A stretch of 64,000 bases of DNA, taken from NCBI RefSeq assembly GCF_030815955.1, contig NZ_JAUSXK010000001.1, positions 2,046,001-2,110,000 of the forward strand. The letters are read 5' to 3'. Positions 1 through 64,000 of the stretch are shown here, piece by piece. Origin of the DNA: Microbacterium murale. GTDB taxonomy: Bacteria > Actinomycetota > Actinomycetes > Actinomycetales > Microbacteriaceae. Position 1 is the stretch's first letter. Each line of letters starts with the position of its first letter. The notes beneath the pieces were generated by a model. It saw nothing but the letters and a program-made list of their open reading frames with translations. It ran no database searches and was not told where the DNA came from. Both the position numbers and the translations under genes were made by a program.

Positions 1-90
1 GGTGACCCAGACACCGTAGCGGTGTCCTGACTGTGCGGTGATCTCGAAGTACTCCGTGTCCGGCAAGCAGCCGTGCAGTATCTCGCTCAT
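1..90 (-). CDS. 5' end of an unidentified gene (possible esterase), cut by window edge
   Basis: Reading leftwards from an ATG at 90 there is an open frame of 30 codons that runs off the window, beginning MSEILHGCLP and ending GHRYGVWVT. The ATG overlaps the stop of the MFS gene in an ATGA arrangement, and an AAGGAAG ribosome site lies just before it, so it is very probably the second gene of the exporter operon. The RYGVWV stretch resembles the N-terminus of alpha/beta-hydrolase putative esterases, but 30 residues are too few to assign a function. Confidence 0.55.
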   Translation of the reverse strand, partial: MSEILHGCLPDTEYFEITAQSGHRYGVWVT

Positions 91-1604
91 GCGATCTTCC
101 TTTCTTTGGATTGGCGGCGCCAATGTGTGAGTGTCGCGAGGCTTGCGATGGCGACGCTGGCCAGGGACAGCAGCGCTCCGGCGGTGAAGGCTGCGTGAGT
201 GCCGGCCTCGACGATCGCCCCCGCATTGGCGCCGGGGGTAGCGGCGCTCGATCCCATGGTCATGACGGCGATGAATAGTGCGGTGCCCGTGGCGCCAGCG
301 ACCTTCTGCAGGGTGGAGAGGAGGGCTGTGCCATGACTGTAGAGATGGACAGGCAGATCGCCGAGTCCCGCCGTCACCAATGGTGTGAACGCGAAAGCAA
401 ATCCGATACCGAGGACACAGTGCATTGCGACGACGAGAGGAATGGATGCGGACGCATCGAGCGTCGTCATCCACCACAGCGCGCCGCTGAGTGTAATGAC
501 GCCGGGCAGGACCAGCGGTTGCTGCCCGAACCGGTCGTACAGTCGGCCGACGATGGGCGCGAGCGCCCCCATCAGAATGCCGCCGGGCAACATCACGAGT
601 CCAGTCGTGAAGGTGTCCATCTCGAGCACCTGTTGGAGGTACAGCGGGAGGATGATCAGAGCGCCGAAGAGCGCGGTCATGACGGCCACGATCAGCACGA
701 TCGAGACGGTGAATGAGGGCAGGCAGAAGACGCGCAGATCGAGCAGGACTCGCTCGGTGTTGCGTAGAGCGATCTGGCGCCACACAAAACTTCCCAGGGC
801 GAGGACGCCACCGGCGAGCGGGATCCAGACCGGTATGACCTCAGTGCCTTCCGCCACCTGACCCAGGCTGGACAAGCCGTAGATGAGACCACCGAAAGCC
901 AACGCGGACAACACGACAGAGAGTACGTCGAGCCGCGCGGGTTCCGTGGGTGTGAGGTTTCGCACACGCACCGCCCCGAGAACGAGCGCGCCGATCGAGA
1001 CCGGCAGGACGAAGACGAACAGGAATCGCCAGTCGAACGTCGCGAGGATGAGTCCAGAAAGGGTCGGGCCGATTGCCGGAGCCACGGACATGACGATCGA
1101 CACGAGCCCCATGAGGCTTCCACGTCGCTCCGCGGGAACCGCGGCGAGCACCGTCGTCATCAGCAGCGGCAACAGGATCGCGGAGCCAGAGGCCTGAATC
1201 ACCCGCGCTACGAGGAGCACCGTGAACACGTGCGATCCGCCACTCGGCGACACGAGGGCGCCAAGTTCCGGAGAGACAGCCGCGATCGCGGTGCCGACAG
1301 TGAAGAGCGACATCGCAGTAATGAAAAGTGCACGCAGGGTGTACCTGCGGAGCAGGAACCCAGTGGTGGGCACCACAACGGCGCTCGTGAGCAGGAATGC
1401 CGTCGTGAGCCACTGGGCGGCGCTGGCAGCGATATCCAACTCTTTCATCAGCGTAGGCAGCGCCACACCCATGATGGTCTCGTTCAACACCACCACGAAC
1501 GAGGCACACATCAAGAGAACGATGATCGACCCTGTTCCCCGACTGGCGCCCGGAGTGGCCCCTTGTTCGGCCACGCTGTCTGCGCCCACCGTCGTCATCA
1601 CCAT
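87..1604 (-). CDS. MFS multidrug exporter, DHA2 (EmrB/QacA) type
   Basis: A 505-residue inner-membrane protein with about 14 hydrophobic segments, the usual length and topology of proton-driven DHA2 drug exporters. Landmarks are the first helix with LNETIMGVALP (the D/N-E-T-I-V-NVALP motif of the family) and the sequence GSAILLPLLM followed by PAERRGSLMG, which corresponds to motif A/C regions. It is transcribed divergently from a TetR-family regulator across a 98-bp spacer containing a palindrome, the usual arrangement for an exporter repressed by its neighbour and induced by its substrate. The start could be this ATG or the in-frame ATG at 1598. The substrate cannot be read from the sequence. 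Confidence 0.9.
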   Translation of the reverse strand: MVMTTVGADSVAEQGATPGASRGTGSIIVLLMCASFVVVLNETIMGVALPTLMKELDIAASAAQWLTTAFLLTSAVVVPTTGFLLRRYTLRALFITAMSLFTVGTAIAAVSPELGALVSPSGGSHVFTVLLVARVIQASGSAILLPLLMTTVLAAVPAERRGSLMGLVSIVMSVAPAIGPTLSGLILATFDWRFLFVFVLPVSIGALVLGAVRVRNLTPTEPARLDVLSVVLSALAFGGLIYGLSSLGQVAEGTEVIPVWIPLAGGVLALGSFVWRQIALRNTERVLLDLRVFCLPSFTVSIVLIVAVMTALFGALIILPLYLQQVLEMDTFTTGLVMLPGGILMGALAPIVGRLYDRFGQQPLVLPGVITLSGALWWMTTLDASASIPLVVAMHCVLGIGFAFAFTPLVTAGLGDLPVHLYSHGTALLSTLQKVAGATGTALFIAVMTMGSSAATPGANAGAIVEAGTHAAFTAGALLSLASVAIASLATLTHWRRQSKERKIA

Positions 1605-1640
1605 TACGCTCCCGCCTCATGTCGGCATAACCTGCCGTAA

Positions 1641-1655
1641 TGGCACTGTATGCCA
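1641..1655. promoter_or_regulatory. candidate TetR operator, TGGCA-N5-TGCCA
   Basis: A 5-bp inverted repeat with a 5-bp spacer sits midway between the divergent MFS and TetR starts. A further TGCCAC half-site lies at about 1669-1674. Its position fits an operator controlling both genes. Binding is inference. Confidence 0.45.
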
Positions 1656-1702
1656 GTTTGTCTGATGATGCCACTTTAGGTCGATTGTGAGATGGTGGCT
1701 TC

Positions 1703-2359
1703 ATGGCAGATGTGGACCTTCCCGCGGAAACGCTCGCGGAACCAGCGCGGGGTGCAGGGCTTCGAGAGCGTCGCCACCGGCGCACTGCGCGCGATATCCG
1801 TGACGCGGCGCTGCAGTTGTTCGAGAGCCAAGGGTTCGCAGGGACCACCGTGGATCAGATCGCCCGAGAAGCTGGAGTGTCGCCGCGAACCTTCTTCCGG
1901 TACTGCGCAAGCAAGGAGGATGCTCTCCTCCTCGACGAAGAACGTGCCGAGGAGGATATCCTCCAAGCGATCGCGCGGCTGCAACCCGGCGAAGACGTGC
2001 TCGCTGCCCTCGAGCGGAGCGTTGAAGTGATCATGGCGCGCATCGAAGAAGTGCCGCTGCACCGCGCGCGCACAGTGCGCATGCGCCGCGTCGTCGACGG
2101 CGAGCCGGCCCTTGTTGCCGCCAGTCTTCGCGAGGAATCCTCACGAAACGGACGCCTGGTGGCAGCTCTCTCACAATCTGGCGCAACAGATCCTCTACAC
2201 GCGTCCGCAGCCGTCATGGTGCTCTCGGCGACCATGCGGCTCGCCACCGACCAGTGGGTGCGAGCCGCCGAGACCGGATCAGCGCGACTGGTGGAGCACT
2301 TCCGCGAGAGTCAGGACGCCATCCGCAGCGTCACCGCGAGGCAGCCGGAAGCTCAGTAA
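1703..2359 (+). CDS. TetR/AcrR-family transcriptional regulator
   Basis: A 218-residue regulator. After a polar N-terminal tail (1-25) comes a TetR N-terminal DNA-binding domain at about 25-75: ARDIRDAALQLFESQGF, TTVDQIAREAGVSPRTFFRY, then SKEDALL. FFRY in the recognition helix is typical of the family. The C-terminal ligand domain is alpha-helical and unassigned. It lies head-to-head with the MFS exporter, which it probably represses. Its last ten codons overlap, on the opposite strand, the end of the TnsA-like relic, suggesting that the relic's decay or insertion reached this gene's 3' end. Confidence 0.9.
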   Translation: MADVDLPAETLAEPARGAGLRERRHRRTARDIRDAALQLFESQGFAGTTVDQIAREAGVSPRTFFRYCASKEDALLLDEERAEEDILQAIARLQPGEDVLAALERSVEVIMARIEEVPLHRARTVRMRRVVDGEPALVAASLREESSRNGRLVAALSQSGATDPLHASAAVMVLSATMRLATDQWVRAAETGSARLVEHFRESQDAIRSVTARQPEAQ

Positions 2360-2936
2360 GCGTGGATGGGTCATCCCGACGCCACCGTGGCCGGGGAGTC
2401 CTCGATAGCGCTACCGAGCCTGGTGCAGACACCGCAGCGGTTTCGTCGGACTGCACGCGGGTGTCATCGTCGATGCGCTCGGCGGGTCGAACGTCGAACG
2501 GGCCATAAGTGCCGTCGGCGAACTGGGCGAGGAAGTCGGGGACATGCCAATGCCCGAACAATCGCGAGCCATGTCCGAATGCCACAGCCAAGGGCTGCGC
2601 CCATAGTCGCTCAACTTGACCGCCGTAATCCAGCCACAGCACTTCCCAGCGTTCGCTTTGAGACTCGCACCAAATATGGGAACGAGTGTGCTGCCAGTAG
2701 TACATCGCCGGCGTGGACCGATGTCGTACACCCTTCGATGAACGGACCATCATCGGGTCGAGCACCGTCCAATCGTGGTCGCCGAGATCGGATCGGACGA
2801 CCTCGTGCTCCTGCCGGAGCGATCGCGCGCGCGTGGTGTGCTCGCTGACGCGTGGGATCCAGTGCAACTCGGTGTGCGCGGAAAAGCGACGCTGCGTGAT
2901 CTGCTTGGCGATTTCTACCGGCCGCACCGTGTCCAC
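2331..2936 (-). pseudogene. TnsA-like transposase endonuclease subunit, probably decayed
   Basis: A 201-codon frame whose middle matches the TnsA N-terminal endonuclease fold: SERWEVLWLDY (candidate catalytic Glu95), VERLWAQPLAV, then HVPDFL (candidate catalytic Asp134) and FDVRPAE, where TnsA has an acidic/Gln-x-Lys pair. Actinobacterial homologues of the heteromeric Tn7-like transposases share the HVPDF...DVRPA pattern (family knowledge). After about residue 168 the sequence becomes low-complexity and no longer looks like the family. It ends inside the tetR gene on the opposite strand, and no tnsB or tnsC follows. I therefore call it a truncated remnant. The start is uncertain. Base composition is slightly lower in GC than the neighbours. 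Confidence 0.6.
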
Positions 2937-3052
2937 CTCTCGAACGCGATCTACACGTCAGACGCCAGGTGGACCCGTGGAACCGATCGCTCCTGCATCC
3001 ACACTGATGATCTGACCGCTTGGTCGCTCCGGCGGGAGGCTATCGGCGTTTC

Positions 3053-3120
3053 GTGACACACGGTGTCACCGCAACGAGGGCTTGTGTCACCTAAAGCGGG
3101 TTTGTGTCACCTCAACGCGT
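3053..3120. repeat. Transposon-end-like array: GTGTCACC repeats with 20-bp period
   Basis: Three tandem 20-bp units at 3061-3080, 3081-3100 and 3101-3120 share the core TGTGTCACCTnAACGnGG (first unit GGTGTCACC). The first copy also forms a perfect 7-bp inverted repeat with GTGACAC at 3053-3059 (3-bp spacer). Multiple short, regularly spaced, same-direction sites beside a tnsA-like gene resemble the TnsB-binding sites at the ends of Tn7-like elements. The remaining 2937-3052 stretch shows no gene. Assignment as a transposon end is inference. Confidence 0.5.
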
Positions 3121-3137
3121 TCCCGACAAGAATCCTC

Positions 3138-3181
3138 TTGACACGGCATCCGCTTCGTCGTAACGTACAACCAAATGGTTG
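3138..3181 (+). promoter_or_regulatory. Promoter and start-codon operator of the ArsR/SRPBCC operon
   Basis: TTGACA at 3138-3143 is followed after 17 bp by TAACGT at 3161-3166, a near-consensus vegetative promoter. A perfect inverted repeat CAACCA-AA-TGGTTG at 3168-3181 spans the ATG at 3175. The predicted transcription start falls at or within a base or two of the ATG, so the mRNA is probably leaderless. The palindrome would let the ArsR product block its own promoter. Confidence 0.6.
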
Positions 3182-3555
3182 CACAAAGAGAACTCAGCGA
3201 AACGGAGACCGACCGTGTGTTCCACGCACTGGCGACGGCGACCCGACGCGATATCCTGCGCCGCACGATCAACGAAGAGCAGTCCGTGTCGGCCCTCGCG
3301 GGCGACTACGACATGTCGTTCGCCGCGGTGCAGAAGCACGTCGCCGTCCTTGAGGCCGCGGGCCTCATCATCAAACGCGCCGAGGGACGCGAGCGGCTCG
3401 TCCGCGCGAATCCTGAGATGATCGCGCGCGCTCGGGCGCTGCTCGCCCGTTACGAAGAGCTGTGGCGGGCGCGCATCTCCCGCCTCGACGACCTCCTGTC
3501 ATCCGAAGCCCCACATCAAGATTCACCGACGAATTCACCGAAGAGAGGGAATTGA
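3175..3555 (+). CDS. ArsR-family winged-helix repressor, SRPBCC-associated
   Basis: A 126-residue protein with an ArsR-type winged helix at about 10-90: VFHALATATRRDILRR, then the recognition region SVSALAGDYDMSFAAVQKHVAVLEAAGLI and the wing KRAEGRERLVRANP. It lacks the ELCVCDL metal-binding box of metal sensors, so it belongs to the metal-independent subgroup commonly paired with START/SRPBCC proteins. It is followed after a single base by the AHSA1 gene and is almost certainly co-transcribed and autoregulated through the palindrome over its start codon. Confidence 0.9.
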   Translation: MVAQRELSETETDRVFHALATATRRDILRRTINEEQSVSALAGDYDMSFAAVQKHVAVLEAAGLIIKRAEGRERLVRANPEMIARARALLARYEELWRARISRLDDLLSSEAPHQDSPTNSPKRGN

Positions 3556-3556
3556 A

Positions 3557-4546
3557 ATGCCTGTCACCGACATCAGCACCAATGCTGAAGACCGCACGAT
3601 GACCGTCGCCGCCGACTTCGCTGCTCCGATCGAGCGGCTCTGGCACGCGTTCACCGACCCCACCCAGCTCGAGCGCTTCTGGGGTCCTCCCGGATGGCCG
3701 TCCACCTTCAGCGAGTTCGATTTCACGGTCGGCGGCAAGGCGCTTTACTACATGACCAGCCCGCAGGGCGAGCGGTCGGGCGGCTCCTGGGAGTTCCTGA
3801 AGATCGATGAACCTCGCGGCTTCGAGGTCATCGACGCCTTCGTCGACGCCGAGGACAACCCGCTCGACGGCTTTCCCTCGATGCGGATGACGTTCTCCTT
3901 CGAGTCGACGAGTGATGGCAGTCGAATGGTCAACACCAGCCACTTCGATTCGCCCGAGGCGCTCGAGCAGGTCGTGGCGATGGGTGCGGCCGAGGGCTCG
4001 CGCATGGCGATGAACCAGTTGGATGCCGTGCTGCAAGACCTGCGCGACTACGCGCAGGGCAAGGGCACCCGCGTCGAGCTGCTCGACGACACCCATGTGC
4101 GGATCACCCGCCTGGTGGACGGTCCTCGTGAGCTCGTCTGGCGCGCCTATAACGAGGAAGAACTCATGCGGCAGTGGATGCTCGGCCCCGACGGGTGGGA
4201 GATGACCGAATGCGTCGTCGCCACGGCTCCCGGTGAGAAGCACCGCACCTCGTGGGCGCCCGTCGGCGACACCGAGGGCGAGGCATTCGGCTTCGAGGGC
4301 GAGGTCGTGCTGGTCGACGCTCCACGTCGGGCCGTGTCGACCGAGCGGATGCAGGGCACAGAGGGTCCCGAAACGCTCAACGACCTCAACCTCTACGAGG
4401 AAGACGGAGTCACCCTCGTCACACTGCTCATCGAGTACCCCGACAAGGAGACGCGCGACATGATCCTCGCCACCGGCATGGCCGAAGGCATGGAGGAGTC
4501 GTACGCACGCCTCGAGCGCGAGGTGCTCAGCCCGACGCGTTCATAA
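3557..4546 (+). CDS. Two-domain SRPBCC/AHSA1 (Hsp90 ATPase activator-like) protein
   Basis: 329 residues containing two tandem START-like ligand-binding domains. The first (about 1-160) carries DFAAPIERLWHAFTDPTQLERFWGPPGWP. The second (about 170-325) carries RLVDGPRELVWRAYNEEELMRQWMLGPDGW. W-x-A-x-T/Y-P...l..WWGP is the typical AHSA1 signature. The duplicated form is well known downstream of ArsR regulators. The ligand is unknown. Ribosome site AGAGAGGGA precedes the ATG, and its start nearly abuts the ArsR stop, indicating translational coupling. Confidence 0.85.
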   Translation: MPVTDISTNAEDRTMTVAADFAAPIERLWHAFTDPTQLERFWGPPGWPSTFSEFDFTVGGKALYYMTSPQGERSGGSWEFLKIDEPRGFEVIDAFVDAEDNPLDGFPSMRMTFSFESTSDGSRMVNTSHFDSPEALEQVVAMGAAEGSRMAMNQLDAVLQDLRDYAQGKGTRVELLDDTHVRITRLVDGPRELVWRAYNEEELMRQWMLGPDGWEMTECVVATAPGEKHRTSWAPVGDTEGEAFGFEGEVVLVDAPRRAVSTERMQGTEGPETLNDLNLYEEDGVTLVTLLIEYPDKETRDMILATGMAEGMEESYARLEREVLSPTRS

Positions 4547-4561
4547 CTCCTCAACAGTCAC

Positions 4562-4600
4562 CCGTTCGGCCCCGGATCCACTTGATTCGGGGCCGAACGG
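4562..4600. terminator. 13-bp perfect hairpin between convergent genes
   Basis: The arms 4562-4574 (CCGTTCGGCCCCG) and 4588-4600 are exact reverse complements around a 13-base loop. The hairpin lies 15 bases after the AHSA1 stop and just before the end of the convergent DoxX gene, so it could terminate both. There is no U-tract, as is common in actinobacteria. Confidence 0.65.
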
Positions 4601-4616
4601 CGTCAGGCTTGAGGAT

Positions 4617-5006
4617 TCACGACCGCGAACGGCGAGTCGACCACCACGCCAGCCAGACGAGGACCGGCTGGAAGAACAGCCGCACGAAGCGTTTGATCTC
4701 GGTATCGAGCCCGAATCCGTCGCGGTGATGCGTCCACTGCGACACGTTGCCGGGAAACACAGCGATGAAGAACAGCGCCGTGATGACTCCGACCAGACCG
4801 CGTCGACGCCGCGCGAACAGGAGCGCCGTTCCCAGCCCGATCTCGACCGCGCCGGATGCCACGACCGTGGTGTCAGGATCGAGTGGCACGAACTCCGGAA
4901 CCTGTGCCTGGAACTCGCGACGGCCGAAAGTCAGATGCGAGACGCCGGCGAACACGAGGAACGAGCCGAGCAGGATGCGAGCGGTGGTGCGTGCGGGGGA
5001 AGCCAT
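4617..5006 (-). CDS. DoxX-family small integral membrane protein
   Basis: 129 residues with four hydrophobic segments: ARILLGSFLVFAGVSHL, VASGAVEIGLGTALLF, VGVITALFFIAVFPGN and LFFQPVLVWLAWW. The early LLGSFLVFAGVSHL and the second-helix E-I-G-LG pattern are characteristic of DoxX/DoxD-like proteins, and the PGNVSQ motif is seen in the YfiD/DoxX subgroup. In actinobacteria members have been linked to thiol and redox stress, but no specific role follows from this context. It stands alone, convergent with the ArsR/SRPBCC operon. Confidence 0.8.
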   Translation of the reverse strand: MASPARTTARILLGSFLVFAGVSHLTFGRREFQAQVPEFVPLDPDTTVVASGAVEIGLGTALLFARRRRGLVGVITALFFIAVFPGNVSQWTHHRDGFGLDTEIKRFVRLFFQPVLVWLAWWSTRRSRS

Positions 5007-5062
5007 GCCAAGACACTACGCGCGTGCGGAAGCGCAGGCGAGGGGGGCGACAACGACTCGGA

Positions 5063-6844
5063 TCAGTGCCCCATCGCCCGCTGCGCCGCCAGTCGGATCG
5101 GCGCGTTCGCGCCGCCGTATCCGTCGTACTCGCCGCGCCGCTCGACGACCTCGAAGAAGACGTCGCCGATCGTCCGCGTGTAGAAGTGGATGAACTCGCC
5201 CTCTGCATCACGGTCGTACAGCAGATCGAGTTCGCGCAGCGACGAGAGCAGCTCTTCCGAGAGGCCGAACCGCGCCGACAGGTCGTCGTAGTAGTTCACG
5301 GGGATCCGCAGGTGATCGATACCGCGCTCCTTCGCCCGACGCGCGGCCGCGAACACGTCATCCGTGCGCACCGCGATGTGCCGGGCCGGCGGCTGCGCTG
5401 TGGGAGGGGCGAGATTGATCGGCACGCGAACGATGCCGTCCGGAGTGCGCATGACCTGACTGCGGATCAGGCCACGAGGACCGGGCACGTCCGACGGGGC
5501 CTCCGCACGCAGCGACAGCGCGCTCGACATGAACAGCACAGCCTCGTCGAAGTCCTGCCATGCGTACGCGAGGTTGATGTGATCGACCTCGCCTACCAGG
5601 CCGTCCGTGGCAACGGTGCCCCCGTCGAACTCCTGCAGCCATGACTCCTCGGCCGGCAGAGAGCTCCAGAACACCTGCGTCCCGTCCGGCGCCGCGACGC
5701 CGCGGAGATCCTGCTCGCCTTCATACGTTCTGCGGAATATGTTCTGCGAGCCCAGCGCGATCGCGCGATCGACTGCGGCCTCAGCATCGGGAACCTGCAG
5801 GCCGATTCCCGACAGGCGTGGCTCGTCGTGGCGCACCTGCTCGTTGAGGATCACGCGTGCGGAACCCGCACTCCACAGGCGTACCGGCTTGCTGCGGTGC
5901 CTTCCCTCGAACGCGAACCCCAACTGCGCGAGCAGTTCGTCGACCTCGGCGAGATCAGCGCCGGCGACCTCCACGAAATCGAGTGCCGAGACCGGCTGAG
6001 CGGCACCGAGGCGTCCGTCATCCCATCCGTTCGCGGCCGCCGTACGATCAGCCAGCCACACCAGCGAACGCTGGGCATGTGCGGCCGTCCGCACTGTATC
6101 GGTCTGACGGAACGTGTCGTTGAACACCTCCAGCGACCACGGCCCGGTGTACCCGGCTCGCACCACATGAGTCATGAAGTCCACCAGATCGAACGACCCC
6201 TCGCCGGGGAACAGTCGGTGATGGCGGCTCCACGACAGCACATCCATATCGAGCGCGGGAGCGTCGGCCAGCTGCAGGAAGAAGATCTTCTCGGCGGGGA
6301 TCTCCTCGATGCCGGCCGGGTCGTGTCCGCGCGAGAGGATGTGGAAGCTGTCGAGGCAGATCCCAAGGTTCGGCCGATCCGCACGCTGCACGATCGACCA
6401 CGTGCGCCGATAGTCATCCACGAAGCGTCCCCACGCGAGCGCTTCGTATGCCAGGCGGATGCCGTGCACCGCTGCCCTGTCCGCAAGCTCGCCCAGCTGA
6501 CACGCGGCCACGTCGTCGTCGTCGATCGTGGCTGTTCCGACATTGCTGCACACCAGCATCAGGTCGGTGCCAAGGCGGTTCATGACCTCGAACTTCGCCT
6601 CGGCGCGCCGCAGCGTGTCCGCGAACACCTCGTCGGAGACGCCCTCGGCATCGCGGAACGGCTGGAACATCTCGATCCGCAGTCCGAGCCGCTCGCACAG
6701 CGCCCGAATCTCCTCGGGAGACTCGGGTGCGGCGATGAGGTCGGCATCCATGATCTCGACACCGTCGAAGCCTGCTTCAGCGCAGGCGTGGAGTTTGTCG
6801 ACCAGTCCTCCGGACAGGCAGACGGAAGCGATTGAGGTGTGCAT
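5063..6844 (-). CDS. qsuB: 3-dehydroshikimate dehydratase, QsuB/QuiC1 type (AP-endonuclease barrel fused to HPPD-like domain)
   Basis: Converts 3-dehydroshikimate to protocatechuate, the step that feeds quinate and shikimate into ring cleavage. From the ATG at 6844 the protein is 593 residues. The N-terminal xylose-isomerase-like TIM barrel (1-270) carries the metal ligands at E134 (AYEALAWG), D165 and H168 (CLDSFHIL), Q191 (FFLQLADAP) and E239 (WSLEVFND), the same numbering as I recall for Pseudomonas QuiC1. The C-terminal half holds two VOC/4-hydroxyphenylpyruvate dioxygenase-like modules (VDHINLAY, PARHIAVRTDD, FFEVVERRGEYDGYG), as in QsuB. The frame is open for 34 more codons upstream, but these run through the operator region and lack similarity. 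It is divergent from the TRAP operon. Confidence 0.9.
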   Translation of the reverse strand: MHTSIASVCLSGGLVDKLHACAEAGFDGVEIMDADLIAAPESPEEIRALCERLGLRIEMFQPFRDAEGVSDEVFADTLRRAEAKFEVMNRLGTDLMLVCSNVGTATIDDDDVAACQLGELADRAAVHGIRLAYEALAWGRFVDDYRRTWSIVQRADRPNLGICLDSFHILSRGHDPAGIEEIPAEKIFFLQLADAPALDMDVLSWSRHHRLFPGEGSFDLVDFMTHVVRAGYTGPWSLEVFNDTFRQTDTVRTAAHAQRSLVWLADRTAAANGWDDGRLGAAQPVSALDFVEVAGADLAEVDELLAQLGFAFEGRHRSKPVRLWSAGSARVILNEQVRHDEPRLSGIGLQVPDAEAAVDRAIALGSQNIFRRTYEGEQDLRGVAAPDGTQVFWSSLPAEESWLQEFDGGTVATDGLVGEVDHINLAYAWQDFDEAVLFMSSALSLRAEAPSDVPGPRGLIRSQVMRTPDGIVRVPINLAPPTAQPPARHIAVRTDDVFAAARRAKERGIDHLRIPVNYYDDLSARFGLSEELLSSLRELDLLYDRDAEGEFIHFYTRTIGDVFFEVVERRGEYDGYGGANAPIRLAAQRAMGH

Positions 6845-6851
6845 GGCAGTG

Positions 6852-6871
6852 AACGTACCAGTTTGTACATT
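6852..6871. promoter_or_regulatory. Operator copy 1 of the quinate/shikimate island
   Basis: AACGTAC-N6-GTACATT, a 7-bp inverted repeat with one mismatch, placed only 8 bases before the dehydratase start codon. It shares arm sequence and 6-bp spacer with the perfect copy at 6897-6916, 45 bp away centre to centre. Likely target of the TetR protein encoded at 11823-12473 (inference). Confidence 0.65.
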
Positions 6872-6896
6872 AATTTCCCAGAGGTGTTGCCCAATC

Positions 6897-6916
6897 AATG
6901 TACTAACCGGTACATT
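6897..6916. promoter_or_regulatory. Operator copy 2 of the quinate/shikimate island
   Basis: A perfect AATGTAC-TAACCG-GTACATT inverted repeat in the 111-bp divergent promoter region. It overlaps a plausible -10 (TACATT, 6911-6916) for the rightward TRAP operon with TTGCCC at 6887-6892 as -35, so occupancy should block that promoter. Confidence 0.7.
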
Positions 6917-6955
6917 CAACTCCAGTCCCCGAACCACCGAGCACAAAGGCGTCTC

Positions 6956-7504
6956 GTGACCCCACTAGAGCAACCTCCCACCACCGGCATCCTGCGTCGA
7001 GTGGCCCGCATCATCACCGTGATCGAGCTCACCATCGGCGCGGTCGCCGTGCTGATGATCCTCGTCCTGGTCTTCTACCAGGCGCTGCAGCGCTACCTGC
7101 CGTTCGAAAGCCTGGCGTGGACCGGCGAACTCGCCCGCTTCGCGCTGCTGTGGGCGACCTTCGCGGCCATGGGCCTGCTGGTCACGAGCCGTGGCCACAT
7201 CGCGCTGGAGCTCGTCGACTCGATCCGCAACCCGATGACCGTGAGCTTCATTCAGGTGTTCGCGCTGCTGGTCGTGGCGGCAGCTGCAATCGGTCTGTCG
7301 CTCGAAGCATGGGCGCTCATCTCGACTCAGGGCATCGTGAAGTCCCCGGTGCTGCGCATCCCGATGTCGTGGGTCTACGTCCCGGTGTTCATCGGCACGA
7401 TCAGCACGACAGTGCGCGCGCTCATCTCTGCCGGCGACGTCGCCCTTCACGGGCCGAAAGCCGCTGATATCGAAGACGACCAGGTCGAGGTGGCAGGACT
7501 GTGA
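6956..7504 (+). CDS. TRAP transporter small membrane subunit (DctQ)
   Basis: A 182-residue DctQ-type subunit with four membrane helices: VIELTIGAVAVLMILVLVFYQ, FALLWATFAAMGLL, VSFIQVFALLVVAAAAIGLS and SWVYVPVFIGTIS. WTGELARFALLWATFAAMG is the conserved DctQ signature. The start chosen is GTG at 6956, seven bases after AAAGG. The longer frame from 6839 runs back through both operators. First gene of a tightly overlapped operon (GTGA overlap with dctM) for a TRAP system that takes up an organic acid, here probably quinate or shikimate. Confidence 0.9.
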   Translation: MTPLEQPPTTGILRRVARIITVIELTIGAVAVLMILVLVFYQALQRYLPFESLAWTGELARFALLWATFAAMGLLVTSRGHIALELVDSIRNPMTVSFIQVFALLVVAAAAIGLSLEAWALISTQGIVKSPVLRIPMSWVYVPVFIGTISTTVRALISAGDVALHGPKAADIEDDQVEVAGL

Positions 7505-8775
7505 CTCTTCTTCTCCTCGCCCTCGCGATCGCCCTCCTGCTGGCACTGCGCGTGCCTGTGCCCTTCGCCTTCCTCGGTCCGTCGCTGGTCTACATGGCCG
7601 TCGAGGGGCAGTCGCTCGGCATGGCGCTGCGCACCGTCACCAACGCGGCCAGCAGCTTCCCGCTGCTCGCCGTGCCGCTGTTCATCTTCCTCGGTGCACT
7701 CGCCAACCACGCCGGCATCGCCGATCGCCTCTTCCGTTTCGCGCAGGCCGGGCTCGCCAACATCCGCGGCAACCTCGGATACGTGACGGTCGGCACCAGC
7801 GTCGGCTTCGCCTGGATGAGCGGATCCGCCGTCGCGGATGCCGCGGCCCTCGGCAAGGTGCAGATCCCTGCCATGATCCGCGCCGGCTACGGCCGCCGGT
7901 TCGCCACCGGAATCTCCGCGACCTCCGCTCTCATCGCCCCGGTCATGCCGCCGAGCATTCCCGCGGTGATCTACGCCGGACTAGCCGCCGTCTCCACCGG
8001 CGCGCTGTTCGCAGCATCCGTCATCCCCGCCCTGCTCATGGCCATCGGTCTCTGCATCGTGGTCTGGGTGCTCGTGAAGCGAATGCCGAACGTCAAGAAG
8101 GGCAAGTTCGACCGCGCCGAGTTCGTCGACTCGACGAAGGGTGTCATCCTGCCGCTCGTCGCGCCGATCATCATCCTCGGCGGCATCCTCGGCGGACTCT
8201 TCACCCCCACCGAGGCTGCAGCGGTCGGCGTCGTCTACATCATCATCGTGGGTCTGCTCCAACGCTCGCTCAGCATCAAGAGCTTCATCAAGGCACTCAC
8301 CGAGACCGTGACGACGACCGCCTCGATCATGATCATCGTCGCCTCGGCGTCGCTGCTCGGGTACATCCTCGCCAAGGAGCGCCTGCCGCAGATGCTCACC
8401 GAGCTGGTGTTCGCGATCAGCGACAGCCCGACCGTCTTCCTCATCCTCGTAGCCGTGCTCATGCTCATTCTCGGCACCGTGATCGACGCGACCGCGATCC
8501 TCGTGCTGACCGTGCCGATCATCCTGCCGATCGGCAACCAGATCGGAGTCGATCCGATCGTGCTCGGCGTGCTCATGATCCTCTCGCTCATGATCGGCCT
8601 GCTCACCCCGCCGGTCGGCACGGTGCTGTTCGTGACAGCTGCGGTGTCGAAGACGCGCATCGGTGAAGTGTTCCGCGGCTCGTTGCCGTTCATCATCCCG
8701 TTGCTCGTGATCTGCGTGCTCATCATCGCGTTCCCGAGTGCCGTGATGTGGCTGCCGGGGGTGCTGGGCCTGTGA
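7501..8775 (+). CDS. TRAP transporter large permease subunit (DctM)
   Basis: 424 residues, standard length for DctM, with 11-12 hydrophobic helices. Signatures include RVPVPFAFLGPSL near the N-terminus, NAASSFPLLAVPLFIFLGAL, GYGRRFATGISATSALIAPVMPPSIPAVIYAGLA and the C-terminal GLLTPPVGTVLFV. This is the sodium-coupled translocation subunit and pairs with the DctQ and DctP subunits in the same operon. GTG start overlaps the dctQ stop. Confidence 0.93.
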   Translation: MTLLLLALAIALLLALRVPVPFAFLGPSLVYMAVEGQSLGMALRTVTNAASSFPLLAVPLFIFLGALANHAGIADRLFRFAQAGLANIRGNLGYVTVGTSVGFAWMSGSAVADAAALGKVQIPAMIRAGYGRRFATGISATSALIAPVMPPSIPAVIYAGLAAVSTGALFAASVIPALLMAIGLCIVVWVLVKRMPNVKKGKFDRAEFVDSTKGVILPLVAPIIILGGILGGLFTPTEAAAVGVVYIIIVGLLQRSLSIKSFIKALTETVTTTASIMIIVASASLLGYILAKERLPQMLTELVFAISDSPTVFLILVAVLMLILGTVIDATAILVLTVPIILPIGNQIGVDPIVLGVLMILSLMIGLLTPPVGTVLFVTAAVSKTRIGEVFRGSLPFIIPLLVICVLIIAFPSAVMWLPGVLGL

Positions 8776-9734
8776 CCGTCTCCGATGCTGCGCTCGTCTC
8801 GCGCCGTCCGGCCGTGCTGATCGGCCTGATCGGCGAGGGCGTCACGCCGTCGCTGACGCCGCCGATGCACGAGTTCGAGGGTGCAAGGCACGGGATGCAC
8901 TACGTGTATCGCACGATCGATCTCGCTGCGGATGAGGGCACGACCGAGTCGTTGCGCGCACTGCTCGCCTCCGCGCGTCGCCTCGGATTCAACGGCATGA
9001 ACATCACGCACCCTGTCAAGCAGGCGATCATCCCGTTGCTCGACGACCTGAGCGACAGTGCGCGCGCGGTCGGTGCGGTGAACACAGTCGTGTTCACGGA
9101 TGCCGGAACCATCGGTCACAACACAGACGTGACAGGCTTCGCGGCCGCTCTGGAAGACGCCTTCGGCGACGCGCCGCTGCGTCGCGTCGTACTGTTCGGC
9201 ACCGGCGGGGCCGGCTCGGCCGTCGCGACGGCGTTGGCGCAGTATCCGATCGGCGAACTCATCCTCATCGATCAGGTGCGAGAACGGGCGGAGGCGCTCG
9301 CGGAACAGATCGTGGGGCTCGGCGGAGCAGCGGCCAGCGCGGCCGGCATCGACGATCTGCCCGCACTCATCCCCGGCGCCGACCTGATCGTCAACGCGAC
9401 GCCGGTCGGCATGGCCGCCCACCCCGGCACGCCGTTCGACGTGACGCTGCTGCCCGGCGGCATCCGCGTCGCAGACATCGTGTACCGCCCGGCGGACACA
9501 GCATTGCTGCAGGCGGCTCGCGCCCGCGGCATCCGCACCATGTCGGGGCTCGGCATGGCCATGCACCAGGCCGCCGACGCCTTCGAGATCTTCACCGGAG
9601 AGAGCGCCGACCGCCAGGCCATGCTCGCCGACCTCGACGACCTGGTCGCCGCCGAAGCGGCCAAGGCCGCACGCACGACCCCTGCCACCCCGGCACCAGT
9701 AAGAGAAGCACCAGAAAGAGGAGAACACTCATGA
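8772..9734 (+). CDS. Shikimate/quinate 5-dehydrogenase (AroE family, catabolic)
   Basis: 320 residues. Substrate-binding half: GEGVTPSLTPPMHE (SxS/T-LTP motif) and NITHPVKQ with catalytic Lys83, and NTD117-119 (HNTDVTGF) supplying the Asp partner. NAD(P)-binding half: GTGGAGSAVATAL and VNATPVGM. It oxidises shikimate to 3-dehydroshikimate and/or quinate to 3-dehydroquinate, placing it directly before the dehydratase encoded across the divergent promoter. Within a transport and degradation operon it is better read as the catabolic paralogue (QsuD-like) than as biosynthetic aroE. A 40-residue polar tail extends the C-terminus. GTG start overlaps the dctM stop; a start at 8748 would only add residues over dctM. 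Confidence 0.85.
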   Translation: MTVSDAALVSRRPAVLIGLIGEGVTPSLTPPMHEFEGARHGMHYVYRTIDLAADEGTTESLRALLASARRLGFNGMNITHPVKQAIIPLLDDLSDSARAVGAVNTVVFTDAGTIGHNTDVTGFAAALEDAFGDAPLRRVVLFGTGGAGSAVATALAQYPIGELILIDQVRERAEALAEQIVGLGGAAASAAGIDDLPALIPGADLIVNATPVGMAAHPGTPFDVTLLPGGIRVADIVYRPADTALLQAARARGIRTMSGLGMAMHQAADAFEIFTGESADRQAMLADLDDLVAAEAAKAARTTPATPAPVREAPERGEHS

Positions 9735-10762
9735 ATGCACGACGCACTCGGCGAACGATGTGGCTCGCCTTGGCTGCGGCACCGGCAATGATGCTGGTCG
9801 CCTGCTCGAGCGGAGGAACGGACGCGCCGTCCGACGGCGGGGACGCCGGCTCCACTCAGAAGCTCACGCTCGCCCACAGTTACAACGAGGACCAGCCGCA
9901 GCACCGCTGCGGTGCCCAGGTCATCGCGGATGAGGTGAATGCTGCGGATGTGGGCCTGGAGATCGAGATCTTCCCCTCCAGCCAGCTCGGTGGCGACGCC
10001 GACCGCATCGCCTCCGTCGCATCCGGCGACATCGACATCGACATCCAGGGCGCATCGGCGCTCGGAGCGGTCTACGAGCCGATCAGCGTGCTCGACGCCG
10101 CCTACGCGTTCGATGACGCCGACCACCTCGCCGCGTTCATGGCGAGCGACGCCTCAGACACCGTCACCGAGGCCTTCGAAGAGGAAGCAGGCGTGCACAC
10201 GCTCGGCGCATGGTCGGCCGGTGCCCGCCAGTTCACCGCGAACGCCGCGATCCGGAGCCCGGAGGATCTCGAGGGTCTGCGCATGCGATTCCCCGGATCG
10301 CCGCAGTTCCTCATGAACGCCAAGGCGCTCGGGGCGGAGGCGACCGAGGTCGCGTACGAGGAGCTCTACCTCGCCCTGCAGCAGGGCACGGTCGACGGCC
10401 AGGAGAACCCGATCACGAACATCGTGGCCACGAACCTCAAAGAGGTGCAGGACTACGTCAGCCTGAGCTCGCACCAGCTGAACACCAACCTCGTCATCAT
10501 GGGGCCGATCTGGGGTGAGCTCAGCGATGAGCAGCAGGACGCCCTGACCGCCGCGACGGAGAAGGCGGTCGCCGAGGTCACCAGCTGCGTCGCCGAAGAC
10601 GAGGAGACGGTCCTCGAGGAGTGGCGCACCGGCGGCGAATGGGAGGTCATCGAAGACGTCGATCGCGACGCGTTCAGCGAAAAGGCGGAGGAGTACCTCT
10701 CCAGCACCCTCACCGGCGACTCGCTCGCCGTGTACGAGGCCATCCGCTCGACCTCGGAGTGA
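9731..10762 (+). CDS. TRAP transporter solute-binding lipoprotein (DctP)
   Basis: 343 residues. Lipoprotein signal peptide with Arg-rich n-region and lipobox LVAC at about 22-25, followed by a Ser/Gly/Asp-rich linker. The mature domain follows DctP landmarks: LTLAHSYNEDQPQH, IEIFPSSQLGGDADRI, the arginine-bearing GLRMRFPGSPQF expected to clamp a substrate carboxylate, and QQGTVDGQENP. It captures the organic acid outside the membrane for the DctQM permease. Being last of the transport genes, with ATGA overlap to the dehydrogenase, supports joint expression. A good AAGAGGAGAA ribosome site precedes it. Confidence 0.92.
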   Translation: MNARRTRRTMWLALAAAPAMMLVACSSGGTDAPSDGGDAGSTQKLTLAHSYNEDQPQHRCGAQVIADEVNAADVGLEIEIFPSSQLGGDADRIASVASGDIDIDIQGASALGAVYEPISVLDAAYAFDDADHLAAFMASDASDTVTEAFEEEAGVHTLGAWSAGARQFTANAAIRSPEDLEGLRMRFPGSPQFLMNAKALGAEATEVAYEELYLALQQGTVDGQENPITNIVATNLKEVQDYVSLSSHQLNTNLVIMGPIWGELSDEQQDALTAATEKAVAEVTSCVAEDEETVLEEWRTGGEWEVIEDVDRDAFSEKAEEYLSSTLTGDSLAVYEAIRSTSE

Positions 10763-10771
10763 GCTGACGGC

Positions 10772-11746
10772 ATGGCGCGTTCGGTCCCGACCTTCACGGG
10801 TCCGGTTGATGGAGATGAGCTCGGGGTCACTCTCGTCCACGAGCACATCTTCGTCACCGACCCCGAACTCGACGTCAACATGCCTCATCCGGAATGGGAT
10901 GAGCAGGTGGCGATCGAACGCGCCGTGGCCTCACTCACCGACCTGTACGCGCGGGGCGTGCGGACTGTCGTCGATCTCACGGTCATCGGACTCGGACGTG
11001 ACGTTCGCCGGGCCGCCGAGGTGGCCTCCCGTGTGCCGGTGCGGATCGTGGCGGCGACCGGATGCTACGCGGCATCCGTGCTGCCGCCGTTCTTCCGGCT
11101 GAACGGACCAGGGCTCGTCGTCGACGGCCCTGATCCGCTCGTCGACCTCTTCGCCGGCGACATCGAGGCCGGGATCGCGGGCACGAGGGTGCGCGCCGGG
11201 ATGATCAAGATCGCCTCGGATGGCGACGGCCTCACCCCTGACGTGTCGCGCGTCTTCGCGGCGGCGGCTTCGGCGCACCTGCGCACCGGAGTGCCGATCA
11301 CGACCCACTCCGATGCGGCAGCGCGCGGCGGCATCGCGCAGCAGGATGCGCTCGCGCACCTGGGTGTGCCGCTCGACCGCGTGGTGATCGGGCACAGCGG
11401 CGATTCGCTCGACCTCTCATACCTCCGATCGCTCGCCGATCGTGGTTCGTTCCTGGGCTTCGACCGGTTCGGTATGGAGCATGTCGGGCGCGATGCGGAT
11501 CGCATTCGGATGCTGCTCGCTCTGCTCGATGCCGGTTATGCCGACCGGATCGTGCTCTCGCATGACGCCGCAGTGTTCAGCCGTGTGACGCCGCCGTCGT
11601 GGCGCGCCGCGCACGCGCCGAATTGGCACATGGCGCATCTGTTCGAGACGGTGCTGCCACAGCTGCGCGACGCCGGCGTCGACGACGTGACTCTGCACCA
11701 GCTGATGGTGGTGAATCCGCGGCGACTGCTGACAGGTGGGGCATGA
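10772..11746 (+). CDS. Phosphotriesterase-family metal-dependent hydrolase/lactonase
   Basis: A 324-residue amidohydrolase-fold protein with a complete binuclear metal site: H23-x-H25 (VHEHIFVTD), K146 (RAGMIKIASD, candidate carbamylated lysine), H179 (ITTHSDAA), H208 (VIGHSGDS) and D265 (LSHDAAVF). Relatives of the phosphotriesterase family are mostly lactonases. Sitting in the quinate/shikimate operon after the TRAP genes, it could open a lactone or hydrolyse an ester of the island's substrate, for example a quinide, but this is inference. It starts only 10 bp after dctP and is co-transcribed. Confidence 0.85.
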   Translation: MARSVPTFTGPVDGDELGVTLVHEHIFVTDPELDVNMPHPEWDEQVAIERAVASLTDLYARGVRTVVDLTVIGLGRDVRRAAEVASRVPVRIVAATGCYAASVLPPFFRLNGPGLVVDGPDPLVDLFAGDIEAGIAGTRVRAGMIKIASDGDGLTPDVSRVFAAAASAHLRTGVPITTHSDAAARGGIAQQDALAHLGVPLDRVVIGHSGDSLDLSYLRSLADRGSFLGFDRFGMEHVGRDADRIRMLLALLDAGYADRIVLSHDAAVFSRVTPPSWRAAHAPNWHMAHLFETVLPQLRDAGVDDVTLHQLMVVNPRRLLTGGA

Positions 11747-11822
11747 TGTGTGCACAGCCAAACGCTCGCGGTGTCGAGCAGTGCCCGGCTCGACCACGAG
11801 CCGGCGAGGGGAACGAGAGACG

Positions 11823-12473
11823 ATGACGAACAGCGTGACCGAACCGGTCGTGCGAAAGCGCGACGCCGAGCGGACTCGCGCCGAACTGCTCGAAGTCGCC
11901 ACCGAGGCCTTCGCCGAGTCCGGCTACGCCGGCACACGCGTCGACGAGATCGCCGAACGCACGAAGACGACGAAGCGGATGATCTACTACTACTTCGGTG
12001 GCAAGGAGCAGCTCTACCTCGCCGTGCTCGAGAACGCCTACCGCGGCATCCGCGAGAAGGAGCAGTCGATCCACGCGGGCGATCTGGCACCGGTGGAGGC
12101 GTTGCGGCAGATCGCCGAGCTCACGTACGACCACCATCGAAACCACTCAGACTTCATCCGCCTGGTCTCGATCGAGAACATCCACCACGGCGAGTTCATC
12201 AAGCGCCTCGACGGCTTGCGCACCGTGAACCAGCCGGCGGTCGCGGTGCTCGAGACGGTGCTCGCGCGCGGGCGCGCCGAGGGGAGCGTGCGGAGCGACG
12301 TCGACGCGTTGGACGTGCACCTGCTGATCAGCTCGTACTGCTTCTTCCAGGTCGCCAACCAGCACACCTTCGGGTACCTCTTCGACCGCGACCTGCTCGC
12401 CGAGGAGCGTCGCGAGCACCTGCGTTCGATGATCGGCGACGTCGTGGTGGCGTGGCTGACCGCCGAGGTCTGA
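11823..12473 (+). CDS. TetR-family regulator, last gene of the quinate/shikimate island
   Basis: 216 residues from ATG 11823 (upstream GAGGGGAACGAGAG). DNA-binding domain at about 10-65: AERTRAELLEVATEAFAESGYAGTRVDEIAERTKTTKRMIYYYFGGKEQLY. The C-terminal domain (FIRLVSIENIHHGEFIKRL, NQPAVAVLETVLARG) looks like the TetR_C group found with RutR/PobR-like aromatic and organic acid regulators. It probably binds the twin AATGTAC-N6-GTACATT sites at 6852-6916 and responds to a pathway intermediate. A longer frame from 11736 overlaps the hydrolase and is less likely. Confidence 0.85.
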   Translation: MTNSVTEPVVRKRDAERTRAELLEVATEAFAESGYAGTRVDEIAERTKTTKRMIYYYFGGKEQLYLAVLENAYRGIREKEQSIHAGDLAPVEALRQIAELTYDHHRNHSDFIRLVSIENIHHGEFIKRLDGLRTVNQPAVAVLETVLARGRAEGSVRSDVDALDVHLLISSYCFFQVANQHTFGYLFDRDLLAEERREHLRSMIGDVVVAWLTAEV

Positions 12474-12503
12474 TCCGCTCCCTGAGCCTGTCGAAGGATC
12501 AGA
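12469..12503. terminator. Convergent hairpin enclosing a CCTGAGCCTGTCGAAGG repeat word
   Basis: Arms TCTGATCC (12469-12476) and GGATCAGA (12496-12503) are perfect complements. The loop carries CCTGAGCCTGTCGAAGG (12481-12497), which I recall as a frequent intergenic word in Microbacteriaceae genomes. It spans the stop codons of the convergent tetR and RNase H genes. Confidence 0.5.
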
Positions 12504-13218
12504 TCAGGCGGCGCAGCGCCTCTTCCAGCGAGACGCCCTGTGACTGGGCGCGAGTGCGAAGGCGGGACAGCTCGGCAGGTGACAGGGCGATGTGCAGCTC
12601 GACCGGCGCCACATCCGCCTCATCGTCTAGTCCGTCCAGCAGATCGGATGCCTCAGCCCACAGCGGCGCCGCTGCCGTCACCGCCGCGGCAGGCGACGGA
12701 GCGGATGCCGCGACGGCAGTGGCGGTGAGGAGTGCGGCATCCACGGCATCCGCCCCTCTCGTGAACCCCGGGCCGCGGCGCGGCTCCTGCTTCGCCTGAT
12801 AAGCCTTCGCCGCACCGTTCGCACGTTCGTCAGCAGCCTCGTTGAGGCCGTGACCGGCATGACCCTTGACCCACTCGAACGTCACATCGCGGCCGCGCAT
12901 GGCCTCGTCCAACGACTCCATCAGCTCGCGGTTGAGCACAGGAGCGCCGTCGGCCTTGCGCCATCCCCGACGCTTCCATCCCGGCATCCATTTGGTGATC
13001 GAATCGATGACGTACTTGCTGTCGCACATGATCAGCAGTGGTTCGCCGGTACCGGCGGTCGCGCGCAGCAACTCGAGCACAGCCTGCAGCTCACCCTGAT
13101 TGTTGGTGCCGTGCGGCGATCCGCCCGCAGCCCAGTTGGCGTCGTCGATGTACCAGGCCCAGCCGTTCGGGCCGGGGTTGCCCAGGGCGGAGCCGTCTGC
13201 GGCGGCGATGATCGTCAT
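12499..13218 (-). CDS. rnhA: Ribonuclease HI with C-terminal extension
   Basis: Cleaves the RNA strand of RNA-DNA hybrids. 239 residues. The first 142 form an RNase H fold with the DEDD set at D8 (AAADGSALGNPGPNGW), E43 (NNQGELQAV), D66 (IMCDSKYV) and D130 (NEAADERAN), plus the K-G-H loop at 118-120. About 95 further residues are unusual for RNase HI: an Ala/Pro-rich linker, then a short segment (about 205-239) ending LSPAELSRLRTRAQSQGVSLEEALRRLI that looks like a ribbon-helix-helix-type tail. The function of the tail is unknown. Its stop lies inside the hairpin shared with the convergent tetR. Confidence 0.9.
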   Translation of the reverse strand: MTIIAAADGSALGNPGPNGWAWYIDDANWAAGGSPHGTNNQGELQAVLELLRATAGTGEPLLIMCDSKYVIDSITKWMPGWKRRGWRKADGAPVLNRELMESLDEAMRGRDVTFEWVKGHAGHGLNEAADERANGAAKAYQAKQEPRRGPGFTRGADAVDAALLTATAVAASAPSPAAAVTAAAPLWAEASDLLDGLDDEADVAPVELHIALSPAELSRLRTRAQSQGVSLEEALRRLI

Positions 13219-13253
13219 CCTTCGAGCGTAACGGGGGACGAACGGGCCTCACG

Positions 13254-13344
13254 CCCGAGCACAACCTCGCAGATGTGCACGAACGTCGCAGCAATACCGC
13301 GAATTCCTGCGAGCGAAGTGCACTTCTGCGAGCGAAGCGCTCGT
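13254..13344. repeat. 91-bp intergenic element A: 19-bp units, two inverted then two direct
   Basis: Units at 13307-13325 and 13326-13344 both begin CTGCGAGCGAAG. Units at 13254-13272 and 13273-13291 both end TCGCAG in the opposite sense. The central 15 bases (13292-13306) contain GCGAATTC. It fills most of the 207-bp spacer upstream of rnhA; the rest (13345-13425) holds a weaker GTGCCCCA/TGGGGGCAC inverted repeat and no gene. Confidence 0.7.
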
Positions 13345-13425
13345 CGGTTCGCGTGCCCCAGCGTTGCCGGCGCTATGGGGAGGTTCGTCGGGTTGGGGGC
13401 ACGGCCGGAGTCGATCGAGTGACCA

Positions 13426-13641
13426 TCACGACTCGGGCTCGCCGTCGGTCTGCTCGGCGGGCTCCTCCAGAACGGGTGCGACGGGCAACACGATCGAGGT
13501 GGTCTGCGCACCCATCCCGACCTCGAGCGGATCGACGGTCGCTGCGCCCTCGAGCCTGTCGACGGCATCCTGATCCAGCGGCTCACCCGGCAGCGAGGCC
13601 CAGGGGCCCGGGTCGTCGGGTTTCTGCGTGAAAAGTCCCAT
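13426..13641 (-). CDS. Small hypothetical protein (71 aa)
   Basis: Sequence starts MGLFTQKPDDPGPWASLPGEP and is acidic and Pro-rich, without membrane helix or recognisable domain. The central VDPLEVGMGAQTTSIVLPVAP has the look of a conserved strand pattern. It begins 7 bases after the stop of the upstream VOC gene on the same strand and is probably its operon partner. I do not recognise a function. Confidence 0.6.
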   Translation of the reverse strand: MGLFTQKPDDPGPWASLPGEPLDQDAVDRLEGAATVDPLEVGMGAQTTSIVLPVAPVLEEPAEQTDGEPES

Positions 13642-13648
13642 GTGATCC

Positions 13649-14551
13649 TCAGAAGTCGGCGATGATGAGCTTCTTCATCCCCATCATCTTCTCGTATGCA
13701 CCCGGACGTTCCATGAGTTCGCCCATGTTCTCCGGAACGATCTGCCAGCTCAGCCCGTACCGGTCGGCGAGCCAGCCGCAGACCTCGGCCTCTGGCGAAG
13801 CCGTCAGTGCGTTCCAGTACCGGTCGAGCTCTTCCTGATCGGCGACGCGCACCTCGAGCGAGACCCCGCAGGTGAAGGTCACGTCCTGTTCGACGGCGGA
13901 ATCCATCATCGAGAACCATTGTCCGGCAAGGCGGAACTCGCCGAACATCACGCTGCCGGCGTCTGCGGGTCCTGTCTTCTCGGGATACTCCGCGATGAAT
14001 CCGACCTCGGACGCCGGGAACAGCGACGAATAGAACGTCGCGGCTTCGCGTGCCTGGTTCTGCACCGGGCCGCAGAACATCAGCTGCGGGATCAGGAACG
14101 GCCGCGGATCTCCTTCGGGGTTAGCGAGCAGCAGCTGCCAGTTGACGCCGTAACGATCCTGCACCCAGCCGTAGCAGGGGCTGAACGGATACTCGCCGAG
14201 CTCCATCCGCACGATGCCCCCGTCGGCGAGCTTCGCCCAGGTCTCGTCGAGCCGGGCACGCGCGGCATCACGATCGCCGTCGAACCGCAGCGGATCGAAG
14301 TTCAGCATGAACGACACGGACGCATTCGGGCGGAACTCATCGCCGGCGTTGATGAGCGTGAGCTCATAGCCGTCGATGACGAGGTCGACGGTGAGCGGTG
14401 TGCCCGCGAAGTCGGACTGCCAGTCCGGCACCTCGTCGGGATACCGTGCGCCGACGGTCGCCGTGGCTCCGGGGAAGGCATCGGTGTAGAACGCGCCGGC
14501 CTCATCGGCGTTCCGATCGAACCAGATGTTGGGGATGATCTTCTGCGACAT
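13649..14551 (-). CDS. VOC-superfamily protein, duplicated PhnB-like domains
   Basis: 300 residues from the ATG at 14551, which has AAAGGAG six bases upstream; the frame stays open to 14611 but lacks a site there. Two glyoxalase/PhnB-like halves are visible: KIIPNIWFDRNADEAGAFYTDAFPGA with DGYELTLINAGDEF, and LIPQLMFCGPVQNQAREAATFYSSLFPASEVGF with FRLAGQWFSMMDS. Both halves have the PCYGWVQDRYGVNWQ / VCGWLADRYGLSWQI signature of the 3-demethylubiquinone-9-methyltransferase-like PhnB group. The metal site of true dioxygenases is not evident, so an enzymatic role is uncertain. Confidence 0.82.
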   Translation of the reverse strand: MSQKIIPNIWFDRNADEAGAFYTDAFPGATATVGARYPDEVPDWQSDFAGTPLTVDLVIDGYELTLINAGDEFRPNASVSFMLNFDPLRFDGDRDAARARLDETWAKLADGGIVRMELGEYPFSPCYGWVQDRYGVNWQLLLANPEGDPRPFLIPQLMFCGPVQNQAREAATFYSSLFPASEVGFIAEYPEKTGPADAGSVMFGEFRLAGQWFSMMDSAVEQDVTFTCGVSLEVRVADQEELDRYWNALTASPEAEVCGWLADRYGLSWQIVPENMGELMERPGAYEKMMGMKKLIIADF

Positions 14552-14741
14552 GACAGCTCCTTTGCTGCGGACGGTTCGCTGATCTGATTCGGCATGCGTG
14601 ATCCGCCTCATCGATTACAGAGTGCGCCGCCGATGCCCTCGAAACAAGGGGCTTCTCGTGGGCAGGCGCACTTGTCTAGGGTGTAATGATGCCTGATCTC
14701 TTCGGCCAGACTCTCGAGTCGGCCAGAATGCTCCCGTCGGT

Positions 14742-15791
14742 GTGACCATGGACTGGGCCCTGTGGGTGGAGACGATCGTGGCCCTGCTCATCGCGATCGC
14801 GATCGTGGCGGCGATCGTCATCGGCGTGAGGTTCGTGGCAGGTCGCGCCCGGGGGCGCTCCGCGTGGATCGGGGACCTTGAGCGCCGCATCCGAGTGCCG
14901 GGGATGATTCTGGCATTCCTGATAGCGGTGTGGATCACGTGCGCGGTCACCGCTCCGGCGACCCTGTCGTGGTGGCCGGTGCTGCAGCGGGTTCTGCTGA
15001 TCGCCGTGGTACTCGTGGGCGCATGGCTGCTGTCGACGGCCGTCACCTTCGGCATGGAGCGGCTCATGCAGTACGACAGCCGACGAGACTCCACCAGCCC
15101 TGAGGCGCGACGACGTCAGACGCAGCTCACCATTCTGAACCGTCTTGTCGTCGTCCTGATCTCGATCATCGCGATCGGAGCGGTGCTGTTCTCGTTCCCC
15201 GAGGTCAGGGCAGTGGGCACCAGCATCCTTGCCTCCGCGGGGGTCGTCAGCATCATCGCCGGTCTCGCCGCGCAGTCGACGCTCGGCAACCTCATCGCCG
15301 GCGTGCAGATCGCCTTCACCGATGCGATCCGCGTCGGCGACGTCGTTGTCATCGAGGGGGAGTGGGGGCATGTCGGCGAGATCAACCTGTCGTATGTGGT
15401 CGTCTACATCTGGGACGAACGCCGACTGATCCTGCCGTGCACGTACTTCACGTCGAAGCCCGTCGAGAGCTGGACGCGGCGGTCGGACAAGATCCTCGGC
15501 ACAGTGTTCATGGATCTCGATTGGCGAGTGCCGGTGGATGCTGTGCGCGAGAAGTTCATGGAGATCATCGAGGCGTCGGATGCATGGGACAGACGCTCCG
15601 CGAACGTGCTGGTGACCGGTTCAGAGGGTGGTCACGTCACGCTGCGATTCAAGATCTCCGCAGCGAACTCGGACGATCAGTGGGAGCTGCGCTGTCTGGT
15701 GCGCGAGAAGATCATGACCTGGCTTCAGCAGGAGCATCCGGAGGCGCTGCCGGTCACCCGGGTGACGCTGGAGGAACGCCCCGACCGCTGA
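14742..15791 (+). CDS. Mechanosensitive ion channel, MscS family
   Basis: 349 residues with about four membrane segments (IVALLIAIAIVAAIVIGVRF, MILAFLIAVWITCAV, VLLIAVVLVGAWLLSTAV, LVVVLISIIAIGAVLFSF), followed by the pore helix ASAGVVSIIAGLAAQSTLGNLIAGVQIAFTDAIRVGD. That is the MscS TM3 signature leading into the beta domain (VVIEGEWGHVGEINLSYVV). The C-terminal domain ends WLQQEHPEALPVTRVTLEE. It acts in the membrane as an osmotic release valve. GTG at 14742 or ATG at 14748 are both possible starts; neither has a strong ribosome site. Confidence 0.9.
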   Translation: MTMDWALWVETIVALLIAIAIVAAIVIGVRFVAGRARGRSAWIGDLERRIRVPGMILAFLIAVWITCAVTAPATLSWWPVLQRVLLIAVVLVGAWLLSTAVTFGMERLMQYDSRRDSTSPEARRRQTQLTILNRLVVVLISIIAIGAVLFSFPEVRAVGTSILASAGVVSIIAGLAAQSTLGNLIAGVQIAFTDAIRVGDVVVIEGEWGHVGEINLSYVVVYIWDERRLILPCTYFTSKPVESWTRRSDKILGTVFMDLDWRVPVDAVREKFMEIIEASDAWDRRSANVLVTGSEGGHVTLRFKISAANSDDQWELRCLVREKIMTWLQQEHPEALPVTRVTLEERPDR

Positions 15792-15806
15792 CGACTGTGC
15801 CGGGGC

Positions 15807-16136
15807 TCAAGAAGTCGAGGACGCACGCACCGCGTCGACGAGTTGTCGCCACGGGCCATCGAGCGCCGACTCCGGCAGCTCTCGCTCGAGCCGCGCCGCT
15901 GGAGTGCGGGCCTGGATGCGCCAGATATAGCGATCCGCCTCTCGCTCTGGGGTGCCCGCCGGATCGTCCCAGGGGCAGCTGTCGATCAGCTCGATCCAGC
16001 GCGGCTCATCGTCGTGCTGCGGCACGACATGCCAGCGTCGACGGATGCCGGCAAGACCACCTGTTCGGATCACGGCGATGACGAAGCCGGGCTCCTCGTC
16101 CGGATCACTCGGTGGGGCTACGTCGCGCATCCTCAT
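15807..16136 (-). CDS. Emfourin-type protealysin inhibitor
   Basis: About 110 residues from the ATG at 16136 (or 16130), overlapping the 3' end of the M4 protease gene. The sequence FVIAVIRTGGLAGIRRRWHV followed by WIELIDSCPWDD and RYIWRIQA matches the emfourin family, small cytoplasmic inhibitors found beside protealysin-type proteases. The frame upstream of 16136 lies wholly inside the protease gene and is unlikely to be used. The overlap implies translational coupling, giving inhibitor together with enzyme. Confidence 0.8.
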   Translation of the reverse strand: MRMRDVAPPSDPDEEPGFVIAVIRTGGLAGIRRRWHVVPQHDDEPRWIELIDSCPWDDPAGTPEREADRYIWRIQARTPAARLERELPESALDGPWRQLVDAVRASSTS

Positions 16137-17187
16137 AGACTCCCACGGTGGTCCACGCGGCGCGAGTGGCTGTGGCGACTTCGTCGTCGACGGCTGCGGC
16201 GATCGTGGCATCCGCGAATTCACGGAAATTGGCCGTGCTCGCCAGCCCGCCGGTCAGGGCGCGGTACCAGGTGAGGCCGGCGCGTTCCCAGGCATTGCCG
16301 CCGAGCGTGGTCGCAGTGAGGGCGAACGCACGGTTCGGGATGCCGGAGTTGATGTGCACGCCGCCGTTGTCTTCTGTCGTCTGCACGAAGTCGCGCATGT
16401 GCGCCGGCTGCGGGTCTTTACCGAGCTCATCGTCGTCGTAGGCCGTGCCTGGTTCGAGCATCGACCGCAGTGCTCTGCCCTGCACCTCGTCGGTGAAGAT
16501 GCCGGCGCCGATCAGCCAGCTCGCCCGGTCGGAGGTCTGCCCCTCGCTGTACTGCTCGGTGAGAGCGCCGAACACATCGGCGATCGACTCGTTCAGCGCG
16601 CCGGGCTGGCCTTGGTACTCGAGGTTCGCCGTGTGCTGGATCACGCCGTGCGCGAGCTCGTGCCCGATGACCGTGATCGACCCGGTGAAGCCGCGGAACA
16701 CCTCGCCGTCGCCGTCTCCGAAGACCATGCGCTCGCCGTCCCAGAAGGCGTTGTCGTAGTCGACGCCATAGTGCACCGTCGCATCCAGAGCCGCACCCGC
16801 CCCGTCGAGGGAATTGCGGTCGTACGCACCCAGCAGCAGCTCGAATGTCGCGCCGAGCCCATCGAACGCCTCATTCACAGAGACATCATCCGCAGCCGGA
16901 TCGTCTTCCGCACGTACCACGGCACCCGGCAGCGTCTCGGTGTTCTGCGCATCACTGATCGTGCGGTTCGGGGCATCCGACAGCTCGGCGACGAGATCGC
17001 CCTGCTCGTCGATGGACAGATTGATGCGGGTGCGGAACGTCGGACGACCGGCGAGCAGGGTCTGGCGCGCAGCATCCGCAGCCCGGGGGAAGCGCCCGGA
17101 CTCGGCCAGGCGGGCGAGGAGATATGCCGGGATGATGCCGTATGCGCTGTCGTTCATATCGGCGACGATACGCCGGGGCGGAGACAC
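16105..17187 (-). CDS. M4 (thermolysin-like) metalloprotease, protealysin type
   Basis: 360 residues from GTG 17187, which has GGAGGAG nine bases upstream; the frame runs open to 17361 but without such a site. No signal peptide. A short N-terminal propeptide carries YGIIPAYLLARLAE, comparable with the protealysin propeptide motif. The catalytic domain has VIGHELAHGVIQ (HEXXH zinc site), NESIADVFGAL (third ligand Glu) and GGVHINSGIPNRAF (catalytic His region). Protealysins act as intracellular or non-classically exported proteases. It is paired with an overlapping emfourin-type inhibitor. Confidence 0.9.
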   Translation of the reverse strand: MSPPRRIVADMNDSAYGIIPAYLLARLAESGRFPRAADAARQTLLAGRPTFRTRINLSIDEQGDLVAELSDAPNRTISDAQNTETLPGAVVRAEDDPAADDVSVNEAFDGLGATFELLLGAYDRNSLDGAGAALDATVHYGVDYDNAFWDGERMVFGDGDGEVFRGFTGSITVIGHELAHGVIQHTANLEYQGQPGALNESIADVFGALTEQYSEGQTSDRASWLIGAGIFTDEVQGRALRSMLEPGTAYDDDELGKDPQPAHMRDFVQTTEDNGGVHINSGIPNRAFALTATTLGGNAWERAGLTWYRALTGGLASTANFREFADATIAAAVDDEVATATRAAWTTVGVYEDARRSPTE

Positions 17188-17263
17188 TGTCGTGAACTCC
17201 TCCTGTACTTCACGTCTGAGTCTGCGGCGGGATCTCCCAGCCCGCTCGCGTAAAATCAGCCCA

Positions 17264-18781
17264 ATGACCGATGCGCCCGCTGTTGATACCTCCGACTTCG
17301 GCGACGGCCTCGACCCGGCAGACCTCGAGACCACGCTGCGGGTTCTCGCCTCGATGGACAAGATCAGCGAAGAGCATCCGGACTACGTCGCCGTCCGACG
17401 CGCGACCGCGGCGATGTTCAAGGCGGTCAAGCGCGTACGCCGCAAGGAGATCCGCGACGCCATCGCCGAGGCCGACAAGGCGGTCGTCGCGAACACGGCG
17501 ACCGGTGCCCCCGATCGCATCGACGACGAGACGCGCGGCAACGACCTGAAGACGACGGTGGATGCTCCGATCGCGGGCGAGCTGCTCAAGCCGCGCAACT
17601 GCTACATCTGCAAGCAGCCGTACACGGTGGTCGACGCGTTCTACCACCAGCTCTGCCCCGACTGCGCGCGCTTCAGCCATGGCAAGCGCAACGCCCGCAC
17701 CGACCTGACCGGCAAGCGCGCACTGCTCACCGGCGGTCGCGCGAAGATCGGCATGCACATCGCGCTGCGGCTGCTGCGTGACGGAGCGCACACGACCATC
17801 ACGACGCGTTTCCCTCGCGACGCCGTGCGTCGATTCTCGTCTCTGCCGGACTCGGCCGACTGGCTGCACCGGCTGCGCGTCGTCGGCATCGACCTGCGCG
17901 ACCCTGCGCAGGTGATCGCGCTCGCCGATTCGGTCGCGGCCCAGGGCCCGCTCGACATCCTCATCAACAACGCCGCGCAGACCGTCAGGCGCTCGCCGGG
18001 TGCATATTCTCTGCTGGCGGATGCCGAGATGCAGCCGTTGCCGGACGGTCCATTGCCCGAGATGGAGACGTTCGGACACACGGTCGACCCGCATCCGCAG
18101 GCGCTGCAGGCATCCGTCGACTCCAACCCGCTGCTGTCCGTGGCCGCCCTCGGCGGCACCGTCGCCGAACAGGGCGGACAGGCGCTCACGGCCGAAGACC
18201 TCGCCAGGCTCGCGATGGCGCCTGGGTCGTCGTCGCTGGAGAAGCACGCCGACGGCAGCGCGATCGACGCCGGCGGCCTCGTGCCGGACATCAACCGCGT
18301 CAACAGCTGGGTGCAGTCGGTCGAGCAGGTCGACCCGCTCGAGATGCTCGAGGTGCAGCTGGCGAACACCACGGCGCCGTTCCTGCTGATCAGCAGACTG
18401 CGGGCGTCGATGGCCGCGTCAGACGCGCACCGCAAGTACGTCGTGAACGTCTCGGCCATGGAAGGCCAGTTCTCGCGCCGCTACAAGGGGCCGGGGCACC
18501 CGCACACCAACATGGCCAAGGCCGCGCTGAACATGCTCACGCGCACCAGCGCGGGCGAGATGCTCGAGACCGACGGCATCCTGATGACCGCCGTCGACAC
18601 CGGCTGGATAACCGACGAGCGCCCGCACCACACCAAGGTGCGCCTGGCCGAGGAGGGGTTCCACGCTCCGCTCGACCTCGTCGACGGTGCCGCGCGCGTG
18701 TACGACCCGATCGTGCAGGGCGAGGCCGGCGTCAACGTGCACGGGGTGTTCCTGAAGGACTACAAGCCGAACCCCTGGTGA
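17264..18781 (+). CDS. Atypical SDR oxidoreductase with N-terminal zinc-finger region
   Basis: 505 residues from ATG 17264; a TAAAAT box lies 8 bp upstream. Residues 1-130 are a charged helical region ending in two Cys pairs, CYIC and CPDC, a likely zinc site. From about 145 a Rossmann fold follows: RALLTGGRAKIGMHIALRLLRDG, DLRDP, ILINNAAQ and VVNVSAMEGQF. The usual SDR catalytic YxxxK is replaced: the Lys in TNMAKAALN has Thr four residues before it, so the tyrosine is missing, while Asn and Ser are kept. A roughly 100-residue insertion separates NNAA from the active site. Substrate unknown; it may not be a classical dehydrogenase. Confidence 0.8.
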   Translation: MTDAPAVDTSDFGDGLDPADLETTLRVLASMDKISEEHPDYVAVRRATAAMFKAVKRVRRKEIRDAIAEADKAVVANTATGAPDRIDDETRGNDLKTTVDAPIAGELLKPRNCYICKQPYTVVDAFYHQLCPDCARFSHGKRNARTDLTGKRALLTGGRAKIGMHIALRLLRDGAHTTITTRFPRDAVRRFSSLPDSADWLHRLRVVGIDLRDPAQVIALADSVAAQGPLDILINNAAQTVRRSPGAYSLLADAEMQPLPDGPLPEMETFGHTVDPHPQALQASVDSNPLLSVAALGGTVAEQGGQALTAEDLARLAMAPGSSSLEKHADGSAIDAGGLVPDINRVNSWVQSVEQVDPLEMLEVQLANTTAPFLLISRLRASMAASDAHRKYVVNVSAMEGQFSRRYKGPGHPHTNMAKAALNMLTRTSAGEMLETDGILMTAVDTGWITDERPHHTKVRLAEEGFHAPLDLVDGAARVYDPIVQGEAGVNVHGVFLKDYKPNPW

Positions 18782-18807
18782 GCACTGGGCGGCGCGTGCC
18801 AGGTTCG

Positions 18808-18898
18808 GTGCGCACACTTGCAGGGCCGCTGCACACCTGCAGGGGCGGGCTGCGGCGTGTCGCCCTGCATCCGTTCATTCGCCCTGCATCTGTGCATG
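18808..18898. repeat. 91-bp intergenic element B: 19-bp units, two direct then two inverted
   Basis: Units 18808-18826 and 18827-18845 share GCACAC(T/C)TGCAGGG. Units 18861-18879 and 18880-18898 both start CGCCCTGCAT, the reverse complement of the same core. The gap is 15 bases. It occupies the spacer between the convergent SDR and HxlR genes, where it could also act as a bidirectional terminator. Confidence 0.7.
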
Positions 18899-18923
18899 CA
18901 GCCGCGCGTTCGCGGACGCGAAC

Positions 18924-19262
18924 TCAGTGCGCAGGGACCTCGAGGTTCGCAGACGCCCACTGACCGAGCTGGCTGAGAATCGGCAGCAGCCCCTTGCCGC
19001 TCTCGGTCAACGCGTATGAGACCGTGACCGGCGGGCCGGCGTCGACGGTGCGGGCGACGAGCCCCGCCTGAGCGAGTTCGGCGAGGCGGTCGGAGAGCAC
19101 GGTGTCGCTGATGCCGACGACCGCGCGACGCAGTGCGACGAAAGTGGCAGGGCCGCCACCGAGCGATGAAACGATCATTCCGTTCCAGCGCTTTCCGAGC
19201 ACGCTGAAGGCCAGTGTGACAGCGGCGTCACACACGTGGATCGCCGTTTCAGCCTCGGCCAT
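18924..19262 (-). CDS. HxlR-family (MarR-like) transcriptional regulator
   Basis: 112 residues with a single HxlR winged helix: early Cys11 (HVCDAAVTLAFSVLGKRWNGMIVSSL), then the recognition region FVALRRAVVGISDTVLSDRLAELAQAGLVAR and the wing with PVTVSYALTESGKGLLPIL. HxlR proteins next to divergent azoreductase or quinone reductase genes (for example YodB, HypR) commonly sense electrophiles or disulfide stress through the N-terminal Cys. It probably controls the divergent gene at 19338. Confidence 0.88.
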   Translation of the reverse strand: MAEAETAIHVCDAAVTLAFSVLGKRWNGMIVSSLGGGPATFVALRRAVVGISDTVLSDRLAELAQAGLVARTVDAGPPVTVSYALTESGKGLLPILSQLGQWASANLEVPAH

Positions 19263-19292
19263 GCATCCATCCTACATGTGCTACGTTAACGC

Positions 19293-19319
19293 GAGTCGCT
19301 AATAAAAACAGAGCGACTC
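19293..19319. promoter_or_regulatory. Candidate HxlR operator, GAGTCGCT-N11-AGCGACTC
   Basis: A perfect 8-bp inverted repeat lies in the 75-bp divergent spacer, 19 bases before the azoreductase start. The AT-rich centre (AATAAAAACAG) could hold a promoter element. Likely target of the neighbouring HxlR protein. Confidence 0.55.
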
Positions 19320-19337
19320 CGAAAACGAAAGGTCACT

Positions 19338-19994
19338 ATGTCCCTGTTCCGCCTGGATGCCAGCATCCTGCCTGCCACATCCGCCAGCCGCTCGCTCGCC
19401 GATCTCGTGGAGGCCGAGTGGACGGCATCCCATCCCGACTCGATCGTGACCCGACGCGACCTCGCGGCCGACCCGGTTCCCGCGACGGTCTGGGCGGATG
19501 CCGTCACGTCGAAGTTCGTCGCAGAGGACCAGCGCAGCGAGCAGCAGAACTCCGCACGAGCTCTCGCCGCCGCGTTCGCCGACGAGCTGATCAGTGCCGA
19601 CGCACTGCTGTTCGCGGTGCCGCTGTACAACTACGGCGTCTCGCAGCACTTCAAGACGTGGTTCGACCTGGCGTACACCGACCCCCGCATCGACCCGGAG
19701 GGCACCGCGCTGAACGGCAAGCCGGCGACGCTCGTCACCGTGCTCGGCGGCAACTACGCCCCGGGAACGCCCAAGGAGGGCTGGGATCACTCCACCGGCT
19801 GGCTGCGTCGCGTGCTCGAGGACGTCTGGGGCCTCGACCTGCGCGTCGTGCAGCGTCCGTTCACGCTCGTCGGAGTCAACCCGGCGATGGATGCGTTCAA
19901 GGATGTCGCGAGCGAGCTCAAGGACGAGGCCGAGAAGTCGGCACGGGTCTACGGCCAGGAGCTCGCTGCGACACGCGGCACCAAGGTCGCCTGA
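19338..19994 (+). CDS. FMN-dependent NADH azoreductase / quinone reductase
   Basis: 218 residues with a flavodoxin-like fold of the AzoR type: SLFRLDASILPATSASRSLADLVEAEW (FMN phosphate loop), SADALLFAVPLYNYGVSQHFKTWFD (flavin-binding P-x-Y-N-Y) and GGNYAPG. It would reduce azo compounds or quinones with two electrons and protects against electrophiles. Divergent from the HxlR regulator, which is the usual partner for this class. Confidence 0.88.
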   Translation: MSLFRLDASILPATSASRSLADLVEAEWTASHPDSIVTRRDLAADPVPATVWADAVTSKFVAEDQRSEQQNSARALAAAFADELISADALLFAVPLYNYGVSQHFKTWFDLAYTDPRIDPEGTALNGKPATLVTVLGGNYAPGTPKEGWDHSTGWLRRVLEDVWGLDLRVVQRPFTLVGVNPAMDAFKDVASELKDEAEKSARVYGQELAATRGTKVA

Positions 19995-20015
19995 CCGGGG
20001 CGCTTCCGCACCCCC

Positions 20016-20100
20016 CGACACTCTGGGGGTCGAGAACACGGATGTCGGACGATCTTGGCTGATCCGTCCGACATCCGTGTGATGGGCCCCCAAACTGTCG
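20016..20100. terminator. Long imperfect hairpin (36-nt arms) between convergent genes
   Basis: Left arm 20016-20051 pairs with right arm 20065-20100 around a short loop. The inner 16 bases (ACACGGATGTCGGACG) and the outer CGACA and TGGGGG blocks match. The overall size (about 85-91 bp, centre near 20058) resembles the 91-bp elements, but internal 19-bp repetition is not clear. It lies between azoreductase (+) and histidine kinase (-) genes. Confidence 0.6.
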
Positions 20101-20146
20101 ACGAGCACGGCCTCTCCACGGGAGAGGCCGCGGCATCCGACCGGCC

Positions 20147-21232
20147 TCACTCGACGGGCAACCGCACCGTCACGATGAGTCCGCCGCCGCTGCGCGGCTC
20201 CAACTCCAGCGTTCCGCCGTGGGCGCGCGTGATCCCTTCGGCGATCGCGAGTCCGAGTCCAGCCCCCGCATGAGCCGCATCCTTGCCCCGGAAGCGACCG
20301 GCGCCGCGTTGGAACGGCTCCCGCAGAGTGGCGAGCAGGTGGGAAGGAACCACCTCGCCGGTGTTCTCGATGACCACCAATGCGCCATCCCGGCCTGCTT
20401 CGGTGTGCACCTCGACGAGCCCGCCCTCCGCGAGATTGTGCACGATCGCGTTGTGGACCAGGTTCACGATGAGCTGCTGCAGCAGCGCTGGAGATCCGTT
20501 GACGAAGGCCGTCGTGCCTCGGATGTCGAGCGTCGCGCCGCGTCGATCGGCCAGCGGATGCAGGCTTTCCACGGCCTCTTCCGCCAGAAGCGACAACTCC
20601 ACACGGTCGCGTTCGAAGGTGCCGCGGTCGGCGCGGGCCAGCACGAGAAGCGCCTCGGTCAGGGCGATCGCCCGTGCGTTGACATTCTGCAGTCGATCGA
20701 TGAGGACGTCGACGTCGCGGTCGGGGTCATCGCGCGCCACCTCGAGCATCGTCTGCGAGATCGCCAGCGGCGTGCGCAGCTCGTGGGAGGCGTTCGCGGC
20801 GAACCGCCGTTGCTCCTCCACGTGCGCTTCGAGCCGCGCCAGCATCGTGTCGAACACATCCGCGAGGTCACGGAACTCGTCTTTCGGCCCCGGCATGTCG
20901 ACGCGATGCGAGAGCGATCCTTCTGCGGCCAGGTGAGCAGCAGCATTGAGGCGGGACAGCGGCGCCAGCATCCGCCCGGCCAGGAACCACCCGCCCACGA
21001 GCCCGAGGGCGAGAAGGAAGACGAGCGCAGCGATCGTCGGCGGGACGAATGCGCGCACCAGGTCGGAGCGGTTCGGTACGAACGGTCCCATGCTCCTGAT
21101 CTGCCCATCGGGCACATAGCGCAACAGGAACACGACGACGACAGCGAGCAGCAGCACGCCCGCGATCATCAGGAATCCGGCGTAGCTCAGCGTGAGCTTG
21201 AGCCGCGCACTCATCCCACGCCGCCTATCCAT
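20147..21232 (-). CDS. Two-component sensor histidine kinase
   Basis: About 361 residues from the ATG at 21232, which overlaps the response regulator's stop; ATG at 21214 is an alternative. Two membrane helices (LTLSYAGFLMIAGVLLLAVVVVFLL and IAALVFLLALGLVGGWFLAG) flank a short external segment. Then a HAMP region, the dimerisation/phospho-acceptor helix ANASHELRTPLAI, and an ATP-binding domain with NLVHNAIVHN and GAGLGLAIAEGI. Faces a divergent VanY-like peptidase, so cell-wall stress or muropeptide sensing is a reasonable guess. Confidence 0.9.
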   Translation of the reverse strand: MDRRRGMSARLKLTLSYAGFLMIAGVLLLAVVVVFLLRYVPDGQIRSMGPFVPNRSDLVRAFVPPTIAALVFLLALGLVGGWFLAGRMLAPLSRLNAAAHLAAEGSLSHRVDMPGPKDEFRDLADVFDTMLARLEAHVEEQRRFAANASHELRTPLAISQTMLEVARDDPDRDVDVLIDRLQNVNARAIALTEALLVLARADRGTFERDRVELSLLAEEAVESLHPLADRRGATLDIRGTTAFVNGSPALLQQLIVNLVHNAIVHNLAEGGLVEVHTEAGRDGALVVIENTGEVVPSHLLATLREPFQRGAGRFRGKDAAHAGAGLGLAIAEGITRAHGGTLELEPRSGGGLIVTVRLPVE

Positions 21233-21905
21233 CGACCGCATCCGCCTCGGTGCCGATCCGATATCCCACACCTGGAACAGTGAGGATCAGCCAGGGCTCG
21301 CCCAACCGCTTGCGCAGGGATGACACCGTGATGCGCACCGCGTTCGTGAACGGATCCGCGTTCTCATCCCACGCACGCTCGAGCAGCTCCTCGGCGCTGA
21401 CGACTCCGCCGGCGGCGCTGATGAGCACTTCCAGCACCGCGAACTGCTTCCTCGTCAGTGCGACATAGCGGTCGTCGCGGTATACCTCACGACGGAACGC
21501 GTCGAGCCGAAGACCCGCGAGCTCCTGCACGGGCGGGCGGGCGTGGGCGCGCCGGCGATCCAATGCCCGCAGGCGCAACACCAGTTCGCGCAGTTCGAAC
21601 GGCTTGGTGAGGTAGTCGTCGGCACCCGATTCGAAACCGGTTTCCTTGTCGTCCAGACGGTCGGCTGCCGTGAGCATGATGATCGGGATGCCTGCACCGG
21701 ACGCCACGATCCAGCGGGCGACGTCGTCGCCTGAAGGGCCAGGGATGTCGCGATCGAGCACGGCGATGTCGTAGCTGTTCACTGACAGCAGCTCCAGAGC
21801 CGTGTCGCCATCGCCCGCGATGTCGGCGGCGATCGCCTCGAGCCTCAGCCCGTCGCGGACGGCCTCGGCGAGGTAGGGCTCGTCCTCGACGATCAGCACA
21901 CGCAT
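21225..21905 (-). CDS. OmpR-family response regulator
   Basis: 226 residues from ATG 21905. Receiver domain begins MRVLIVEDEPYLAEA and has the phospho-acceptor Asp51 (IAVLDRDIPGPSG), Thr at IIMLTAAD and Lys at DDYLTKPF. The C-terminal winged helix (about 130-222) carries ALTRKQFAVLEVL and NAVRITVSSLRKRLG. It is translated just ahead of its kinase and faces the peptidase gene across a 117-bp spacer with a palindrome. Confidence 0.92.
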   Translation of the reverse strand: MRVLIVEDEPYLAEAVRDGLRLEAIAADIAGDGDTALELLSVNSYDIAVLDRDIPGPSGDDVARWIVASGAGIPIIMLTAADRLDDKETGFESGADDYLTKPFELRELVLRLRALDRRRAHARPPVQELAGLRLDAFRREVYRDDRYVALTRKQFAVLEVLISAAGGVVSAEELLERAWDENADPFTNAVRITVSSLRKRLGEPWLILTVPGVGYRIGTEADAVDG

Positions 21906-21969
21906 GGCTCGGCTCTCGTGTGCGGGGTGTTCATATGCAGAGATCCTACGCACCCGGGCATATCGCGAG

Positions 21970-21989
21970 CGTATGAAGAATCGCATACG
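21970..21989. promoter_or_regulatory. Candidate response-regulator site, CGTATG-N8-CATACG
   Basis: A perfect 6-bp inverted repeat in the spacer between the two-component genes and the D,D-carboxypeptidase gene. A CATATGC/GCATATC pair lies a little upstream (about 21932 and 21959). Position fits autoregulation plus control of the peptidase. Confidence 0.4.
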
Positions 21990-22022
21990 GCCTCGCAACT
22001 GCCCGCCGGGTTCTCTGGAGAC

Positions 22023-22694
22023 ATGAGAACCACCCATGTAGCAACTGCTCCGTCACCCTTACCGACCCGCTCTCAGCAGCGACGGGCCGTCGTTGCCCTC
22101 ATCGTCGCCCTCATCGCGTTGGTGATCGCCCTCGTGCTCGTGGTGGCGAACGGATCGAAGTCGCTCGCGGATATCGCGGGCGGCACCGGGCAATCGGTGG
22201 GGCTCGGAACTTCTGCGGATGACGGCTCTGTTCTGACTCCCGAGCACGGCTACATCGGACAGGGCGAAGGGCTGTCCGTGTTCGATGACCAGGCCCCGGC
22301 CGTCACCCGGCTGAACCCCGCGCTGCTCGATGCGCTGCGCAGGGCGGCAACGGATGCGGCGGTGAGCGGTGTCGAATTCGAAGTCAACAGCGGCTGGCGG
22401 TCCCCGGAATACCAGTCATCGCTGCTGCGTGCGGCGGTCGACGACTACGGCTCGGAGGAGGAAGCAGCGCGCTGGGTGGCGACGGCCCACACCTCAGCGC
22501 ACGTGTCGGGTGACGCCGTCGACATCGGTCCCCTCACGGCGACCGACTGGCTCGCGCAGCATGGCGCACAGTACGGACTGTGCCAGATCTATGGCAACGA
22601 ATCCTGGCACTACGAATTGCGACCGGATGCTGTCGGCGGGGTGTGTCCGCCTGCCTACGCCGACCCGACGGAAGACCCGCGGATGCAGGGGTGA
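22023..22694 (+). CDS. D-alanyl-D-alanine carboxypeptidase, VanY/M15B type
   Basis: 223 residues from ATG 22023. One N-terminal membrane anchor (RAVVALIVALIALVIALVLVVA) places the enzyme outside. The M15 domain has SGWRSPEYQS, SAHVSGDAVDIG (zinc His and Asp) and SWHYELR (Glu base and third His), the VanY order. It removes terminal D-Ala from peptidoglycan precursors. Divergent from a two-component system, an arrangement resembling vancomycin-resistance-type or wall-stress modules, though vanH/A/X are absent here. Confidence 0.88.
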   Translation: MRTTHVATAPSPLPTRSQQRRAVVALIVALIALVIALVLVVANGSKSLADIAGGTGQSVGLGTSADDGSVLTPEHGYIGQGEGLSVFDDQAPAVTRLNPALLDALRRAATDAAVSGVEFEVNSGWRSPEYQSSLLRAAVDDYGSEEEAARWVATAHTSAHVSGDAVDIGPLTATDWLAQHGAQYGLCQIYGNESWHYELRPDAVGGVCPPAYADPTEDPRMQG

Positions 22695-22754
22695 CAGCTG
22701 ATCGGGCGGCGCAACGGGGTTGCCCATTCCGGCGCGGCGGACGAGCATAGCGGG

Positions 22755-23138
22755 ATGACTGAGCAGATCGAGGAGCTGCTGGAGCTCGAGAATCACGGGT
22801 GGCGTTCGCTCTGCGACGGGACGGGGAGCGATTTCTACGGAGCACTCATGACCGAGGACGGTGCGATGCTGCTGGCATCCGGGCTGTCGATGGATCGTTC
22901 GGAGGTGATCGCGTCGCTGGCCGGAGCTCCGCCGTGGGAGAGATACGAGGTCGACGAGCCGCGATTGCTTGCTTTGGCGGATGGCGCGTCGACACTGCTC
23001 TACACCGGGCGGGCGTTCCGCGCAGGGGCGGAGCCGTTCGTCGCCCTCATGGCGAGCACGTATGTACGTCGCGCGGGTGCATGGCGGCTCGCGCTCTACC
23101 AGCAGACGCCGGTCGACGCCGGCCAGTCGTCGTCATGA
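22755..23138 (+). CDS. DUF4440 / NTF2-like protein
   Basis: 127 residues with the SnoaL/DUF4440 pattern: LLELENHGWRSLCDGTGSDFYGALMTEDGAMLL at the start, a central RYEVDEPRLLALADGASTLLYTGRAF and the closing ASTYVRRAGAWRLALYQQTP. The fold is a small cone-shaped barrel seen in polyketide cyclase-like and stress proteins. No substrate can be inferred. Followed by a 4-base overlap with a small downstream frame. Confidence 0.8.
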   Translation: MTEQIEELLELENHGWRSLCDGTGSDFYGALMTEDGAMLLASGLSMDRSEVIASLAGAPPWERYEVDEPRLLALADGASTLLYTGRAFRAGAEPFVALMASTYVRRAGAWRLALYQQTPVDAGQSSS

Positions 23139-23305
23139 GCGTCCCGGTGCGGACACTGGAATCGATCGCATGGCATCCGGTCGCCGACGCGGGCTTCCGG
23201 CGCGTGGGCGAGAGCGATATGGAACCGGAGAACCCGGTCGATCTGCCGCTCCACGTGATTTCGCGGACAGATCGACCCGGCTTCCTGGCACGCGTCAGTC
23301 GGTAG
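23135..23305 (+). CDS. Possible small protein (56 aa) coupled to DUF4440 gene
   Basis: An ATG overlapping the DUF4440 stop (ATGA) opens a frame reading MSVPVRTLESIAWHPVADAG and ending FLARVSR. It overlaps the end of the convergent transketolase gene by 11 bases. No domain recognised. The only support is the coupled start and the lack of any other use of this 156-bp gap, so it may not be real. Confidence 0.35.
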   Translation: MSVPVRTLESIAWHPVADAGFRRVGESDMEPENPVDLPLHVISRTDRPGFLARVSR

Positions 23306-25346
23306 CGATGACCGTGCGGATCGCGTCGAGCACGCGAGCCACCGTCATGCCGCGCGCGGCGAGCGCCTCATCCGCTGGTGCGGAGAGTCCGAACTCATCG
23401 ATCCCGACAATCGCTCCAGCAGGACCGACCAGTTCGTGCCAGCCGAATGAGGCGGCCGCCTCGACCGCCACCCGGGCGGTGATGGCCGCGGGCAGAATCT
23501 GCTCACGGTACTGCGGGTCCTGTGCGGCGAACCATTCACGGCTCGGCATCGACACCACGCGGACGGCGATCCCCTCGTCGCCCGCGATACGCGACGCCTC
23601 GAGAGCGAGGGCGACCTCGCTGCCGGTGGCGATGATGATCGCCCGAGCGTCGGCGGTGTCAGCCACCACATACCCGCCGCGACGAACTCCTGCGTGGACG
23701 TCATCCAAGGGAAGGTCGAGCACGGGAACACCCTGGCGACCCAGCACGAGACCCGCAGGGCCCGAGTTCTCGAGCACGGCCGCCCAGGCGGCGACGGTCT
23801 CGTTCGCATCGGCCGGTCGTACGACGGTGAAGTTCGGGATCGCGCGCAGGCTCGCGAGGTGCTCGATCGGCTGGTGCGTGGGTCCGTCCTGACCGAGCGC
23901 CACCGAGTCGTGCGACCAGATGTAGGTCACAGGCAGGTTCATGAGCGCGGCAAGACGAATCGACGGGCGCTGATAGTCGCTGAACACCAGGAAGGTGCCG
24001 CCGAAGACACGCCAGCCGCCCGAGAGCGCGATGCCGTTCATCGCGGCGGCCATCGCGTGCTCCCGCACGCCCCAGTGGATGTTGCGACCGGAGTAGTCGC
24101 CGAGACCGGTCGAGGTGGGAAGGAACGACCCGCCGCCCTTGATCTCGGTGCGGTTCGGTTCCGCGAGGTCGGCCGAGCCGCCCCACAGCCCCGGCATCAC
24201 GTCGGCGAGTGCCTGAATGGTCTTGCCGGAGGCGTCGCGCGTGGAGACCGAGGAGCCGGGCTCGAACTGCGGGAGCGACGAGAACAGATCTGAGGGCATG
24301 CTCCGGGCCGACAGCGCGGCGAACGTTGCGGCGCGGTCGGGATGAGCGTGAGCCCACGCGTCGAAGCGCTCCTGCCAGGCTCCTCGAACGAGCGCGCCCC
24401 GCGCGGTCACCTCCCGTGCGGTCGCGAGCACCTCATCGGAAACAGTGAAAGGCGCGTCGTCGACACCGAGGGCGTCACGGAGTGCCGCCACCTCCGTCGC
24501 GCCGAGCGGGGCGCCGTGGGATGCCGCGGTGTTGACCGCGCCAGGGGAGGGATAGGCGATCTGCGACTTCAGCAGGATCAGGCGTGGCTTTCCGGCCACC
24601 GTCGTGGCGCTCAATGCCGCGTCGAGTCCGGCGATGTCGACGTCACCGTCGCCTGCGAGCTCCACTCGATGCACATCCCAGCCCTGGGCGCGGAAGCGCG
24701 CCGCTGCATCCTCCGACGACGTCAACGCTGTGCCGCCCTCGATCTGGATGTCGTTGTCGTCATAGATCACGGTGAGGTTGTCCAAGCCGAGGCGTCCAGC
24801 CAGCGCGCCCGCCTCATACGACAGACCCTCCTGCAGGTCGCCATCGGATGCCAGGACGAAAACGCGGCGGTTGAACACCGATTCGCCGGCGGCCGCGTCG
24901 GGGTCGAGGAGAGCGCGTTCGTGCACGAAGCCCATCGCCATGCCCACGGCCGTCGCCAGGCCCTGGCCGAGCGGACCGGTCGTGGTCTCCACGCCGGCGG
25001 TGTGCCTGAACTCGGGGTGACCCGGTGTGCGCGAGTCGAGTGTGCGGAACGCGCGCAGGTCATCGAGAGTGACGTCGTAGCCCGAGAGGTAGAGCTGGAT
25101 GTAGAGCAGGATGCTCGCGTGGCCGCACGACAGGATGAACCGGTCACGACCGATCCAGCTCGGGTCGGCGGGATCGTGCCGAAGGTGTCGCTGGAACAGC
25201 AGCGTCGCCGCGGGCGCCAGTGCGATCGCGGTACCGGGATGCCCGGACTTCGCGCGTTCGACGGAATCGGCGGCCAGAAGGCGGGCCGTGGTGATCAATG
25301 CGTCGTCGATCAGGGCGGCGTCGACGTTGGCGGTGGCGTTTGACAT
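23295..25346 (-). CDS. tkt: Transketolase
   Basis: 683 residues, full-length thiamine diphosphate enzyme moving two-carbon units in the pentose phosphate pathway. Landmarks: SVERAKSGHPGTAIALAPA, RDRFILSCGHAS, ETTTGPLGQGLATAVGMA, the ThDP motif SDGDLQEG...NLTVIYDDNDIQIEG, and in the second half HWGVREHAMAAAMNGIAL with the catalytic Glu, plus the Arg/His phosphate site near GQDGPTHQPIEHLAS. It faces the GntR regulator and PTS operon with one operator beside its start. It is thus probably a second, inducible transketolase serving the imported sugar rather than the housekeeping copy. Confidence 0.93.
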   Translation of the reverse strand: MSNATANVDAALIDDALITTARLLAADSVERAKSGHPGTAIALAPAATLLFQRHLRHDPADPSWIGRDRFILSCGHASILLYIQLYLSGYDVTLDDLRAFRTLDSRTPGHPEFRHTAGVETTTGPLGQGLATAVGMAMGFVHERALLDPDAAAGESVFNRRVFVLASDGDLQEGLSYEAGALAGRLGLDNLTVIYDDNDIQIEGGTALTSSEDAAARFRAQGWDVHRVELAGDGDVDIAGLDAALSATTVAGKPRLILLKSQIAYPSPGAVNTAASHGAPLGATEVAALRDALGVDDAPFTVSDEVLATAREVTARGALVRGAWQERFDAWAHAHPDRAATFAALSARSMPSDLFSSLPQFEPGSSVSTRDASGKTIQALADVMPGLWGGSADLAEPNRTEIKGGGSFLPTSTGLGDYSGRNIHWGVREHAMAAAMNGIALSGGWRVFGGTFLVFSDYQRPSIRLAALMNLPVTYIWSHDSVALGQDGPTHQPIEHLASLRAIPNFTVVRPADANETVAAWAAVLENSGPAGLVLGRQGVPVLDLPLDDVHAGVRRGGYVVADTADARAIIIATGSEVALALEASRIAGDEGIAVRVVSMPSREWFAAQDPQYREQILPAAITARVAVEAAASFGWHELVGPAGAIVGIDEFGLSAPADEALAARGMTVARVLDAIRTVIATD

Positions 25347-25369
25347 GAGCTACCTCGCTTTCATATTCA

Positions 25370-25385
25370 TTATGACGTCATGATG
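25370..25385. promoter_or_regulatory. GntR operator copy 1 (beside tkt)
   Basis: TTATGACGTCATGATG, containing the 10-bp palindrome ATGACGTCAT. It lies 24 bases before the tkt start codon and is the exact reverse complement of the copy at 25454-25469. Confidence 0.75.
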
Positions 25386-25453
25386 TCGCAGGGCGAAAAT
25401 CCCCCGATCGTCAACAGGTTATGGGCAGGTTTGCGGAGATCGAAGCAAAGTGG

Positions 25454-25469
25454 CATCATGACGTCATAA
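25454..25469. promoter_or_regulatory. GntR operator copy 2 (beside gntR/PTS operon)
   Basis: CATCATGACGTCATAA, the perfect reverse complement of 25370-25385, 84 bp away (eight helical turns). Two same-face sites invite cooperative binding or looping that would shut both divergent promoters. Confidence 0.75.
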
Positions 25470-25505
25470 CAACTCTTCCGCTCAAGGGTGATCAAGGAGG
25501 CTGCC

Positions 25506-26252
25506 ATGGAGCTGACTGCGGGAACAACCAAGTACCGCGCGGTGCGTGCCAAACTGCTCGACCGCATCTCGTCGCTCCCCGTCGGCGAGCGCATTCCGTC
25601 CGAAGCTGAGCTCTGCGACGAGTTCGAGGTCAGTCGCATCACCCTCCGCCACGCTGTCGACGGTCTCGTGCAGGACGGTCGGCTGGCGCGTGAGCATGGC
25701 CGCGGAACTTTCGTGACGGAACCCACAGCGAGCGAACGCCACCCTGAGCGGTTCACTGACACAGTTCTCGGGCTCCACCGGCAACAGACCAGCGAGGGCC
25801 ACCTCGTGTCGACTCGCGTCCTGCGCCAGGAACTCGTGCCGGCCGAAGCCCTCGTCGCGGAGAAGCTCGGCATCGAGGTGGGTGACAGCGTCATCAAACT
25901 CGTTCGCCTGCGTTACGTGGACCGTCAACTGCACCAGCACGTGGTCACGTACCTGCCCTACGAGAGATACCCCGATGTGATCACGGCGGATCTCTCCGAG
26001 GCATCCCTCTTCGATTTCCTCGAAGCACGCTACGGCGTGTTCCTGGTGCGCAACGATCTGATCGTGCGCGTCGAAGAGGCGAGCGCGGAGGTCGCACTCA
26101 ACCTCGAAGTGGCGCCAGGACTGCGCCTTCTCACCATCGACTCGACTGTGGCCGACGAAGGCGATGTCCCCGTCGCTTTCGGCACCGCGCGGCACTCGCC
26201 TGACACCAGCGAGATCACCCTCAATCTGCGCTCCACGCGCGCCGCGAACTGA
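25506..26252 (+). CDS. GntR-family regulator, HutC/UTRA type
   Basis: 248 residues from ATG 25506 (AAGGAGG five bases upstream). N-terminal GntR winged helix: KYRAVRAKLLDRISSLPVGERIPSEAELCDEFEVSRITLRHAVDGLVQDGRLAREHGRGTFV. The C-terminal UTRA ligand domain (about 90-240) carries ALVAEKLGIEVGDSVIKLVRLRYVD and the closing DVPVAFGTARHSPDTSEITL. UTRA domains typically bind sugar phosphates. It heads the PTS operon and probably binds the twin ATGACGTCAT sites. Confidence 0.92.
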   Translation: MELTAGTTKYRAVRAKLLDRISSLPVGERIPSEAELCDEFEVSRITLRHAVDGLVQDGRLAREHGRGTFVTEPTASERHPERFTDTVLGLHRQQTSEGHLVSTRVLRQELVPAEALVAEKLGIEVGDSVIKLVRLRYVDRQLHQHVVTYLPYERYPDVITADLSEASLFDFLEARYGVFLVRNDLIVRVEEASAEVALNLEVAPGLRLLTIDSTVADEGDVPVAFGTARHSPDTSEITLNLRSTRAAN

Positions 26253-26267
26253 CAGGAGAAGAACGAC

Positions 26268-26720
26268 ATGCTCACCGAACACCTCACTGCAGGACGAGTG
26301 CAGTTCGCCGAGAACCTGCCTGGGTGGCGGGACGCGATCGAACTCGTCAGCGCGCCCCTCGTGGACGACGGATCGATCACGCGCGACTACGTCGACGCCA
26401 TGCTGGAATCAATCGCCGCCGGAGGTACTTACATCGACCTCGGCTATGGCATTGCTCTGGCACATGCCCGCCCGGAGCGCGGCGTGGTGAAGACCGCGCT
26501 CTCCGCGCTATGGGTGCGTCCTGCCGTGCTCCTGAACGATGATGAGGCGCACCCGATCTCGCTGTTCGTGTGTCTCGCGGCGGCCGATGACTCCAGTCAC
26601 CTCGCCACCATGGCGCAGCTCGCTGAGCTTCTCTCCGATGACACCGCCCGGAGCTCCTTCCTCGCGGCCACCACATCCGCCGAAGTGGCGGCAATACTCC
26701 AGAAAGGAGCCCTCAAATGA
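26268..26720 (+). CDS. PTS EIIA component, mannitol/fructose fold (ascorbate-type system)
   Basis: 150 residues of the PTS EIIA type 2 fold. The phosphorylated histidine is His66 in GIALAHARPE, preceded by the helix YVDAMLESIAAGGTYIDLGYG. It takes phosphate from HPr and passes it to Cys8 of EIIB. Its stop overlaps the EIIB start (ATGA). Together with EIIB and EIIC downstream it forms a complete three-protein enzyme II. Confidence 0.9.
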   Translation: MLTEHLTAGRVQFAENLPGWRDAIELVSAPLVDDGSITRDYVDAMLESIAAGGTYIDLGYGIALAHARPERGVVKTALSALWVRPAVLLNDDEAHPISLFVCLAAADDSSHLATMAQLAELLSDDTARSSFLAATTSAEVAAILQKGALK

Positions 26721-26995
26721 CCAAATTCCTCGCGGTGTGCAGCACGGGCCTCGGCAGCAGCTTCATGGTGCACATGAACATCGAGAAGGTACTGAAGGAA
26801 CTCGGCGTCAGCGGTATCACCGTCGATCACACCGACCTCGGTTCGGTCGCCCGCGGTGACGCCGACGCTGTGTTCGTGGGATCGGACCTGGCTGAAGCCG
26901 CCTCCGGCATCGGCGATGTCGTCGTTCTCGACAGCATCATCGATCTGAACGAGCTGCGTACCAAGGTCGACGAAGCCGTCAAGCGGCACGCCTGA
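26717..26995 (+). CDS. PTS EIIB component, ascorbate/lactose-like
   Basis: 92 residues. The phosphorylated Cys8 sits in the P-loop FLAVCSTGLGSSFMVHMNIEKVL, the SgaB/UlaB pattern. The rest is a compact alternating fold ending DLNELRTKVDEAVKRHA. It delivers phosphate to the sugar during transport by the EIIC encoded next. Confidence 0.92.
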   Translation: MTKFLAVCSTGLGSSFMVHMNIEKVLKELGVSGITVDHTDLGSVARGDADAVFVGSDLAEAASGIGDVVVLDSIIDLNELRTKVDEAVKRHA

Positions 26996-27042
26996 CCCAC
27001 TCCCATACTTCCGACTTTCACTGACGAAAGGACACATCCCCG

Positions 27043-28485
27043 ATGGATGCCGTACTCGATGTTCTCTTGGACATCTTCACCCAGCCGGCGGTCATCGTCG
27101 CGCTCATCGCTCTGATCGGTCTGGCCGTCCAGAGCAAGTCCTTCAGCGACGTGCTGAAGGGCACGGTTCGCACGCTGGTCGGATTCCTGGTGCTTGCTGC
27201 CGGTGCTGGAGTCATCGTGGGCTCGCTCGACCCCTTCGGCGCCATGTTCCAGCATGCGTTCAACGTGCAGGGTGTGGTGCCCAACAACGAGGCGATCCTC
27301 GGACAGGTGCTGCTGGATTACGGTTCGGCCGCCGCGCTGATCTTCTTCTTCGGCATGCTCGTGAACATCGTGCTGGCCGCGACGACCCGGTTCAAGTACA
27401 TCTACCTCTCCGGCCATGTCGCCTTCTACATCGCCGCGATGTTCGCAGTCATCCTCGGAGTCGCAGGCTTCGATACCTGGGCGGTGGTGCTCTGGGGGTC
27501 GATCGCACAGGGCATTTACATGGTGGTTTCGCCGGCGCTGGTTCAGCCGTTCATGCGCAAGGTGACCGGCACCGACGACGTCGCCCTCGGCCATACCGGT
27601 GGCCTCGGCATCGCTCTGAGCGGACTCGTCGCACTTGTCACGCGGGGTAAGGGAACCTCGAAGTCGACCGAGGAGATCGACTTTCCGAAGGGTCTCGGAT
27701 TCCTCCGCGACACGACCGTCATCGTCGCCCTGTCGATGGCCGTCATCTACATCATCGTCGGTCTCTTCGCCGGCGCCCCCTACATCGAGGAAGAGCTGTC
27801 CGACGGCCAGAACTTCATCGTGTTCCTCGTGCTGCTGGCCGCGACCTTCTCCGCAGGCGTCTTCATCATCCTCGCGGGTGTGCGCGTCGTTCTCGCCGAG
27901 ATCGTGCCGGCGTTCAAGGGCATCTCCGAAAAGCTCGTCAAGAACGCGCGTCCGGCGCTCGACGTTCCGATCGTCTTCCCCTTCGCACCGAACGCCGTCC
28001 TCATCGGCTTCCTCGCCAGCTTCGCCGGCGGCATCGTCGGGATGCTGGGAATGGCGGCCATGGGAACGGCCATCATCATCCCGGGCGTCGTCGCGCACTT
28101 CATGACCGGTGCCGCATCCGGTGTGATCGGCAACGCCGTGGGCGGCCGTCGTGGAGCTGTGCTCGGCGCATTCGCGAACGGCATCGCGATCACGTTCCTC
28201 CCGCTCTTCCTGCTACCCGTTCTCGGCGATATCGGGCTCTCCAACGCGACGTTCTCGGACTCCGACTACGGCGTCTTCGGGCTCATCGTCGGTGGCGTGT
28301 CCTCGGCAGGCGGCCAGATCGCAGTCATCGTCACGCTCCTGCTGTCGCTCGTCGTCCTGTACGTCCTGACGTTCGTCATGCGCGCCCGCGACAAGCGGTT
28401 GGCCGCACGCAACGCCACACCGGAAGCGCAGGAGCACCAGGCTGAGGCCGACCTCGCGGTCGAGCACGGCCGCAAGGCCGAATAG
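27043..28485 (+). CDS. PTS EIIC permease, SgaT/UlaA (ascorbate) family
   Basis: 480 residues with about 11 membrane helices. UlaA-family features include the start DVLLDIFTQPAVIVALIALIGLAVQ, the LVGFLVLAAGAGVIVGSLDPFGAMF segment, and HTGGLGIALSGLVAL before a large loop. The GFLASFAGGIVGMLGMAAMGTAIIIPGVVAHFMTGAASGVIGNAVGGRRGAVLGAFANG half is also typical. It imports and, with EIIB, phosphorylates an ascorbate-like or polyol sugar. Ula-pathway enzymes (UlaG, D, E, F) are absent here, so the true substrate may differ. The C-tail is charged and cytoplasmic. Confidence 0.92.
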   Translation: MDAVLDVLLDIFTQPAVIVALIALIGLAVQSKSFSDVLKGTVRTLVGFLVLAAGAGVIVGSLDPFGAMFQHAFNVQGVVPNNEAILGQVLLDYGSAAALIFFFGMLVNIVLAATTRFKYIYLSGHVAFYIAAMFAVILGVAGFDTWAVVLWGSIAQGIYMVVSPALVQPFMRKVTGTDDVALGHTGGLGIALSGLVALVTRGKGTSKSTEEIDFPKGLGFLRDTTVIVALSMAVIYIIVGLFAGAPYIEEELSDGQNFIVFLVLLAATFSAGVFIILAGVRVVLAEIVPAFKGISEKLVKNARPALDVPIVFPFAPNAVLIGFLASFAGGIVGMLGMAAMGTAIIIPGVVAHFMTGAASGVIGNAVGGRRGAVLGAFANGIAITFLPLFLLPVLGDIGLSNATFSDSDYGVFGLIVGGVSSAGGQIAVIVTLLLSLVVLYVLTFVMRARDKRLAARNATPEAQEHQAEADLAVEHGRKAE

Positions 28486-28490
28486 GGCGA

Positions 28491-28529
28491 CCGCTGTTCC
28501 GGTCCTGCGTACGCAGACCGGAACAGCGG
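28491..28529 (+). terminator. 14-bp perfect hairpin inside the PTS operon
   Basis: Arms 28491-28504 and 28516-28529 (CCGCTGTTCCGGTC and complement) are exact. The 11-base loop CTGCGTACGCA can extend the stem by four more pairs. It begins six bases after the EIIC stop. With no U-run and two co-directional genes following, it may act as an RNA stabiliser or partial terminator that sets expression levels. Confidence 0.6.
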
Positions 28530-28556
28530 ATCCTTACCCAGAAGGATGATGAGGCG

Positions 28557-29231
28557 ATGACACAGATGCTGTTCCCGGTGGACGGGGTGCTGTTCGACTG
28601 CGACGGCGTACTGGTGGATTCCCTCGAACCTGCCGCCGTCGCGTGGGATGCGTGGTCGAGCCGGTACGCACCGGGCTACGACTTCCGCACCCAGATGGAA
28701 CACGGGGTGCGGGCGGCCGACGTGATCGCGACACTCGTCGACCCAGAGATCCTCGCAGAGGCGATCACCGCACTCGATCAGGCCGAGGTGACGAGCGCAT
28801 TCGCGACCGCCGGGATCCCCGGTGCGGTCGATCTCACCCGGTCGCTTCCGGCGGATCGGTGGGCCGTCGTCACATCGGCGACTCGTGCTCTCGCCCGCCG
28901 CCGACTCGCTTCTGCGCATCACCCCGAACCGCGCTTCCTGATCACCGCGGATGACGTGACGAACGGCAAACCCGACCCGGAACCCTACCGCCGTGGCGCC
29001 GAGGCGCTCGGCCTCGACCCCGCAGCGTGCGCGGTGCTGGAGGATGCCCCGGCAGGTGTCCGCGCAGCGCGCACCGCAGGCGTGCGCTGGGTGATCGGGG
29101 TCGGCGACCACCTCGAGGGCACGCCCGTTGACGCGCACGTGTCCGATCTCCGCGCGGTGGCGTACCAGAACGGCGCGCTCACCGTCCTCACTGTCGATGG
29201 CGCACTTGCCTCGGCGCAGACCTCCCACTGA
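28557..29231 (+). CDS. HAD-family sugar phosphatase / beta-phosphoglucomutase-like
   Basis: 224 residues of HAD subfamily I: motif I DCDGVLVDSLEP, motif II VVTSATRAL, motif III KPDPEPYRRG and motif IV LEDAPAGVRAARTAG. The cap is the small helical type used by sugar phosphatases (for example the 2-deoxyglucose-6-phosphate phosphatase group). Placed after a PTS, it may dephosphorylate or detoxify the imported sugar phosphate. Start ATG has GAAGGATGATGAGGCG upstream. Confidence 0.88.
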   Translation: MTQMLFPVDGVLFDCDGVLVDSLEPAAVAWDAWSSRYAPGYDFRTQMEHGVRAADVIATLVDPEILAEAITALDQAEVTSAFATAGIPGAVDLTRSLPADRWAVVTSATRALARRRLASAHHPEPRFLITADDVTNGKPDPEPYRRGAEALGLDPAACAVLEDAPAGVRAARTAGVRWVIGVGDHLEGTPVDAHVSDLRAVAYQNGALTVLTVDGALASAQTSH

Positions 29232-29245
29232 AAGAACCCTTACTC

Positions 29246-29515
29246 ATGGCAACCACCTCCACCGTCGTCATCGGCTCCACGTCCGGCCTGCACTCGCGGC
29301 CGGCATCGCTCTTCGCCAAGGCGGCGGCTGCTTCCGGCAACACGGTGTCTCTGTCTGCGGGCGGGAAGAAGGCCAACGGTGCAAGCCTGCTAGCGCTCAT
29401 GACGCTCGGCCTGAAGATGGGCGATGAGGTCGACGTCACGGTGGAGGGCGATGGCGAGGAAGCGGTCCTCGAGGAACTCGCCGCGTTGCTGGCCAGCAAC
29501 CTCGACGAGGCTTGA
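29246..29515 (+). CDS. HPr-like phosphocarrier protein
   Basis: 89 residues, standard HPr size. The phosphorylated His16 is in STSGLHSRPASLFAKAA, and the regulatory serine is Ser47 in KKANGASLLALMTLGL. It carries phosphate from enzyme I to the EIIA at 26268. A dedicated HPr as last gene of a PTS operon is less usual than a single housekeeping ptsH. Enzyme I is not in the window. Confidence 0.92.
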   Translation: MATTSTVVIGSTSGLHSRPASLFAKAAAASGNTVSLSAGGKKANGASLLALMTLGLKMGDEVDVTVEGDGEEAVLEELAALLASNLDEA

Positions 29516-29529
29516 AAGTACTGAAGCGG

Positions 29530-32073
29530 CTAAAGCCGATCCACCCCGGTCACGGTGACGACGGCTTCGCCCGCCTCATCTGATGCGGCGAGATCGATCG
29601 TCGCGGAGATGCCCCAGTCGTGGTCGCCGGCGGGGTCATCGAGGATCTGCCGCACGGTCCACGTCGAAGCGCCCTCGGTGAGAAGCAGCAGCTTCGAGCT
29701 TCGCGCATCCGAACCGGTGAGGATCTCGTCGTGCTCGGCGAAGTAGGCGTCGAGCGCGTCGTTCCAGCCGTCTTCACCGAATGCCGGATCGAGTGCGGCC
29801 AGAGCGTCGACGTCTTCGCGGGCGGCGAGCTGCACGTGGCGGAACAACTCGTTGCGCACCAGGATGCGGAACGCGCGCACGTTGCTCGTGAGACGCTTCG
29901 GCGCCGGCGGCACGATCGGCTCTTCGAGGTGCTCGGCGGCCTTCAGCGCGTCGAGATCGACGATGCCGTTGTCGGTGCCGGCCCGCAGTTCCTCCCACTC
30001 GTCGAGCAGGCTCGAATCGACCTGACGGACGAGTTCTCCGAGCCACTCGATGAGGTCGCGCAGATCCTCGTTCTTCAGGTCCTCAGGGATCGTCTGCGAG
30101 GCTGCACGGTAGGCATCGGAGAGGTACCGCAGCACCACGCCCTCTGACCTGGCGATCTTGTAGTACGCGACATATTCCCCGAACGACATGGCACGCTCGT
30201 ACATGTCGCGCACCACGGCCTTCGGATGCAGCTCGAAGTCGCGGATCCATGGCTGCGCCGCGCTGTATGTCTCGAACGTCGCGCTCAGCAGCTCTTCCAG
30301 CGGCTTCGGATACGTGATCTGCTCGAGCAGTTCCATGCGCTCTTCGTACTCGATGCCCTCGCGCTTCATCTCGGCGACGGCGTCGCCTCGGGCGAGGAAC
30401 TCCTGCTGGCTCAGGACCGCCCGCGGGTCATCCAGGGTCGACTCCACGATCGAGATCATGTCGAGGGCGAAGGTGGCGGCATCCGGATCGAGCAGCTCGA
30501 ACGCGGCCAACGCGAACGGCGACAGCGGCTGGTTGAGCGCGAAGTTCGGCTGCAGGTCGACGGTCAGGCTGATCGTGCCGTCGGCCGCCTGCTCGACGAT
30601 GCCTGATTCGCGCAGCGTCCGGTAGATGCCCAGAGCGCGCAGCGCGAGAAGGCGCTGCCGTGCTCGTGGCTCATGGTTGTCGTATACCAGTGCGCGCATA
30701 TTCTCGAACGTGTCGCCACCGCGGCCGATGACGTTGAGCATCATCGCGCTCGTGATCTGCATGTGCGAGGTCAGAGTCTCCGGCTCTGCGTCGACGAGTT
30801 TGCGGAACGACGGCTCGCCCCAGGACACGAACCCGTCCGGCGCCTTCTTGCGGATGATCTTGCGCTTCTTCTTCGGATCGTCTCCCGCCTTGCGGATCAG
30901 CGCGGCGTTCTCGGTCTCATGCTCGGGCGCCTGTGCGACGACCGTGCCGGCGGTGTCGAAGCCGGCGCGGCCGGCGCGCCCCGCGATCTGGTGGAACTCA
31001 CGGGCGTTCAACTGCCGCATGCGCGTGCCGTCGAACTTCGTCAGCGCGGTGAGGAGCACAGTGCGGATGGGAACGTTGATGCCGACACCCAGGGTGTCGG
31101 TGCCGCAGATCACCCGCAGCATGCCTCGCTGAGCGAGCTGTTCGACCAGGCGTCGGTACTTCGGCAGCATGCCGGCGTGATGAACACCGATTCCTGCGCG
31201 CAGGAACTTGGACAGCGTCTTGCCGAACGCCGTCGTGAAGCGGAATTCGCCGATGAGTTCGGCGATCTGATCGCGCTGCTCCCTCGTCGCGATCTTCGTG
31301 CTCGACAGCGCCTGGGCGCGTTCCATGGCGGCGGCCTGCGAGAAGTGCACGACGTAGATCGGTGCCTGACCCGTGGTCAGCAGGTCTTCGACGGTCTCGT
31401 GGATCGGCGTCAGCTCGTAGTAGAAGTGCAGCGGCACCGGGCGTTCGACGCCGGTCACTGTCGCCGTCTCGCGGCCGGTGCGGCGAGTCAGGTCGTCAGC
31501 CAGTGCGGTCACGTCGCCGAGCGTTGCCGACATCAGGATGAACTGCGTCTGCGGAAGCGTCAGCAGCGGCACCTGCCACGCCCACCCTCGCTCAGGGTCG
31601 GCGTAGAAGTGGAACTCGTCCATGACGACCTGGCCGACGTCGGCGTCAGGACCCTGACGAAGTGCGAGGTTGGCGAGGATCTCGGCTGTGCAGCAGATGA
31701 TCGGAGCATCCGCGTTGACCGACGAATCACCCGTGATCATGCCGACGTTCTCAGGTCCGAAGGTGTCGACGAGGGCAAAGAACTTCTCGCTGACGAGCGC
31801 CTTGATCGGTGCCGTGTAGTAGCTGCGCCGACCCTCGACGAGGGCGGCGAAGTGCGCGCCGACAGCGACGAGCGACTTCCCGGTACCGGTCGGAGTCGAC
31901 AGGATCAGGTTCTGCCCCGAGACGATCTCGATGACCGCCTCGTCCTGAGCCGGATACAGCTGGATGCCGGTGGCCTCTGCCCACTCGACGAACGCCAGGT
32001 ACACGGCATCCGGATCGACTGCTCCCGAATCGTCGCGTAGAGAGGCCGGATCGAGGCGTGCGGGGGAAGTCAT
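29530..32073 (-). CDS. DEAD/DEAH-box superfamily 2 helicase with DUF3516 C-terminus
   Basis: 847 residues from ATG 32073 (AGGATC upstream; an ATG seven codons earlier overlaps the MFS stop). Helicase motifs: YPAQDEAVIEI (Q-like), LSTPTGTGKSLVAVGAHF (Walker A), YTAPIKALVSEKFFALV, VVMDEFHFYAD (motif II, DEFH), LMSATLGDVTAL (III), VICGTDTLGVGINVPIRTV (V) and QIAGRAGRAGFDT (VI), the Ski2-like set. The last 350 residues correspond to the actinobacterial DUF3516 region. Likely an RNA helicase in RNA turnover or ribosome work. Confidence 0.92.
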   Translation of the reverse strand: MTSPARLDPASLRDDSGAVDPDAVYLAFVEWAEATGIQLYPAQDEAVIEIVSGQNLILSTPTGTGKSLVAVGAHFAALVEGRRSYYTAPIKALVSEKFFALVDTFGPENVGMITGDSSVNADAPIICCTAEILANLALRQGPDADVGQVVMDEFHFYADPERGWAWQVPLLTLPQTQFILMSATLGDVTALADDLTRRTGRETATVTGVERPVPLHFYYELTPIHETVEDLLTTGQAPIYVVHFSQAAAMERAQALSSTKIATREQRDQIAELIGEFRFTTAFGKTLSKFLRAGIGVHHAGMLPKYRRLVEQLAQRGMLRVICGTDTLGVGINVPIRTVLLTALTKFDGTRMRQLNAREFHQIAGRAGRAGFDTAGTVVAQAPEHETENAALIRKAGDDPKKKRKIIRKKAPDGFVSWGEPSFRKLVDAEPETLTSHMQITSAMMLNVIGRGGDTFENMRALVYDNHEPRARQRLLALRALGIYRTLRESGIVEQAADGTISLTVDLQPNFALNQPLSPFALAAFELLDPDAATFALDMISIVESTLDDPRAVLSQQEFLARGDAVAEMKREGIEYEERMELLEQITYPKPLEELLSATFETYSAAQPWIRDFELHPKAVVRDMYERAMSFGEYVAYYKIARSEGVVLRYLSDAYRAASQTIPEDLKNEDLRDLIEWLGELVRQVDSSLLDEWEELRAGTDNGIVDLDALKAAEHLEEPIVPPAPKRLTSNVRAFRILVRNELFRHVQLAAREDVDALAALDPAFGEDGWNDALDAYFAEHDEILTGSDARSSKLLLLTEGASTWTVRQILDDPAGDHDWGISATIDLAASDEAGEAVVTVTGVDRL

Positions 32074-32083
32074 GATCCTTCGA

Positions 32084-33292
32084 TCATCCCTCATCCGCGG
32101 CGGGATGCCGGCGCCCGCGGCCGACCAGGATTCGCACCAGGACGACCACGGCGACGACGACGCAGAGCGCGGACGTCGTCGACAGCGCGATGCCGAAGTT
32201 CGTCTGGGCCGCGATGAAGCCGACGACCAACGCGCCGATGCCGGTGCCGCAGTCGAAGCCGATGTTCCACACCGCGCTGGCGATGTCGCGGTGGCGCGGG
32301 CCCACCGCGGCGAACGATTCGATCAGTGTGACGTTCTGGAGGCTGCCGTAGGCGATGCCGGTGATGGCCATTCCGCCGATCAGTGCTGCCCCGCCTCCGC
32401 CGAACATCGACCATACGCACAGGGCGAGTCCCGCCGCACCGAGCAGAAGCAGCGGCGGCTGGAACGGCAGGTGCCCGAAACGGTCGGCCAATCCACCGAT
32501 GAGCCAACGGGCGGCTGCCGCGCAGGCGGTGAGCGCGAACAACCCGGCGACGGCGTATCCACCCACCTCCGGGAACTGCGGCACGAAGGTCAGCAGGGCA
32601 CCACCGGGAGCTGTGATCGTGAGCAGCACAATGCTCGGCGCGATCAGCGCCAACCACACTCGTGCGCTCGTCCTGTGCGGATGGTGATCGGCTGCCGGAG
32701 ACGGCGGCATGCGGTCGAGGCGTCGCGCGAGCAGGAATGCAGGGACTGTGGCGATCAGTGGGGCTGCTCCGACGGCGAACACGACCCAGAAGCCCACGTG
32801 GTCGGCGATCCAGACCGAGGTCGGCACGAGCAGGATCTGCGGGGCGGAGATCGACAGGCCGTAGAGACCGATGGCACGCCCGCGGCGGGCGGGTTCCACC
32901 AATCGCGCCACCGCCGACGATCCGCACACGGTGATCACCGCGAAGCCGGCGCCGCGCACGGCGGAAAGGGCGAGGATCGCGGGCAGCGCATCGGTCATGA
33001 GCAGCACCAAGGAGGGAGCGCCGAGAAGCACCACACCTGCGAGTAACGTCGGCGTCCAACCGAATCTGCGCAATGCCGCAGGAACTGTCGTCTGCACGGC
33101 GACGGTGGCGGCCATCATGACGGCGTTCACGAGTCCGCCGCCGACCTCGTCAGCACCCCCGCGCACCGCCCACAGCGGCACCGTCGACACCAATGCGCCG
33201 AATCCGGCGAAGCAGAGCGCCGACATCGACATCAGCGCCATGATCCCAGGAGTCCTGATCACACTGTGAGGTGTCGCGGTCGTGCTCGTCAT
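32084..33292 (-). CDS. MFS transporter (12 TM)
   Basis: 402 residues with 12 hydrophobic helices and the cytoplasmic ARRLDRMPPSPAADHHPHRTS loop between the halves. Motif-like regions include RGAGFAVITVCGSSAVARLVEPARRGRAIGLYG. It resembles the sugar/drug exporter subgroup often annotated as YfcJ/arabinose-efflux-like permeases, but the substrate is not evident. It ends ten bases before the helicase start on the same strand, so the two may be co-transcribed. Confidence 0.85.
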   Translation of the reverse strand: MTSTTATPHSVIRTPGIMALMSMSALCFAGFGALVSTVPLWAVRGGADEVGGGLVNAVMMAATVAVQTTVPAALRRFGWTPTLLAGVVLLGAPSLVLLMTDALPAILALSAVRGAGFAVITVCGSSAVARLVEPARRGRAIGLYGLSISAPQILLVPTSVWIADHVGFWVVFAVGAAPLIATVPAFLLARRLDRMPPSPAADHHPHRTSARVWLALIAPSIVLLTITAPGGALLTFVPQFPEVGGYAVAGLFALTACAAAARWLIGGLADRFGHLPFQPPLLLLGAAGLALCVWSMFGGGGAALIGGMAITGIAYGSLQNVTLIESFAAVGPRHRDIASAVWNIGFDCGTGIGALVVGFIAAQTNFGIALSTTSALCVVVAVVVLVRILVGRGRRHPAADEG

Positions 33293-33356
33293 ATCCGATT
33301 CAGCCTACCGAGCGGCTTGGTCGAAGGCTGGGGATGCCGCCGCATCCGTACCTCGG

Positions 33357-34067
33357 TCAGGCCGTCGCCGCGCGCAGGGCGATCTCGATCATGTCGCCGA
33401 AGGTCTGCTCGCGCTCCTGCGCCGTGGTCTGCTCGCCGGTGACGATGTGGTCGGAGACGGTGCAGATGCTGAGTGCGCGACGACCGTGGAACGCGGCCAG
33501 GGTGTAGAGGCCACTGGTCTCCATCTCGACCGCGAGTGCGCCATGGGCGACGAACGGCTCGGTCAGCTCTGGCCGAGTGCTGTAGAACTGGTCGCTCGAG
33601 AACAGCAGCCCGACGTGCACGGCTGATTCCAGAGACATGGACTCGGTCGCCTCGACAGCTGCCCGCAGCAGCGAGAAGTCGGCGACGGGTGCGTAGTCGA
33701 GCCCGTTGAACCGCACGCGGTTGATGCCGGAGTCGGTGCACGCACCGTTCGCGATGATGATGTCGCGCACAGCGAGGCGCTCGGTGAGCGCGCCGCATGA
33801 GCCCACTCGCACGATCTTCTGCACGTCGTAGTCGCTGAACAGCTCATGTGCGTAGATCGCCATCGACGGCTGTCCCATGCCCGACCCCTGCACCGAGACG
33901 CGGTGGCCCTCCCAGGTGCCGGTGAATCCCAGCATCCCGCGGGTCTCGGAATACAGCGAGGCGTCGACGAGGAAGTTCTCCGCGATCCACTTCGCCCGCA
34001 GCGGGTCGCCGGGGAACAGGACGATGGGGGCGATCTGACCGGGCTCGGCGGCGATGTGCGTGCTCAT
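33357..34067 (-). CDS. deoD: Purine-nucleoside phosphorylase, DeoD (hexameric) type
   Basis: 236 residues, the usual DeoD length. Phosphorolyses purine (deoxy)nucleosides to free base and (deoxy)ribose 1-phosphate. Visible: VLFPGDPLRAKWIAENFL (phosphate-binding Gly/Arg), KIVRVGSCGAL (Arg and Ser of the phosphate site), ALAVEMETSGLYTLA (ribose-binding Met-Glu) and CTVSDHIVTGE (catalytic Asp). It stands between an MFS gene and a siderophore ATPase gene on the same strand; no deo operon partners are seen. Confidence 0.92.
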   Translation of the reverse strand: MSTHIAAEPGQIAPIVLFPGDPLRAKWIAENFLVDASLYSETRGMLGFTGTWEGHRVSVQGSGMGQPSMAIYAHELFSDYDVQKIVRVGSCGALTERLAVRDIIIANGACTDSGINRVRFNGLDYAPVADFSLLRAAVEATESMSLESAVHVGLLFSSDQFYSTRPELTEPFVAHGALAVEMETSGLYTLAAFHGRRALSICTVSDHIVTGEQTTAQEREQTFGDMIEIALRAATA

Positions 34068-34091
34068 GCGCCCAGCCTAGGCAGAACCTGC

Positions 34092-34889
34092 TCAGCCGAT
34101 CCCCGGCAGCACCACAGGGCACCCGAACACGGGGTCGATGATCACGCGTGCCGACAGGCCGAACAGATCGTGGATCAGGTCGGCGGTCACGATGTCTCCC
34201 GGAGCACCCTCGGCGATGATGCGGCCGTCCTTCATCGCGATCAGGTTCGTGGCGAACCGCGCGGCCTGATTGATGTCGTGCAGCACCGCGACGATCGTGC
34301 GTTCACCGTCCTGCATCCCCGAGATCAGTTCCATCACGTCGTTCTGGTGGCCGATGTCGAGGAAAGTGGTCGGCTCGTCGAGCAGCAGGACCGCGGTCTC
34401 CTGCGCCAGCGCCATGGCGATCCATACCCGCTGACGCTGCCCGCCGGAGAGCTCGTCGACCCGGCGTTCCGCGAGGTCGGAGACCTCGGTGGCGCTCAGT
34501 GCGTCGGCGACGGCGTTCTCATCGTCGAGCGACCAGCTGCGCAGCAGTGTCTGATGCGGGTAGCGGCCGCGGCTCACGAGATCCTGCACGGTGATCCCGT
34601 CCGGGGCGATCGGCGTCTGCGGGAGAAGCCCGAGGCGCCTCGCCAGCTCCTTCGTCGGCACCGAGCGGATGTCGGTCCCATCGAGGAGCACGCTGCCACT
34701 CTCGGGTTTCAACAGTCGCGCGAGCGAGCGCAGCAGGGTCGACTTGCCGCACGCGTTCGGCCCGATGATCACGGTCAGCTCCCCGGGTGGGATCTCGACG
34801 TCGATGCCGTCGATGATCGCGGCGCCGCCGTATCCGATGCGCAGGTCCGTGCCATTCAGTCGCGGCGCGGTGGGCAGAGTATGAGTCAC
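34092..34889 (-). CDS. Siderophore ABC transporter ATPase (system 1, FepC-like)
   Basis: 265 residues from GTG 34889 overlapping the permease stop (GTGA). Walker A GPNACGKSTLL, Q-loop LGLLPQTPIAPDGITVQDLV, signature LSGGQRQRVWIAMALAQ, Walker B VLLLDEPTTFLD and the H-loop AVLHDINQAARF give a canonical FecE/FepC ATPase. It powers the two FecCD permeases encoded just upstream. Upstream in-frame codons back to 35711 lie inside the permease gene and are not used. Confidence 0.95.
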   Translation of the reverse strand: MTHTLPTAPRLNGTDLRIGYGGAAIIDGIDVEIPPGELTVIIGPNACGKSTLLRSLARLLKPESGSVLLDGTDIRSVPTKELARRLGLLPQTPIAPDGITVQDLVSRGRYPHQTLLRSWSLDDENAVADALSATEVSDLAERRVDELSGGQRQRVWIAMALAQETAVLLLDEPTTFLDIGHQNDVMELISGMQDGERTIVAVLHDINQAARFATNLIAMKDGRIIAEGAPGDIVTADLIHDLFGLSARVIIDPVFGCPVVLPGIG

Positions 34890-35935
34890 TTGCGTCTCCC
34901 TTCGACGATGAGCAGCCAGAGCAGATAGAGGCCGCCGATGCAGACGGTGACGGCGCCGACCGGCAGCAGGACCTGAGGGATCGCATGCTGCGCGATCATG
35001 TCGGCCGACAACAGGACGACGGCGCCCACGAGGGCCGCCGACACGACGTCGACCGAAGTGCCGCGTCCGCGCAGCCGCCGCCCGATCTGCGGGGCCGCAA
35101 GCGCGACGAACGCGATCGGTCCTGCCGTCGCGGTGACCACCGCTGTCGTCACGACGCCCAGCACGACGAGCATCACCTTGCTGCGCTCGACCGGAACCCC
35201 GAGTGCGGCGGCCATGTCGTCTCCGAGTTCCAGGCGACGCATGCGCCGCTGTCCCACGGGAAGTGCGACGATGACGAGGGCGAGGACGATCGCACCGAAC
35301 GCCACTGATGTCCCGTCCGCGAGCGCCAGGCTGCCGGCACCCCAGACGGCCGCGCGCATCGCCTCGTCGACATCGGCCTTCACGGAGAACCACTGATTGA
35401 GGCCGCCCAGGAAGGCGCTCATCGCGATGCCGACCAGGATGAGTCGCATGCCTGAGACTCCCTGTCGGAACGCCAGGAAGTACACCACGGCCGCGGCAGC
35501 GAGCCCGCCGATCATGGCCGCGGTGACGGTGGCGGCGTAGCCGTTGATCCCGAGCATCAGCATGACGATGACGCCGGTGTAGGAGCCGGCGTTGAAACCG
35601 ATGATGTCGGGACTGCCCAGCGGGTTGCGGGTGAGTGACTGGAAGATCGCGCCGCTGATGCCGAGCAGGCACCCGAACACGATCGCGGCGAGGATGCGCG
35701 GCCCGCGCCACTCCAGCACGACCTTTCGCGCCGCGTCATCGCCTCCCCCGGAGAGCACCTGCACGACCTCTGGCACCGTGATCGGGAACGAGCCGAGCGT
35801 CGTCGCCCAGAGCGCGAGAGCGGTGATCACGACCAGCAGCGCCGCGGCCACCATGATCGCTCGCCGGTTGACGCGGATGCTGGTGCCCGCTGCGCGCACG
35901 ACGACATCGGGGCGGCGCGGGGAGAGGACGCTCAC
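34886..35935 (-). CDS. Siderophore ABC permease (system 1, FepG-like)
   Basis: 349 residues, FecCD family, nine to ten helices. Family marks: EWRGPRILAAIVFGCLLGISGAIFQSLTRNPLGSPDIIGFNAGSY, then AAALGVPVERSKVML, AGPIAFVALAAPQIGRRL and the end LPVGAVTVCIGGLYLLWLLI. Forms the membrane channel as a heterodimer with the product of 35932-36960, which it overlaps by 4 bases. Its stop overlaps the ATPase start. Confidence 0.94.
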   Translation of the reverse strand: MSVLSPRRPDVVVRAAGTSIRVNRRAIMVAAALLVVITALALWATTLGSFPITVPEVVQVLSGGGDDAARKVVLEWRGPRILAAIVFGCLLGISGAIFQSLTRNPLGSPDIIGFNAGSYTGVIVMLMLGINGYAATVTAAMIGGLAAAAVVYFLAFRQGVSGMRLILVGIAMSAFLGGLNQWFSVKADVDEAMRAAVWGAGSLALADGTSVAFGAIVLALVIVALPVGQRRMRRLELGDDMAAALGVPVERSKVMLVVLGVVTTAVVTATAGPIAFVALAAPQIGRRLRGRGTSVDVVSAALVGAVVLLSADMIAQHAIPQVLLPVGAVTVCIGGLYLLWLLIVEGRRK

Positions 35936-36960
35936 AGGTTCACCGCCCTCGTGTTGCGGGCGAGCAGCGCGAGGATGGGGGCACCGACGAGCGCTGTCAC
36001 GATCCCGACCTGCAGCTCGCTGTCGACCATGACACGGCCGAGGATGTCGGACCCGAGCAGCAGCACAGGTGCGACGATCGCCGAGAAAGCGATGATCCGT
36101 CGCTGATCGGGGCCGGTGAACGGGCGGATCAGGTGCGGCACCATCAGCCCGATGAAGCCGATCGGCCCCACCGCGGCCGTTGCCGCGCCGCAGAGCAGGG
36201 TGATCGACAAGGCGACGGTGATGCGTACGGCACCCACGCGGGCGCCGAACGATCGGGCGACATCGTCACCGAGCGCGACGGCATTGAGTGCCCGGCTGCT
36301 GACGACGGCGAGAGCGAGTCCCGCGATGATCCACGGGGCGACGGTCTCGATCGTGCCCCCGGGACGGTCGGCGAGAGTGCCGGCACCCCAGAACCGCATC
36401 CGATCGAAGGTCTCGACGTCGATGAGGGCGAGTGTCTGCGAGAACCCGATGAGCACCGCGCTCGTCGCGACGCCGACCAGCGTCATCCGCAGTGGCGACG
36501 GCGGCCGTTCGCCGAGAGCAGCCAGCACGTAGACGAGTACGGCCGCGAGCAGGGCGCCGAGGAATGCGAGCGGCAGATACTGGTCGATGCGGGTGATGCC
36601 GAGGAACGCGACCCCGAGCACGACGGCGAACCCTGCGCCGGCGTTCACTCCGAGGATCCCAGGGTCGGCCAGAGGGTTGCGGGTCAGGGCCTGCATCAGC
36701 GCCCCGGAGACGCCGAGGGCCGCACCGACGAGCACCCCGAGAATCGTGCGCGGAACCCGCAATCCCAACAGAGTCGCCTCGGCGATCGGATCCGTCGGAT
36801 CCGTCACCACCTGCCAGAGCTCGCCGAGCGGAATCGATGCCGAACCGATCACCAGACTGGCGACGCACAGGCCCGTGAGCACGATGATGCCGACGACGAA
36901 GAACACGATGGCGCTCGTCGTGCCGCGGCGAGTCGCGCAGGTGCTGGTGGCTGAAGTCAT
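35932..36960 (-). CDS. Siderophore ABC permease (system 1, FepD-like)
   Basis: 342 residues, FecCD family: LRVPRTILGVLVGAALGVSGALMQALTRNPLADPGILGVNAGAGFAVVLG near the start, LGDDVARSFGARVGAVRI, VGPIGFIGLMVPHLIRPFTGPDQR and LQVGIVTALVGAPILALLAR at the end. First gene of a three-gene overlapping operon read leftwards from an iron-box-containing promoter. The matching binding protein is encoded divergently at 37061. Confidence 0.94.
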   Translation of the reverse strand: MTSATSTCATRRGTTSAIVFFVVGIIVLTGLCVASLVIGSASIPLGELWQVVTDPTDPIAEATLLGLRVPRTILGVLVGAALGVSGALMQALTRNPLADPGILGVNAGAGFAVVLGVAFLGITRIDQYLPLAFLGALLAAVLVYVLAALGERPPSPLRMTLVGVATSAVLIGFSQTLALIDVETFDRMRFWGAGTLADRPGGTIETVAPWIIAGLALAVVSSRALNAVALGDDVARSFGARVGAVRITVALSITLLCGAATAAVGPIGFIGLMVPHLIRPFTGPDQRRIIAFSAIVAPVLLLGSDILGRVMVDSELQVGIVTALVGAPILALLARNTRAVNL

Positions 36961-36983
36961 GGAGGGGATCAGTTCGAGATCGT

Positions 36984-37008
36984 AGGTAAGGTAAGGCTAT
37001 CGTTACCT
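36984..37008. promoter_or_regulatory. DtxR/IdeR-like iron box between divergent uptake genes (system 1)
   Basis: TAAGGTAAGGCTATCGTTA at 36987-37005 matches the DtxR/IdeR consensus TTAGGTTAGGCTAACCTAA at about 14 of 19 positions and is framed by AGGTAA/TTACCT arms (36984-36989, 37003-37008). It lies between the permease and binding-protein starts and should repress both with iron. Confidence 0.75.
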
Positions 37009-37060
37009 GCGGGTCGTCATCGGCGCCCGGCATCCATCCTCCCGATCTGAAAGCCATTCC

Positions 37061-38056
37061 ATGCGCCATTCCCGCTTGCTCGCAGCCTCCGCGCTCCTCG
37101 CATCCGTCGCCCTCGCCGGCACCGCATGCGCGGCGTCCCCCGCCGAATCCGACGAAACGGCCACCGACGAGCCGACGACGCGGACCGTGACGACCGACTA
37201 CGGCGATGTCGAGATCCCCACCGACCCGAAGAAGATCGTCGTGCTGAACTACGCGCTCGCCGGGTACCTCTACGACCTCGATCAGCCCGTCACTGCGACG
37301 ATCCCGGAGAGCGCTGACGCCACGGAAGGCGAGTTCTCCGAGCTCTGGGGCGATGCGCCGGAGGAGGATGGAACGGTGTTCCTGCCGTGGAGCGTCGACG
37401 GCTTCGACCTCGAGGCGATCCTCGCCGAAGACCCCGATCTCATCATCGGTGGCGGCATCGGCTTCCCGCTGTTCCAGGCCGAGCAGGTCTATGACGAGCT
37501 CAGCGACATCGCGCCCACCGTCTTGGTCGGCAAGGAGCTGGACACCTGGCAGGAGCAGTTCTCGTTCCTCGCGGAGGACGTCTTCGACCAGGCCGACGAC
37601 TACGACGCGGCGGTCGCCGCATATGACGAGCGCGTCGCCGAAGTGCGCGAGGCGATCACGCTGCCTGAGGGGCCCGTCGCGTATGTCGCGTTCACCGGCG
37701 ACGGCACGGCGTACACGCTCGTCGAAGCCGTCGGCCTCCCCAAGGACCTGATCGAGGTCGGGCTGGAACCCGCCCCGGTCTTCGCGGACGGCGACTTCGA
37801 GGTCTACGGCGGTGGCGGCGACATGTTCGAGCTGTCGACGGAACAGGCGGGGCAGACGCTCACCCAGCCGACGCTGTTCGTGATGGGCTTCAACGGCGAC
37901 ACGATGGATGCCGCGACCCTCGCCGAGAATCCGGTCTACGCCGCCCTCCCTGCCTTCCAGAACGACAGCGTCTATGACCTGCCGTACTGGTCGCTGCGCG
38001 GAGACTACGACGAGGCGCTGGCCACGCTCGATCACATCGAGGAGCTGTTCGGCTGA
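37061..38056 (+). CDS. Iron-siderophore binding lipoprotein (system 1)
   Basis: 331 residues. Signal peptide with RHSRLLAASALLASVALAGTACA; the Cys in GTAC is the lipidation site. The mature protein is a class III (FepB/FhuD-like) binding protein: VTTDYGDVEIPTDPKKIVVLNYALAGYLYDL, the long DLEAILAEDPDLIIGGGIG and the terminal VYDLPYWSLRGDYDEALATLDHIEELF. Acidic overall. Delivers ferric siderophore to the FecCD permeases encoded divergently. Followed after one base by a siderophore-interacting reductase. Confidence 0.92.
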   Translation: MRHSRLLAASALLASVALAGTACAASPAESDETATDEPTTRTVTTDYGDVEIPTDPKKIVVLNYALAGYLYDLDQPVTATIPESADATEGEFSELWGDAPEEDGTVFLPWSVDGFDLEAILAEDPDLIIGGGIGFPLFQAEQVYDELSDIAPTVLVGKELDTWQEQFSFLAEDVFDQADDYDAAVAAYDERVAEVREAITLPEGPVAYVAFTGDGTAYTLVEAVGLPKDLIEVGLEPAPVFADGDFEVYGGGGDMFELSTEQAGQTLTQPTLFVMGFNGDTMDAATLAENPVYAALPAFQNDSVYDLPYWSLRGDYDEALATLDHIEELFG

Positions 38057-38057
38057 C

Positions 38058-39773
38058 ATGGCACTGCGTGAGTTCGTCACCCATCCGCTCGTCCTTCGTC
38101 GCCTCGAGGTGATCGGCGCCAGGGACATCACGCCGCGCATGCGCCGGGTCACGCTCGGAGGGCCGGAGATGGCAGCGTTCGAACGCGACGGACTCGCGCT
38201 CGCGCCTTTCCGCGCTCCGGGCTTCGACGATCACGTCAAGGTGATCTTCGCTGAAGACGGCGAGGTGGAGAAGGTGCTCCCGTTACAGCTCGGAGAGGGC
38301 ATCGAATGGACCTCGGCGCCGGGTCGCCAGGCCCGCGACTACACGCCGCGGCGTGTCGCGGATGGCGAGCTCGATCTCGACTTCGTGCTGCATGGTGAAG
38401 GTCCGGCGGTGCAGTGGGCGCGGGCGGCGAAGCCGGGCGATCCGCTCTGGATCGTCGGACCCAAGTCGTCCATCGTCCTCCCGGAGGAGATGGACTGGGT
38501 CGTGCTCGTCGGCGACGAGACGGCGCTGCCGGCGATCGGTCGCTTCCTCGATGAGCGGCCGACGGATGCCGCAGTGCATGCTGTGATCACGATCGGCGCA
38601 GCATCCGCTCGGCAGGGACTCGCACTTCGCGAAGGCGACACGATCGAATGGGTGGTGGCGTCGCCGACCGATCGCGATGCGCTGGAGAGCGCGGTGCGCG
38701 CGGCCGTGCCGGCCGAAGGCGATGGATTCGTCTGGGCGGGTGCCGAGAGCCGTGCCCTGCTGCCGGTTCGACGATTCCTCTCCAGAGAGCGCGGCCTCGC
38801 CAAGAACCGAATGAATCTGACCGGCTACTGGCATGCCGACCAAGGGGCGGATGCTCCGCAGTATCCGGAGGTACCGTCGCCGCTCGCCTGGTTCGCGGTG
38901 CGTGCCGCGCTGCGCGCCGGGATCCTCGACGACATCGCGGATCATTCGGCCGCGAGCGACGAGGAGATCACCTCGCGGCTCGGACTCTCCCCTCGCGCCT
39001 TCGACACGATCGCCCCGACGCTGATCCACCATGGGCTGATCGCTGAGCAGGATGGACGCTTCCGCCTCGCCTCCGCCGGCGAAGCGCTGCTCGCCGATGA
39101 GCATGAGCGGGAAGAGTTCGACGGGCACGAGGCAGACATGCTGTTGGCGCTCTCAGAGCTCGGCCCAGCGCTGCGAGACGGCGGCTCCCCGTGGGAGAGG
39201 GCTCAGGGGGCAACACTGGCCGCCGATGCGACCGCGGATGCCGAGCGCTTCGAAGAGCTTCGCCACAGCACGGAAGTGCTGCGATTCGTGGGCGGCGCGC
39301 TGATCCGAGACTCCCTCTGGGCGGATGCTTCGCGCGTACTGCTCACCGGACCCGGCTCTGCGGAGGTGGCGGATCTCGCCACCGAAGCCGGCATCGCAGC
39401 CGTGTTCACCGTGACAGGCGACGCCGCATCCGAGCTCGCGAACCGGAGCGAGTGGCTGAGGGAGGATGACGGGGCCGCTGCTGACGTCGCGATCGCCGCC
39501 TTCGCTCTGGGGCACCGAACGGATGATGAGGCGCTGCAGCTGCTGGTTCAGTTGCGGGAACGCACGGGCACGCTGGTCGTCATCGACGCAGCGCGTGCGG
39601 ATTCGTTGAGCCCGACCGCGCACGAGGCATCCGTTCTCGCATTCGCCGGCAACGGTGCGGGTCTGCGCGATGAGGTGGCAGCGGATGCGCTCGCCGGTGA
39701 CGCCGGCTGGCGGCGCGAGCGCACGGTCGCGCTCGGATGGGGGATCGAAGCCGCGGTGCTGTGCCGGGTCTGA
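38058..39773 (+). CDS. Siderophore-interacting reductase fused to methyltransferase-like domain
   Basis: 571 residues from ATG 38058, twice the normal SIP length. Residues 1-250 are a FAD-binding SIP reductase: RRLEVIGARDITPRMRRVTLGG, RDYTPRRVADGELDLDFVLHGEG, VGDETALPAIGRFL, FVWAGAESRALLPVRRFL, ending NLTGYWHADQGADA. From about 270 a winged-helix dimerisation region (AWFAVRAALRAGILDDIAD, FDTIAPTLIHHGLI) and a Rossmann-like part (RVLLTGPGSAEVADLATEAGI, closing RRERTVALGWGIEAAVLCRV) resemble plant-type O-methyltransferases. The SAM glycine motif and catalytic His are degenerate. It releases iron by reduction; the role of the C-terminal half is unknown. Confidence 0.85.
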   Translation: MALREFVTHPLVLRRLEVIGARDITPRMRRVTLGGPEMAAFERDGLALAPFRAPGFDDHVKVIFAEDGEVEKVLPLQLGEGIEWTSAPGRQARDYTPRRVADGELDLDFVLHGEGPAVQWARAAKPGDPLWIVGPKSSIVLPEEMDWVVLVGDETALPAIGRFLDERPTDAAVHAVITIGAASARQGLALREGDTIEWVVASPTDRDALESAVRAAVPAEGDGFVWAGAESRALLPVRRFLSRERGLAKNRMNLTGYWHADQGADAPQYPEVPSPLAWFAVRAALRAGILDDIADHSAASDEEITSRLGLSPRAFDTIAPTLIHHGLIAEQDGRFRLASAGEALLADEHEREEFDGHEADMLLALSELGPALRDGGSPWERAQGATLAADATADAERFEELRHSTEVLRFVGGALIRDSLWADASRVLLTGPGSAEVADLATEAGIAAVFTVTGDAASELANRSEWLREDDGAAADVAIAAFALGHRTDDEALQLLVQLRERTGTLVVIDAARADSLSPTAHEASVLAFAGNGAGLRDEVAADALAGDAGWRRERTVALGWGIEAAVLCRV

Positions 39774-39779
39774 GGGTGC

Positions 39780-40451
39780 TCAGCCCTCGCGCCGCCTGAC
39801 GATCTCGTTGATCCAGATCGGGGCGAACGGGGAGGTGCAGCCCGGTGCAGTCGGGTAGTCGGCCAGCACCTGCAGCCGCTCACCGATCTCCAGTGCGCGT
39901 GCGCGCAGGTGCGGGTGGTGGATGCCGATCTGCGCGAGCGTCTCGTTCATCGCCCACTGCGGCCGCTTCGGCGCATTCTTCATATCGCGTTCGATGCGGT
40001 CGAGAAGATCCTCGAGGTCGAGTCCCTCCGGGTTCTTCGCCACGCGCTCGCCGGTCAGCGACCACGCGGCCGCGGCGACCGTCGGATCGGCATCGTCGAA
40101 CCACCGCACCCGCATCTCCTCGGCGAGCGGCGACTTCTTGGCGATGTAGTTCACGAACCAGTCGTTGACCTTCGGCGCTCGCGTCTGCCGCAGCATCGCA
40201 TCGAGTTCGTCTGCGGTGAACTCCCGCGGCGTGCAGATCAGCAGAGCGAGCAATCGCGGAGCAGTCTCGCCTGTCGACCACAGTTCTTTCGCCAGGGCCT
40301 GATCCGTCTTGATCTGCTTCGAAAGCGCGCGCATCTTCGACAGGTTGATGCCGTGGTCGTCGCCGCGCTTCTCGTTCGCTGCCCGCATCTTCGGATCCTC
40401 GAGTGCGGCGAGCTCTCTGAGAACATCGGGGACGGTCATCGTGTCGGCCAT
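39780..40451 (-). CDS. AlkD-like DNA alkylation repair protein
   Basis: 223 residues, mostly helical HEAT-like repeats, matching the DNA alkylation repair (AlkD/AlkC) family: VLRELAALEDPKMRAANEKRGDDHGINLSKMRALSKQIKTDQALAKELW at the N-terminus and WFDDADPTVAAAAWSLTGERV further on. The MNETLAQIGIHHPHLRARALEIGERL region carries the conserved helix pairs. Some members are glycosylases excising alkylated purines, and others have lost activity. I cannot confirm the catalytic Asp/Trp set, so the call is to family level. Convergent with the SIP fusion gene. Confidence 0.78.
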   Translation of the reverse strand: MADTMTVPDVLRELAALEDPKMRAANEKRGDDHGINLSKMRALSKQIKTDQALAKELWSTGETAPRLLALLICTPREFTADELDAMLRQTRAPKVNDWFVNYIAKKSPLAEEMRVRWFDDADPTVAAAAWSLTGERVAKNPEGLDLEDLLDRIERDMKNAPKRPQWAMNETLAQIGIHHPHLRARALEIGERLQVLADYPTAPGCTSPFAPIWINEIVRRREG

Positions 40452-40485
40452 GATTCCAGCCTACGACCGGCGTGCGCGTCCGAGC

Positions 40486-41370
40486 TCAGCCGTCGCTGGC
40501 GGCTGCCAGCAGGGGCACCACCAGATCGCTGATCGGCGTCGGGATGCCGTGTGCACGCCCGCGTCGTTGGATGACGCCGTTGCGGATGCTCCATTCGAGC
40601 GGCCGGTTCGCTTCGCGGTCGGCGAGTATGGAGGTTCCCATATCCGGCGGGAACGCTTGGAAGGCGCTGACGATCTCCCGGGGTACCTCGTCGCTCAGGG
40701 ATGCGCCCTCAGCTCGGGCGACTTCCAGGCCTTCGCGCAGATAGGCCAGGGAGAGCGCGGCGATATCGTCCCTGGCGAACATCCCGGAGCGGCGACCCGT
40801 GAGGACCATCAATCCGGCGACCGCGTTCTGCAGGAGCTTTCGCCACGCCACGGATGCGAAGTCCGTAGAGAGTTCGACCGAGCAACGGGTGCCGCGAAGA
40901 GCCGTCAGCGCGACGCGGGCGGCCGGCGTGTCCGGCAGGGTGAGACGTGGCGCGGCCCGCAACCACACCGAACCGTCTGGCTGTGCTTGAGCGGGAAACC
41001 ACACGACAGAAGGGATGATCCGGGCGCCGTGGGAGTACGGCGTGACAAGATTCTGCTGTTCGACGCCGTTCTGCAGAACGCAGATGACGGTGTCTGCATC
41101 GCACAGTGCCTTCAGCCACGGCGCCGCTGCCTCGACCTGAGTCGATTTGACGGCGAGGAAGACGAGGTCGACTGCTCCGTCGACCTGCGCCGGGCTGGTC
41201 TGAACCGGGCCGGGAACCAGGATGCGGTCATCGTCCACACGCAGTTCGAGCTGTTCACGCGGTGTCCGGCCGTAGATCCGCGGTGTGCGGCCGACCTCGT
41301 GCAGGGCTGCAGCGACGGTCGTGCCGATCGCCCCGGGGCCCACAACGGCGACGGAGGGTGACATCGACAT
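40486..41370 (-). CDS. 2-dehydropantoate 2-reductase (PanE/ApbA) family oxidoreductase
   Basis: 294 residues from ATG 41370 (AAGG three bases upstream; ATG 41364 is alternative). N-terminal NADPH-binding fold SVAVVGPGAIGTTVAAALHEVG (GxGxxG), then LVFLAVKSTQVEAAAPWL and CVLQNGVEQ with the Asn of the family. The C-terminal helical domain has VAWRKLLQNAVAG (catalytic Lys region) and DMGTSILADREANRPLEW. It may make pantoate or act on another 2-keto acid; an oxidoreductase paralogue is as likely as true panE since no panB/C are near. Confidence 0.85.
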   Translation of the reverse strand: MSMSPSVAVVGPGAIGTTVAAALHEVGRTPRIYGRTPREQLELRVDDDRILVPGPVQTSPAQVDGAVDLVFLAVKSTQVEAAAPWLKALCDADTVICVLQNGVEQQNLVTPYSHGARIIPSVVWFPAQAQPDGSVWLRAAPRLTLPDTPAARVALTALRGTRCSVELSTDFASVAWRKLLQNAVAGLMVLTGRRSGMFARDDIAALSLAYLREGLEVARAEGASLSDEVPREIVSAFQAFPPDMGTSILADREANRPLEWSIRNGVIQRRGRAHGIPTPISDLVVPLLAAASDG

Positions 41371-41392
41371 GACCTTATCCTCGCCCCCGCGC

Positions 41393-41448
41393 TCGAATCG
41401 CGCAAAGTGCACGATCACGCATCGGATGGAGCGCTTTGCGCGATTCGA
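41393..41448. terminator. Long hairpin, 18-bp stem with one mismatch
   Basis: TCGAATCGCGCAAAG (41393-41407) is the exact complement of 41434-41448. Adding the T-G wobble step gives an 18-bp stem with about 20 bases of loop. An outer TCGCCC/GGGCGA pair (41381-41386, 41458-41463) could extend it. It lies between two leftward genes and may terminate the FUSC gene upstream of panE. Confidence 0.55.
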
Positions 41449-41463
41449 ACGAGGTGAGGGCGA

Positions 41464-42498
41464 CTAATCCTCCCCGACGAGGTTCCCGCGAATGCGGCGC
41501 AGATCCTCCATGAGCGATCCGATCAGGATCCAATGACCGGATGCCGGCGGCTTCACCCGCAGCGGCGCGGTCAGCGCGGGGATCGTCGAGGTCTCAGACG
41601 AAGGCTCGGGGGCCACGTCGGCGACCTGCACGGCCAGGCGCACATCGTGACCGGCTCGATGCAGTTGCTCGGCGATCGCGTGCACGGTCGGCTCATCAGC
41701 GATCGAGTCGTCGTAATGGTCGAAGTACGCACGTGTCATCCCGATCACCTGTGTGACGATCGGGGACAGTGTGCTCAGAAGCGCCCGCATCTCGACGAGC
41801 TCGCCGCGCTGCGACCGGCGCGGGTTGAGCGTCAGTGCTTCCTCGCCGGCCGTGATGGATGCTTCGGCTGCTGCCAGCATCGGACGCAGAAGCCGGGCCT
41901 CCACCATCAGGCCCTGCAGTTGTGCCGGGGTCTGCGCAGTGGGCAGGGCCGTCGCCAGCCGATCGAGGCTGGCGGCGATCTCCGCCCGGAGCAGCCCCAG
42001 ATCCCGCCGCGCGGGAGCGGTGAGCACCGGCGGCACGATGAGGGCGTTGACGATGATGCCGATCGCGACGCCGATCAGGGTCTCGAGGATGCGGTCCAGA
42101 GCGTATTGCGGACTGGAAGAGCCGAGGGCGAGCACCAGCATCGCCGAGATCGCGACCTGATTGCCCATGCCAGGTGTCGCACGGAACGCCCACGCCACGA
42201 GCATCGCCACCACGATCGCAAGCAGAACCACCCAGCTCTGCGGGCCCAGCAGCAGGCTGAGCCCTGTGGCGATCACGACGCCGACGATCACACCGAGACT
42301 GCGCTCGATCGCCTTGGTGAACGACTGATTCACGCTCGGCAGCACCACCAGCAGAGCGGCGATCGCGGCGAACACCGGCAGCGGTCCCGGGATGAGCCAG
42401 CCGGCTATGAGCCATGCGCCGATCGTGGCCACGGCAGACTTCACGACCTGCAGCAGGGGAGCGCGCTTCGCGCTGCGCACAGCCGATGTCATCCGCAT
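41464..42498 (-). CDS. FUSC-family (aromatic acid exporter-like) membrane protein
   Basis: 344 residues. The N-terminal half has six hydrophobic helices, including SAVATIGAWLIAGWLIPGPLPVFAAIAALLVVLPSVNQSFTKAIERSLGVIVGVVIATGLSLLL. The P-x-x-x-x-x-x-A-L-L-V repeated with GVxxG is the FUSC/ArAE signature. The rest (about 160-344) is a cytoplasmic helical region (LLRAEIAASLDRLATALPTAQ). Members export aromatic carboxylates in plants and bacteria. It is monocistronic here, and the substrate is unknown. Confidence 0.8.
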   Translation of the reverse strand: MRMTSAVRSAKRAPLLQVVKSAVATIGAWLIAGWLIPGPLPVFAAIAALLVVLPSVNQSFTKAIERSLGVIVGVVIATGLSLLLGPQSWVVLLAIVVAMLVAWAFRATPGMGNQVAISAMLVLALGSSSPQYALDRILETLIGVAIGIIVNALIVPPVLTAPARRDLGLLRAEIAASLDRLATALPTAQTPAQLQGLMVEARLLRPMLAAAEASITAGEEALTLNPRRSQRGELVEMRALLSTLSPIVTQVIGMTRAYFDHYDDSIADEPTVHAIAEQLHRAGHDVRLAVQVADVAPEPSSETSTIPALTAPLRVKPPASGHWILIGSLMEDLRRIRGNLVGED

Positions 42499-42562
42499 GC
42501 ATCCACGTTAGCCCCGGGCCATATCGGCTCACCGTATGAGGTCACCCTAACTCTCTGATAAA

Positions 42563-42581
42563 TTAGGGCAGGCTTACCAAA
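42563..42581 (+). promoter_or_regulatory. DtxR/IdeR-like iron box (system 2)
   Basis: TTAGGGCAGGCTTACCAAA agrees with the DtxR/IdeR consensus at about 15 of 19 positions and sits 64 bases before the binding-protein start. A CCCTAA/TTAGGG inverted pair (42545-42550, 42563-42568) overlaps it. Confidence 0.75.
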
Positions 42582-42645
42582 GCCTCCGCTTGCAAAGCAT
42601 CCGGCGCCCTTCGTGCCAGCCTCCATCTACCCGAAAGGGATACCC

Positions 42646-43728
42646 GTGCGCATCTCTCGTCTCCTGGGCCTCGGCGCAGTCGCTGCCCTGGCCGTCGGCC
42701 TCGCCGCCTGCTCCACCCCCGCGGCCTCCGAAGGATCGGACACCGAATCGCTGATCGGCACGAACCCGGCATCCGCCGACGCGTTCCCGGTCACCGTCGA
42801 GCACTTCTACGGCGAGACCACGATCAGTGAGAAGCCCGATCGCATCGCGACCGTGAACTGGGCGAACCATGAGGTTCCGCTCGCGCTCGGCGTCGTGCCG
42901 GTCGGCATGAGCAAGGTCGCCTGGGGGGACGATGACGACAACGGCGTGCTGCCGTGGGTCGAGGACAAGCTCGACGAGCTCGGCATCGACGTGTCGCTGA
43001 TGGGCGACAAGGACGCAGAGAAGGCCGGCGAGGTGCCCGTGCTGTTCGACGAGGCCGACGGCATCGACTTCGAGGCCGTCGCTGACACCGCGCCGGACGT
43101 CATCCTCGCCTCGTACTCCGGCCTCACGCAGGAGGACTACGACACCCTCTCCAAGATCGCACCTGTCGTGGCCTTCCCCGAGGTCGCATGGGGCACCTCC
43201 GTGCAAGACATGATCACCCTGAACTCCGAGGCGATCGGGCTCGCAGATGAGGGGCAGGCCCTGATCGAGGACCTCGACGCCGAGACGCAGGCCGCACTCG
43301 ATGCGCACCCCGCGCTGAAGGAGTCGAAGCTGCTCTTCACGTACATCGACCCGAACGATCTGAGCCAGGTCGGCTACTACACGCGCATCGACACCCGCCC
43401 CGGGTTCCTGCTCGACCTCGGCCTGCCCGAGGCGCAGATCGTCGCGGACAACGCTGACAGCACCGACTTCTACCTGATGGTCAGTGCCGAGGAGGTCGAG
43501 AAGTTCGACGACGTCGACGTATTCATCACCTACGGCGACGAGTCGATCATTCCCCTGCTCCAGGCCGACCCGCTGCTGAGCAAGATCCCCGCAATCGCCG
43601 CCGGGAACATCGCAGTCCTTCCCGACGCATCGCCGATGGCGAACTCCGCGAACCCGTCGCCGCTCTCGATTCCGTGGGGCATCGACGAATACTTCGCGAT
43701 CCTCGAGGCCCCGCTGCTCGACGAGTGA
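42646..43728 (+). CDS. Iron-siderophore binding lipoprotein (system 2)
   Basis: 360 residues from GTG 42646 (GAAAGGGA upstream; the ATG-less extension to 42613 precedes the ribosome site). Signal peptide with lipobox LAAC. Class III binding protein: GETTISEKPDRIATVNWANHEVPLALGVVPVG, DFEAVADTAPDVILASYSGLTQEDYDTLSKIAPVVA and a C-terminal PLSIPWGIDEYFAILEAPL. It captures a ferric siderophore different from that of system 1, judging by low similarity. Stop overlaps the next permease start (GTGA). Confidence 0.92.
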   Translation: MRISRLLGLGAVAALAVGLAACSTPAASEGSDTESLIGTNPASADAFPVTVEHFYGETTISEKPDRIATVNWANHEVPLALGVVPVGMSKVAWGDDDDNGVLPWVEDKLDELGIDVSLMGDKDAEKAGEVPVLFDEADGIDFEAVADTAPDVILASYSGLTQEDYDTLSKIAPVVAFPEVAWGTSVQDMITLNSEAIGLADEGQALIEDLDAETQAALDAHPALKESKLLFTYIDPNDLSQVGYYTRIDTRPGFLLDLGLPEAQIVADNADSTDFYLMVSAEEVEKFDDVDVFITYGDESIIPLLQADPLLSKIPAIAAGNIAVLPDASPMANSANPSPLSIPWGIDEYFAILEAPLLDE

Positions 43729-44771
43729 CCTCAATCGCCCAGGCTTCGACGTCGGGCGCCGCGAACCTGCGGCGTCCGGCGTCGGTGCGTGTGCTCTGGC
43801 TGCTGATCGGCGCCGGTGCGATCCTCGTCCTCGGCATCCTGTCGGTCTCGTTCGGCGTGCGCACGGTGTCGCTCGACGACATCATCGCCGCCCTCAGCGG
43901 GCACGACGACACCGTGGCGCAGGCCGCGATCATCAAGAGGATTCCGCGCACAGTCCTCGCCATCCTCGTCGGGGCAGCTCTCGCGCTCTCGGGCGCGGCC
44001 ATGCAGGCCGTCACGCGCAACCCCATCGCCGACCCCGGCATCCTCGGAGTCACGAACGGCGCCTCGCTCGCCGTGGTCTTCGGAATCGCCTTCTTCGGCA
44101 TCTCGAGCGCATACGGCTACATGCTGCTCGCCATTCTCGGCGCGGCGCTCGCCGCCGTCTTCGTCTACTCGGTCGGCTCGCTCGGCCGCGGCGGTGCGAC
44201 GCCTCTCAAACTCGCCCTCGCCGGGGCCGCGACCTCGGCCGCGCTCGGCTCGCTGATCAGCGCCGTCATGCTGCCCCGCGTCGATCTGCTGCAGACGTTC
44301 CAGTCCTGGCAGGTCGGCGGCGTCGGAGGTGCGGAGTGGCCGCGCATCGCGGTCACCGCGCCAGTGCTCGCGATCGGCGCGCTCATCTGCTTCATGTGCG
44401 CGCGCGGCATGAACTCCCTCGCGCTGGGCGACGACATGGCGGCCGGGCTCGGCGAGCGGGTCTTCCGCACCCGTCTCGTCTCCGCACTCGGCGCCGTGAT
44501 CCTCGCTGGCGCCGCGACGGCGATCGCCGGTCCGATCGGTTTCGTCGGTCTCGTCGTTCCGCACATGTGCCGGATGCTGATCGGCACTGACCATCGCTGG
44601 CTGCTGCCGTTCTCCGCGTTCGGTGGTGCGGCGCTGCTGCTCGCGAGCGACATCATCGGACGCGTGATCGCCCCGTCGTCGGAGGAGATCCAGGTCGGTA
44701 TCATCACCGCCGTCATCGGCGCTCCGTTCTTCATCTGGATCGTCCGCCGCCAGAAGGTGCGTGAACTGTGA
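43725..44771 (+). CDS. Siderophore ABC permease (system 2, FepD-like)
   Basis: 348 residues from GTG 43725. FecCD landmarks: KRIPRTVLAILVGAALALSGAAMQAVTRNPIADPGILGVTNGASLAVVFG, LGDDMAAGLGERVFRTRL, AGPIGFVGLVVPHMCRMLIGTDHR and IQVGIITAVIGAPFFIWIVRRQ. About nine helices. The preceding in-frame stretch from 43674 lies inside the binding-protein gene. Partner of the next permease. Confidence 0.94.
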   Translation: MTSIAQASTSGAANLRRPASVRVLWLLIGAGAILVLGILSVSFGVRTVSLDDIIAALSGHDDTVAQAAIIKRIPRTVLAILVGAALALSGAAMQAVTRNPIADPGILGVTNGASLAVVFGIAFFGISSAYGYMLLAILGAALAAVFVYSVGSLGRGGATPLKLALAGAATSAALGSLISAVMLPRVDLLQTFQSWQVGGVGGAEWPRIAVTAPVLAIGALICFMCARGMNSLALGDDMAAGLGERVFRTRLVSALGAVILAGAATAIAGPIGFVGLVVPHMCRMLIGTDHRWLLPFSAFGGAALLLASDIIGRVIAPSSEEIQVGIITAVIGAPFFIWIVRRQKVREL

Positions 44772-45811
44772 TGCTTGTGCAGACGAAGGGGCCGGCCGCG
44801 ATCATGGCCGGACGCCGTGCACGCCATCGTCGTCATGCCGTGGCCACGATCGTGCTCGGAGTGGTGCTTTTCGCGCTCGCCGCCGTCGCCCTGATGTTCG
44901 GCAACTCGTTCTACACCCCCGGCGAGATCATCCGCGTCATGCTGGGCGAGACCGTGCCAGGAGCATCCTTCACGGTCGGGGAGTTGCGCCTGCCGCGCAC
45001 CGCGCTCGCGATACTCGCCGGGTTCGCCTTCGGCATCGCCGGAGTCACGTTCCAGACGCTGCTGCGCAACCCACTGGCCTCGCCCGACATCATCGGCATC
45101 ACCGAGGGGGCGAGCGCTGCCGCGGTCGTCGGCATCGTCGTGCTCGGTCTGAGCGGTCCTGCCGTCTCGGGGATGGCGTTGGGCGGAGCCCTGATCACAG
45201 CGATCGCGATCTACCTGCTCTCGAACAAGGGCGGCTTCTCCGGCATCCGCCTGATCCTGATCGGCATCGGAGTCGCTGCGATGCTGCAGAGCGTCGTGTC
45301 GTACGTGCTTTCGCGCGCGGCGGACTGGGACATCCAGATGGCGATGCGCTGGATCACCGGCAGTCTGAACAACGCCGCGTGGGACGACGTCATCCCGCTC
45401 GCGATCGCCAGCGTCGTGATCCTGCCGTTCCTGTTCAGCCAGGCACGAGCGCTCGGGATGCTGCAGCTCGGCGACGACTCGGCCTCCGGCCTCGGCGTGC
45501 GCGTCACGGCAACGCGGCTGATGTTCATCCTCGGTGCCGTCGCGTTGCTCGCGTTCGCGACGGCGGGCACCGGCCCGATCGCGTTCGTCGCATTCATGGC
45601 CGGACCCATCGCCGCCCGCATCACCGGCCCCGGCGCGAACCTGCTGCTGCCGTCGGCGTTCGTCGGGGCTGTTCTCGTGCTCGGCGGCGACCTGATCGGT
45701 CAGTTCGCGTTCGACGCGCGCTATCCGGTCGGCGTCATCACGGGCGTGCTCGGCGCGCCGTATCTGATCTACCTGCTCATCCGCACCAACCGTTCTGGGG
45801 GCTCGCTATGA
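44768..45811 (+). CDS. Siderophore ABC permease (system 2, FepG-like)
   Basis: 347 residues, FecCD family: LRLPRTALAILAGFAFGIAGVTFQTLLRNPLASPDIIGITEGASAAAVVG, LGDDSASGLGVRVTATRL, AGTGPIAFVAFMAGPIAARITGPG and YPVGVITGVLGAPYLIYLLIRTN. Starts with GTG-ATG overlapping the previous stop, so either codon may initiate. Its stop overlaps the ATPase ATG. Confidence 0.93.
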   Translation: MMLVQTKGPAAIMAGRRARHRRHAVATIVLGVVLFALAAVALMFGNSFYTPGEIIRVMLGETVPGASFTVGELRLPRTALAILAGFAFGIAGVTFQTLLRNPLASPDIIGITEGASAAAVVGIVVLGLSGPAVSGMALGGALITAIAIYLLSNKGGFSGIRLILIGIGVAAMLQSVVSYVLSRAADWDIQMAMRWITGSLNNAAWDDVIPLAIASVVILPFLFSQARALGMLQLGDDSASGLGVRVTATRLMFILGAVALLAFATAGTGPIAFVAFMAGPIAARITGPGANLLLPSAFVGAVLVLGGDLIGQFAFDARYPVGVITGVLGAPYLIYLLIRTNRSGGSL

Positions 45812-46608
45812 CCGAGGCGCACACACTGACTGCCGAGGCAGTGACCCTCGCCTACGGCGACCGCACGGTCATCGAAGGCCTCGACCTCCAGGTCGCGCCG
45901 GGGAAGATCACCTCGATCGTCGGAGCGAACGGATGCGGCAAGTCGACGCTGCTTCGCTCGCTCGCGCGGCTGCTGTCGCCGGCCTCCGGCCAGATCGTCC
46001 TGGATGGCAAATCCGTGCATTCGCGGCCCACCAAGGAGGTCGCCCGCGTGCTCGGCCTGCTGCCGCAGTCGCCGATCGCGCCGGAGGGGATCGCAGTGGC
46101 AGACCTGGTCGGGCGAGGACGGCATCCGCATCAGAAGGTGCTCGCCCGCTGGACCTCCCACGACTACGAGATCGTCGCCGACGCGCTCGAGGCGACTGGC
46201 ATCACAGATCTCGCCGACCGCAGCGTCGACGAGCTCTCCGGTGGTCAGCGCCAGCGAGTGTGGATCGCCATGGCGCTCGCGCAGGAGACCGACATCCTGC
46301 TGCTCGACGAGCCGACCACGTTCCTCGATGTCGCGCATCAGGTCGAGGTGCTCGATCTGCTCACCGATCTCAGCGTCTCGCGCGGCACGACCATCGTCAT
46401 GGTGCTGCACGACCTCAACCTCGCCGCGCGCTACTCCGATGAGCTCGTCGCGATGCGCAGCGGTCAGGTGCACGCCCTCGGAGCGCCGGACGACATCCTC
46501 ACTCACACGCTGGTCGAAGAGGTCTTCGGCATGGCGAACCAGATCACCACCGACCCGGTTTCGGGAAAGCCGATGGTGACACCGATCGGAAGGCATCATG
46601 TCCGCTGA
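45808..46608 (+). CDS. Siderophore ABC transporter ATPase (system 2, FepC-like)
   Basis: 266 residues. Walker A GANGCGKSTLL, LGLLPQSPIAPEGIAVADLV, signature LSGGQRQRVWIAMALAQ, Walker B ILLLDEPTTFLD, VLHDLNLAARYSDE. Very similar in its core to the system 1 ATPase, suggesting a shared origin of the two cassettes. ATGA overlap with the permease; its own end overlaps the SIP gene by 11 bases. Confidence 0.95.
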   Translation: MTEAHTLTAEAVTLAYGDRTVIEGLDLQVAPGKITSIVGANGCGKSTLLRSLARLLSPASGQIVLDGKSVHSRPTKEVARVLGLLPQSPIAPEGIAVADLVGRGRHPHQKVLARWTSHDYEIVADALEATGITDLADRSVDELSGGQRQRVWIAMALAQETDILLLDEPTTFLDVAHQVEVLDLLTDLSVSRGTTIVMVLHDLNLAARYSDELVAMRSGQVHALGAPDDILTHTLVEEVFGMANQITTDPVSGKPMVTPIGRHHVR

Positions 46609-47539
46609 GACTCGCACTCGCACTCCCTACGTCCTCGCTCGCGCCGAGGTGCGCGCGGTCGACCGCGTGTCGCCGAACTTCGTGCGCGTCACCTTCGGGG
46701 GCATCGACCTCGACGAGTTCGGTACTCCCGGCGACGTCTACGACGCCCGGATCAAGCTGGTCTTCCCGCCGGCCTCCGGCATCCTCCCCGACCTCGACCG
46801 AGACACCGACGACTGGTGGGGCTCGTATCTCGCGGTTCCCGAGGAGGAACGCGGATCGATGCGCACCTATTCGGTGCGCTCTCTCGACGTCGCGGATGCC
46901 GGCACCGAGGTCGTCGTCGACTTCGTGCTGCACCTCGCGCCGGGTCTCACCGGACCCGCTTCTCTGTGGGCGAGCGCGGCCTCCGTTGGCGATGAGCTCT
47001 GGATGGTCGGGCCGCGCCGCGGACGTGAGGACCGCAGCGGCATCGAGTACGCGCCAGGTTCTGCGTCGTCGGTGATGCTGGTCGGCGACGAGACCGCTGC
47101 GCCCGCGATCGCCCGCATCCTGGAGGATGCCCCGCGTGATCTGCGTGGGCTCGCATTCATCGAGATTCCGACGGCTGAGGACATCCTGCCGATCGATGCT
47201 CCGGAGGGTGTGGAGGTGCACTGGCTGCCGCGCGGTGATGCGGCGCACGGACTGCGGCTGATCCCCACGGTGCTCGACTGCCTCGGCGACACAGGGCATA
47301 GCGAGATCGTCGTGCAGGATGCCGAGGGCGAAGAGATGGTCTGGGAGACTCCGATCTACTCCGGCAGCGGCGAAGAGGTCTCCGCTTCAGAGGACGGCAC
47401 CGACCGGTACTTCTGGATCGCCGGCGAGAGCGGCGTCGTCACGACGCTGCGTCGGCACCTGGTGAAGGACCTCGGCATCGACCGCTCGCAGGTGGCGTTC
47501 ATGGGGTACTGGCGCCGCGGCGTCGCGATGCGCGGCTGA
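46598..47539 (+). CDS. Siderophore-interacting protein (ferric-siderophore reductase, system 2)
   Basis: 313 residues, normal SIP length. FAD-binding part: RAEVRAVDRVSPNFVRVTFGGIDLDEFG and SMRTYSVRSLDVADAGTEVVVDFVLH (RxYS flavin motif). NAD(P)H part: VMLVGDETAAPAIARIL, YFWIAGESGVVTTLRRHL and the canonical ending VAFMGYWRRG. It reduces the imported ferric siderophore in the cytoplasm to free Fe(II). Last gene of the system 2 operon, translationally overlapped with the ATPase. Confidence 0.93.
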   Translation: MSAETRTRTPYVLARAEVRAVDRVSPNFVRVTFGGIDLDEFGTPGDVYDARIKLVFPPASGILPDLDRDTDDWWGSYLAVPEEERGSMRTYSVRSLDVADAGTEVVVDFVLHLAPGLTGPASLWASAASVGDELWMVGPRRGREDRSGIEYAPGSASSVMLVGDETAAPAIARILEDAPRDLRGLAFIEIPTAEDILPIDAPEGVEVHWLPRGDAAHGLRLIPTVLDCLGDTGHSEIVVQDAEGEEMVWETPIYSGSGEEVSASEDGTDRYFWIAGESGVVTTLRRHLVKDLGIDRSQVAFMGYWRRGVAMRG

Positions 47540-47554
47540 GATCTTCGCCGTCCA

Positions 47555-47645
47555 CGCGTCCCGATCTGCGGACATTGTCCCGATTAGCTGAGGTATTCGG
47601 CGCAAATGTCAGCTGATCGGGACCGCGTCCGCGAATCGGGACACG
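47555..47645. repeat. 91-bp intergenic element C: GTCCCGAT words at 19-bp spacing
   Basis: GTCCCGAT at 47558 and 47577 (19 apart) face ATCGGGAC at 47616 and 47635 (19 apart), symmetric around 47600. The longer arms CAGCT(A/G)ATCGGGAC...GTCCGC..ATCGGGAC also match. The centre contains TTCGGCGCAAAT. It sits between two same-strand genes, so it is not simply a convergent terminator. Confidence 0.75.
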
Positions 47646-47698
47646 GGTCGAGGCGTGAGGTGACGAGCCCTGTCCCACCTGCGTGGTTCGATGGAGGC

Positions 47699-48754
47699 AT
47701 GAACCAGGAGCAGCGGATGCAACAGGAATCCCGTGCCATCTGGGCCACCGTCATCTGCTTCCTGGCCGGCACCGGCATCGGTACGGCAGTGCTGTGGGGA
47801 AATCCGCGACCGATCGCCGGAGACGGATCGGTCAGCCTGCCGGTAGCCCTCGTCGCGGGTGTCGTCGCCGCGGCATCCTTCGTCGTCAGCACGTTCCTGA
47901 ATCGCAGAGGCGAGCATGCGTCGATGCCGAGGTGGCAGACGATCATCTCCGCATCCTCGGCCGTCGCCCTCACGATCGCGTTCGCCGGCGTGACGGCGCT
48001 CGGTGTGCTGCTGGCGAGCGAGGTGCTCGGCGTGGGGTTGCAGGGCGTCGTGCTTCCGGCGCTGGGTGGCGGCATCGTCACCGGAGTCGCCAGCGCCGTC
48101 GCCGGCAGGCTGACCTTCGGCGCTGGAATCGGGCTGCACACCGCTGATCTCGCCGCGCTGCTGTTCAGTTACCTGATGATCGGCACGCTGTTCGCGATGC
48201 TCACCGCCGCAGACCCGCGGTGGTGGGAGACGAACTTCTCGCAGCTCGGCATCGGGGTCGGTGCCTGGGTTTTCAACGGCACCCTCGTCGTCGCCGGCAT
48301 CCTGACCGCCACGGTGGGCGCTTACATCGGTCGTGACCTGCACCGGATCCTCGGCGACGCCGCGCTGGGTCGCATCGTCTGGGTGGTCGTGCTGTGGACG
48401 GCCACCGGGGTCGCGCTCGCCGGAGTCGGGTTGTTCCCGCAGGAGGACATCGTCGTGCTGCACAACATCGCAGCCGTCTCGACGCTCGTGCTGTTCGTCG
48501 CGGCAGGTGTGCTCACGACCACGGTGATGCCAGGACCGCCACGGCCACTGCTGCTGACCACGGTGGGCGTCGCGCTGCTGCTCGTCATCGCGTTCGTGGG
48601 GGCCGACAGCCTCGACCTCTACTCGATCACCGTGCTCGAGGCGATCGTGATCGGACTCGGGCTGCTCTGGCTCACGACCCTGGTGCGCGTGCTCGCGGTG
48701 CTGACACCGGATGTTGCGCGTCCGTCGGCACGCGAGTCGCTGCTGCATGGGTGA
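47699..48754 (+). CDS. DUF998-like integral membrane protein
   Basis: 351 residues from ATG 47699 (ATGGAGGC just upstream; the frame back to 47606 crosses element C's edge). About ten hydrophobic helices. The second half, with NFSQLGIGVGAWVFNGTLVVAGILTATVGAYIGRDL, GVGLFPQEDIVVLHNIAAVSTLVLFVAAG and the preceding membrane pair, follows the DUF998 pattern of eukaryotic-like and actinobacterial membrane proteins. Function unknown. Confidence 0.75.
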   Translation: MNQEQRMQQESRAIWATVICFLAGTGIGTAVLWGNPRPIAGDGSVSLPVALVAGVVAAASFVVSTFLNRRGEHASMPRWQTIISASSAVALTIAFAGVTALGVLLASEVLGVGLQGVVLPALGGGIVTGVASAVAGRLTFGAGIGLHTADLAALLFSYLMIGTLFAMLTAADPRWWETNFSQLGIGVGAWVFNGTLVVAGILTATVGAYIGRDLHRILGDAALGRIVWVVVLWTATGVALAGVGLFPQEDIVVLHNIAAVSTLVLFVAAGVLTTTVMPGPPRPLLLTTVGVALLLVIAFVGADSLDLYSITVLEAIVIGLGLLWLTTLVRVLAVLTPDVARPSARESLLHG

Positions 48755-48766
48755 CGCGCGTCGCGA

Positions 48767-48821
48767 CCGGTCCCGTCGCACTTTTCCATTGTCGTGCGGT
48801 GTGTCGTGCGACGGGAACCGG
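48767..48821. terminator. 15-bp hairpin between convergent genes
   Basis: CCGGTCCCGTCGCAC (48767-48781) pairs with 48806-48821 with one bulged A. The loop includes a T-rich stretch and a repeated GTCGTGCG. It lies between the DUF998 gene and the convergent alcohol dehydrogenase gene. Confidence 0.6.
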
Positions 48822-48828
48822 CCGGTGC

Positions 48829-49917
48829 TCAGAGCGAGGTGATGACCACCCGGGTGATGTTCGAGTCCTTCAGTGACTCGTAGCCCTCGTTGACCTCGTC
48901 AAGAGCGATCTCCTTCGACAGCAGCGAATCCAGTTCGAATCGACCTTCGAGGTACAGCTTCGCGTACATGGGGATGTCGTGCTTCGCGGTCGTCGATCCC
49001 ATGTAGACGCCCTGGATGCGCTTCTGCGATCCGATCAGGCCGACCTGGTGCACGTCGATATGCGACGCGGGATCGATGACGCCGATCAAGTAGAGTCCGC
49101 CGCCGGGCGCGGCCATCTCGAGCCCCTGCTCTGCGACGGTCTTCGTGCCCACGAAGTCGAACACCGAATCCGCCCCGTTGCCGGTGATCTCCATCACGGC
49201 GGCCACAGGGTCGACGGACTTGGAGTTGACGACGTGGGTCGCGCCGAACTCGCGCGCCTTGAGGAGCTTGTCATCTGCGATGTCGACGGCGATGATCGTC
49301 GTCGCTCCAGCGATGACGGCGCCGTTGATCGCGTTGAGACCCACACCACCTGCGCCGATCACGACGATGGTGTCACCGGCCTGCACATTGGCAGTGTTCA
49401 GAACAGCCCCTGCGCCGGTGACGACGCCGCAGCCGAGCAGGGCGGCCTGAGCGAACGGGATCTCGTCCGGCACCTTCACGAGCTGGTTCTCGTGCACAAG
49501 CGCCTGCTGGGCGAATCCGCCCAGGCCGAAGGCCTGGCCGACAGGTAGGCCGTTCTCCGACAGCCGGGGTGCGTCACCCTCTGCGCGGAGCGTCTTCTCC
49601 GGGTGCAGGCACTGGTAGACCTTGCCCGACAGGCACTTCTCGCAGGCGCCGCAGTACTGCACGAGACATCCGACGACATGGTCGCCGACCGCGAGCTCCG
49701 TGACGCCGGGGCCGATCTGCGTGACGACGCCTGCGAGTTCATGCCCGAACACGCCGGGCAGCGGATTGCCCATCTCGAAACGCGACATGGTGAGGTCGGT
49801 GTGGCACAGGCCGGAGGCCTTCACGTCGACGAGTACCTCGCGGCCGATGGGATCCGCGATGTCGATGTCGGCGCTGACGAATCCTGCGCCGAGCTCGCGG
49901 ACGAGTGTTGCCTTCAT
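48829..49917 (-). CDS. Zinc-dependent alcohol dehydrogenase, class III-like
   Basis: 362 residues from ATG 49917, overlapping the TetR stop (ATGA). Catalytic zinc ligands C38 (SGLCHTDL), H59-E60 (FGHELAGVV) and C163 (LLGCGVVTG). Structural zinc site C89, C92, C95, C103. Rossmann fold VVIGAGGVGLNAINGAVIAGA with DIADDK, where the acidic residue favours NAD(H). The LGCGVVTGAGAVLNTANV stretch is typical of class III/NDMA-dependent and aryl-alcohol dehydrogenases. Encoded in an operon behind its probable repressor. Substrate unassigned. Confidence 0.9.
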   Translation of the reverse strand: MKATLVRELGAGFVSADIDIADPIGREVLVDVKASGLCHTDLTMSRFEMGNPLPGVFGHELAGVVTQIGPGVTELAVGDHVVGCLVQYCGACEKCLSGKVYQCLHPEKTLRAEGDAPRLSENGLPVGQAFGLGGFAQQALVHENQLVKVPDEIPFAQAALLGCGVVTGAGAVLNTANVQAGDTIVVIGAGGVGLNAINGAVIAGATTIIAVDIADDKLLKAREFGATHVVNSKSVDPVAAVMEITGNGADSVFDFVGTKTVAEQGLEMAAPGGGLYLIGVIDPASHIDVHQVGLIGSQKRIQGVYMGSTTAKHDIPMYAKLYLEGRFELDSLLSKEIALDEVNEGYESLKDSNITRVVITSL

Positions 49918-50582
49918 TTGTTCTCTCCTTCTGGGCGTTGTCCGTCGGGGTCTCCGGCGGGCACTGATGGGACGCTGATGTGCATCCATGCGGGCATGAG
50001 CTGGGTCAGATGATGCGCCAGCTCGTCCTGGGTGGCGGTCACATCACCGAGCACCCAATCGACGATGAGCCCGACCGCTGCGTGAGCGATGTACGTCGCA
50101 GCGATGGTGGGGTCGAGATCAGCCGGTGGGCGAGTGCCCTCGACGATGTGCGCGAGGATCTCGGTCCGCATGATCTCGACGACGCGTGATTCGGCGCCGC
50201 GCGGCGTCGCGATGGTGAAGACGCGAGCGTAGAGGCTGCGGTAGGTGCCGTAGTGCGCGATCAGGGCGCGCTGCGACTGCTCCATGAGTGAAGTGTCCAC
50301 GCGCGAAGATGCCGCACTCGTGTGCTGCGAGATCTCATGGAAAGTGAGCTCCTGCAGGTGCAGCGCGAGGTCGTCGATGCCCGAGAAGTGGGTGTAGAAG
50401 GTCGCGCGGCTGATGCCGGCGGCCTCCGCCACGCTCTTCACCGTTATCTCGGCGTCCGTCGTGGCCAGTGTGCGTACCGCCTCATACAGGCGGGATCTGG
50501 TGGCGGCGGGTCTTCTGTCCGTGGACGCGCGTATCGCGTCGCGGACGGATGCGAGATCCGCCGTCGCGTCTTCGCGAGTCAT
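49914..50582 (-). CDS. TetR-family regulator of the alcohol dehydrogenase operon
   Basis: 222 residues. DNA-binding domain at about 28-80: RSRLYEAVRTLATTDAEITVKSVAEAAGISRATFYTHFSGIDDLALHL. The C-terminal domain carries LMEQSQRALIAHYGTYRSLYARVFT and YIAHAAVGLIVDWVLGD, a TetR_C_33-like outline. It precedes adh with a 4-base overlap, so repressor and enzyme are made from one mRNA, controlled by the 36-bp palindrome 11 bases before its start. Confidence 0.9.
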   Translation of the reverse strand: MTREDATADLASVRDAIRASTDRRPAATRSRLYEAVRTLATTDAEITVKSVAEAAGISRATFYTHFSGIDDLALHLQELTFHEISQHTSAASSRVDTSLMEQSQRALIAHYGTYRSLYARVFTIATPRGAESRVVEIMRTEILAHIVEGTRPPADLDPTIAATYIAHAAVGLIVDWVLGDVTATQDELAHHLTQLMPAWMHISVPSVPAGDPDGQRPEGENK

Positions 50583-50593
50583 GATCTCATCCT

Positions 50594-50629
50594 ACGCCTG
50601 TTTCTGGACAAGTGTCTAGAAACAGGCGT
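50594..50629. promoter_or_regulatory. 36-bp near-perfect palindrome, TetR operator of the adh operon
   Basis: ACGCCTGTTTCT (50594-50605) and its exact complement (50618-50629) enclose GGACAAGTGTCT. 16 of 18 half-site positions are symmetric, and the inner GACA-AG-TGTC looks like a TetR core. It lies between tetR (leftward) and putP (rightward) and may touch both promoters. Confidence 0.75.
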
Positions 50630-50695
50630 GGCGCCCTGGCCATCGGTATCCGTCCCTGTCAGGATCGGGGGACCGACCTCCACGAAAGGACGACG

Positions 50696-52228
50696 ATGTC
50701 CGACCAGGTATTCATCTTCATCGCGCTGGGGCTGTACTTCGCAGCCATGCTCGTCATCGGCTACCTGGCGTTCCGCCGGACAGCCGACCACGAGGACTAC
50801 ATGCTCGGCGGCCGTGATCTTCCGCCTTGGGTCGCGGCGCTCAGCGCCGGAGCATCCGATATGTCCGGCTGGCTGGTGATGGGCTTGCCGGGAGCGATCT
50901 ATCTCTCCGGACTCATCGAAGCGTGGATCGCCGTCGGCCTCACGATCGGCGCGTACCTGAACTGGCTTCTCGTCGCCCCACGCCTGCGCGCGTACACGCA
51001 GGTGTCGCGCAACTCGATCACTGTGCCGAGCTTCTTCGAGAACCGACTGCGCGACTCCACGCGGCTGCTGCGCATCCTCGCCGGCGTCGTGATCCTGGTC
51101 TTCTTCACCCTGTACATCTCCAGCGGCATGGTCGCCGGTGGCTTCTTCTTCGAGACCTCCTTCAACTCCGACTATCTGCTCGGCATCGCATTGGTCGGGG
51201 GCGTCACCCTGCTGTACACCCTGTTCGGCGGGTTCCTCGGGGCATCGTTCACCGATGTCGTGCAGGGCCTGATGATGGTGATCGCGCTGATCGTCATTCC
51301 GGTCGCAGCCGTGATCGCCGTGGGCGGTTTCGGCGAGGTTGGCACGTACATCGACGAGCTCGCTCCGAACCACCTGTCTCTCATCGGAGGGACGGCGTTG
51401 ACCGGTGGGGTCGTGCTGACCATCGTCTCGGGTCTCGCATGGGGCCTCGGCTACTTCGGTCAGCCGCACATCATCGTGCGGTTCATGGCGCTGCGCAACC
51501 CAGGTGAGGCCAAGGCTGCCCGCCGCATCGGCATGACGTGGATGATCATCTCGCTCGTCGGTGCAGTGTTCTCGGGCCTCATCGGCATCGCGTACATGGC
51601 GCAGAAGGGCATCGACCTCACCAACCCCGAGACCGTCGTGCTGGTGATGTCGCAGACGCTGCTGCACCCGTTCGTCGCCGGGCTCGTGCTCGCTGCCGTG
51701 CTCGCTGCGATCATGAGCACGATCTCCAGCCAGCTCATCGTCGCGTCGTCCGCCCTCGTGGAAGACCTCTTCAAGGTCGTCAAGAAGGAGCCGTCGCCGA
51801 AGCTGCTGGTGCTGCTCGGGCGAATGACAGTGCTCGGTGTCGGCATCATCGCGGCGCTGCTGGCGCTGGTCCCGAACGACACGATCCTCGGGCTGGTCTC
51901 GTTCGCGTGGGCAGGCTTCGGCGCCGCCTTCGGCCCGCTGATCCTGCTCAGCCTGTTCTGGCGCAAGCTCACGAACTGGGGCGCGCTGGCCGGCATGTTC
52001 GTCGGGGCTGCCGGTGTCTTCGTGTTCAAAGCCGTCTGGCCTCAGATGTACGAGCTGCTGCCTGCTTTCGTCTTCGCGATGCTCGTGGCGGTGGTCGTGA
52101 GCCTGCTCACCCACCGCGACGGCTCCGAGCGGCAGAACGAGATCCTGCAGGAGTTCAGCGAGACCGGCACGCTGCTGACCGTGAACGGCGTCGGCCGCGG
52201 TGCGCGTATCGACCGCATGACGCCGTAG
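50696..52228 (+). CDS. putP: Sodium/proline symporter
   Basis: 510 residues from ATG 50696 (GAAAGGA upstream). SSS-family transporter with 13 helices: IGYLAFRRTADHEDYMLGGRDLPPWVAALSAGASDMSGWLVMGLPG (sodium-site and substrate region of PutP), LYTLFGGFLGASFTDVVQGLMM and GLAWGLGYFGQPHIIVRFMA. AAVLAAIMSTISSQLIVASSALVEDLFK carries the conserved TM9 Ser/Thr. Imports proline for nutrition or osmoprotection. No proline catabolic genes adjoin it. Confidence 0.93.
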   Translation: MSDQVFIFIALGLYFAAMLVIGYLAFRRTADHEDYMLGGRDLPPWVAALSAGASDMSGWLVMGLPGAIYLSGLIEAWIAVGLTIGAYLNWLLVAPRLRAYTQVSRNSITVPSFFENRLRDSTRLLRILAGVVILVFFTLYISSGMVAGGFFFETSFNSDYLLGIALVGGVTLLYTLFGGFLGASFTDVVQGLMMVIALIVIPVAAVIAVGGFGEVGTYIDELAPNHLSLIGGTALTGGVVLTIVSGLAWGLGYFGQPHIIVRFMALRNPGEAKAARRIGMTWMIISLVGAVFSGLIGIAYMAQKGIDLTNPETVVLVMSQTLLHPFVAGLVLAAVLAAIMSTISSQLIVASSALVEDLFKVVKKEPSPKLLVLLGRMTVLGVGIIAALLALVPNDTILGLVSFAWAGFGAAFGPLILLSLFWRKLTNWGALAGMFVGAAGVFVFKAVWPQMYELLPAFVFAMLVAVVVSLLTHRDGSERQNEILQEFSETGTLLTVNGVGRGARIDRMTP

Positions 52229-52230
52229 GG

Positions 52231-52340
52231 CGCGTCGACGCCGGCGGCCACGCGCGACTCTGGCGGCCGCGCGCGACTCCGGCGGCCACAACGTTGCGAA
52301 TTGGCCGCCAGAGTCGACGTGGGCCGTCAGGGTCGACGTC
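52231..52340. repeat. 91-bp intergenic element D plus one extra unit: GGCGGCC-type 19-bp repeats
   Basis: Direct units 52231-52249, 52250-52268 and 52269-52287 end in (T/C)GGCGGCC. After a 15-base gap (52288-52302, with GCGAATT) come inverted units 52303-52321 and 52322-52340 starting GGCC(G)(C/T)CAG. The symmetric 91-bp core is 52250-52340 centred on 52295. It lies between the convergent putP and hydrolase genes. Confidence 0.75.
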
Positions 52341-52349
52341 AGCCCGGAT

Positions 52350-53855
<1,506 letters not shown>

Positions 53856-53949
53856 GGTGGGCGTCCGCCAGAAATAGGGCATCTGCCGGATGTCTGAGGG
53901 GTGTCTTAGAAGGGAATGTAGACGTACCGCATCTCTCCAAGGAGTCGTC

Positions 53950-54216
53950 ATGTACGAGCACCCGTCTTACACCCACGCAAGAGTCACCGGCGAGCAGGCC
54001 CGCGCTGCCCGCGAGCTCGAACGTCGCCGTTCGATGCTGGATCATCCGTCCCGGATCGTTCGGCGGGAACGTCCGTTGATCGCCCTGCTGAAGCGGGCAT
54101 TCCGTGGTGAGAAAGGCGCGCCGCGGTCGGCGAGAGCCGCAGCGTCGTCGAGTACGCCATCGGACAAGCCGCGCGTCGTCTGCGAACAGCCCGCCCAGCC
54201 GGCGCACGCACGGTGA
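53950..54216 (+). CDS. Small basic hypothetical protein (88 aa)
   Basis: ATG 53950 has AAGGAGTC upstream. The product is basic, with an N-terminal [26 protein letters not shown] helix and [16 protein letters not shown], then a disordered tail. Its stop overlaps the GTG of the large LuxR-type gene (GTGA). That overlap suggests co-translation. I do not recognise a family; a small partner or leader of the regulator is possible. Confidence 0.55.
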
Positions 54217-57152
54217 ACTCGCCGGCGGTGAGCCCGCCTGCGGTGAACTCGTCTACGAGCGGGATCGCCGATCCTGATGTCCGCGGTACGTGGCACCATG
54301 ATGTGGTGACGGTTCCCACGGACAGCACGGCGATGGTGGGTCGCGATGCCGACCTCGCCGAGTTGCGGCGCGCCTTCGATCGTGCCGCCGGGGGTGAGCC
54401 TTCGGCGGTGCTGATCGAGGGCGAAGCCGGCATAGGCAAGACACGTCTGCTGCGGGAGTTCCTGGGCGATGTGGCGGCATACGCTGACGTCCATGTCGGT
54501 CGCTGCCTCGACCTCGGAACCGCCCGCTCCGCGTACGGCCCGCTCATCAGCATCCTCCGCTCGATCGTCCACCGCGTGGGCGTCGCAGAGGCGCGGAAGG
54601 CGGTCGGCGTCGGCACCGAGGCACTGCGCATGCTCGTCCCAGAGCTCGGTGACGGCGCGGCGCAGCGAGACCTCACGAGCCCAGATGCCCTGCGCGGCGC
54701 GGTCGTCGCGCTGATCGAGGCGGCAGCCGAACGTGCGCCGCAGGTCATCGTGGTCGAAGACGTGCACTGGACCGACGACTCCACGCTGGGCATGCTCTCC
54801 TTCCTGCTGCGCACCCTGCAGTCCGGCCGCGTGCTCGTGGTCATCACCTGCCGCAGCGATGACGTGCGGCGCGGCGACGCCGTGAGCAGATTCATCGCCG
54901 AGACCACTCGCGCACGCCTCATCGAACGGCTCCCTCTGCGACGCCTGGACGCAGACGCCACGCGCCAGCTGGTCCGACTGATAGCGGGCGACTCGCTCAC
55001 CGAGGCCGCGCTGGAACGTCTGATGGAAAGAGTCGAGGGCGTCCCGTTCTTCATCGAAGAGGTCGCGTGCTGCGCGGCCGGGCCGCTTCCCGACTCGCTG
55101 CGAGACATGCTGCTCGTGCGATTCGACCAGCTCGACGACGACGCTCGGCACGTCGTGCGTGTCGCGTCGGGTGGCGAAGGGATGCTGTCTCACTCCCTGC
55201 TCGCCGAGCTCGCACGCCTTCCGGACGAACGCTTCGATGACGCCATCCGGGCAGCGGTGCGAGGCGGCATCCTCTCCGTCGACGGCGATCAGTACGCCTT
55301 CCGGCACGCGCTGCTGCGCGAGGCGGTGCACGACGATCTGCTGCCAGGTGAACGAGCAAGACTGCACCACGCGTACGCCGAAGCTCTCGAGGAACGCGCA
55401 ACGTCGCTCGACCGATGCGACCGCTCCTCACTCGCCCATCACTGGCGTCTCGCCCAAGTGCCCGACCGCGCGCTGGTCGCCTCGGTCGCCGCGATGCAGG
55501 AGGCCAAGTCCCGGTTCGCGTTCGCGAGCGCGGCCCGATTCGGCGAGCTCGCCCTGGAACTGTGGGAGCAGGTCCCGCACGCCGAGGTCATCGTCGGTCT
55601 TCCGCACGTGCGGCTGATGCGGCAGCTGGGTTCGCTCTTGCGCAACGCCGGTGAGGCCGAGCGCGCCCTCGTGGTCGCCGAGCGCGCTCTGGCCGAGGTC
55701 GATGAGAGCACCGAGCCCGCCGAGCACGCACGACTCCTGCGCGACAAGGGCTTGTTCCTCGCGAACCTGGGACTGCCAGGTGTGATGGAGTTGTTCCTCC
55801 AGGCGCTGGAGATCGTCGACCGGGCCGTGGACGACGACCAGCTGCACGCGACGCTGCTCAACGGCCTGGCCGGAAAGTACATGCTCGCATCGATGCCGCG
55901 CGAGGCGATCATCACGGCGACCCAAGCGCTCGAGATCGCGACTCGCGCCGGTGACGCGCGCGAGATCTCAGTCGCCCACAACCTCCGCGGCACCTGTCGG
56001 ACTTACCTCGGGCAGCTCGATGACGCCTTCGCCGACTACCGTGAAGCGGCACGATTCGCCCCTCGCAGCAACGGGGGCGCCGAGCTGCGCTATCACGTCA
56101 ACTACTCCGACATGCTGGCGCTGCTCGGCAGACACCGTGAGGCGTTCGAGGTGGCCGAAGCCGGGGTCGTGCGAGCGCGGGAACTGGGCGTCGAGCGCGC
56201 CTCCGGCACTCTCATGGGGCAGAACATGGTCGAGCCGCTGCTCACGCTCGGCGACATCGACGGTGTGAAGGCGCGCTTGTCGGCGGTGCCGATCGGCAGG
56301 CCCCAGGTGCTGAACGATCAGTATGTCGTTCTCACCCGGATCCGCGTCCTCGCTTGGCAGGGCAAGGTGGACGAGGTCGAGCGGCTGCGCGAGGAGTGGA
56401 TGCCGTCGCTGCGCCGCACCGGCGAGATCGAGCGTCAGGCGTGGTACCGGATCATCGAGGATGAGATCGCTCTCGCCGTGGCCCGCGGGCAGTGGTCCGC
56501 GGCTCTGGACGCCGTTGTCGAGATGACCGAGGACAAGGGTTTCGTGCTGCTGCACGCGTATCGGCTGCTGCTCGAGTCGGGCTGGCTCGTCGCCGAGGTA
56601 CGTGCCTCCGGACATTCGACCGACGCAGCCGTGGCGGCGATTCGTCGGCTCTGGGCCGTGGTTCCATCGTCCGTGCGCGACGACGGCTGGGCGACGATGC
56701 TCGACTCGTTGCTCGACCCGTCGATCGACGCGCTGCGTGGGGCGATCGATGCCTCCGAGAAGCAGGATGTCCCCGCGATCATGCGCGGTGTCACCCGCCT
56801 CGAATTGGCGCGGATGCTTGTCGCGAGCGGTGAGAGAGGCGAGGCGCAGACTGTGCTGGCGGAGGCCGCGACGGTGGCGACGGCGATCGGTCACGTGCCT
56901 CTTCAGGAGAGCATCGCGGCGTTCGGGCGGGCGAGCGGCGTCACTGCAGACGGGCACGTGAAGGATGACCTTGAGCTCACTGCCCGTGAGCGACAGGTGC
57001 TGGAGCTCGTGGCCGAGGGGCTCAGCAACAAGCAGATCGGCGAGCGACTCTTCATCAGCGCCAAGACGGCGAGTGTGCATGTGTCGGCGATCCTGCGCAA
57101 ACTCGGAGTAGCGACGCGTACCGAGGCGGCGTTGGTGGTGGCCCGGCGCTGA
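54213..57152 (+). CDS. LAL-type LuxR transcriptional activator (AAA-like NTPase plus HTH)
   Basis: Up to 979 residues. AAA/NB-ARC-like ATPase: [15 protein letters not shown], Walker [10 protein letters not shown] (70-78), Walker [10 protein letters not shown] (178-186), [15 protein letters not shown]. The middle is helical TPR-like ([20 protein letters not shown], about 430-800). The C-terminal LuxR HTH at about 917-979 has [44 protein letters not shown]. These large MalT-like activators integrate a ligand with ATP binding. Starts at GTG 54213 or more conservatively GTG 54303/54306. The target genes are not clear; the iron operon follows 51 bp downstream. Confidence 0.9.
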
Positions 57153-57183
57153 ATCTCGCAACGAATACGCACGGATGCGAGAT

Positions 57184-57202
57184 ATAGGTTAGGCTCTCCT
57201 AA
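57184..57202 (+). promoter_or_regulatory. DtxR/IdeR-like iron box (system 3)
   Basis: ATAGGTTAGGCTCTCCTAA matches the DtxR/IdeR consensus at about 16 of 19 positions, the best of the three boxes. It ends one base before the GTG at 57204 and overlaps a possible TATAGGT -10, so iron-loaded repressor would sit right at the promoter. Confidence 0.82.
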
Positions 57203-57203
57203 C

Positions 57204-58052
57204 GTGAGATCCGACCATTCTCGTGTGTCCGAAGGCGTCCTTCGTGGCGACAACCTCGCCCTCGGCTACCGCAGGGACCGCGTCGTGCACGACGTCTCCC
57301 TCCAGCTGCGTCCGGGCGCCGTCACTGCCCTGATCGGCCCGAACGGCAGCGGCAAGTCGACCGTGCTGCGCTCGCTCGCGCGGCTCCATCCGGTCGACTC
57401 CGGAACCGTCCACGTCGGTGATGCCGAACTGCGCAGCCTCTCCGCACGTGAGTTCGCCCGCAACGTGGCGATGCTCTCGCAGTCGAGGCCGCATCCGTCC
57501 GGCCTCGAGATCCGCGACGTCGTCGCCTTCGGACGGCACCCTCATCGCGGACGATTCTCCGCAGTGAGCGATGCTGATCGCTCAGCCATCGACAGTGCGC
57601 TGGCGTTGACCGGCCTCGGCGAGATGTCTCACCGTGCCGTGGACGAACTCTCCGGAGGCGAGCTGCAGCGTGTGTGGCTGGCGACGTGTCTCGCTCAGGA
57701 CACCGGCATCCTCCTCCTGGACGAACCCACAAATCATCTCGACCTGCGCTACCAGATCGAAACGCTCGATCTGGTGCGCGACCTCGCCGATCGGGGCACG
57801 GCCCTCGGCGTCGTGCTCCACGACCTCGGGCATGCGGCATCCGTCGCCGATGAGGTCATCCTGCTGCACCGCGGTCGCGTCCGCGCCAGCGGTCTCCCGG
57901 CCGATGTGCTCACCTCGGAGAACCTCTCAGAGGTGTACGGGCTGCACATCGACACCGTCGTCGACGACGAGACAGGCCACGTCCGCGTGCTCCCGCGCGG
58001 ACGCCACCAACAGCGACGACTCGTACCCGCCGGCGGCATCGCCGCACCATGA
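57204..58052 (+). CDS. Siderophore ABC transporter ATPase (system 3)
   Basis: Up to 282 residues from GTG 57204; GTG 57225 is an alternative because 57204 leaves no room for a ribosome site unless the mRNA is leaderless. Walker A GPNGSGKSTVL, Q-loop AMLSQSRPHPSGLEIRDVVAFG, signature LSGGELQRVWLATCLAQ, Walker B ILLLDEPTNHLD, H-loop VLHDLGHAAS. FecE/FhuC family. First gene of an operon with a binding protein and a fused permease. Confidence 0.93.
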   Translation: MRSDHSRVSEGVLRGDNLALGYRRDRVVHDVSLQLRPGAVTALIGPNGSGKSTVLRSLARLHPVDSGTVHVGDAELRSLSAREFARNVAMLSQSRPHPSGLEIRDVVAFGRHPHRGRFSAVSDADRSAIDSALALTGLGEMSHRAVDELSGGELQRVWLATCLAQDTGILLLDEPTNHLDLRYQIETLDLVRDLADRGTALGVVLHDLGHAASVADEVILLHRGRVRASGLPADVLTSENLSEVYGLHIDTVVDDETGHVRVLPRGRHQQRRLVPAGGIAAP

Positions 58053-58055
58053 ACG

Positions 58056-58103
58056 GACGTCGCACTGAACAGACGTCGCAGTGAACAGACGACGTGCGAA
58101 CAG
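58056..58103. repeat. Three tandem 16-bp repeats, GACGTCGCA(C/G)TGAACA
   Basis: Units 58056-58071 and 58072-58087 differ by one base; 58088-58103 is degenerate (GACGACGTGCGAACAG). They fill the 71-bp gap between ATPase and binding-protein genes of system 3. They could be a slippage product or a regulatory array. Confidence 0.65.
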
Positions 58104-58123
58104 AGGATGAAGTGAACCGAGGA

Positions 58124-59158
58124 ATGATGAAGAAGACCCAGATCGCGACGCTCGCGAGCATCAGCATCCTGGCGCTGGCGCTCTCCGGGTGCGGCACCAC
58201 CGAAGTCGCCCCGCAGGACAGCGCCGCGCCCGAATCCGTCGCGAGCGAAGACTGCGCTGCGGATGAGACCAGTACTTCGGCCGACCCGGTCACGCTGACC
58301 GATGACTTCGGACGCACGGTGGAGCTCGACAAGCCTGCCGAGCGCGTCGCCGTGCTCGAGTGGCAGCAGATCGAAGACACGCTGACGCTGTGTGTGACGC
58401 CGGTCGCCGTGGCAGATGCCGAGGGGTACACGACCTGGGACACCGCAGAGGTGCTGCCGGAGGGCGTGGTCGATGTCGGCACGCGGCAAGAGCCGAATCT
58501 TGACGCACTGTTCGCCACGAACCCCGATCTGGTGATCGTCGAAGCCTCCGGTCCGGACGACGAGATCATCGCTCAACTCGAGGCCTACGACGTGCCCGTG
58601 ATCGCCACCATCGGCGCGGACGCGGCGGACCCGATCGCGAAGATGCTCGCCACCTTCGACCTGATCGCGCAGGCCACCGGCCGCGAAGAGCGTGCTGACG
58701 TCGTGAAGGACGAGTTCGACGCGTACCTCGCCGACGCCAAAGGCGAGCTCGCGGATGCCGACCTTCCCACCACTGATTTCGTGTTCTTCGACGGCTGGGT
58801 CGACGGCGGCAACGTCGCACTGCGACCGTACGGACAGGGCTCGCTGATCGGCGAGCTGGGCGAGGAGCTCGGTCTCACGAATGCGTGGACCGGTGAGGTG
58901 GACGCGGCGTACGGGCTCGGCCAGACAGACATCGAAGGCATGCTCGCCATCGGCGATGCGACGCTGCTGCACACCGGCACGGTCGGCGACGACTCCGATG
59001 AGTTCCTCGCAGCCCTCGACGGCAACAGCATCTGGAAGACGGTCCCGGCCGTCGCACAAGAGCGGATCTACAGCTTCCCGGCAGGCATCTGGACGTTCGG
59101 CGGCCCTCGCTCGGCACAGCAGATCATCGACGCGTACGTCGCGGCGCTGAGCAAGTGA
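58124..59158 (+). CDS. Iron-siderophore binding lipoprotein (system 3)
   Basis: About 344 residues from ATG 58124; ATG 58127 and GTG 58112 (AGAGGA upstream) also fit. Signal peptide MKKTQIATLASISILALALSG with lipobox LSGC. Class III binding protein: VTLTDDFGRTVELDKPAERVAVLEWQQIEDTL, LDALFATNPDLVIVEASGPDDEIIAQL and WTFGGPRSAQQIIDAYVAAL. The typical ferric-citrate/hydroxamate-type outline. Stop overlaps the permease start. Confidence 0.92.
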   Translation: MMKKTQIATLASISILALALSGCGTTEVAPQDSAAPESVASEDCAADETSTSADPVTLTDDFGRTVELDKPAERVAVLEWQQIEDTLTLCVTPVAVADAEGYTTWDTAEVLPEGVVDVGTRQEPNLDALFATNPDLVIVEASGPDDEIIAQLEAYDVPVIATIGADAADPIAKMLATFDLIAQATGREERADVVKDEFDAYLADAKGELADADLPTTDFVFFDGWVDGGNVALRPYGQGSLIGELGEELGLTNAWTGEVDAAYGLGQTDIEGMLAIGDATLLHTGTVGDDSDEFLAALDGNSIWKTVPAVAQERIYSFPAGIWTFGGPRSAQQIIDAYVAALSK

Positions 59159-61206
59159 CGCTCGCCGAGACGCGCGGCACGCCGACGGAGGCGCCCGCCG
59201 CTCCCGTTCGGCGTGCCGCGCGCCTCGGCGCGGTGGGGGCGCTCGTCGCCCTCGCCGCGCTGCTCGTCCTCGCCTCGGTGTGGCATCTTACGCAGGGCAC
59301 CAGCGGTGCGGTCTTCGCGGACGAGACGGTGCTGTGGGGGTCGCGGATCCCGCGTCTCGCCGCCGGAGTCACGGTCGGCGTCGCTCTCGGCATCGCCGGC
59401 ACGCTGCTGCAGTCGCTCTCGCGCAACGCGCTTGCCTCCCCTGACACCCTCGGCGTGACGGCCGGCTCCTACCTGGCTGTGACCGTGATCGCCGCATTCG
59501 GCATCGCTCTGCCGATCTGGGCATCGGGGACCGTGGCCTTCATCGGTGGTCTGGTCGGCGCGATGATCGTGCTCGGCCTTGCCGGCGGCGCGGCATCCTC
59601 GACCACACGGCTCGTGCTCGCAGGTTCTGCACTGGCGATGGCGTTCCAAGCCGGGTCATCCACGCTGCTCATCCTCTTCTCGGAGGAGACCAAGGGACTG
59701 CTGGCCTGGGGCAGCGGTTCGCTGACGCAGCTGAACCTGAACGCCTTCCTGCAGGCGGCGCCGGTCGTCGTGCTCGTGCTGGCGGCCTCTCTGCTGCTCG
59801 CCCGTCGATTCGACGTGCTCGCCCTCGGTGACGACACCGCCTCGTCCCTCGGCATCCCGATCCGTTCGACGCGGGCCATCGGCATCCTCTTCGCCGTCGC
59901 GTTGACCGCCGTCTCCGTGACGCTCGCCGGTCCGCTCGGCTTCGTCGGTCTGTGCGCCCCCGTGCTCGCACGACTGCTCACCCGGGTCGTTCCCGGCCTC
60001 AGCCGGCACATCTTCCTCCTGCCGGCATCCGGTCTCCTCGGCGCTCTCGTCGTGATCCTGTCGGATGCCGTCCTTCGGGCCATCCTCGGCGCGGAGCAGG
60101 CGATCAGCATTCCGACTGGTGTCGCCACCACCTTGCTGGGCGCGCTCGTGCTCGTGCTGATGGCGCGGCGCCTGCGCGATGCCGGACCCACCAGGGAGCC
60201 CCCGAAGGTGCGCTTCGGCGTGCGCAGCGTGGCCCGGTTCCGGCTCGTCATGGTGTTCGCGGGGGCCGGGGTCGTGGCCATCGGCATGATCGGGTTGCTG
60301 CTCGGCCACACCGCGCTGCTCACCGGGGACGTGATGCTGTGGCTGCAGGGTCAGGCTCCTCCGCAGATCGCCTTCGCGCTCTCCGAACGAGCGCCGCGCG
60401 TCGCGGCGGCGATGTGCGCCGGTGCTGCCCTCGCACTCGCCGGAACGCTGATCCAGGCCGTCAGCCGCAACCCGTTGGCCGACCCCGGCATCCTCGGTGT
60501 CACCGGAGGTGCGGGCCTCGGCGCAGTGATCGTCGTGACCAGCGCTGTCGCCTCGACGGCGGGGATGATCGCGGCAGCGGTCGTCGGCGCGCTGCTCGCC
60601 TTCGCGCTGGTGTACCTGCTCGCCTGGCGTGGCGGACTGAACGCCGACCGCTTCATCCTCATCGGCATCGGCATCTCCTACGGCGCCTCGGCGCTGACCA
60701 CGTTCCTGCTGCTGCGCGCCAACCCGTGGGACACCCCGAAGATCTACACCTGGCTCTCCGGCACGACGTACGGGCGGATCTGGGAACAGGTCATCCCCGT
60801 CGCGATCGTGCTGGTCATCGCCGTGCCGCTCGCGTTCGCGGTGCGCCGTGAGGCGGACGTGCTTGCGCTGGATGAGGACACCCCTCGCCTGATCGGCATC
60901 GGCGTGGAGCGCACGCGCATGATCCTGCTCGTCGCGGCGGCTGTGCTGGCGGCGCTCAGCGTGACCGCGGTCGGTGTGATCGGCTTCGTCGGACTCGTCG
61001 CCCCGCACGCGGCACGTGCACTGGTCGGCTCCCGTCACACTCGGGTGATCCCGGTCGCGGTGCTGCTCGGGGCGCTGCTGGTGGGCGTGGCCGACACGAT
61101 CGGCCGCACGATCATCGCGCCCGAGCAACTGCCGGCAGGTCTCGTCGTCGCGCTGCTGGGGGCGCCGTACTTCGTCTGGCTGCTCTGGCGGTCGCGGGAC
61201 ACCTGA
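59155..61206 (+). CDS. Fused double siderophore permease (FhuB-like, system 3)
   Basis: 683 residues containing two complete FecCD permeases in tandem, so the protein alone forms the channel that systems 1 and 2 build from two proteins. First half (1-340): SRIPRLAAGVTVGVALGIAGTLLQSLSRNALASPDTLGVTAGSYLAV, LGDDTASSLGIPIRSTRA, LAGPLGFVGLCAPVLARLL. Second half (350-683): SERAPRVAAAMCAGAALALAGTLIQAVSRNPLADPGILGVTGGAGL, LDEDTPRLIGIGVERTRM, VGVIGFVGLVAPHAARALVG. About 18-20 helices, like FhuB of E. coli. GTG start overlaps the binding-protein stop. Confidence 0.93.
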   Translation: MTLAETRGTPTEAPAAPVRRAARLGAVGALVALAALLVLASVWHLTQGTSGAVFADETVLWGSRIPRLAAGVTVGVALGIAGTLLQSLSRNALASPDTLGVTAGSYLAVTVIAAFGIALPIWASGTVAFIGGLVGAMIVLGLAGGAASSTTRLVLAGSALAMAFQAGSSTLLILFSEETKGLLAWGSGSLTQLNLNAFLQAAPVVVLVLAASLLLARRFDVLALGDDTASSLGIPIRSTRAIGILFAVALTAVSVTLAGPLGFVGLCAPVLARLLTRVVPGLSRHIFLLPASGLLGALVVILSDAVLRAILGAEQAISIPTGVATTLLGALVLVLMARRLRDAGPTREPPKVRFGVRSVARFRLVMVFAGAGVVAIGMIGLLLGHTALLTGDVMLWLQGQAPPQIAFALSERAPRVAAAMCAGAALALAGTLIQAVSRNPLADPGILGVTGGAGLGAVIVVTSAVASTAGMIAAAVVGALLAFALVYLLAWRGGLNADRFILIGIGISYGASALTTFLLLRANPWDTPKIYTWLSGTTYGRIWEQVIPVAIVLVIAVPLAFAVRREADVLALDEDTPRLIGIGVERTRMILLVAAAVLAALSVTAVGVIGFVGLVAPHAARALVGSRHTRVIPVAVLLGALLVGVADTIGRTIIAPEQLPAGLVVALLGAPYFVWLLWRSRDT

Positions 61207-61207
61207 G

Positions 61208-61879
61208 TCAGAGCACCAGGCGGTAACCCATCCCCGACTCTGTCAGCAGATGCTCCGGCGCAGCAGGTGACGCCTCGAGTTTCTTGCGCAGCTGCGACAT
61301 GTACAACCTCAGGTAACCCGAATCCGACACCTGTTCGCTGCCCCAGATCCCCTTCAGCAGATCTTGGCGAGTGACGAGTGCGCCGGGGTTGCGGGCGAGG
61401 TGCTCCAGCATCCGCCACTCGGTCGGTGTGAGGTGCACCCGAGAGCCTGCGCGCGTCACGGCCTTCGCGGCCAGATCGATCACGACGTCCGCGAAGCGCA
61501 CGGTCGATTCGCCGGTCGTCGGCGCTGCACGGCGGGACAGTGCGCGCAGCCGGGCGAGCAGCTCGTCGACTTGGAAGGGCTTCGTGACGAAGTCATCCGC
61601 GCCGGCATCCAGGGCCTCGACCTTGTCCGCGGATCCGGTACGTCCGGATATGACGATGATGGGTGCCGTCGTCCAGCCGCGGAGGGCGTGGATCACCTCG
61701 ATGCCGTCGAGCCGCGGCATTCCGAGATCGAGCAGGATGATGTCTGGATGCGTCTGCGCGGCTGCGGCGATCGCGGCGGCGCCGTCAGCGGCGGCGACCA
61801 CGTCGTAGCCGTGCGCGGAAAGCGTGATCCGGAGGGCGCGCACCATCTGCGGGTCGTCGTCGGCGATGAGGAGCTTCAC
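61208..61879 (-). CDS. kdpE: Response regulator KdpE
   Basis: 223 residues from GTG 61879, overlapping the kdpD stop (GTGA). Receiver with Asp51 (IILLDLGMPRLDG), PIIVISGRTG and DDFVTKPFQVDELLARLRAL. OmpR-type winged helix with VHLTPTEWRMLEHLARNPGALVTRQDLLKGIWG and SGYLRLYMSQLRKKLE, a close match to KdpE. Controls the Kdp potassium pump in response to low potassium. kdpFABC is not in the window and probably lies beyond the right edge. It ends convergent with the fused permease, almost touching it (1 bp). Confidence 0.92.
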   Translation of the reverse strand: MKLLIADDDPQMVRALRITLSAHGYDVVAAADGAAAIAAAAQTHPDIILLDLGMPRLDGIEVIHALRGWTTAPIIVISGRTGSADKVEALDAGADDFVTKPFQVDELLARLRALSRRAAPTTGESTVRFADVVIDLAAKAVTRAGSRVHLTPTEWRMLEHLARNPGALVTRQDLLKGIWGSEQVSDSGYLRLYMSQLRKKLEASPAAPEHLLTESGMGYRLVL

Positions 61880-64000
61880 TCCGCCTCCTGGTTGTCGGAC
61901 GTTCCCGCAGCGAGGGGCAGGGAGATGACCATCGTGAGGCCGCCACCTGGGGTGTCCTCCGGAGTCAGGCTACCGCCCATTCCCTCCGTGAACCCCTTCG
62001 AAAGCGCGAGGCCGAGTCCGAGACCGGTGGTGTTGTCGGTGTCTCCGTAGCGCTGGAACGGCTGGAAGATGGCGTTCTGGCGTTCTGGCGGAACCCCGGC
62101 TCCTCGATCGATGATGCGCAGCTCGGCCCGGTCGCCCAGACGACTCGTCGAGACGATCACGTGCTGGTCCGGTGGCGAATGCCGGAACGCGTTGGTCAGC
62201 AGATTCACGAGCACCCGTTGCAGCAGCACCGGATCCGCCTGCAGCGGCGGGAGAGCGGGGTCGAGCGCGAGCTCGATGTCGGAGGGGCCGAGCGAGAGCT
62301 CATCGAGGGCGGCCAGGATGCTGCCGGCGGCATCCACGCGCGTGGCGGAGACCGCCAGGACGCCGGCCTCCACCCGGCTCACGTCGAGAAGGTCGGTGAC
62401 GAGAGTCGACAGGGCCGCCAGACTCTCATCTGCCGTGGCGAGGAGCTCATCGCGATCGGATGCCGAGAGCCGATGGGATCCGCGCAGTCCACCGATGGCG
62501 GCGACGGCGGCGGCCAGTGGGCGACGGACGTCATGGCTCAGGGCGGACAGCAGTGCGCTGCGCACCTGATCCGTTTCGGCGAGTGCCTCGGCCGCTCGTG
62601 CGGTCGCGCTGAGATCGGTGTGCTCGATGGCTGCCGACAACTGCGCCACGATCACATCCAGCAGCCTGCGGGACGGAGTGTCGAGGGGGCCGCCGTGCAG
62701 TTCCAGGAACGCACGGGGCTCACCGTTGGCTCCGCGACCGACCGGAATCGTGGTCGCGCGGCCGTCGCGCAGGGGCTCCCCGTCTCTCGCAAGGACCTCG
62801 CCGTCAGGTGCGACGAGGCGCACGCCGGACAGGGCGAACGCCTCTCTGGTGCGTGTGACGATGGCGAGCACCGCGCTGTCGCCGCGCAGCACGTTGCCGG
62901 CGATGGAGGCGAGCAGCTCTGCTTCAGCTGTCGCGCGTTGCGCGGAGCGTGCGCGGCGAGCGGCCTGGTCGACGATCAGGCTGACCAGGATGGCGATGAT
63001 GACGTAGAGCGCGAGGGCGATCGCGTGCAGAGGGTGCGCGACGGTCACGGTGTACAGCGGGGCGACGAACAGGAAGTCCAGCGTTATCCCGGAGAGCACA
63101 GCGGCGAAGAGCGCGGGGCGCAGGCCGCCGATGAGCGCGACCACGACCACGAGCAGCTGATACGACAGCACGTCGGAGGTGATCGACTCAGGGGTGCGCA
63201 GCGTGATCAGCAGCCACGACAGCAGCGGACCGCCGACGAGCGCCACCACGAAGCCGAGCACCTGGCGGCGCCACCCGAGTGCCCCACCGGTGATCCGAGG
63301 CAGGGCGGTGCGACCACCGGCGTGGGCGTGCGTGACGATGTGCACATCGATGTCGCCTGAGCGTCTGATGACCTCGGCGCCGATGCCGGGGCCGGTGAGC
63401 ATCGTGGCCAGACGTCCTCGGCGGCTCACGCCGATCACGAGCTGCGTGGCATCGACGGATTGCGCGAACTCGACCAGCGTCTCGGGCACATCATCGCCGA
63501 TGACCTGGTGGTAGCTGCCGCCGAGCGACTCCACCAGCGCGCGCTGCGCCGTCAGCGCCCCCGGCGCCTCTGTACGCAGGCCGTCCTGTGTGGACACGTG
63601 CACGCCGAGCAGTTCGCCTCCCGCAGAGCGCGCGGCGATCCGTGCGCCGCGTCGCAGCAGCGTCTCGCCCTCCGCGCCGCCCGTGAGGGCGACGACGACA
63701 CGTTCCCTGGCCTGCCAGGCCCCCTCGATGCCCTGTTCCGCGCGATAGCTGCGCAGCGCGCTGTCGACCTCGTCGGCGAGCCACAGCAGTGCGAGTTCCC
63801 GGAGCGCCGTGAGGTTGCCGAGCCGGAAGTAGTTCGACAGCGCGGCGTCGACGCGTTCGGCGGGGTATACCAGGCCGGCTGCCAGACGATCGCGAAGCGA
63901 TTGCGGTGCGAGGTCGATGACTTCGATCTCGTCGGCGGCGCGCACGACGGCATCCGGAATCGTCTCCTGCTGGGCGATCCCGGTGATCTTCTCCACGACG
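61876..64000 (-). CDS. kdpD: Sensor kinase KdpD, 5' part cut by the window edge
   Basis: At least 708 codons, open to the window end. The visible N-terminus VEKITGIAQQETIPDAVVRAADEIEVIDL corresponds to the middle of the KdpD sensor domain, so about 130-140 residues with the P-loop are outside the window. Then a USP-like region (GNLTALRELALLWLADEVD, VALTGGAEGETLLRRGARIA), four DUF4118 helices (VVVVALIGGLRPALFAAVLSGITLDFLFVAPLY), a GAF-like part, the phospho-acceptor SHDVRRPLAAA and the ATPase GLGLGLALSKGFTEG. The GTG at 63996 is internal, not the start. Confidence 0.92.
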   Translation of the reverse strand, partial: VVEKITGIAQQETIPDAVVRAADEIEVIDLAPQSLRDRLAAGLVYPAERVDAALSNYFRLGNLTALRELALLWLADEVDSALRSYRAEQGIEGAWQARERVVVALTGGAEGETLLRRGARIAARSAGGELLGVHVSTQDGLRTEAPGALTAQRALVESLGGSYHQVIGDDVPETLVEFAQSVDATQLVIGVSRRGRLATMLTGPGIGAEVIRRSGDIDVHIVTHAHAGGRTALPRITGGALGWRRQVLGFVVALVGGPLLSWLLITLRTPESITSDVLSYQLLVVVVALIGGLRPALFAAVLSGITLDFLFVAPLYTVTVAHPLHAIALALYVIIAILVSLIVDQAARRARSAQRATAEAELLASIAGNVLRGDSAVLAIVTRTREAFALSGVRLVAPDGEVLARDGEPLRDGRATTIPVGRGANGEPRAFLELHGGPLDTPSRRLLDVIVAQLSAAIEHTDLSATARAAEALAETDQVRSALLSALSHDVRRPLAAAVAAIGGLRGSHRLSASDRDELLATADESLAALSTLVTDLLDVSRVEAGVLAVSATRVDAAGSILAALDELSLGPSDIELALDPALPPLQADPVLLQRVLVNLLTNAFRHSPPDQHVIVSTSRLGDRAELRIIDRGAGVPPERQNAIFQPFQRYGDTDNTTGLGLGLALSKGFTEGMGGSLTPEDTPGGGLTMVISLPLAAGTSDNQEAE

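What the first reader, a model, noticed from the sequence alone, without database searches (positions are those of the whole stretch)
13254..52340. A family of ~91-bp intergenic elements with fixed 2+2 geometry of 19-bp units but a different word at each locus
Four spacers (13254-13344, 18808-18898, 47555-47645, 52250-52340) share the same architecture: two same-direction units exactly 19 bp apart, a centre of about 15 bp, then two inverted units exactly 19 bp apart, giving 4x19+15 = 91 bp. The words are locus-specific: CTGCGAGCGAAG, GCACACxTGCAGGG, GTCCCGAT and (T/C)GGCGGCC. Within one locus all four copies agree. Geometry is conserved while sequence is not, which points to an active process that copies units within a locus (strand switching, template-directed homogenisation) or to a protein or structure that reads spacing. 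They occur both between convergent genes and between same-strand genes, so simple termination does not explain all of them. The 19-bp period and absent unique spacers set them apart from CRISPR, and they do not look like usual REP or BIME units. I know no described family like this.
Basis: seen in the sequence. Interest (0 to 1): 0.78.

Follow-up and report, generated by a model that had tools for sequence, protein, structure and literature searches.

The report
Word-changing double hairpins at gene ends
Near the ends of many genes, a group of actinobacteria carries a roughly 80-base mirror-image DNA element built on an exact 19-base pitch; the short word that fills it is repeated four times and kept, yet it differs from family to family and even at the same place in related species, which suggests an unknown factor that reads these gene ends.

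Summary
In detail: mirrored 2+2 units form clusters at period 19 at exactly the four loci. In 944 kb of this genome 14 elements score >=44; simulated DNA gives 0.1. Palindromes picked without regard to period peak at lag 19 here and near one orthologous gene; three relatives agree on few palindromes, G022 does not, and other families of the order do not. Words are dispersed families, e.g. GAGACCCC arms in 88 of 366 congeneric genomes. Centre length is nearly fixed in the families measured. Elements lie at gene 3' ends: 7 of 40 convergent, 11 of 200 same-strand, 0 of 116 divergent spacers. Behind one conserved gene, probably aspS, 15 of 23 species read have 19-phased elements with six words, some half-changed. 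Between two species 97.6% identical, words differ at 0 of 144 sites, linkers at 8 of 80. No Y1 transposase (this genome), target-site duplication or Rfam match was found. Best reading: a bidirectional 3'-end hairpin whose units are read by unidentified factor(s); termination and reader are inferred. A non-Y1 mobile repeat and reader-free concerted evolution remain live.

The parts
13254..13344 (.). Element 1, word family CTGCGAG/TTCGCAG(A): 9-mer units at 13266-13274, 13285-13293 and (inverted) 13305-13313, 13324-13332; lies between two minus-strand genes, 91 bp from the upstream stop and 45 bp from the next start
   Evidence: (score 43); family copies; RNA fold z -5.5
18808..18898 (.). Element 2, word family (GA)TGCAGGG: units at 18819-18827, 18838-18846 and (inverted) 18861-18869, 18880-18888; lies between convergent genes
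   Evidence: (score 47); aligned G022 element with changed words; fold z only -2.25, 7 of 200 shuffles as good
47555..47645 (.). Element 3, word family GTCCCGATCTGCrnA: units at 47558-47566, 47577-47585 and (inverted) 47615-47623, 47634-47642; starts 16-19 bp behind the stop codon at 47539
   Evidence: (score 50); family in 21 of 365 congeneric genomes, 31 bp between inner GTCCCGAT 8-mers in all seven listed 2+2 pairs; fold z -8.1
52241..52340 (.). Element 4, word GGCGGCC (GACTCTGGCGGCC): three left units 52241-52249, 52260-52268, 52279-52287 and two inverted units 52303-52311, 52322-52330; lies between convergent genes
   Evidence: (score 48); different words downstream of the same gene in relatives; fold z -6.0
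12499..13218 (-). RNase H-domain gene downstream of element 1
13426..13641 (-). small, weakly supported ORF upstream of element 1
   Evidence: no Pfam match
17264..18781 (+). gene (partial adh_short match) whose stop precedes element 2
18924..19262 (-). HxlR-type regulator gene converging on element 2
46598..47539 (+). siderophore-interacting protein gene whose stop precedes element 3
47699..48754 (+). DUF998 gene downstream of element 3
50696..52228 (+). sodium:solute symporter gene converging on element 4
52350..53192 (-). alpha/beta hydrolase gene converging on element 4; the stretch behind its stop was read in 29 relatives

Best explanation
These are modular, bidirectional 3'-end elements. 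Each has two 19-bp units facing a mirrored pair across a centre of nearly fixed length. Transcribed from either side, the element can fold into a rod: an inner helix of word, centre and mirrored word; a symmetric internal loop of linkers; and an outer helix of the two outer words. I propose that it ends or protects transcripts, or separates convergent genes, and that one or more unidentified factors read the words four times per element at fixed pitch. Words change when reader specificity drifts, and new words spread through the units by 19-bp unit slippage and mirror-arm correction, possibly also between loci. Shown: geometry, dispersed families, gene-end location, mirrored pairing, word constraint in one species pair, one unit gain/loss, and different words at orthologous sites.
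For: Location: 7 of 40 convergent, 11 of 200 same-strand and 0 of 116 divergent spacers >=70 bp hold an element scoring >=42. Across species, 39 of 41 GAGACCCC combinations could be classified: 20 convergent, 16 same-strand, 3 divergent; in the 36 with a facing stop codon the nearest is a median 15 bp away (median by hand; a few rows are orthologues or 3-unit duplicates).
Core-gene site: 19-phased elements lie behind one conserved class II tRNA-synthetase gene (probably aspS) in 15 of 23 species read.
Structure: 141 double-change cells against 86.5 in shuffles (0 of 500 reach it); covariation score 0.247 against 0.141 shuffled and 0.07-0.09 slid.
Fixed geometry: linkers vary but the pitch stays 19; the centre is 22 in 32 of 41 GAGACCCC combinations, 11 or 12 in five, 31 in all seven listed GTCCCGAT pairs, and 17 (16) or 18 (3) in the 19 listed GGGAGGA matches (range 12-26 allowed).
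Word constraint: 0 of 144 word, 8 of 80 linker and 4 of 56 centre sites differ between genomes 97.6% identical. In G222 the variant word is outer-only in 12 of 22 arms, in both units of 2, inner-only in 0.
Partnered words found by four patterns (the second a subset of the first) are all intergenic (19/19, 15/15, 6/6, 2/2); words inside genes are unpartnered.
Against: No reader was found; none was searched for beyond Y1_Tnp. No U-tract terminator was called at elements 3 and 4. Two further covariation measures are weak: pairs with double changes 20 against 17.7 (33 of 500 shuffles reach it) and pair types 59 against 54.5 (34 of 500), and the rows are related. Only 19 elements per 944 kb score >=42, so most genes lack one. 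GTCCCGAT has one locus here, odd for a dedicated reader. The probable aspS site also holds plain hairpins (G014, G022) or one mirrored pair (G336, G051, G329). One of three G048 arms has the variant inside only. Word columns are those that agree best within an element, which favours conservation. In relatives G022, G001, G005 and G007 only 3, 1, 1 and 2 elements score >=44. No transcript data.
Confidence: 0.45

Rival explanations
1. REPIN-like non-autonomous mobile repeats: each word family is (or was) copied by its own recombinase, which recognises the 2x19-bp mirrored ends; gene ends are where insertions survive.
For: Dispersed families with shared words; patchy spread over species and 5 of 85 sampled genera of the family for one pattern; location bias of the kind reported for REPs (recalled); several words per genome.
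Against: No Y1_Tnp domain in this genome; no target-site duplication in 37 tested combinations (best excess 2 of 37 against 0.3 expected); the ten listed GAGACCCC arms of G222 and of G086 pair one to one by linker and order; TGCAGGG copies match the window copy at only 71-87% and not in flanks; no GAGACCCC 2+1 match in IMG/VR.
Confidence: 0.25
2. Reader-free concerted evolution: ordinary gene-end hairpins descended from a few ancestral 19-bp tandem palindromes. Unit slippage and mirror-arm (quasi-palindrome) correction keep pitch and pairing while the word drifts; pitch is inherited, not measured.
For: A 19-bp unit gained or lost between near-identical species; identical tandem units in G215; half-changed elements; all four units agree although GTCCCGAT has one locus here.
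Against: The same word at many loci with unlike linkers, and words conserved while linkers change, need a constraint acting across loci; nearly fixed family-specific centre lengths are not predicted; outer-only variants recur at many loci in G222.
Confidence: 0.2
3. DNA-uptake-like signal with species dialects, mirrored pairs of which double as terminators, as in Neisseriaceae.
For: Dialects, mirrored pairs and a terminator association are reported for DUS (passages of PMC3630211).
Against: Uptake words number in the hundreds to thousands and are often intragenic (passages); here partnered words are few and all intergenic in the sample; the 19-bp doubled arms have no DUS counterpart that I know of.
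Confidence: 0.04

Closest known systems
REP / REPIN elements with RAYT (TnpA-REP)
   Same: Short dispersed extragenic palindromes, mirrored pairs predicted to fold into hairpins, different sequence classes in different genomes (abstract and passages of PMC3116915; passages of PMC3733652).
   Different: Here each arm holds two 19-bp-phased units around a nearly fixed centre; no Y1_Tnp in this genome; no GTAG tag among the invariant columns of the GAGACCCC alignment; words differ at orthologous sites.
DNA uptake sequence dialects (Neisseriaceae)
   Same: Short words, dialects among relatives, mirrored pairs associated with terminators, a sequence-specific binding protein, ComP (passages of PMC3630211).
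   Different: Few partnered words and none in genes in the sample, doubled 19-bp arms, several words in one genome.
Intrinsic (Rho-independent) terminators
   Same: Stable hairpins mostly close behind stop codons, frequent between convergent genes.
   Different: No U-tract call at elements 3 and 4; sequence-conserved words, fixed pitch and fixed centre are not terminator requirements (recalled).
Integron attC sites
   Same: Gene-end palindromes recognised by shape rather than sequence (recalled).
   Different: No attC-like core boxes seen by eye in the GAGACCCC alignment (not scanned); they follow chromosomal genes, including a probable tRNA-synthetase gene.

Membership tests
REP/REPIN | dispersed multi-copy extragenic palindrome | tested here: met
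REP/REPIN | linked RAYT (Y1_Tnp) transposase | tested here: not met
   PF01797 absent from the genome; control rings in 5 of 14 named genomes. One genome only
REP/REPIN | GTAG or CGTC tag at one end | tested here: inconclusive
   No GTAG among invariant columns of 32 GAGACCCC elements; CGTC occurs in their centre consensus, not at an end; other families not examined
MITE | target-site duplication | tested here: not met
   best excess 2 of 37 against 0.3 expected over the tested lengths and offsets; GAGACCCC family only
MITE | full-length partner transposon | not tested
   long-distance arm pairs were not searched
Intrinsic terminator | stable hairpin directly behind genes | tested here: met
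   exceptions: element 1 is 91 bp from its upstream stop, element 2 folds only weakly better than shuffles
Intrinsic terminator | U-tract after the stem | tested here: not met
   scan of 47000-53000 calls none at elements 3 or 4; not scanned for the others
Intrinsic terminator | terminates transcription | not testable with these tools
   needs Term-seq or reporter assays
DNA uptake sequence | very many single copies, many in genes | tested here: not met
   partnered words few and all intergenic in 944 kb, four patterns
CRISPR | same-direction repeats with unique spacers | tested here: not met
   units are mirrored, arms two or three units long
Known RNA family | Rfam match | tested here: not met
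   0 matches at gathering score in 144 kb that includes all four elements

The most novel reading that the evidence does not exclude
A genus- or family-wide class of gene-end elements read by a set of fast-evolving, sequence-specific factors. A fixed scaffold (19-bp pitch, family-specific centre, hairpin) carries an interchangeable address word, and word and reader change together, so that orthologous gene ends in sister species answer to different readers. This would be a new, re-addressable layer of transcript-end or chromosome organisation.
Probability: 0.28. Interest if true: 0.88.

Novelty: new variant of a known kind. Interest (0 to 1): 0.7.

Why it matters
Sequence change with strict geometry at the same gene end, including half-changed intermediates, makes concerted evolution of a gene-end element visible step by step across hundreds of related genomes. 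If a reader exists, it would be a new class of factor acting at bacterial gene ends; if not, it is a clean natural example of how slippage and mirror-arm correction keep geometry while rewriting sequence. Either outcome can be tested in non-pathogenic laboratory strains.

Tried and rejected
Chance or composition: rejected. Single ordinary mobile repeat with one shared sequence: rejected, words differ between families. RAYT-driven REPIN: Y1_Tnp absent from this genome. Target-site duplications: none evident. Plasmid relatives of element 1: no match. Viral copies of the GAGACCCC 2+1 pattern: none. Rfam: none. Order-wide feature: 8 genomes of other families of the order, 400 kb, 28 palindromes of score >=16 (the in-genus test used >=18), show no special lag-19 value (0.34; other lags 0.27-0.40). 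The lag test was also unclear in G022: 7 palindromes gave 0.33 at lag 19, below lags 9, 12 and 16, although three 19-phased elements score >=44 there. G007 has 0.46 at lag 19 but 0.43 at lag 29, on 5 palindromes. A first codon-usage strand guess was too weak and was replaced by my own gene caller, which was not validated against an annotation. Naming the genus by comparing M. galbinum DNA with held loci was not decisive. Literature: seven searches; no listed title or abstract start describes such an element. Passages were read in PMC3733652, PMC3630211 and PMC3116915; all other papers were seen as listings only.
Full report
WHAT WAS CHECKED. The window is G000:C1:2046001-2110000 of a 4.11-Mb single-contig genome. 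A word family shared with named contigs (Amnibacterium sp. CER49, Microbacterium galbinum) suggests Microbacteriaceae, probably Microbacterium; this is inference, and a direct comparison was not decisive.

OBSERVATION. A scan for 8-mers repeated at +p and mirrored finds exactly the four reported loci at p=19; the other 29 periods from 10 to 39 give two single hits in all, at 11 and 17. In 800 kb of sampled genome outside the window the same scan gives 7 clusters at p=19 against 0-3 at each other period. A graded four-way score over 944 kb gives 14 elements >=44 and 19 >=42 at p=19, against 0-3 and 0-10 at other periods; simulated DNA gives 0.1 and 0.6. Scores of 38-41 are largely noise (17.1 expected at >=38, 29 observed). 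As a less biased test, gapless palindromes were chosen without regard to period. Arm self-match at lag 19 is 0.45 in G000 (33 palindromes; other lags 0.24-0.32) and 0.43 in 22 palindromes of the 29 orthologous loci (other lags 0.23-0.31); on very few palindromes it is 0.59 in G001 (3), 0.46 in G005 (5) and 0.46 in G007 (5, with 0.43 at lag 29), while G022 (7) shows no peak (0.33). Eight genomes from other families of the order show none (28 palindromes >=16).

WORDS ARE FAMILIES. In G000 at least seven words occur: GAGACCCC, TGCAGGG, GGGAGGA, TTCGCAG, GAGACCGA, GTCCCGAT and GGCGGCC, with weaker others. TGCAGGG elements are matched at 13 places. The arm GAGACCCC-N11-GAGACCCC occurs in 88 of 366 congeneric genomes, up to 39 arms in one; the reversed control pattern has 4 matches in 3 genomes. 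GTCCCGAT-N11-GTCCCGAT occurs in 21 of 365. A GGGAGGA 2+1 pattern occurs in 9 of 299 family genomes, 5 of 85 genera. Sampled relatives carry further words: TGTCGGGAG (G022), CCGwTCTGC (G001), AGCCGCCCC (G005), ATAAACGCG and TTTGGGGC (G007); only 3, 1, 1 and 2 elements reach 44 there, against 0-1 at other periods. G222 and G086 also have GAGAAACCAC.

GEOMETRY. For GAGACCCC the centre between inner words is 22 bp in 32 of 41 in-register combinations, 11 or 12 in five and 21 in one; three more (40 or 41) count a third unit. Linkers vary, with a preferred T at position 5 and CG at positions 8-9; the extended unit is roughly TnnCGyCGAGACCCCnnnn. For GTCCCGAT the centre is 31 in all seven listed 2+2 pairs, the window's own included (coordinates). 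The 19 listed GGGAGGA matches have 17 (16) or 18 (3), several being two strands of one element. Thus the pitch is constant, and the centre is nearly constant within the families measured but not between them.

STRUCTURE. On 32 gap-free GAGACCCC elements the mirrored pairing is kept in 81.1% of cells (shuffled 74.7%), with 141 double-change cells (shuffled 86.5, 0 of 500) and a covariation score of 0.247 (shuffled 0.141, 0 of 500; slid 0.072-0.089). Two measures that suffer less from relatedness are weaker: pairs with double changes 20 against 17.7 (33 of 500 reach it) and pair types 59 against 54.5 (34 of 500). Centre columns 28-31 carry 12-15 double changes each; linker columns 14-15 are mostly unpaired. 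RNAalifold returns an outer word helix, a symmetric internal loop and an inner word-plus-centre helix. Single folds of eight elements have z from -2.25 (element 2) to -10.5. Such covariation shows mirror symmetry; it does not tell RNA hairpin from ssDNA hairpin or from quasi-palindrome correction.

LOCATION. With my own gene caller (870 genes, 90% coding), spacers >=70 bp holding an element >=42 are 7 of 40 convergent, 11 of 200 same-strand and 0 of 116 divergent. Adding fetched family copies, 32 elements >=41 split into 20 same-strand, 11 convergent and 1 divergent (two of the same-strand calls fall inside predicted genes). Across species GAGACCCC combinations split 20 convergent, 16 same-strand, 3 divergent, 2 unclassified.

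TURNOVER AT ORTHOLOGOUS SITES. (a) Behind the hydrolase gene 52350-53192, 29 relatives were read. Six show 19-phased elements with other words: L144 TTCTGCGGCC (54), L150 GAGAnCAGG (50), L135 AGATCCGG (45), L134 and L143 GAAGGA (41 and 40, weak), and L132 CAGGAGGA (by eye only). The rest have simple hairpins, nothing, or a different neighbour. (b) The element at 18808 aligns with a G022 spacer where units read TGCATGA/TGCATTA instead of TGCAGGG; one of the four G022 units does not fit either word. (c) Behind a class II tRNA-synthetase gene with a GAD domain (probably aspS; Pfam on the G222 copy), 23 species were read (20 fetched, three already held). Fifteen score >=44; one of these, G143, is really 2+1. 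Words are GAGACCCC (G081, G128, G255, G044, G163, G284, G143, and G161 with a variant outer word), GACACCCC in all four units (G223), GACACCCC outer with GAGACCCC inner (G222, G048), CCCCCTCTG (G091), CTCGGC (G350), GGTCGCAG (G186) and GCCCCTGCT (G202). The locus was chosen because G222 has an element there. Eleven of the 20 fetched were the best-matching relatives in order (G086 not read, G048 held, G300 skipped); six of those 11 score >=44, each with a different word. The other nine were hand-picked, partly for known elements. Eight of 23 fall below 44 (G336, G057, G329, G098, G130, G051, G014, G022).

HOW WORDS CHANGE. In G222, 22 distinct arms read outer/inner CA/GA 12, GA/GA 8, CA/CA 2 and GA/CA 0 (the two variable letters of CGAxxCCCC), with unlike linkers between loci; in G000 all 11 read GA/GA. 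Small samples of relatives: G086 1/3/1/0, G223 1/1/2/0, G048 1/1/0/1 in the same order, so one G048 arm is changed inside only. Between G222 and G086 (97.6% identical over 170 kb) four aligned elements differ at 0 of 144 word, 8 of 80 linker and 4 of 56 centre positions (one further element was not paired because of register; word columns are those agreeing best within an element, which favours this result). By hand the chance that all 8 word-or-linker changes fall in linkers is about 2e-4. The ten listed GAGACCCC arms of each genome pair one to one by linker and order, with 7 of 110 linker differences (by hand; words fixed by the pattern; some arms overlap). One element has an extra 19-bp unit in G222.

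READING. Conserved words at many loci with faster-changing linkers, in fixed pitch and family-specific centre, argue for a sequence-specific factor; gene-end placement and mirrored pairing argue for a 3'-end hairpin role; unit slippage and half-changed elements show how a new word can fill an element. None of this identifies the factor or shows termination. A mobile repeat with an unknown recombinase, and a reader-free concerted-evolution model, remain possible.

KNOWN KINDS. REPINs and uptake-sequence dialects are the nearest analogues; neither membership test is met in full. Seven paper searches in an open-licence library listed no description of this architecture.

Noticed in passing
L141, L151 (29-relative panel), L305 (G014), L307 (G022): Another dispersed gene-end hairpin family with the word CGAGACGAAACGC, without the 19-bp doubling; it occupies the probable aspS spacer in G014 and G022.
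   Followed up: no
G000 places of the TGCAGGG family: 7 of 13 places lie within 1.86-2.27 Mb (about 10% of the genome), possibly near the replication terminus; the origin position was not determined.
   Followed up: no
L202:9540-9650 against L212:18130-18250: A 19-bp unit is present in G222 and absent in G086, genomes 97.6% identical: recent unit gain or loss.
   Followed up: partly
G215:C1:50998-51062 (L165): Several tandem 19-bp units with identical linkers in one arm: a likely recent expansion.
   Followed up: no
L193:2481-2553 and 7885-7953 (Microbacterium galbinum): One 8-kb stretch holds both a GGGAGGA and a TGCAGGG element with the same geometry.
   Followed up: partly
L130:10570-10780 (G007): A longer tandem array of CTCCGGCG/TTTGGGG 19-bp units, more than 2+2.
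   Followed up: no
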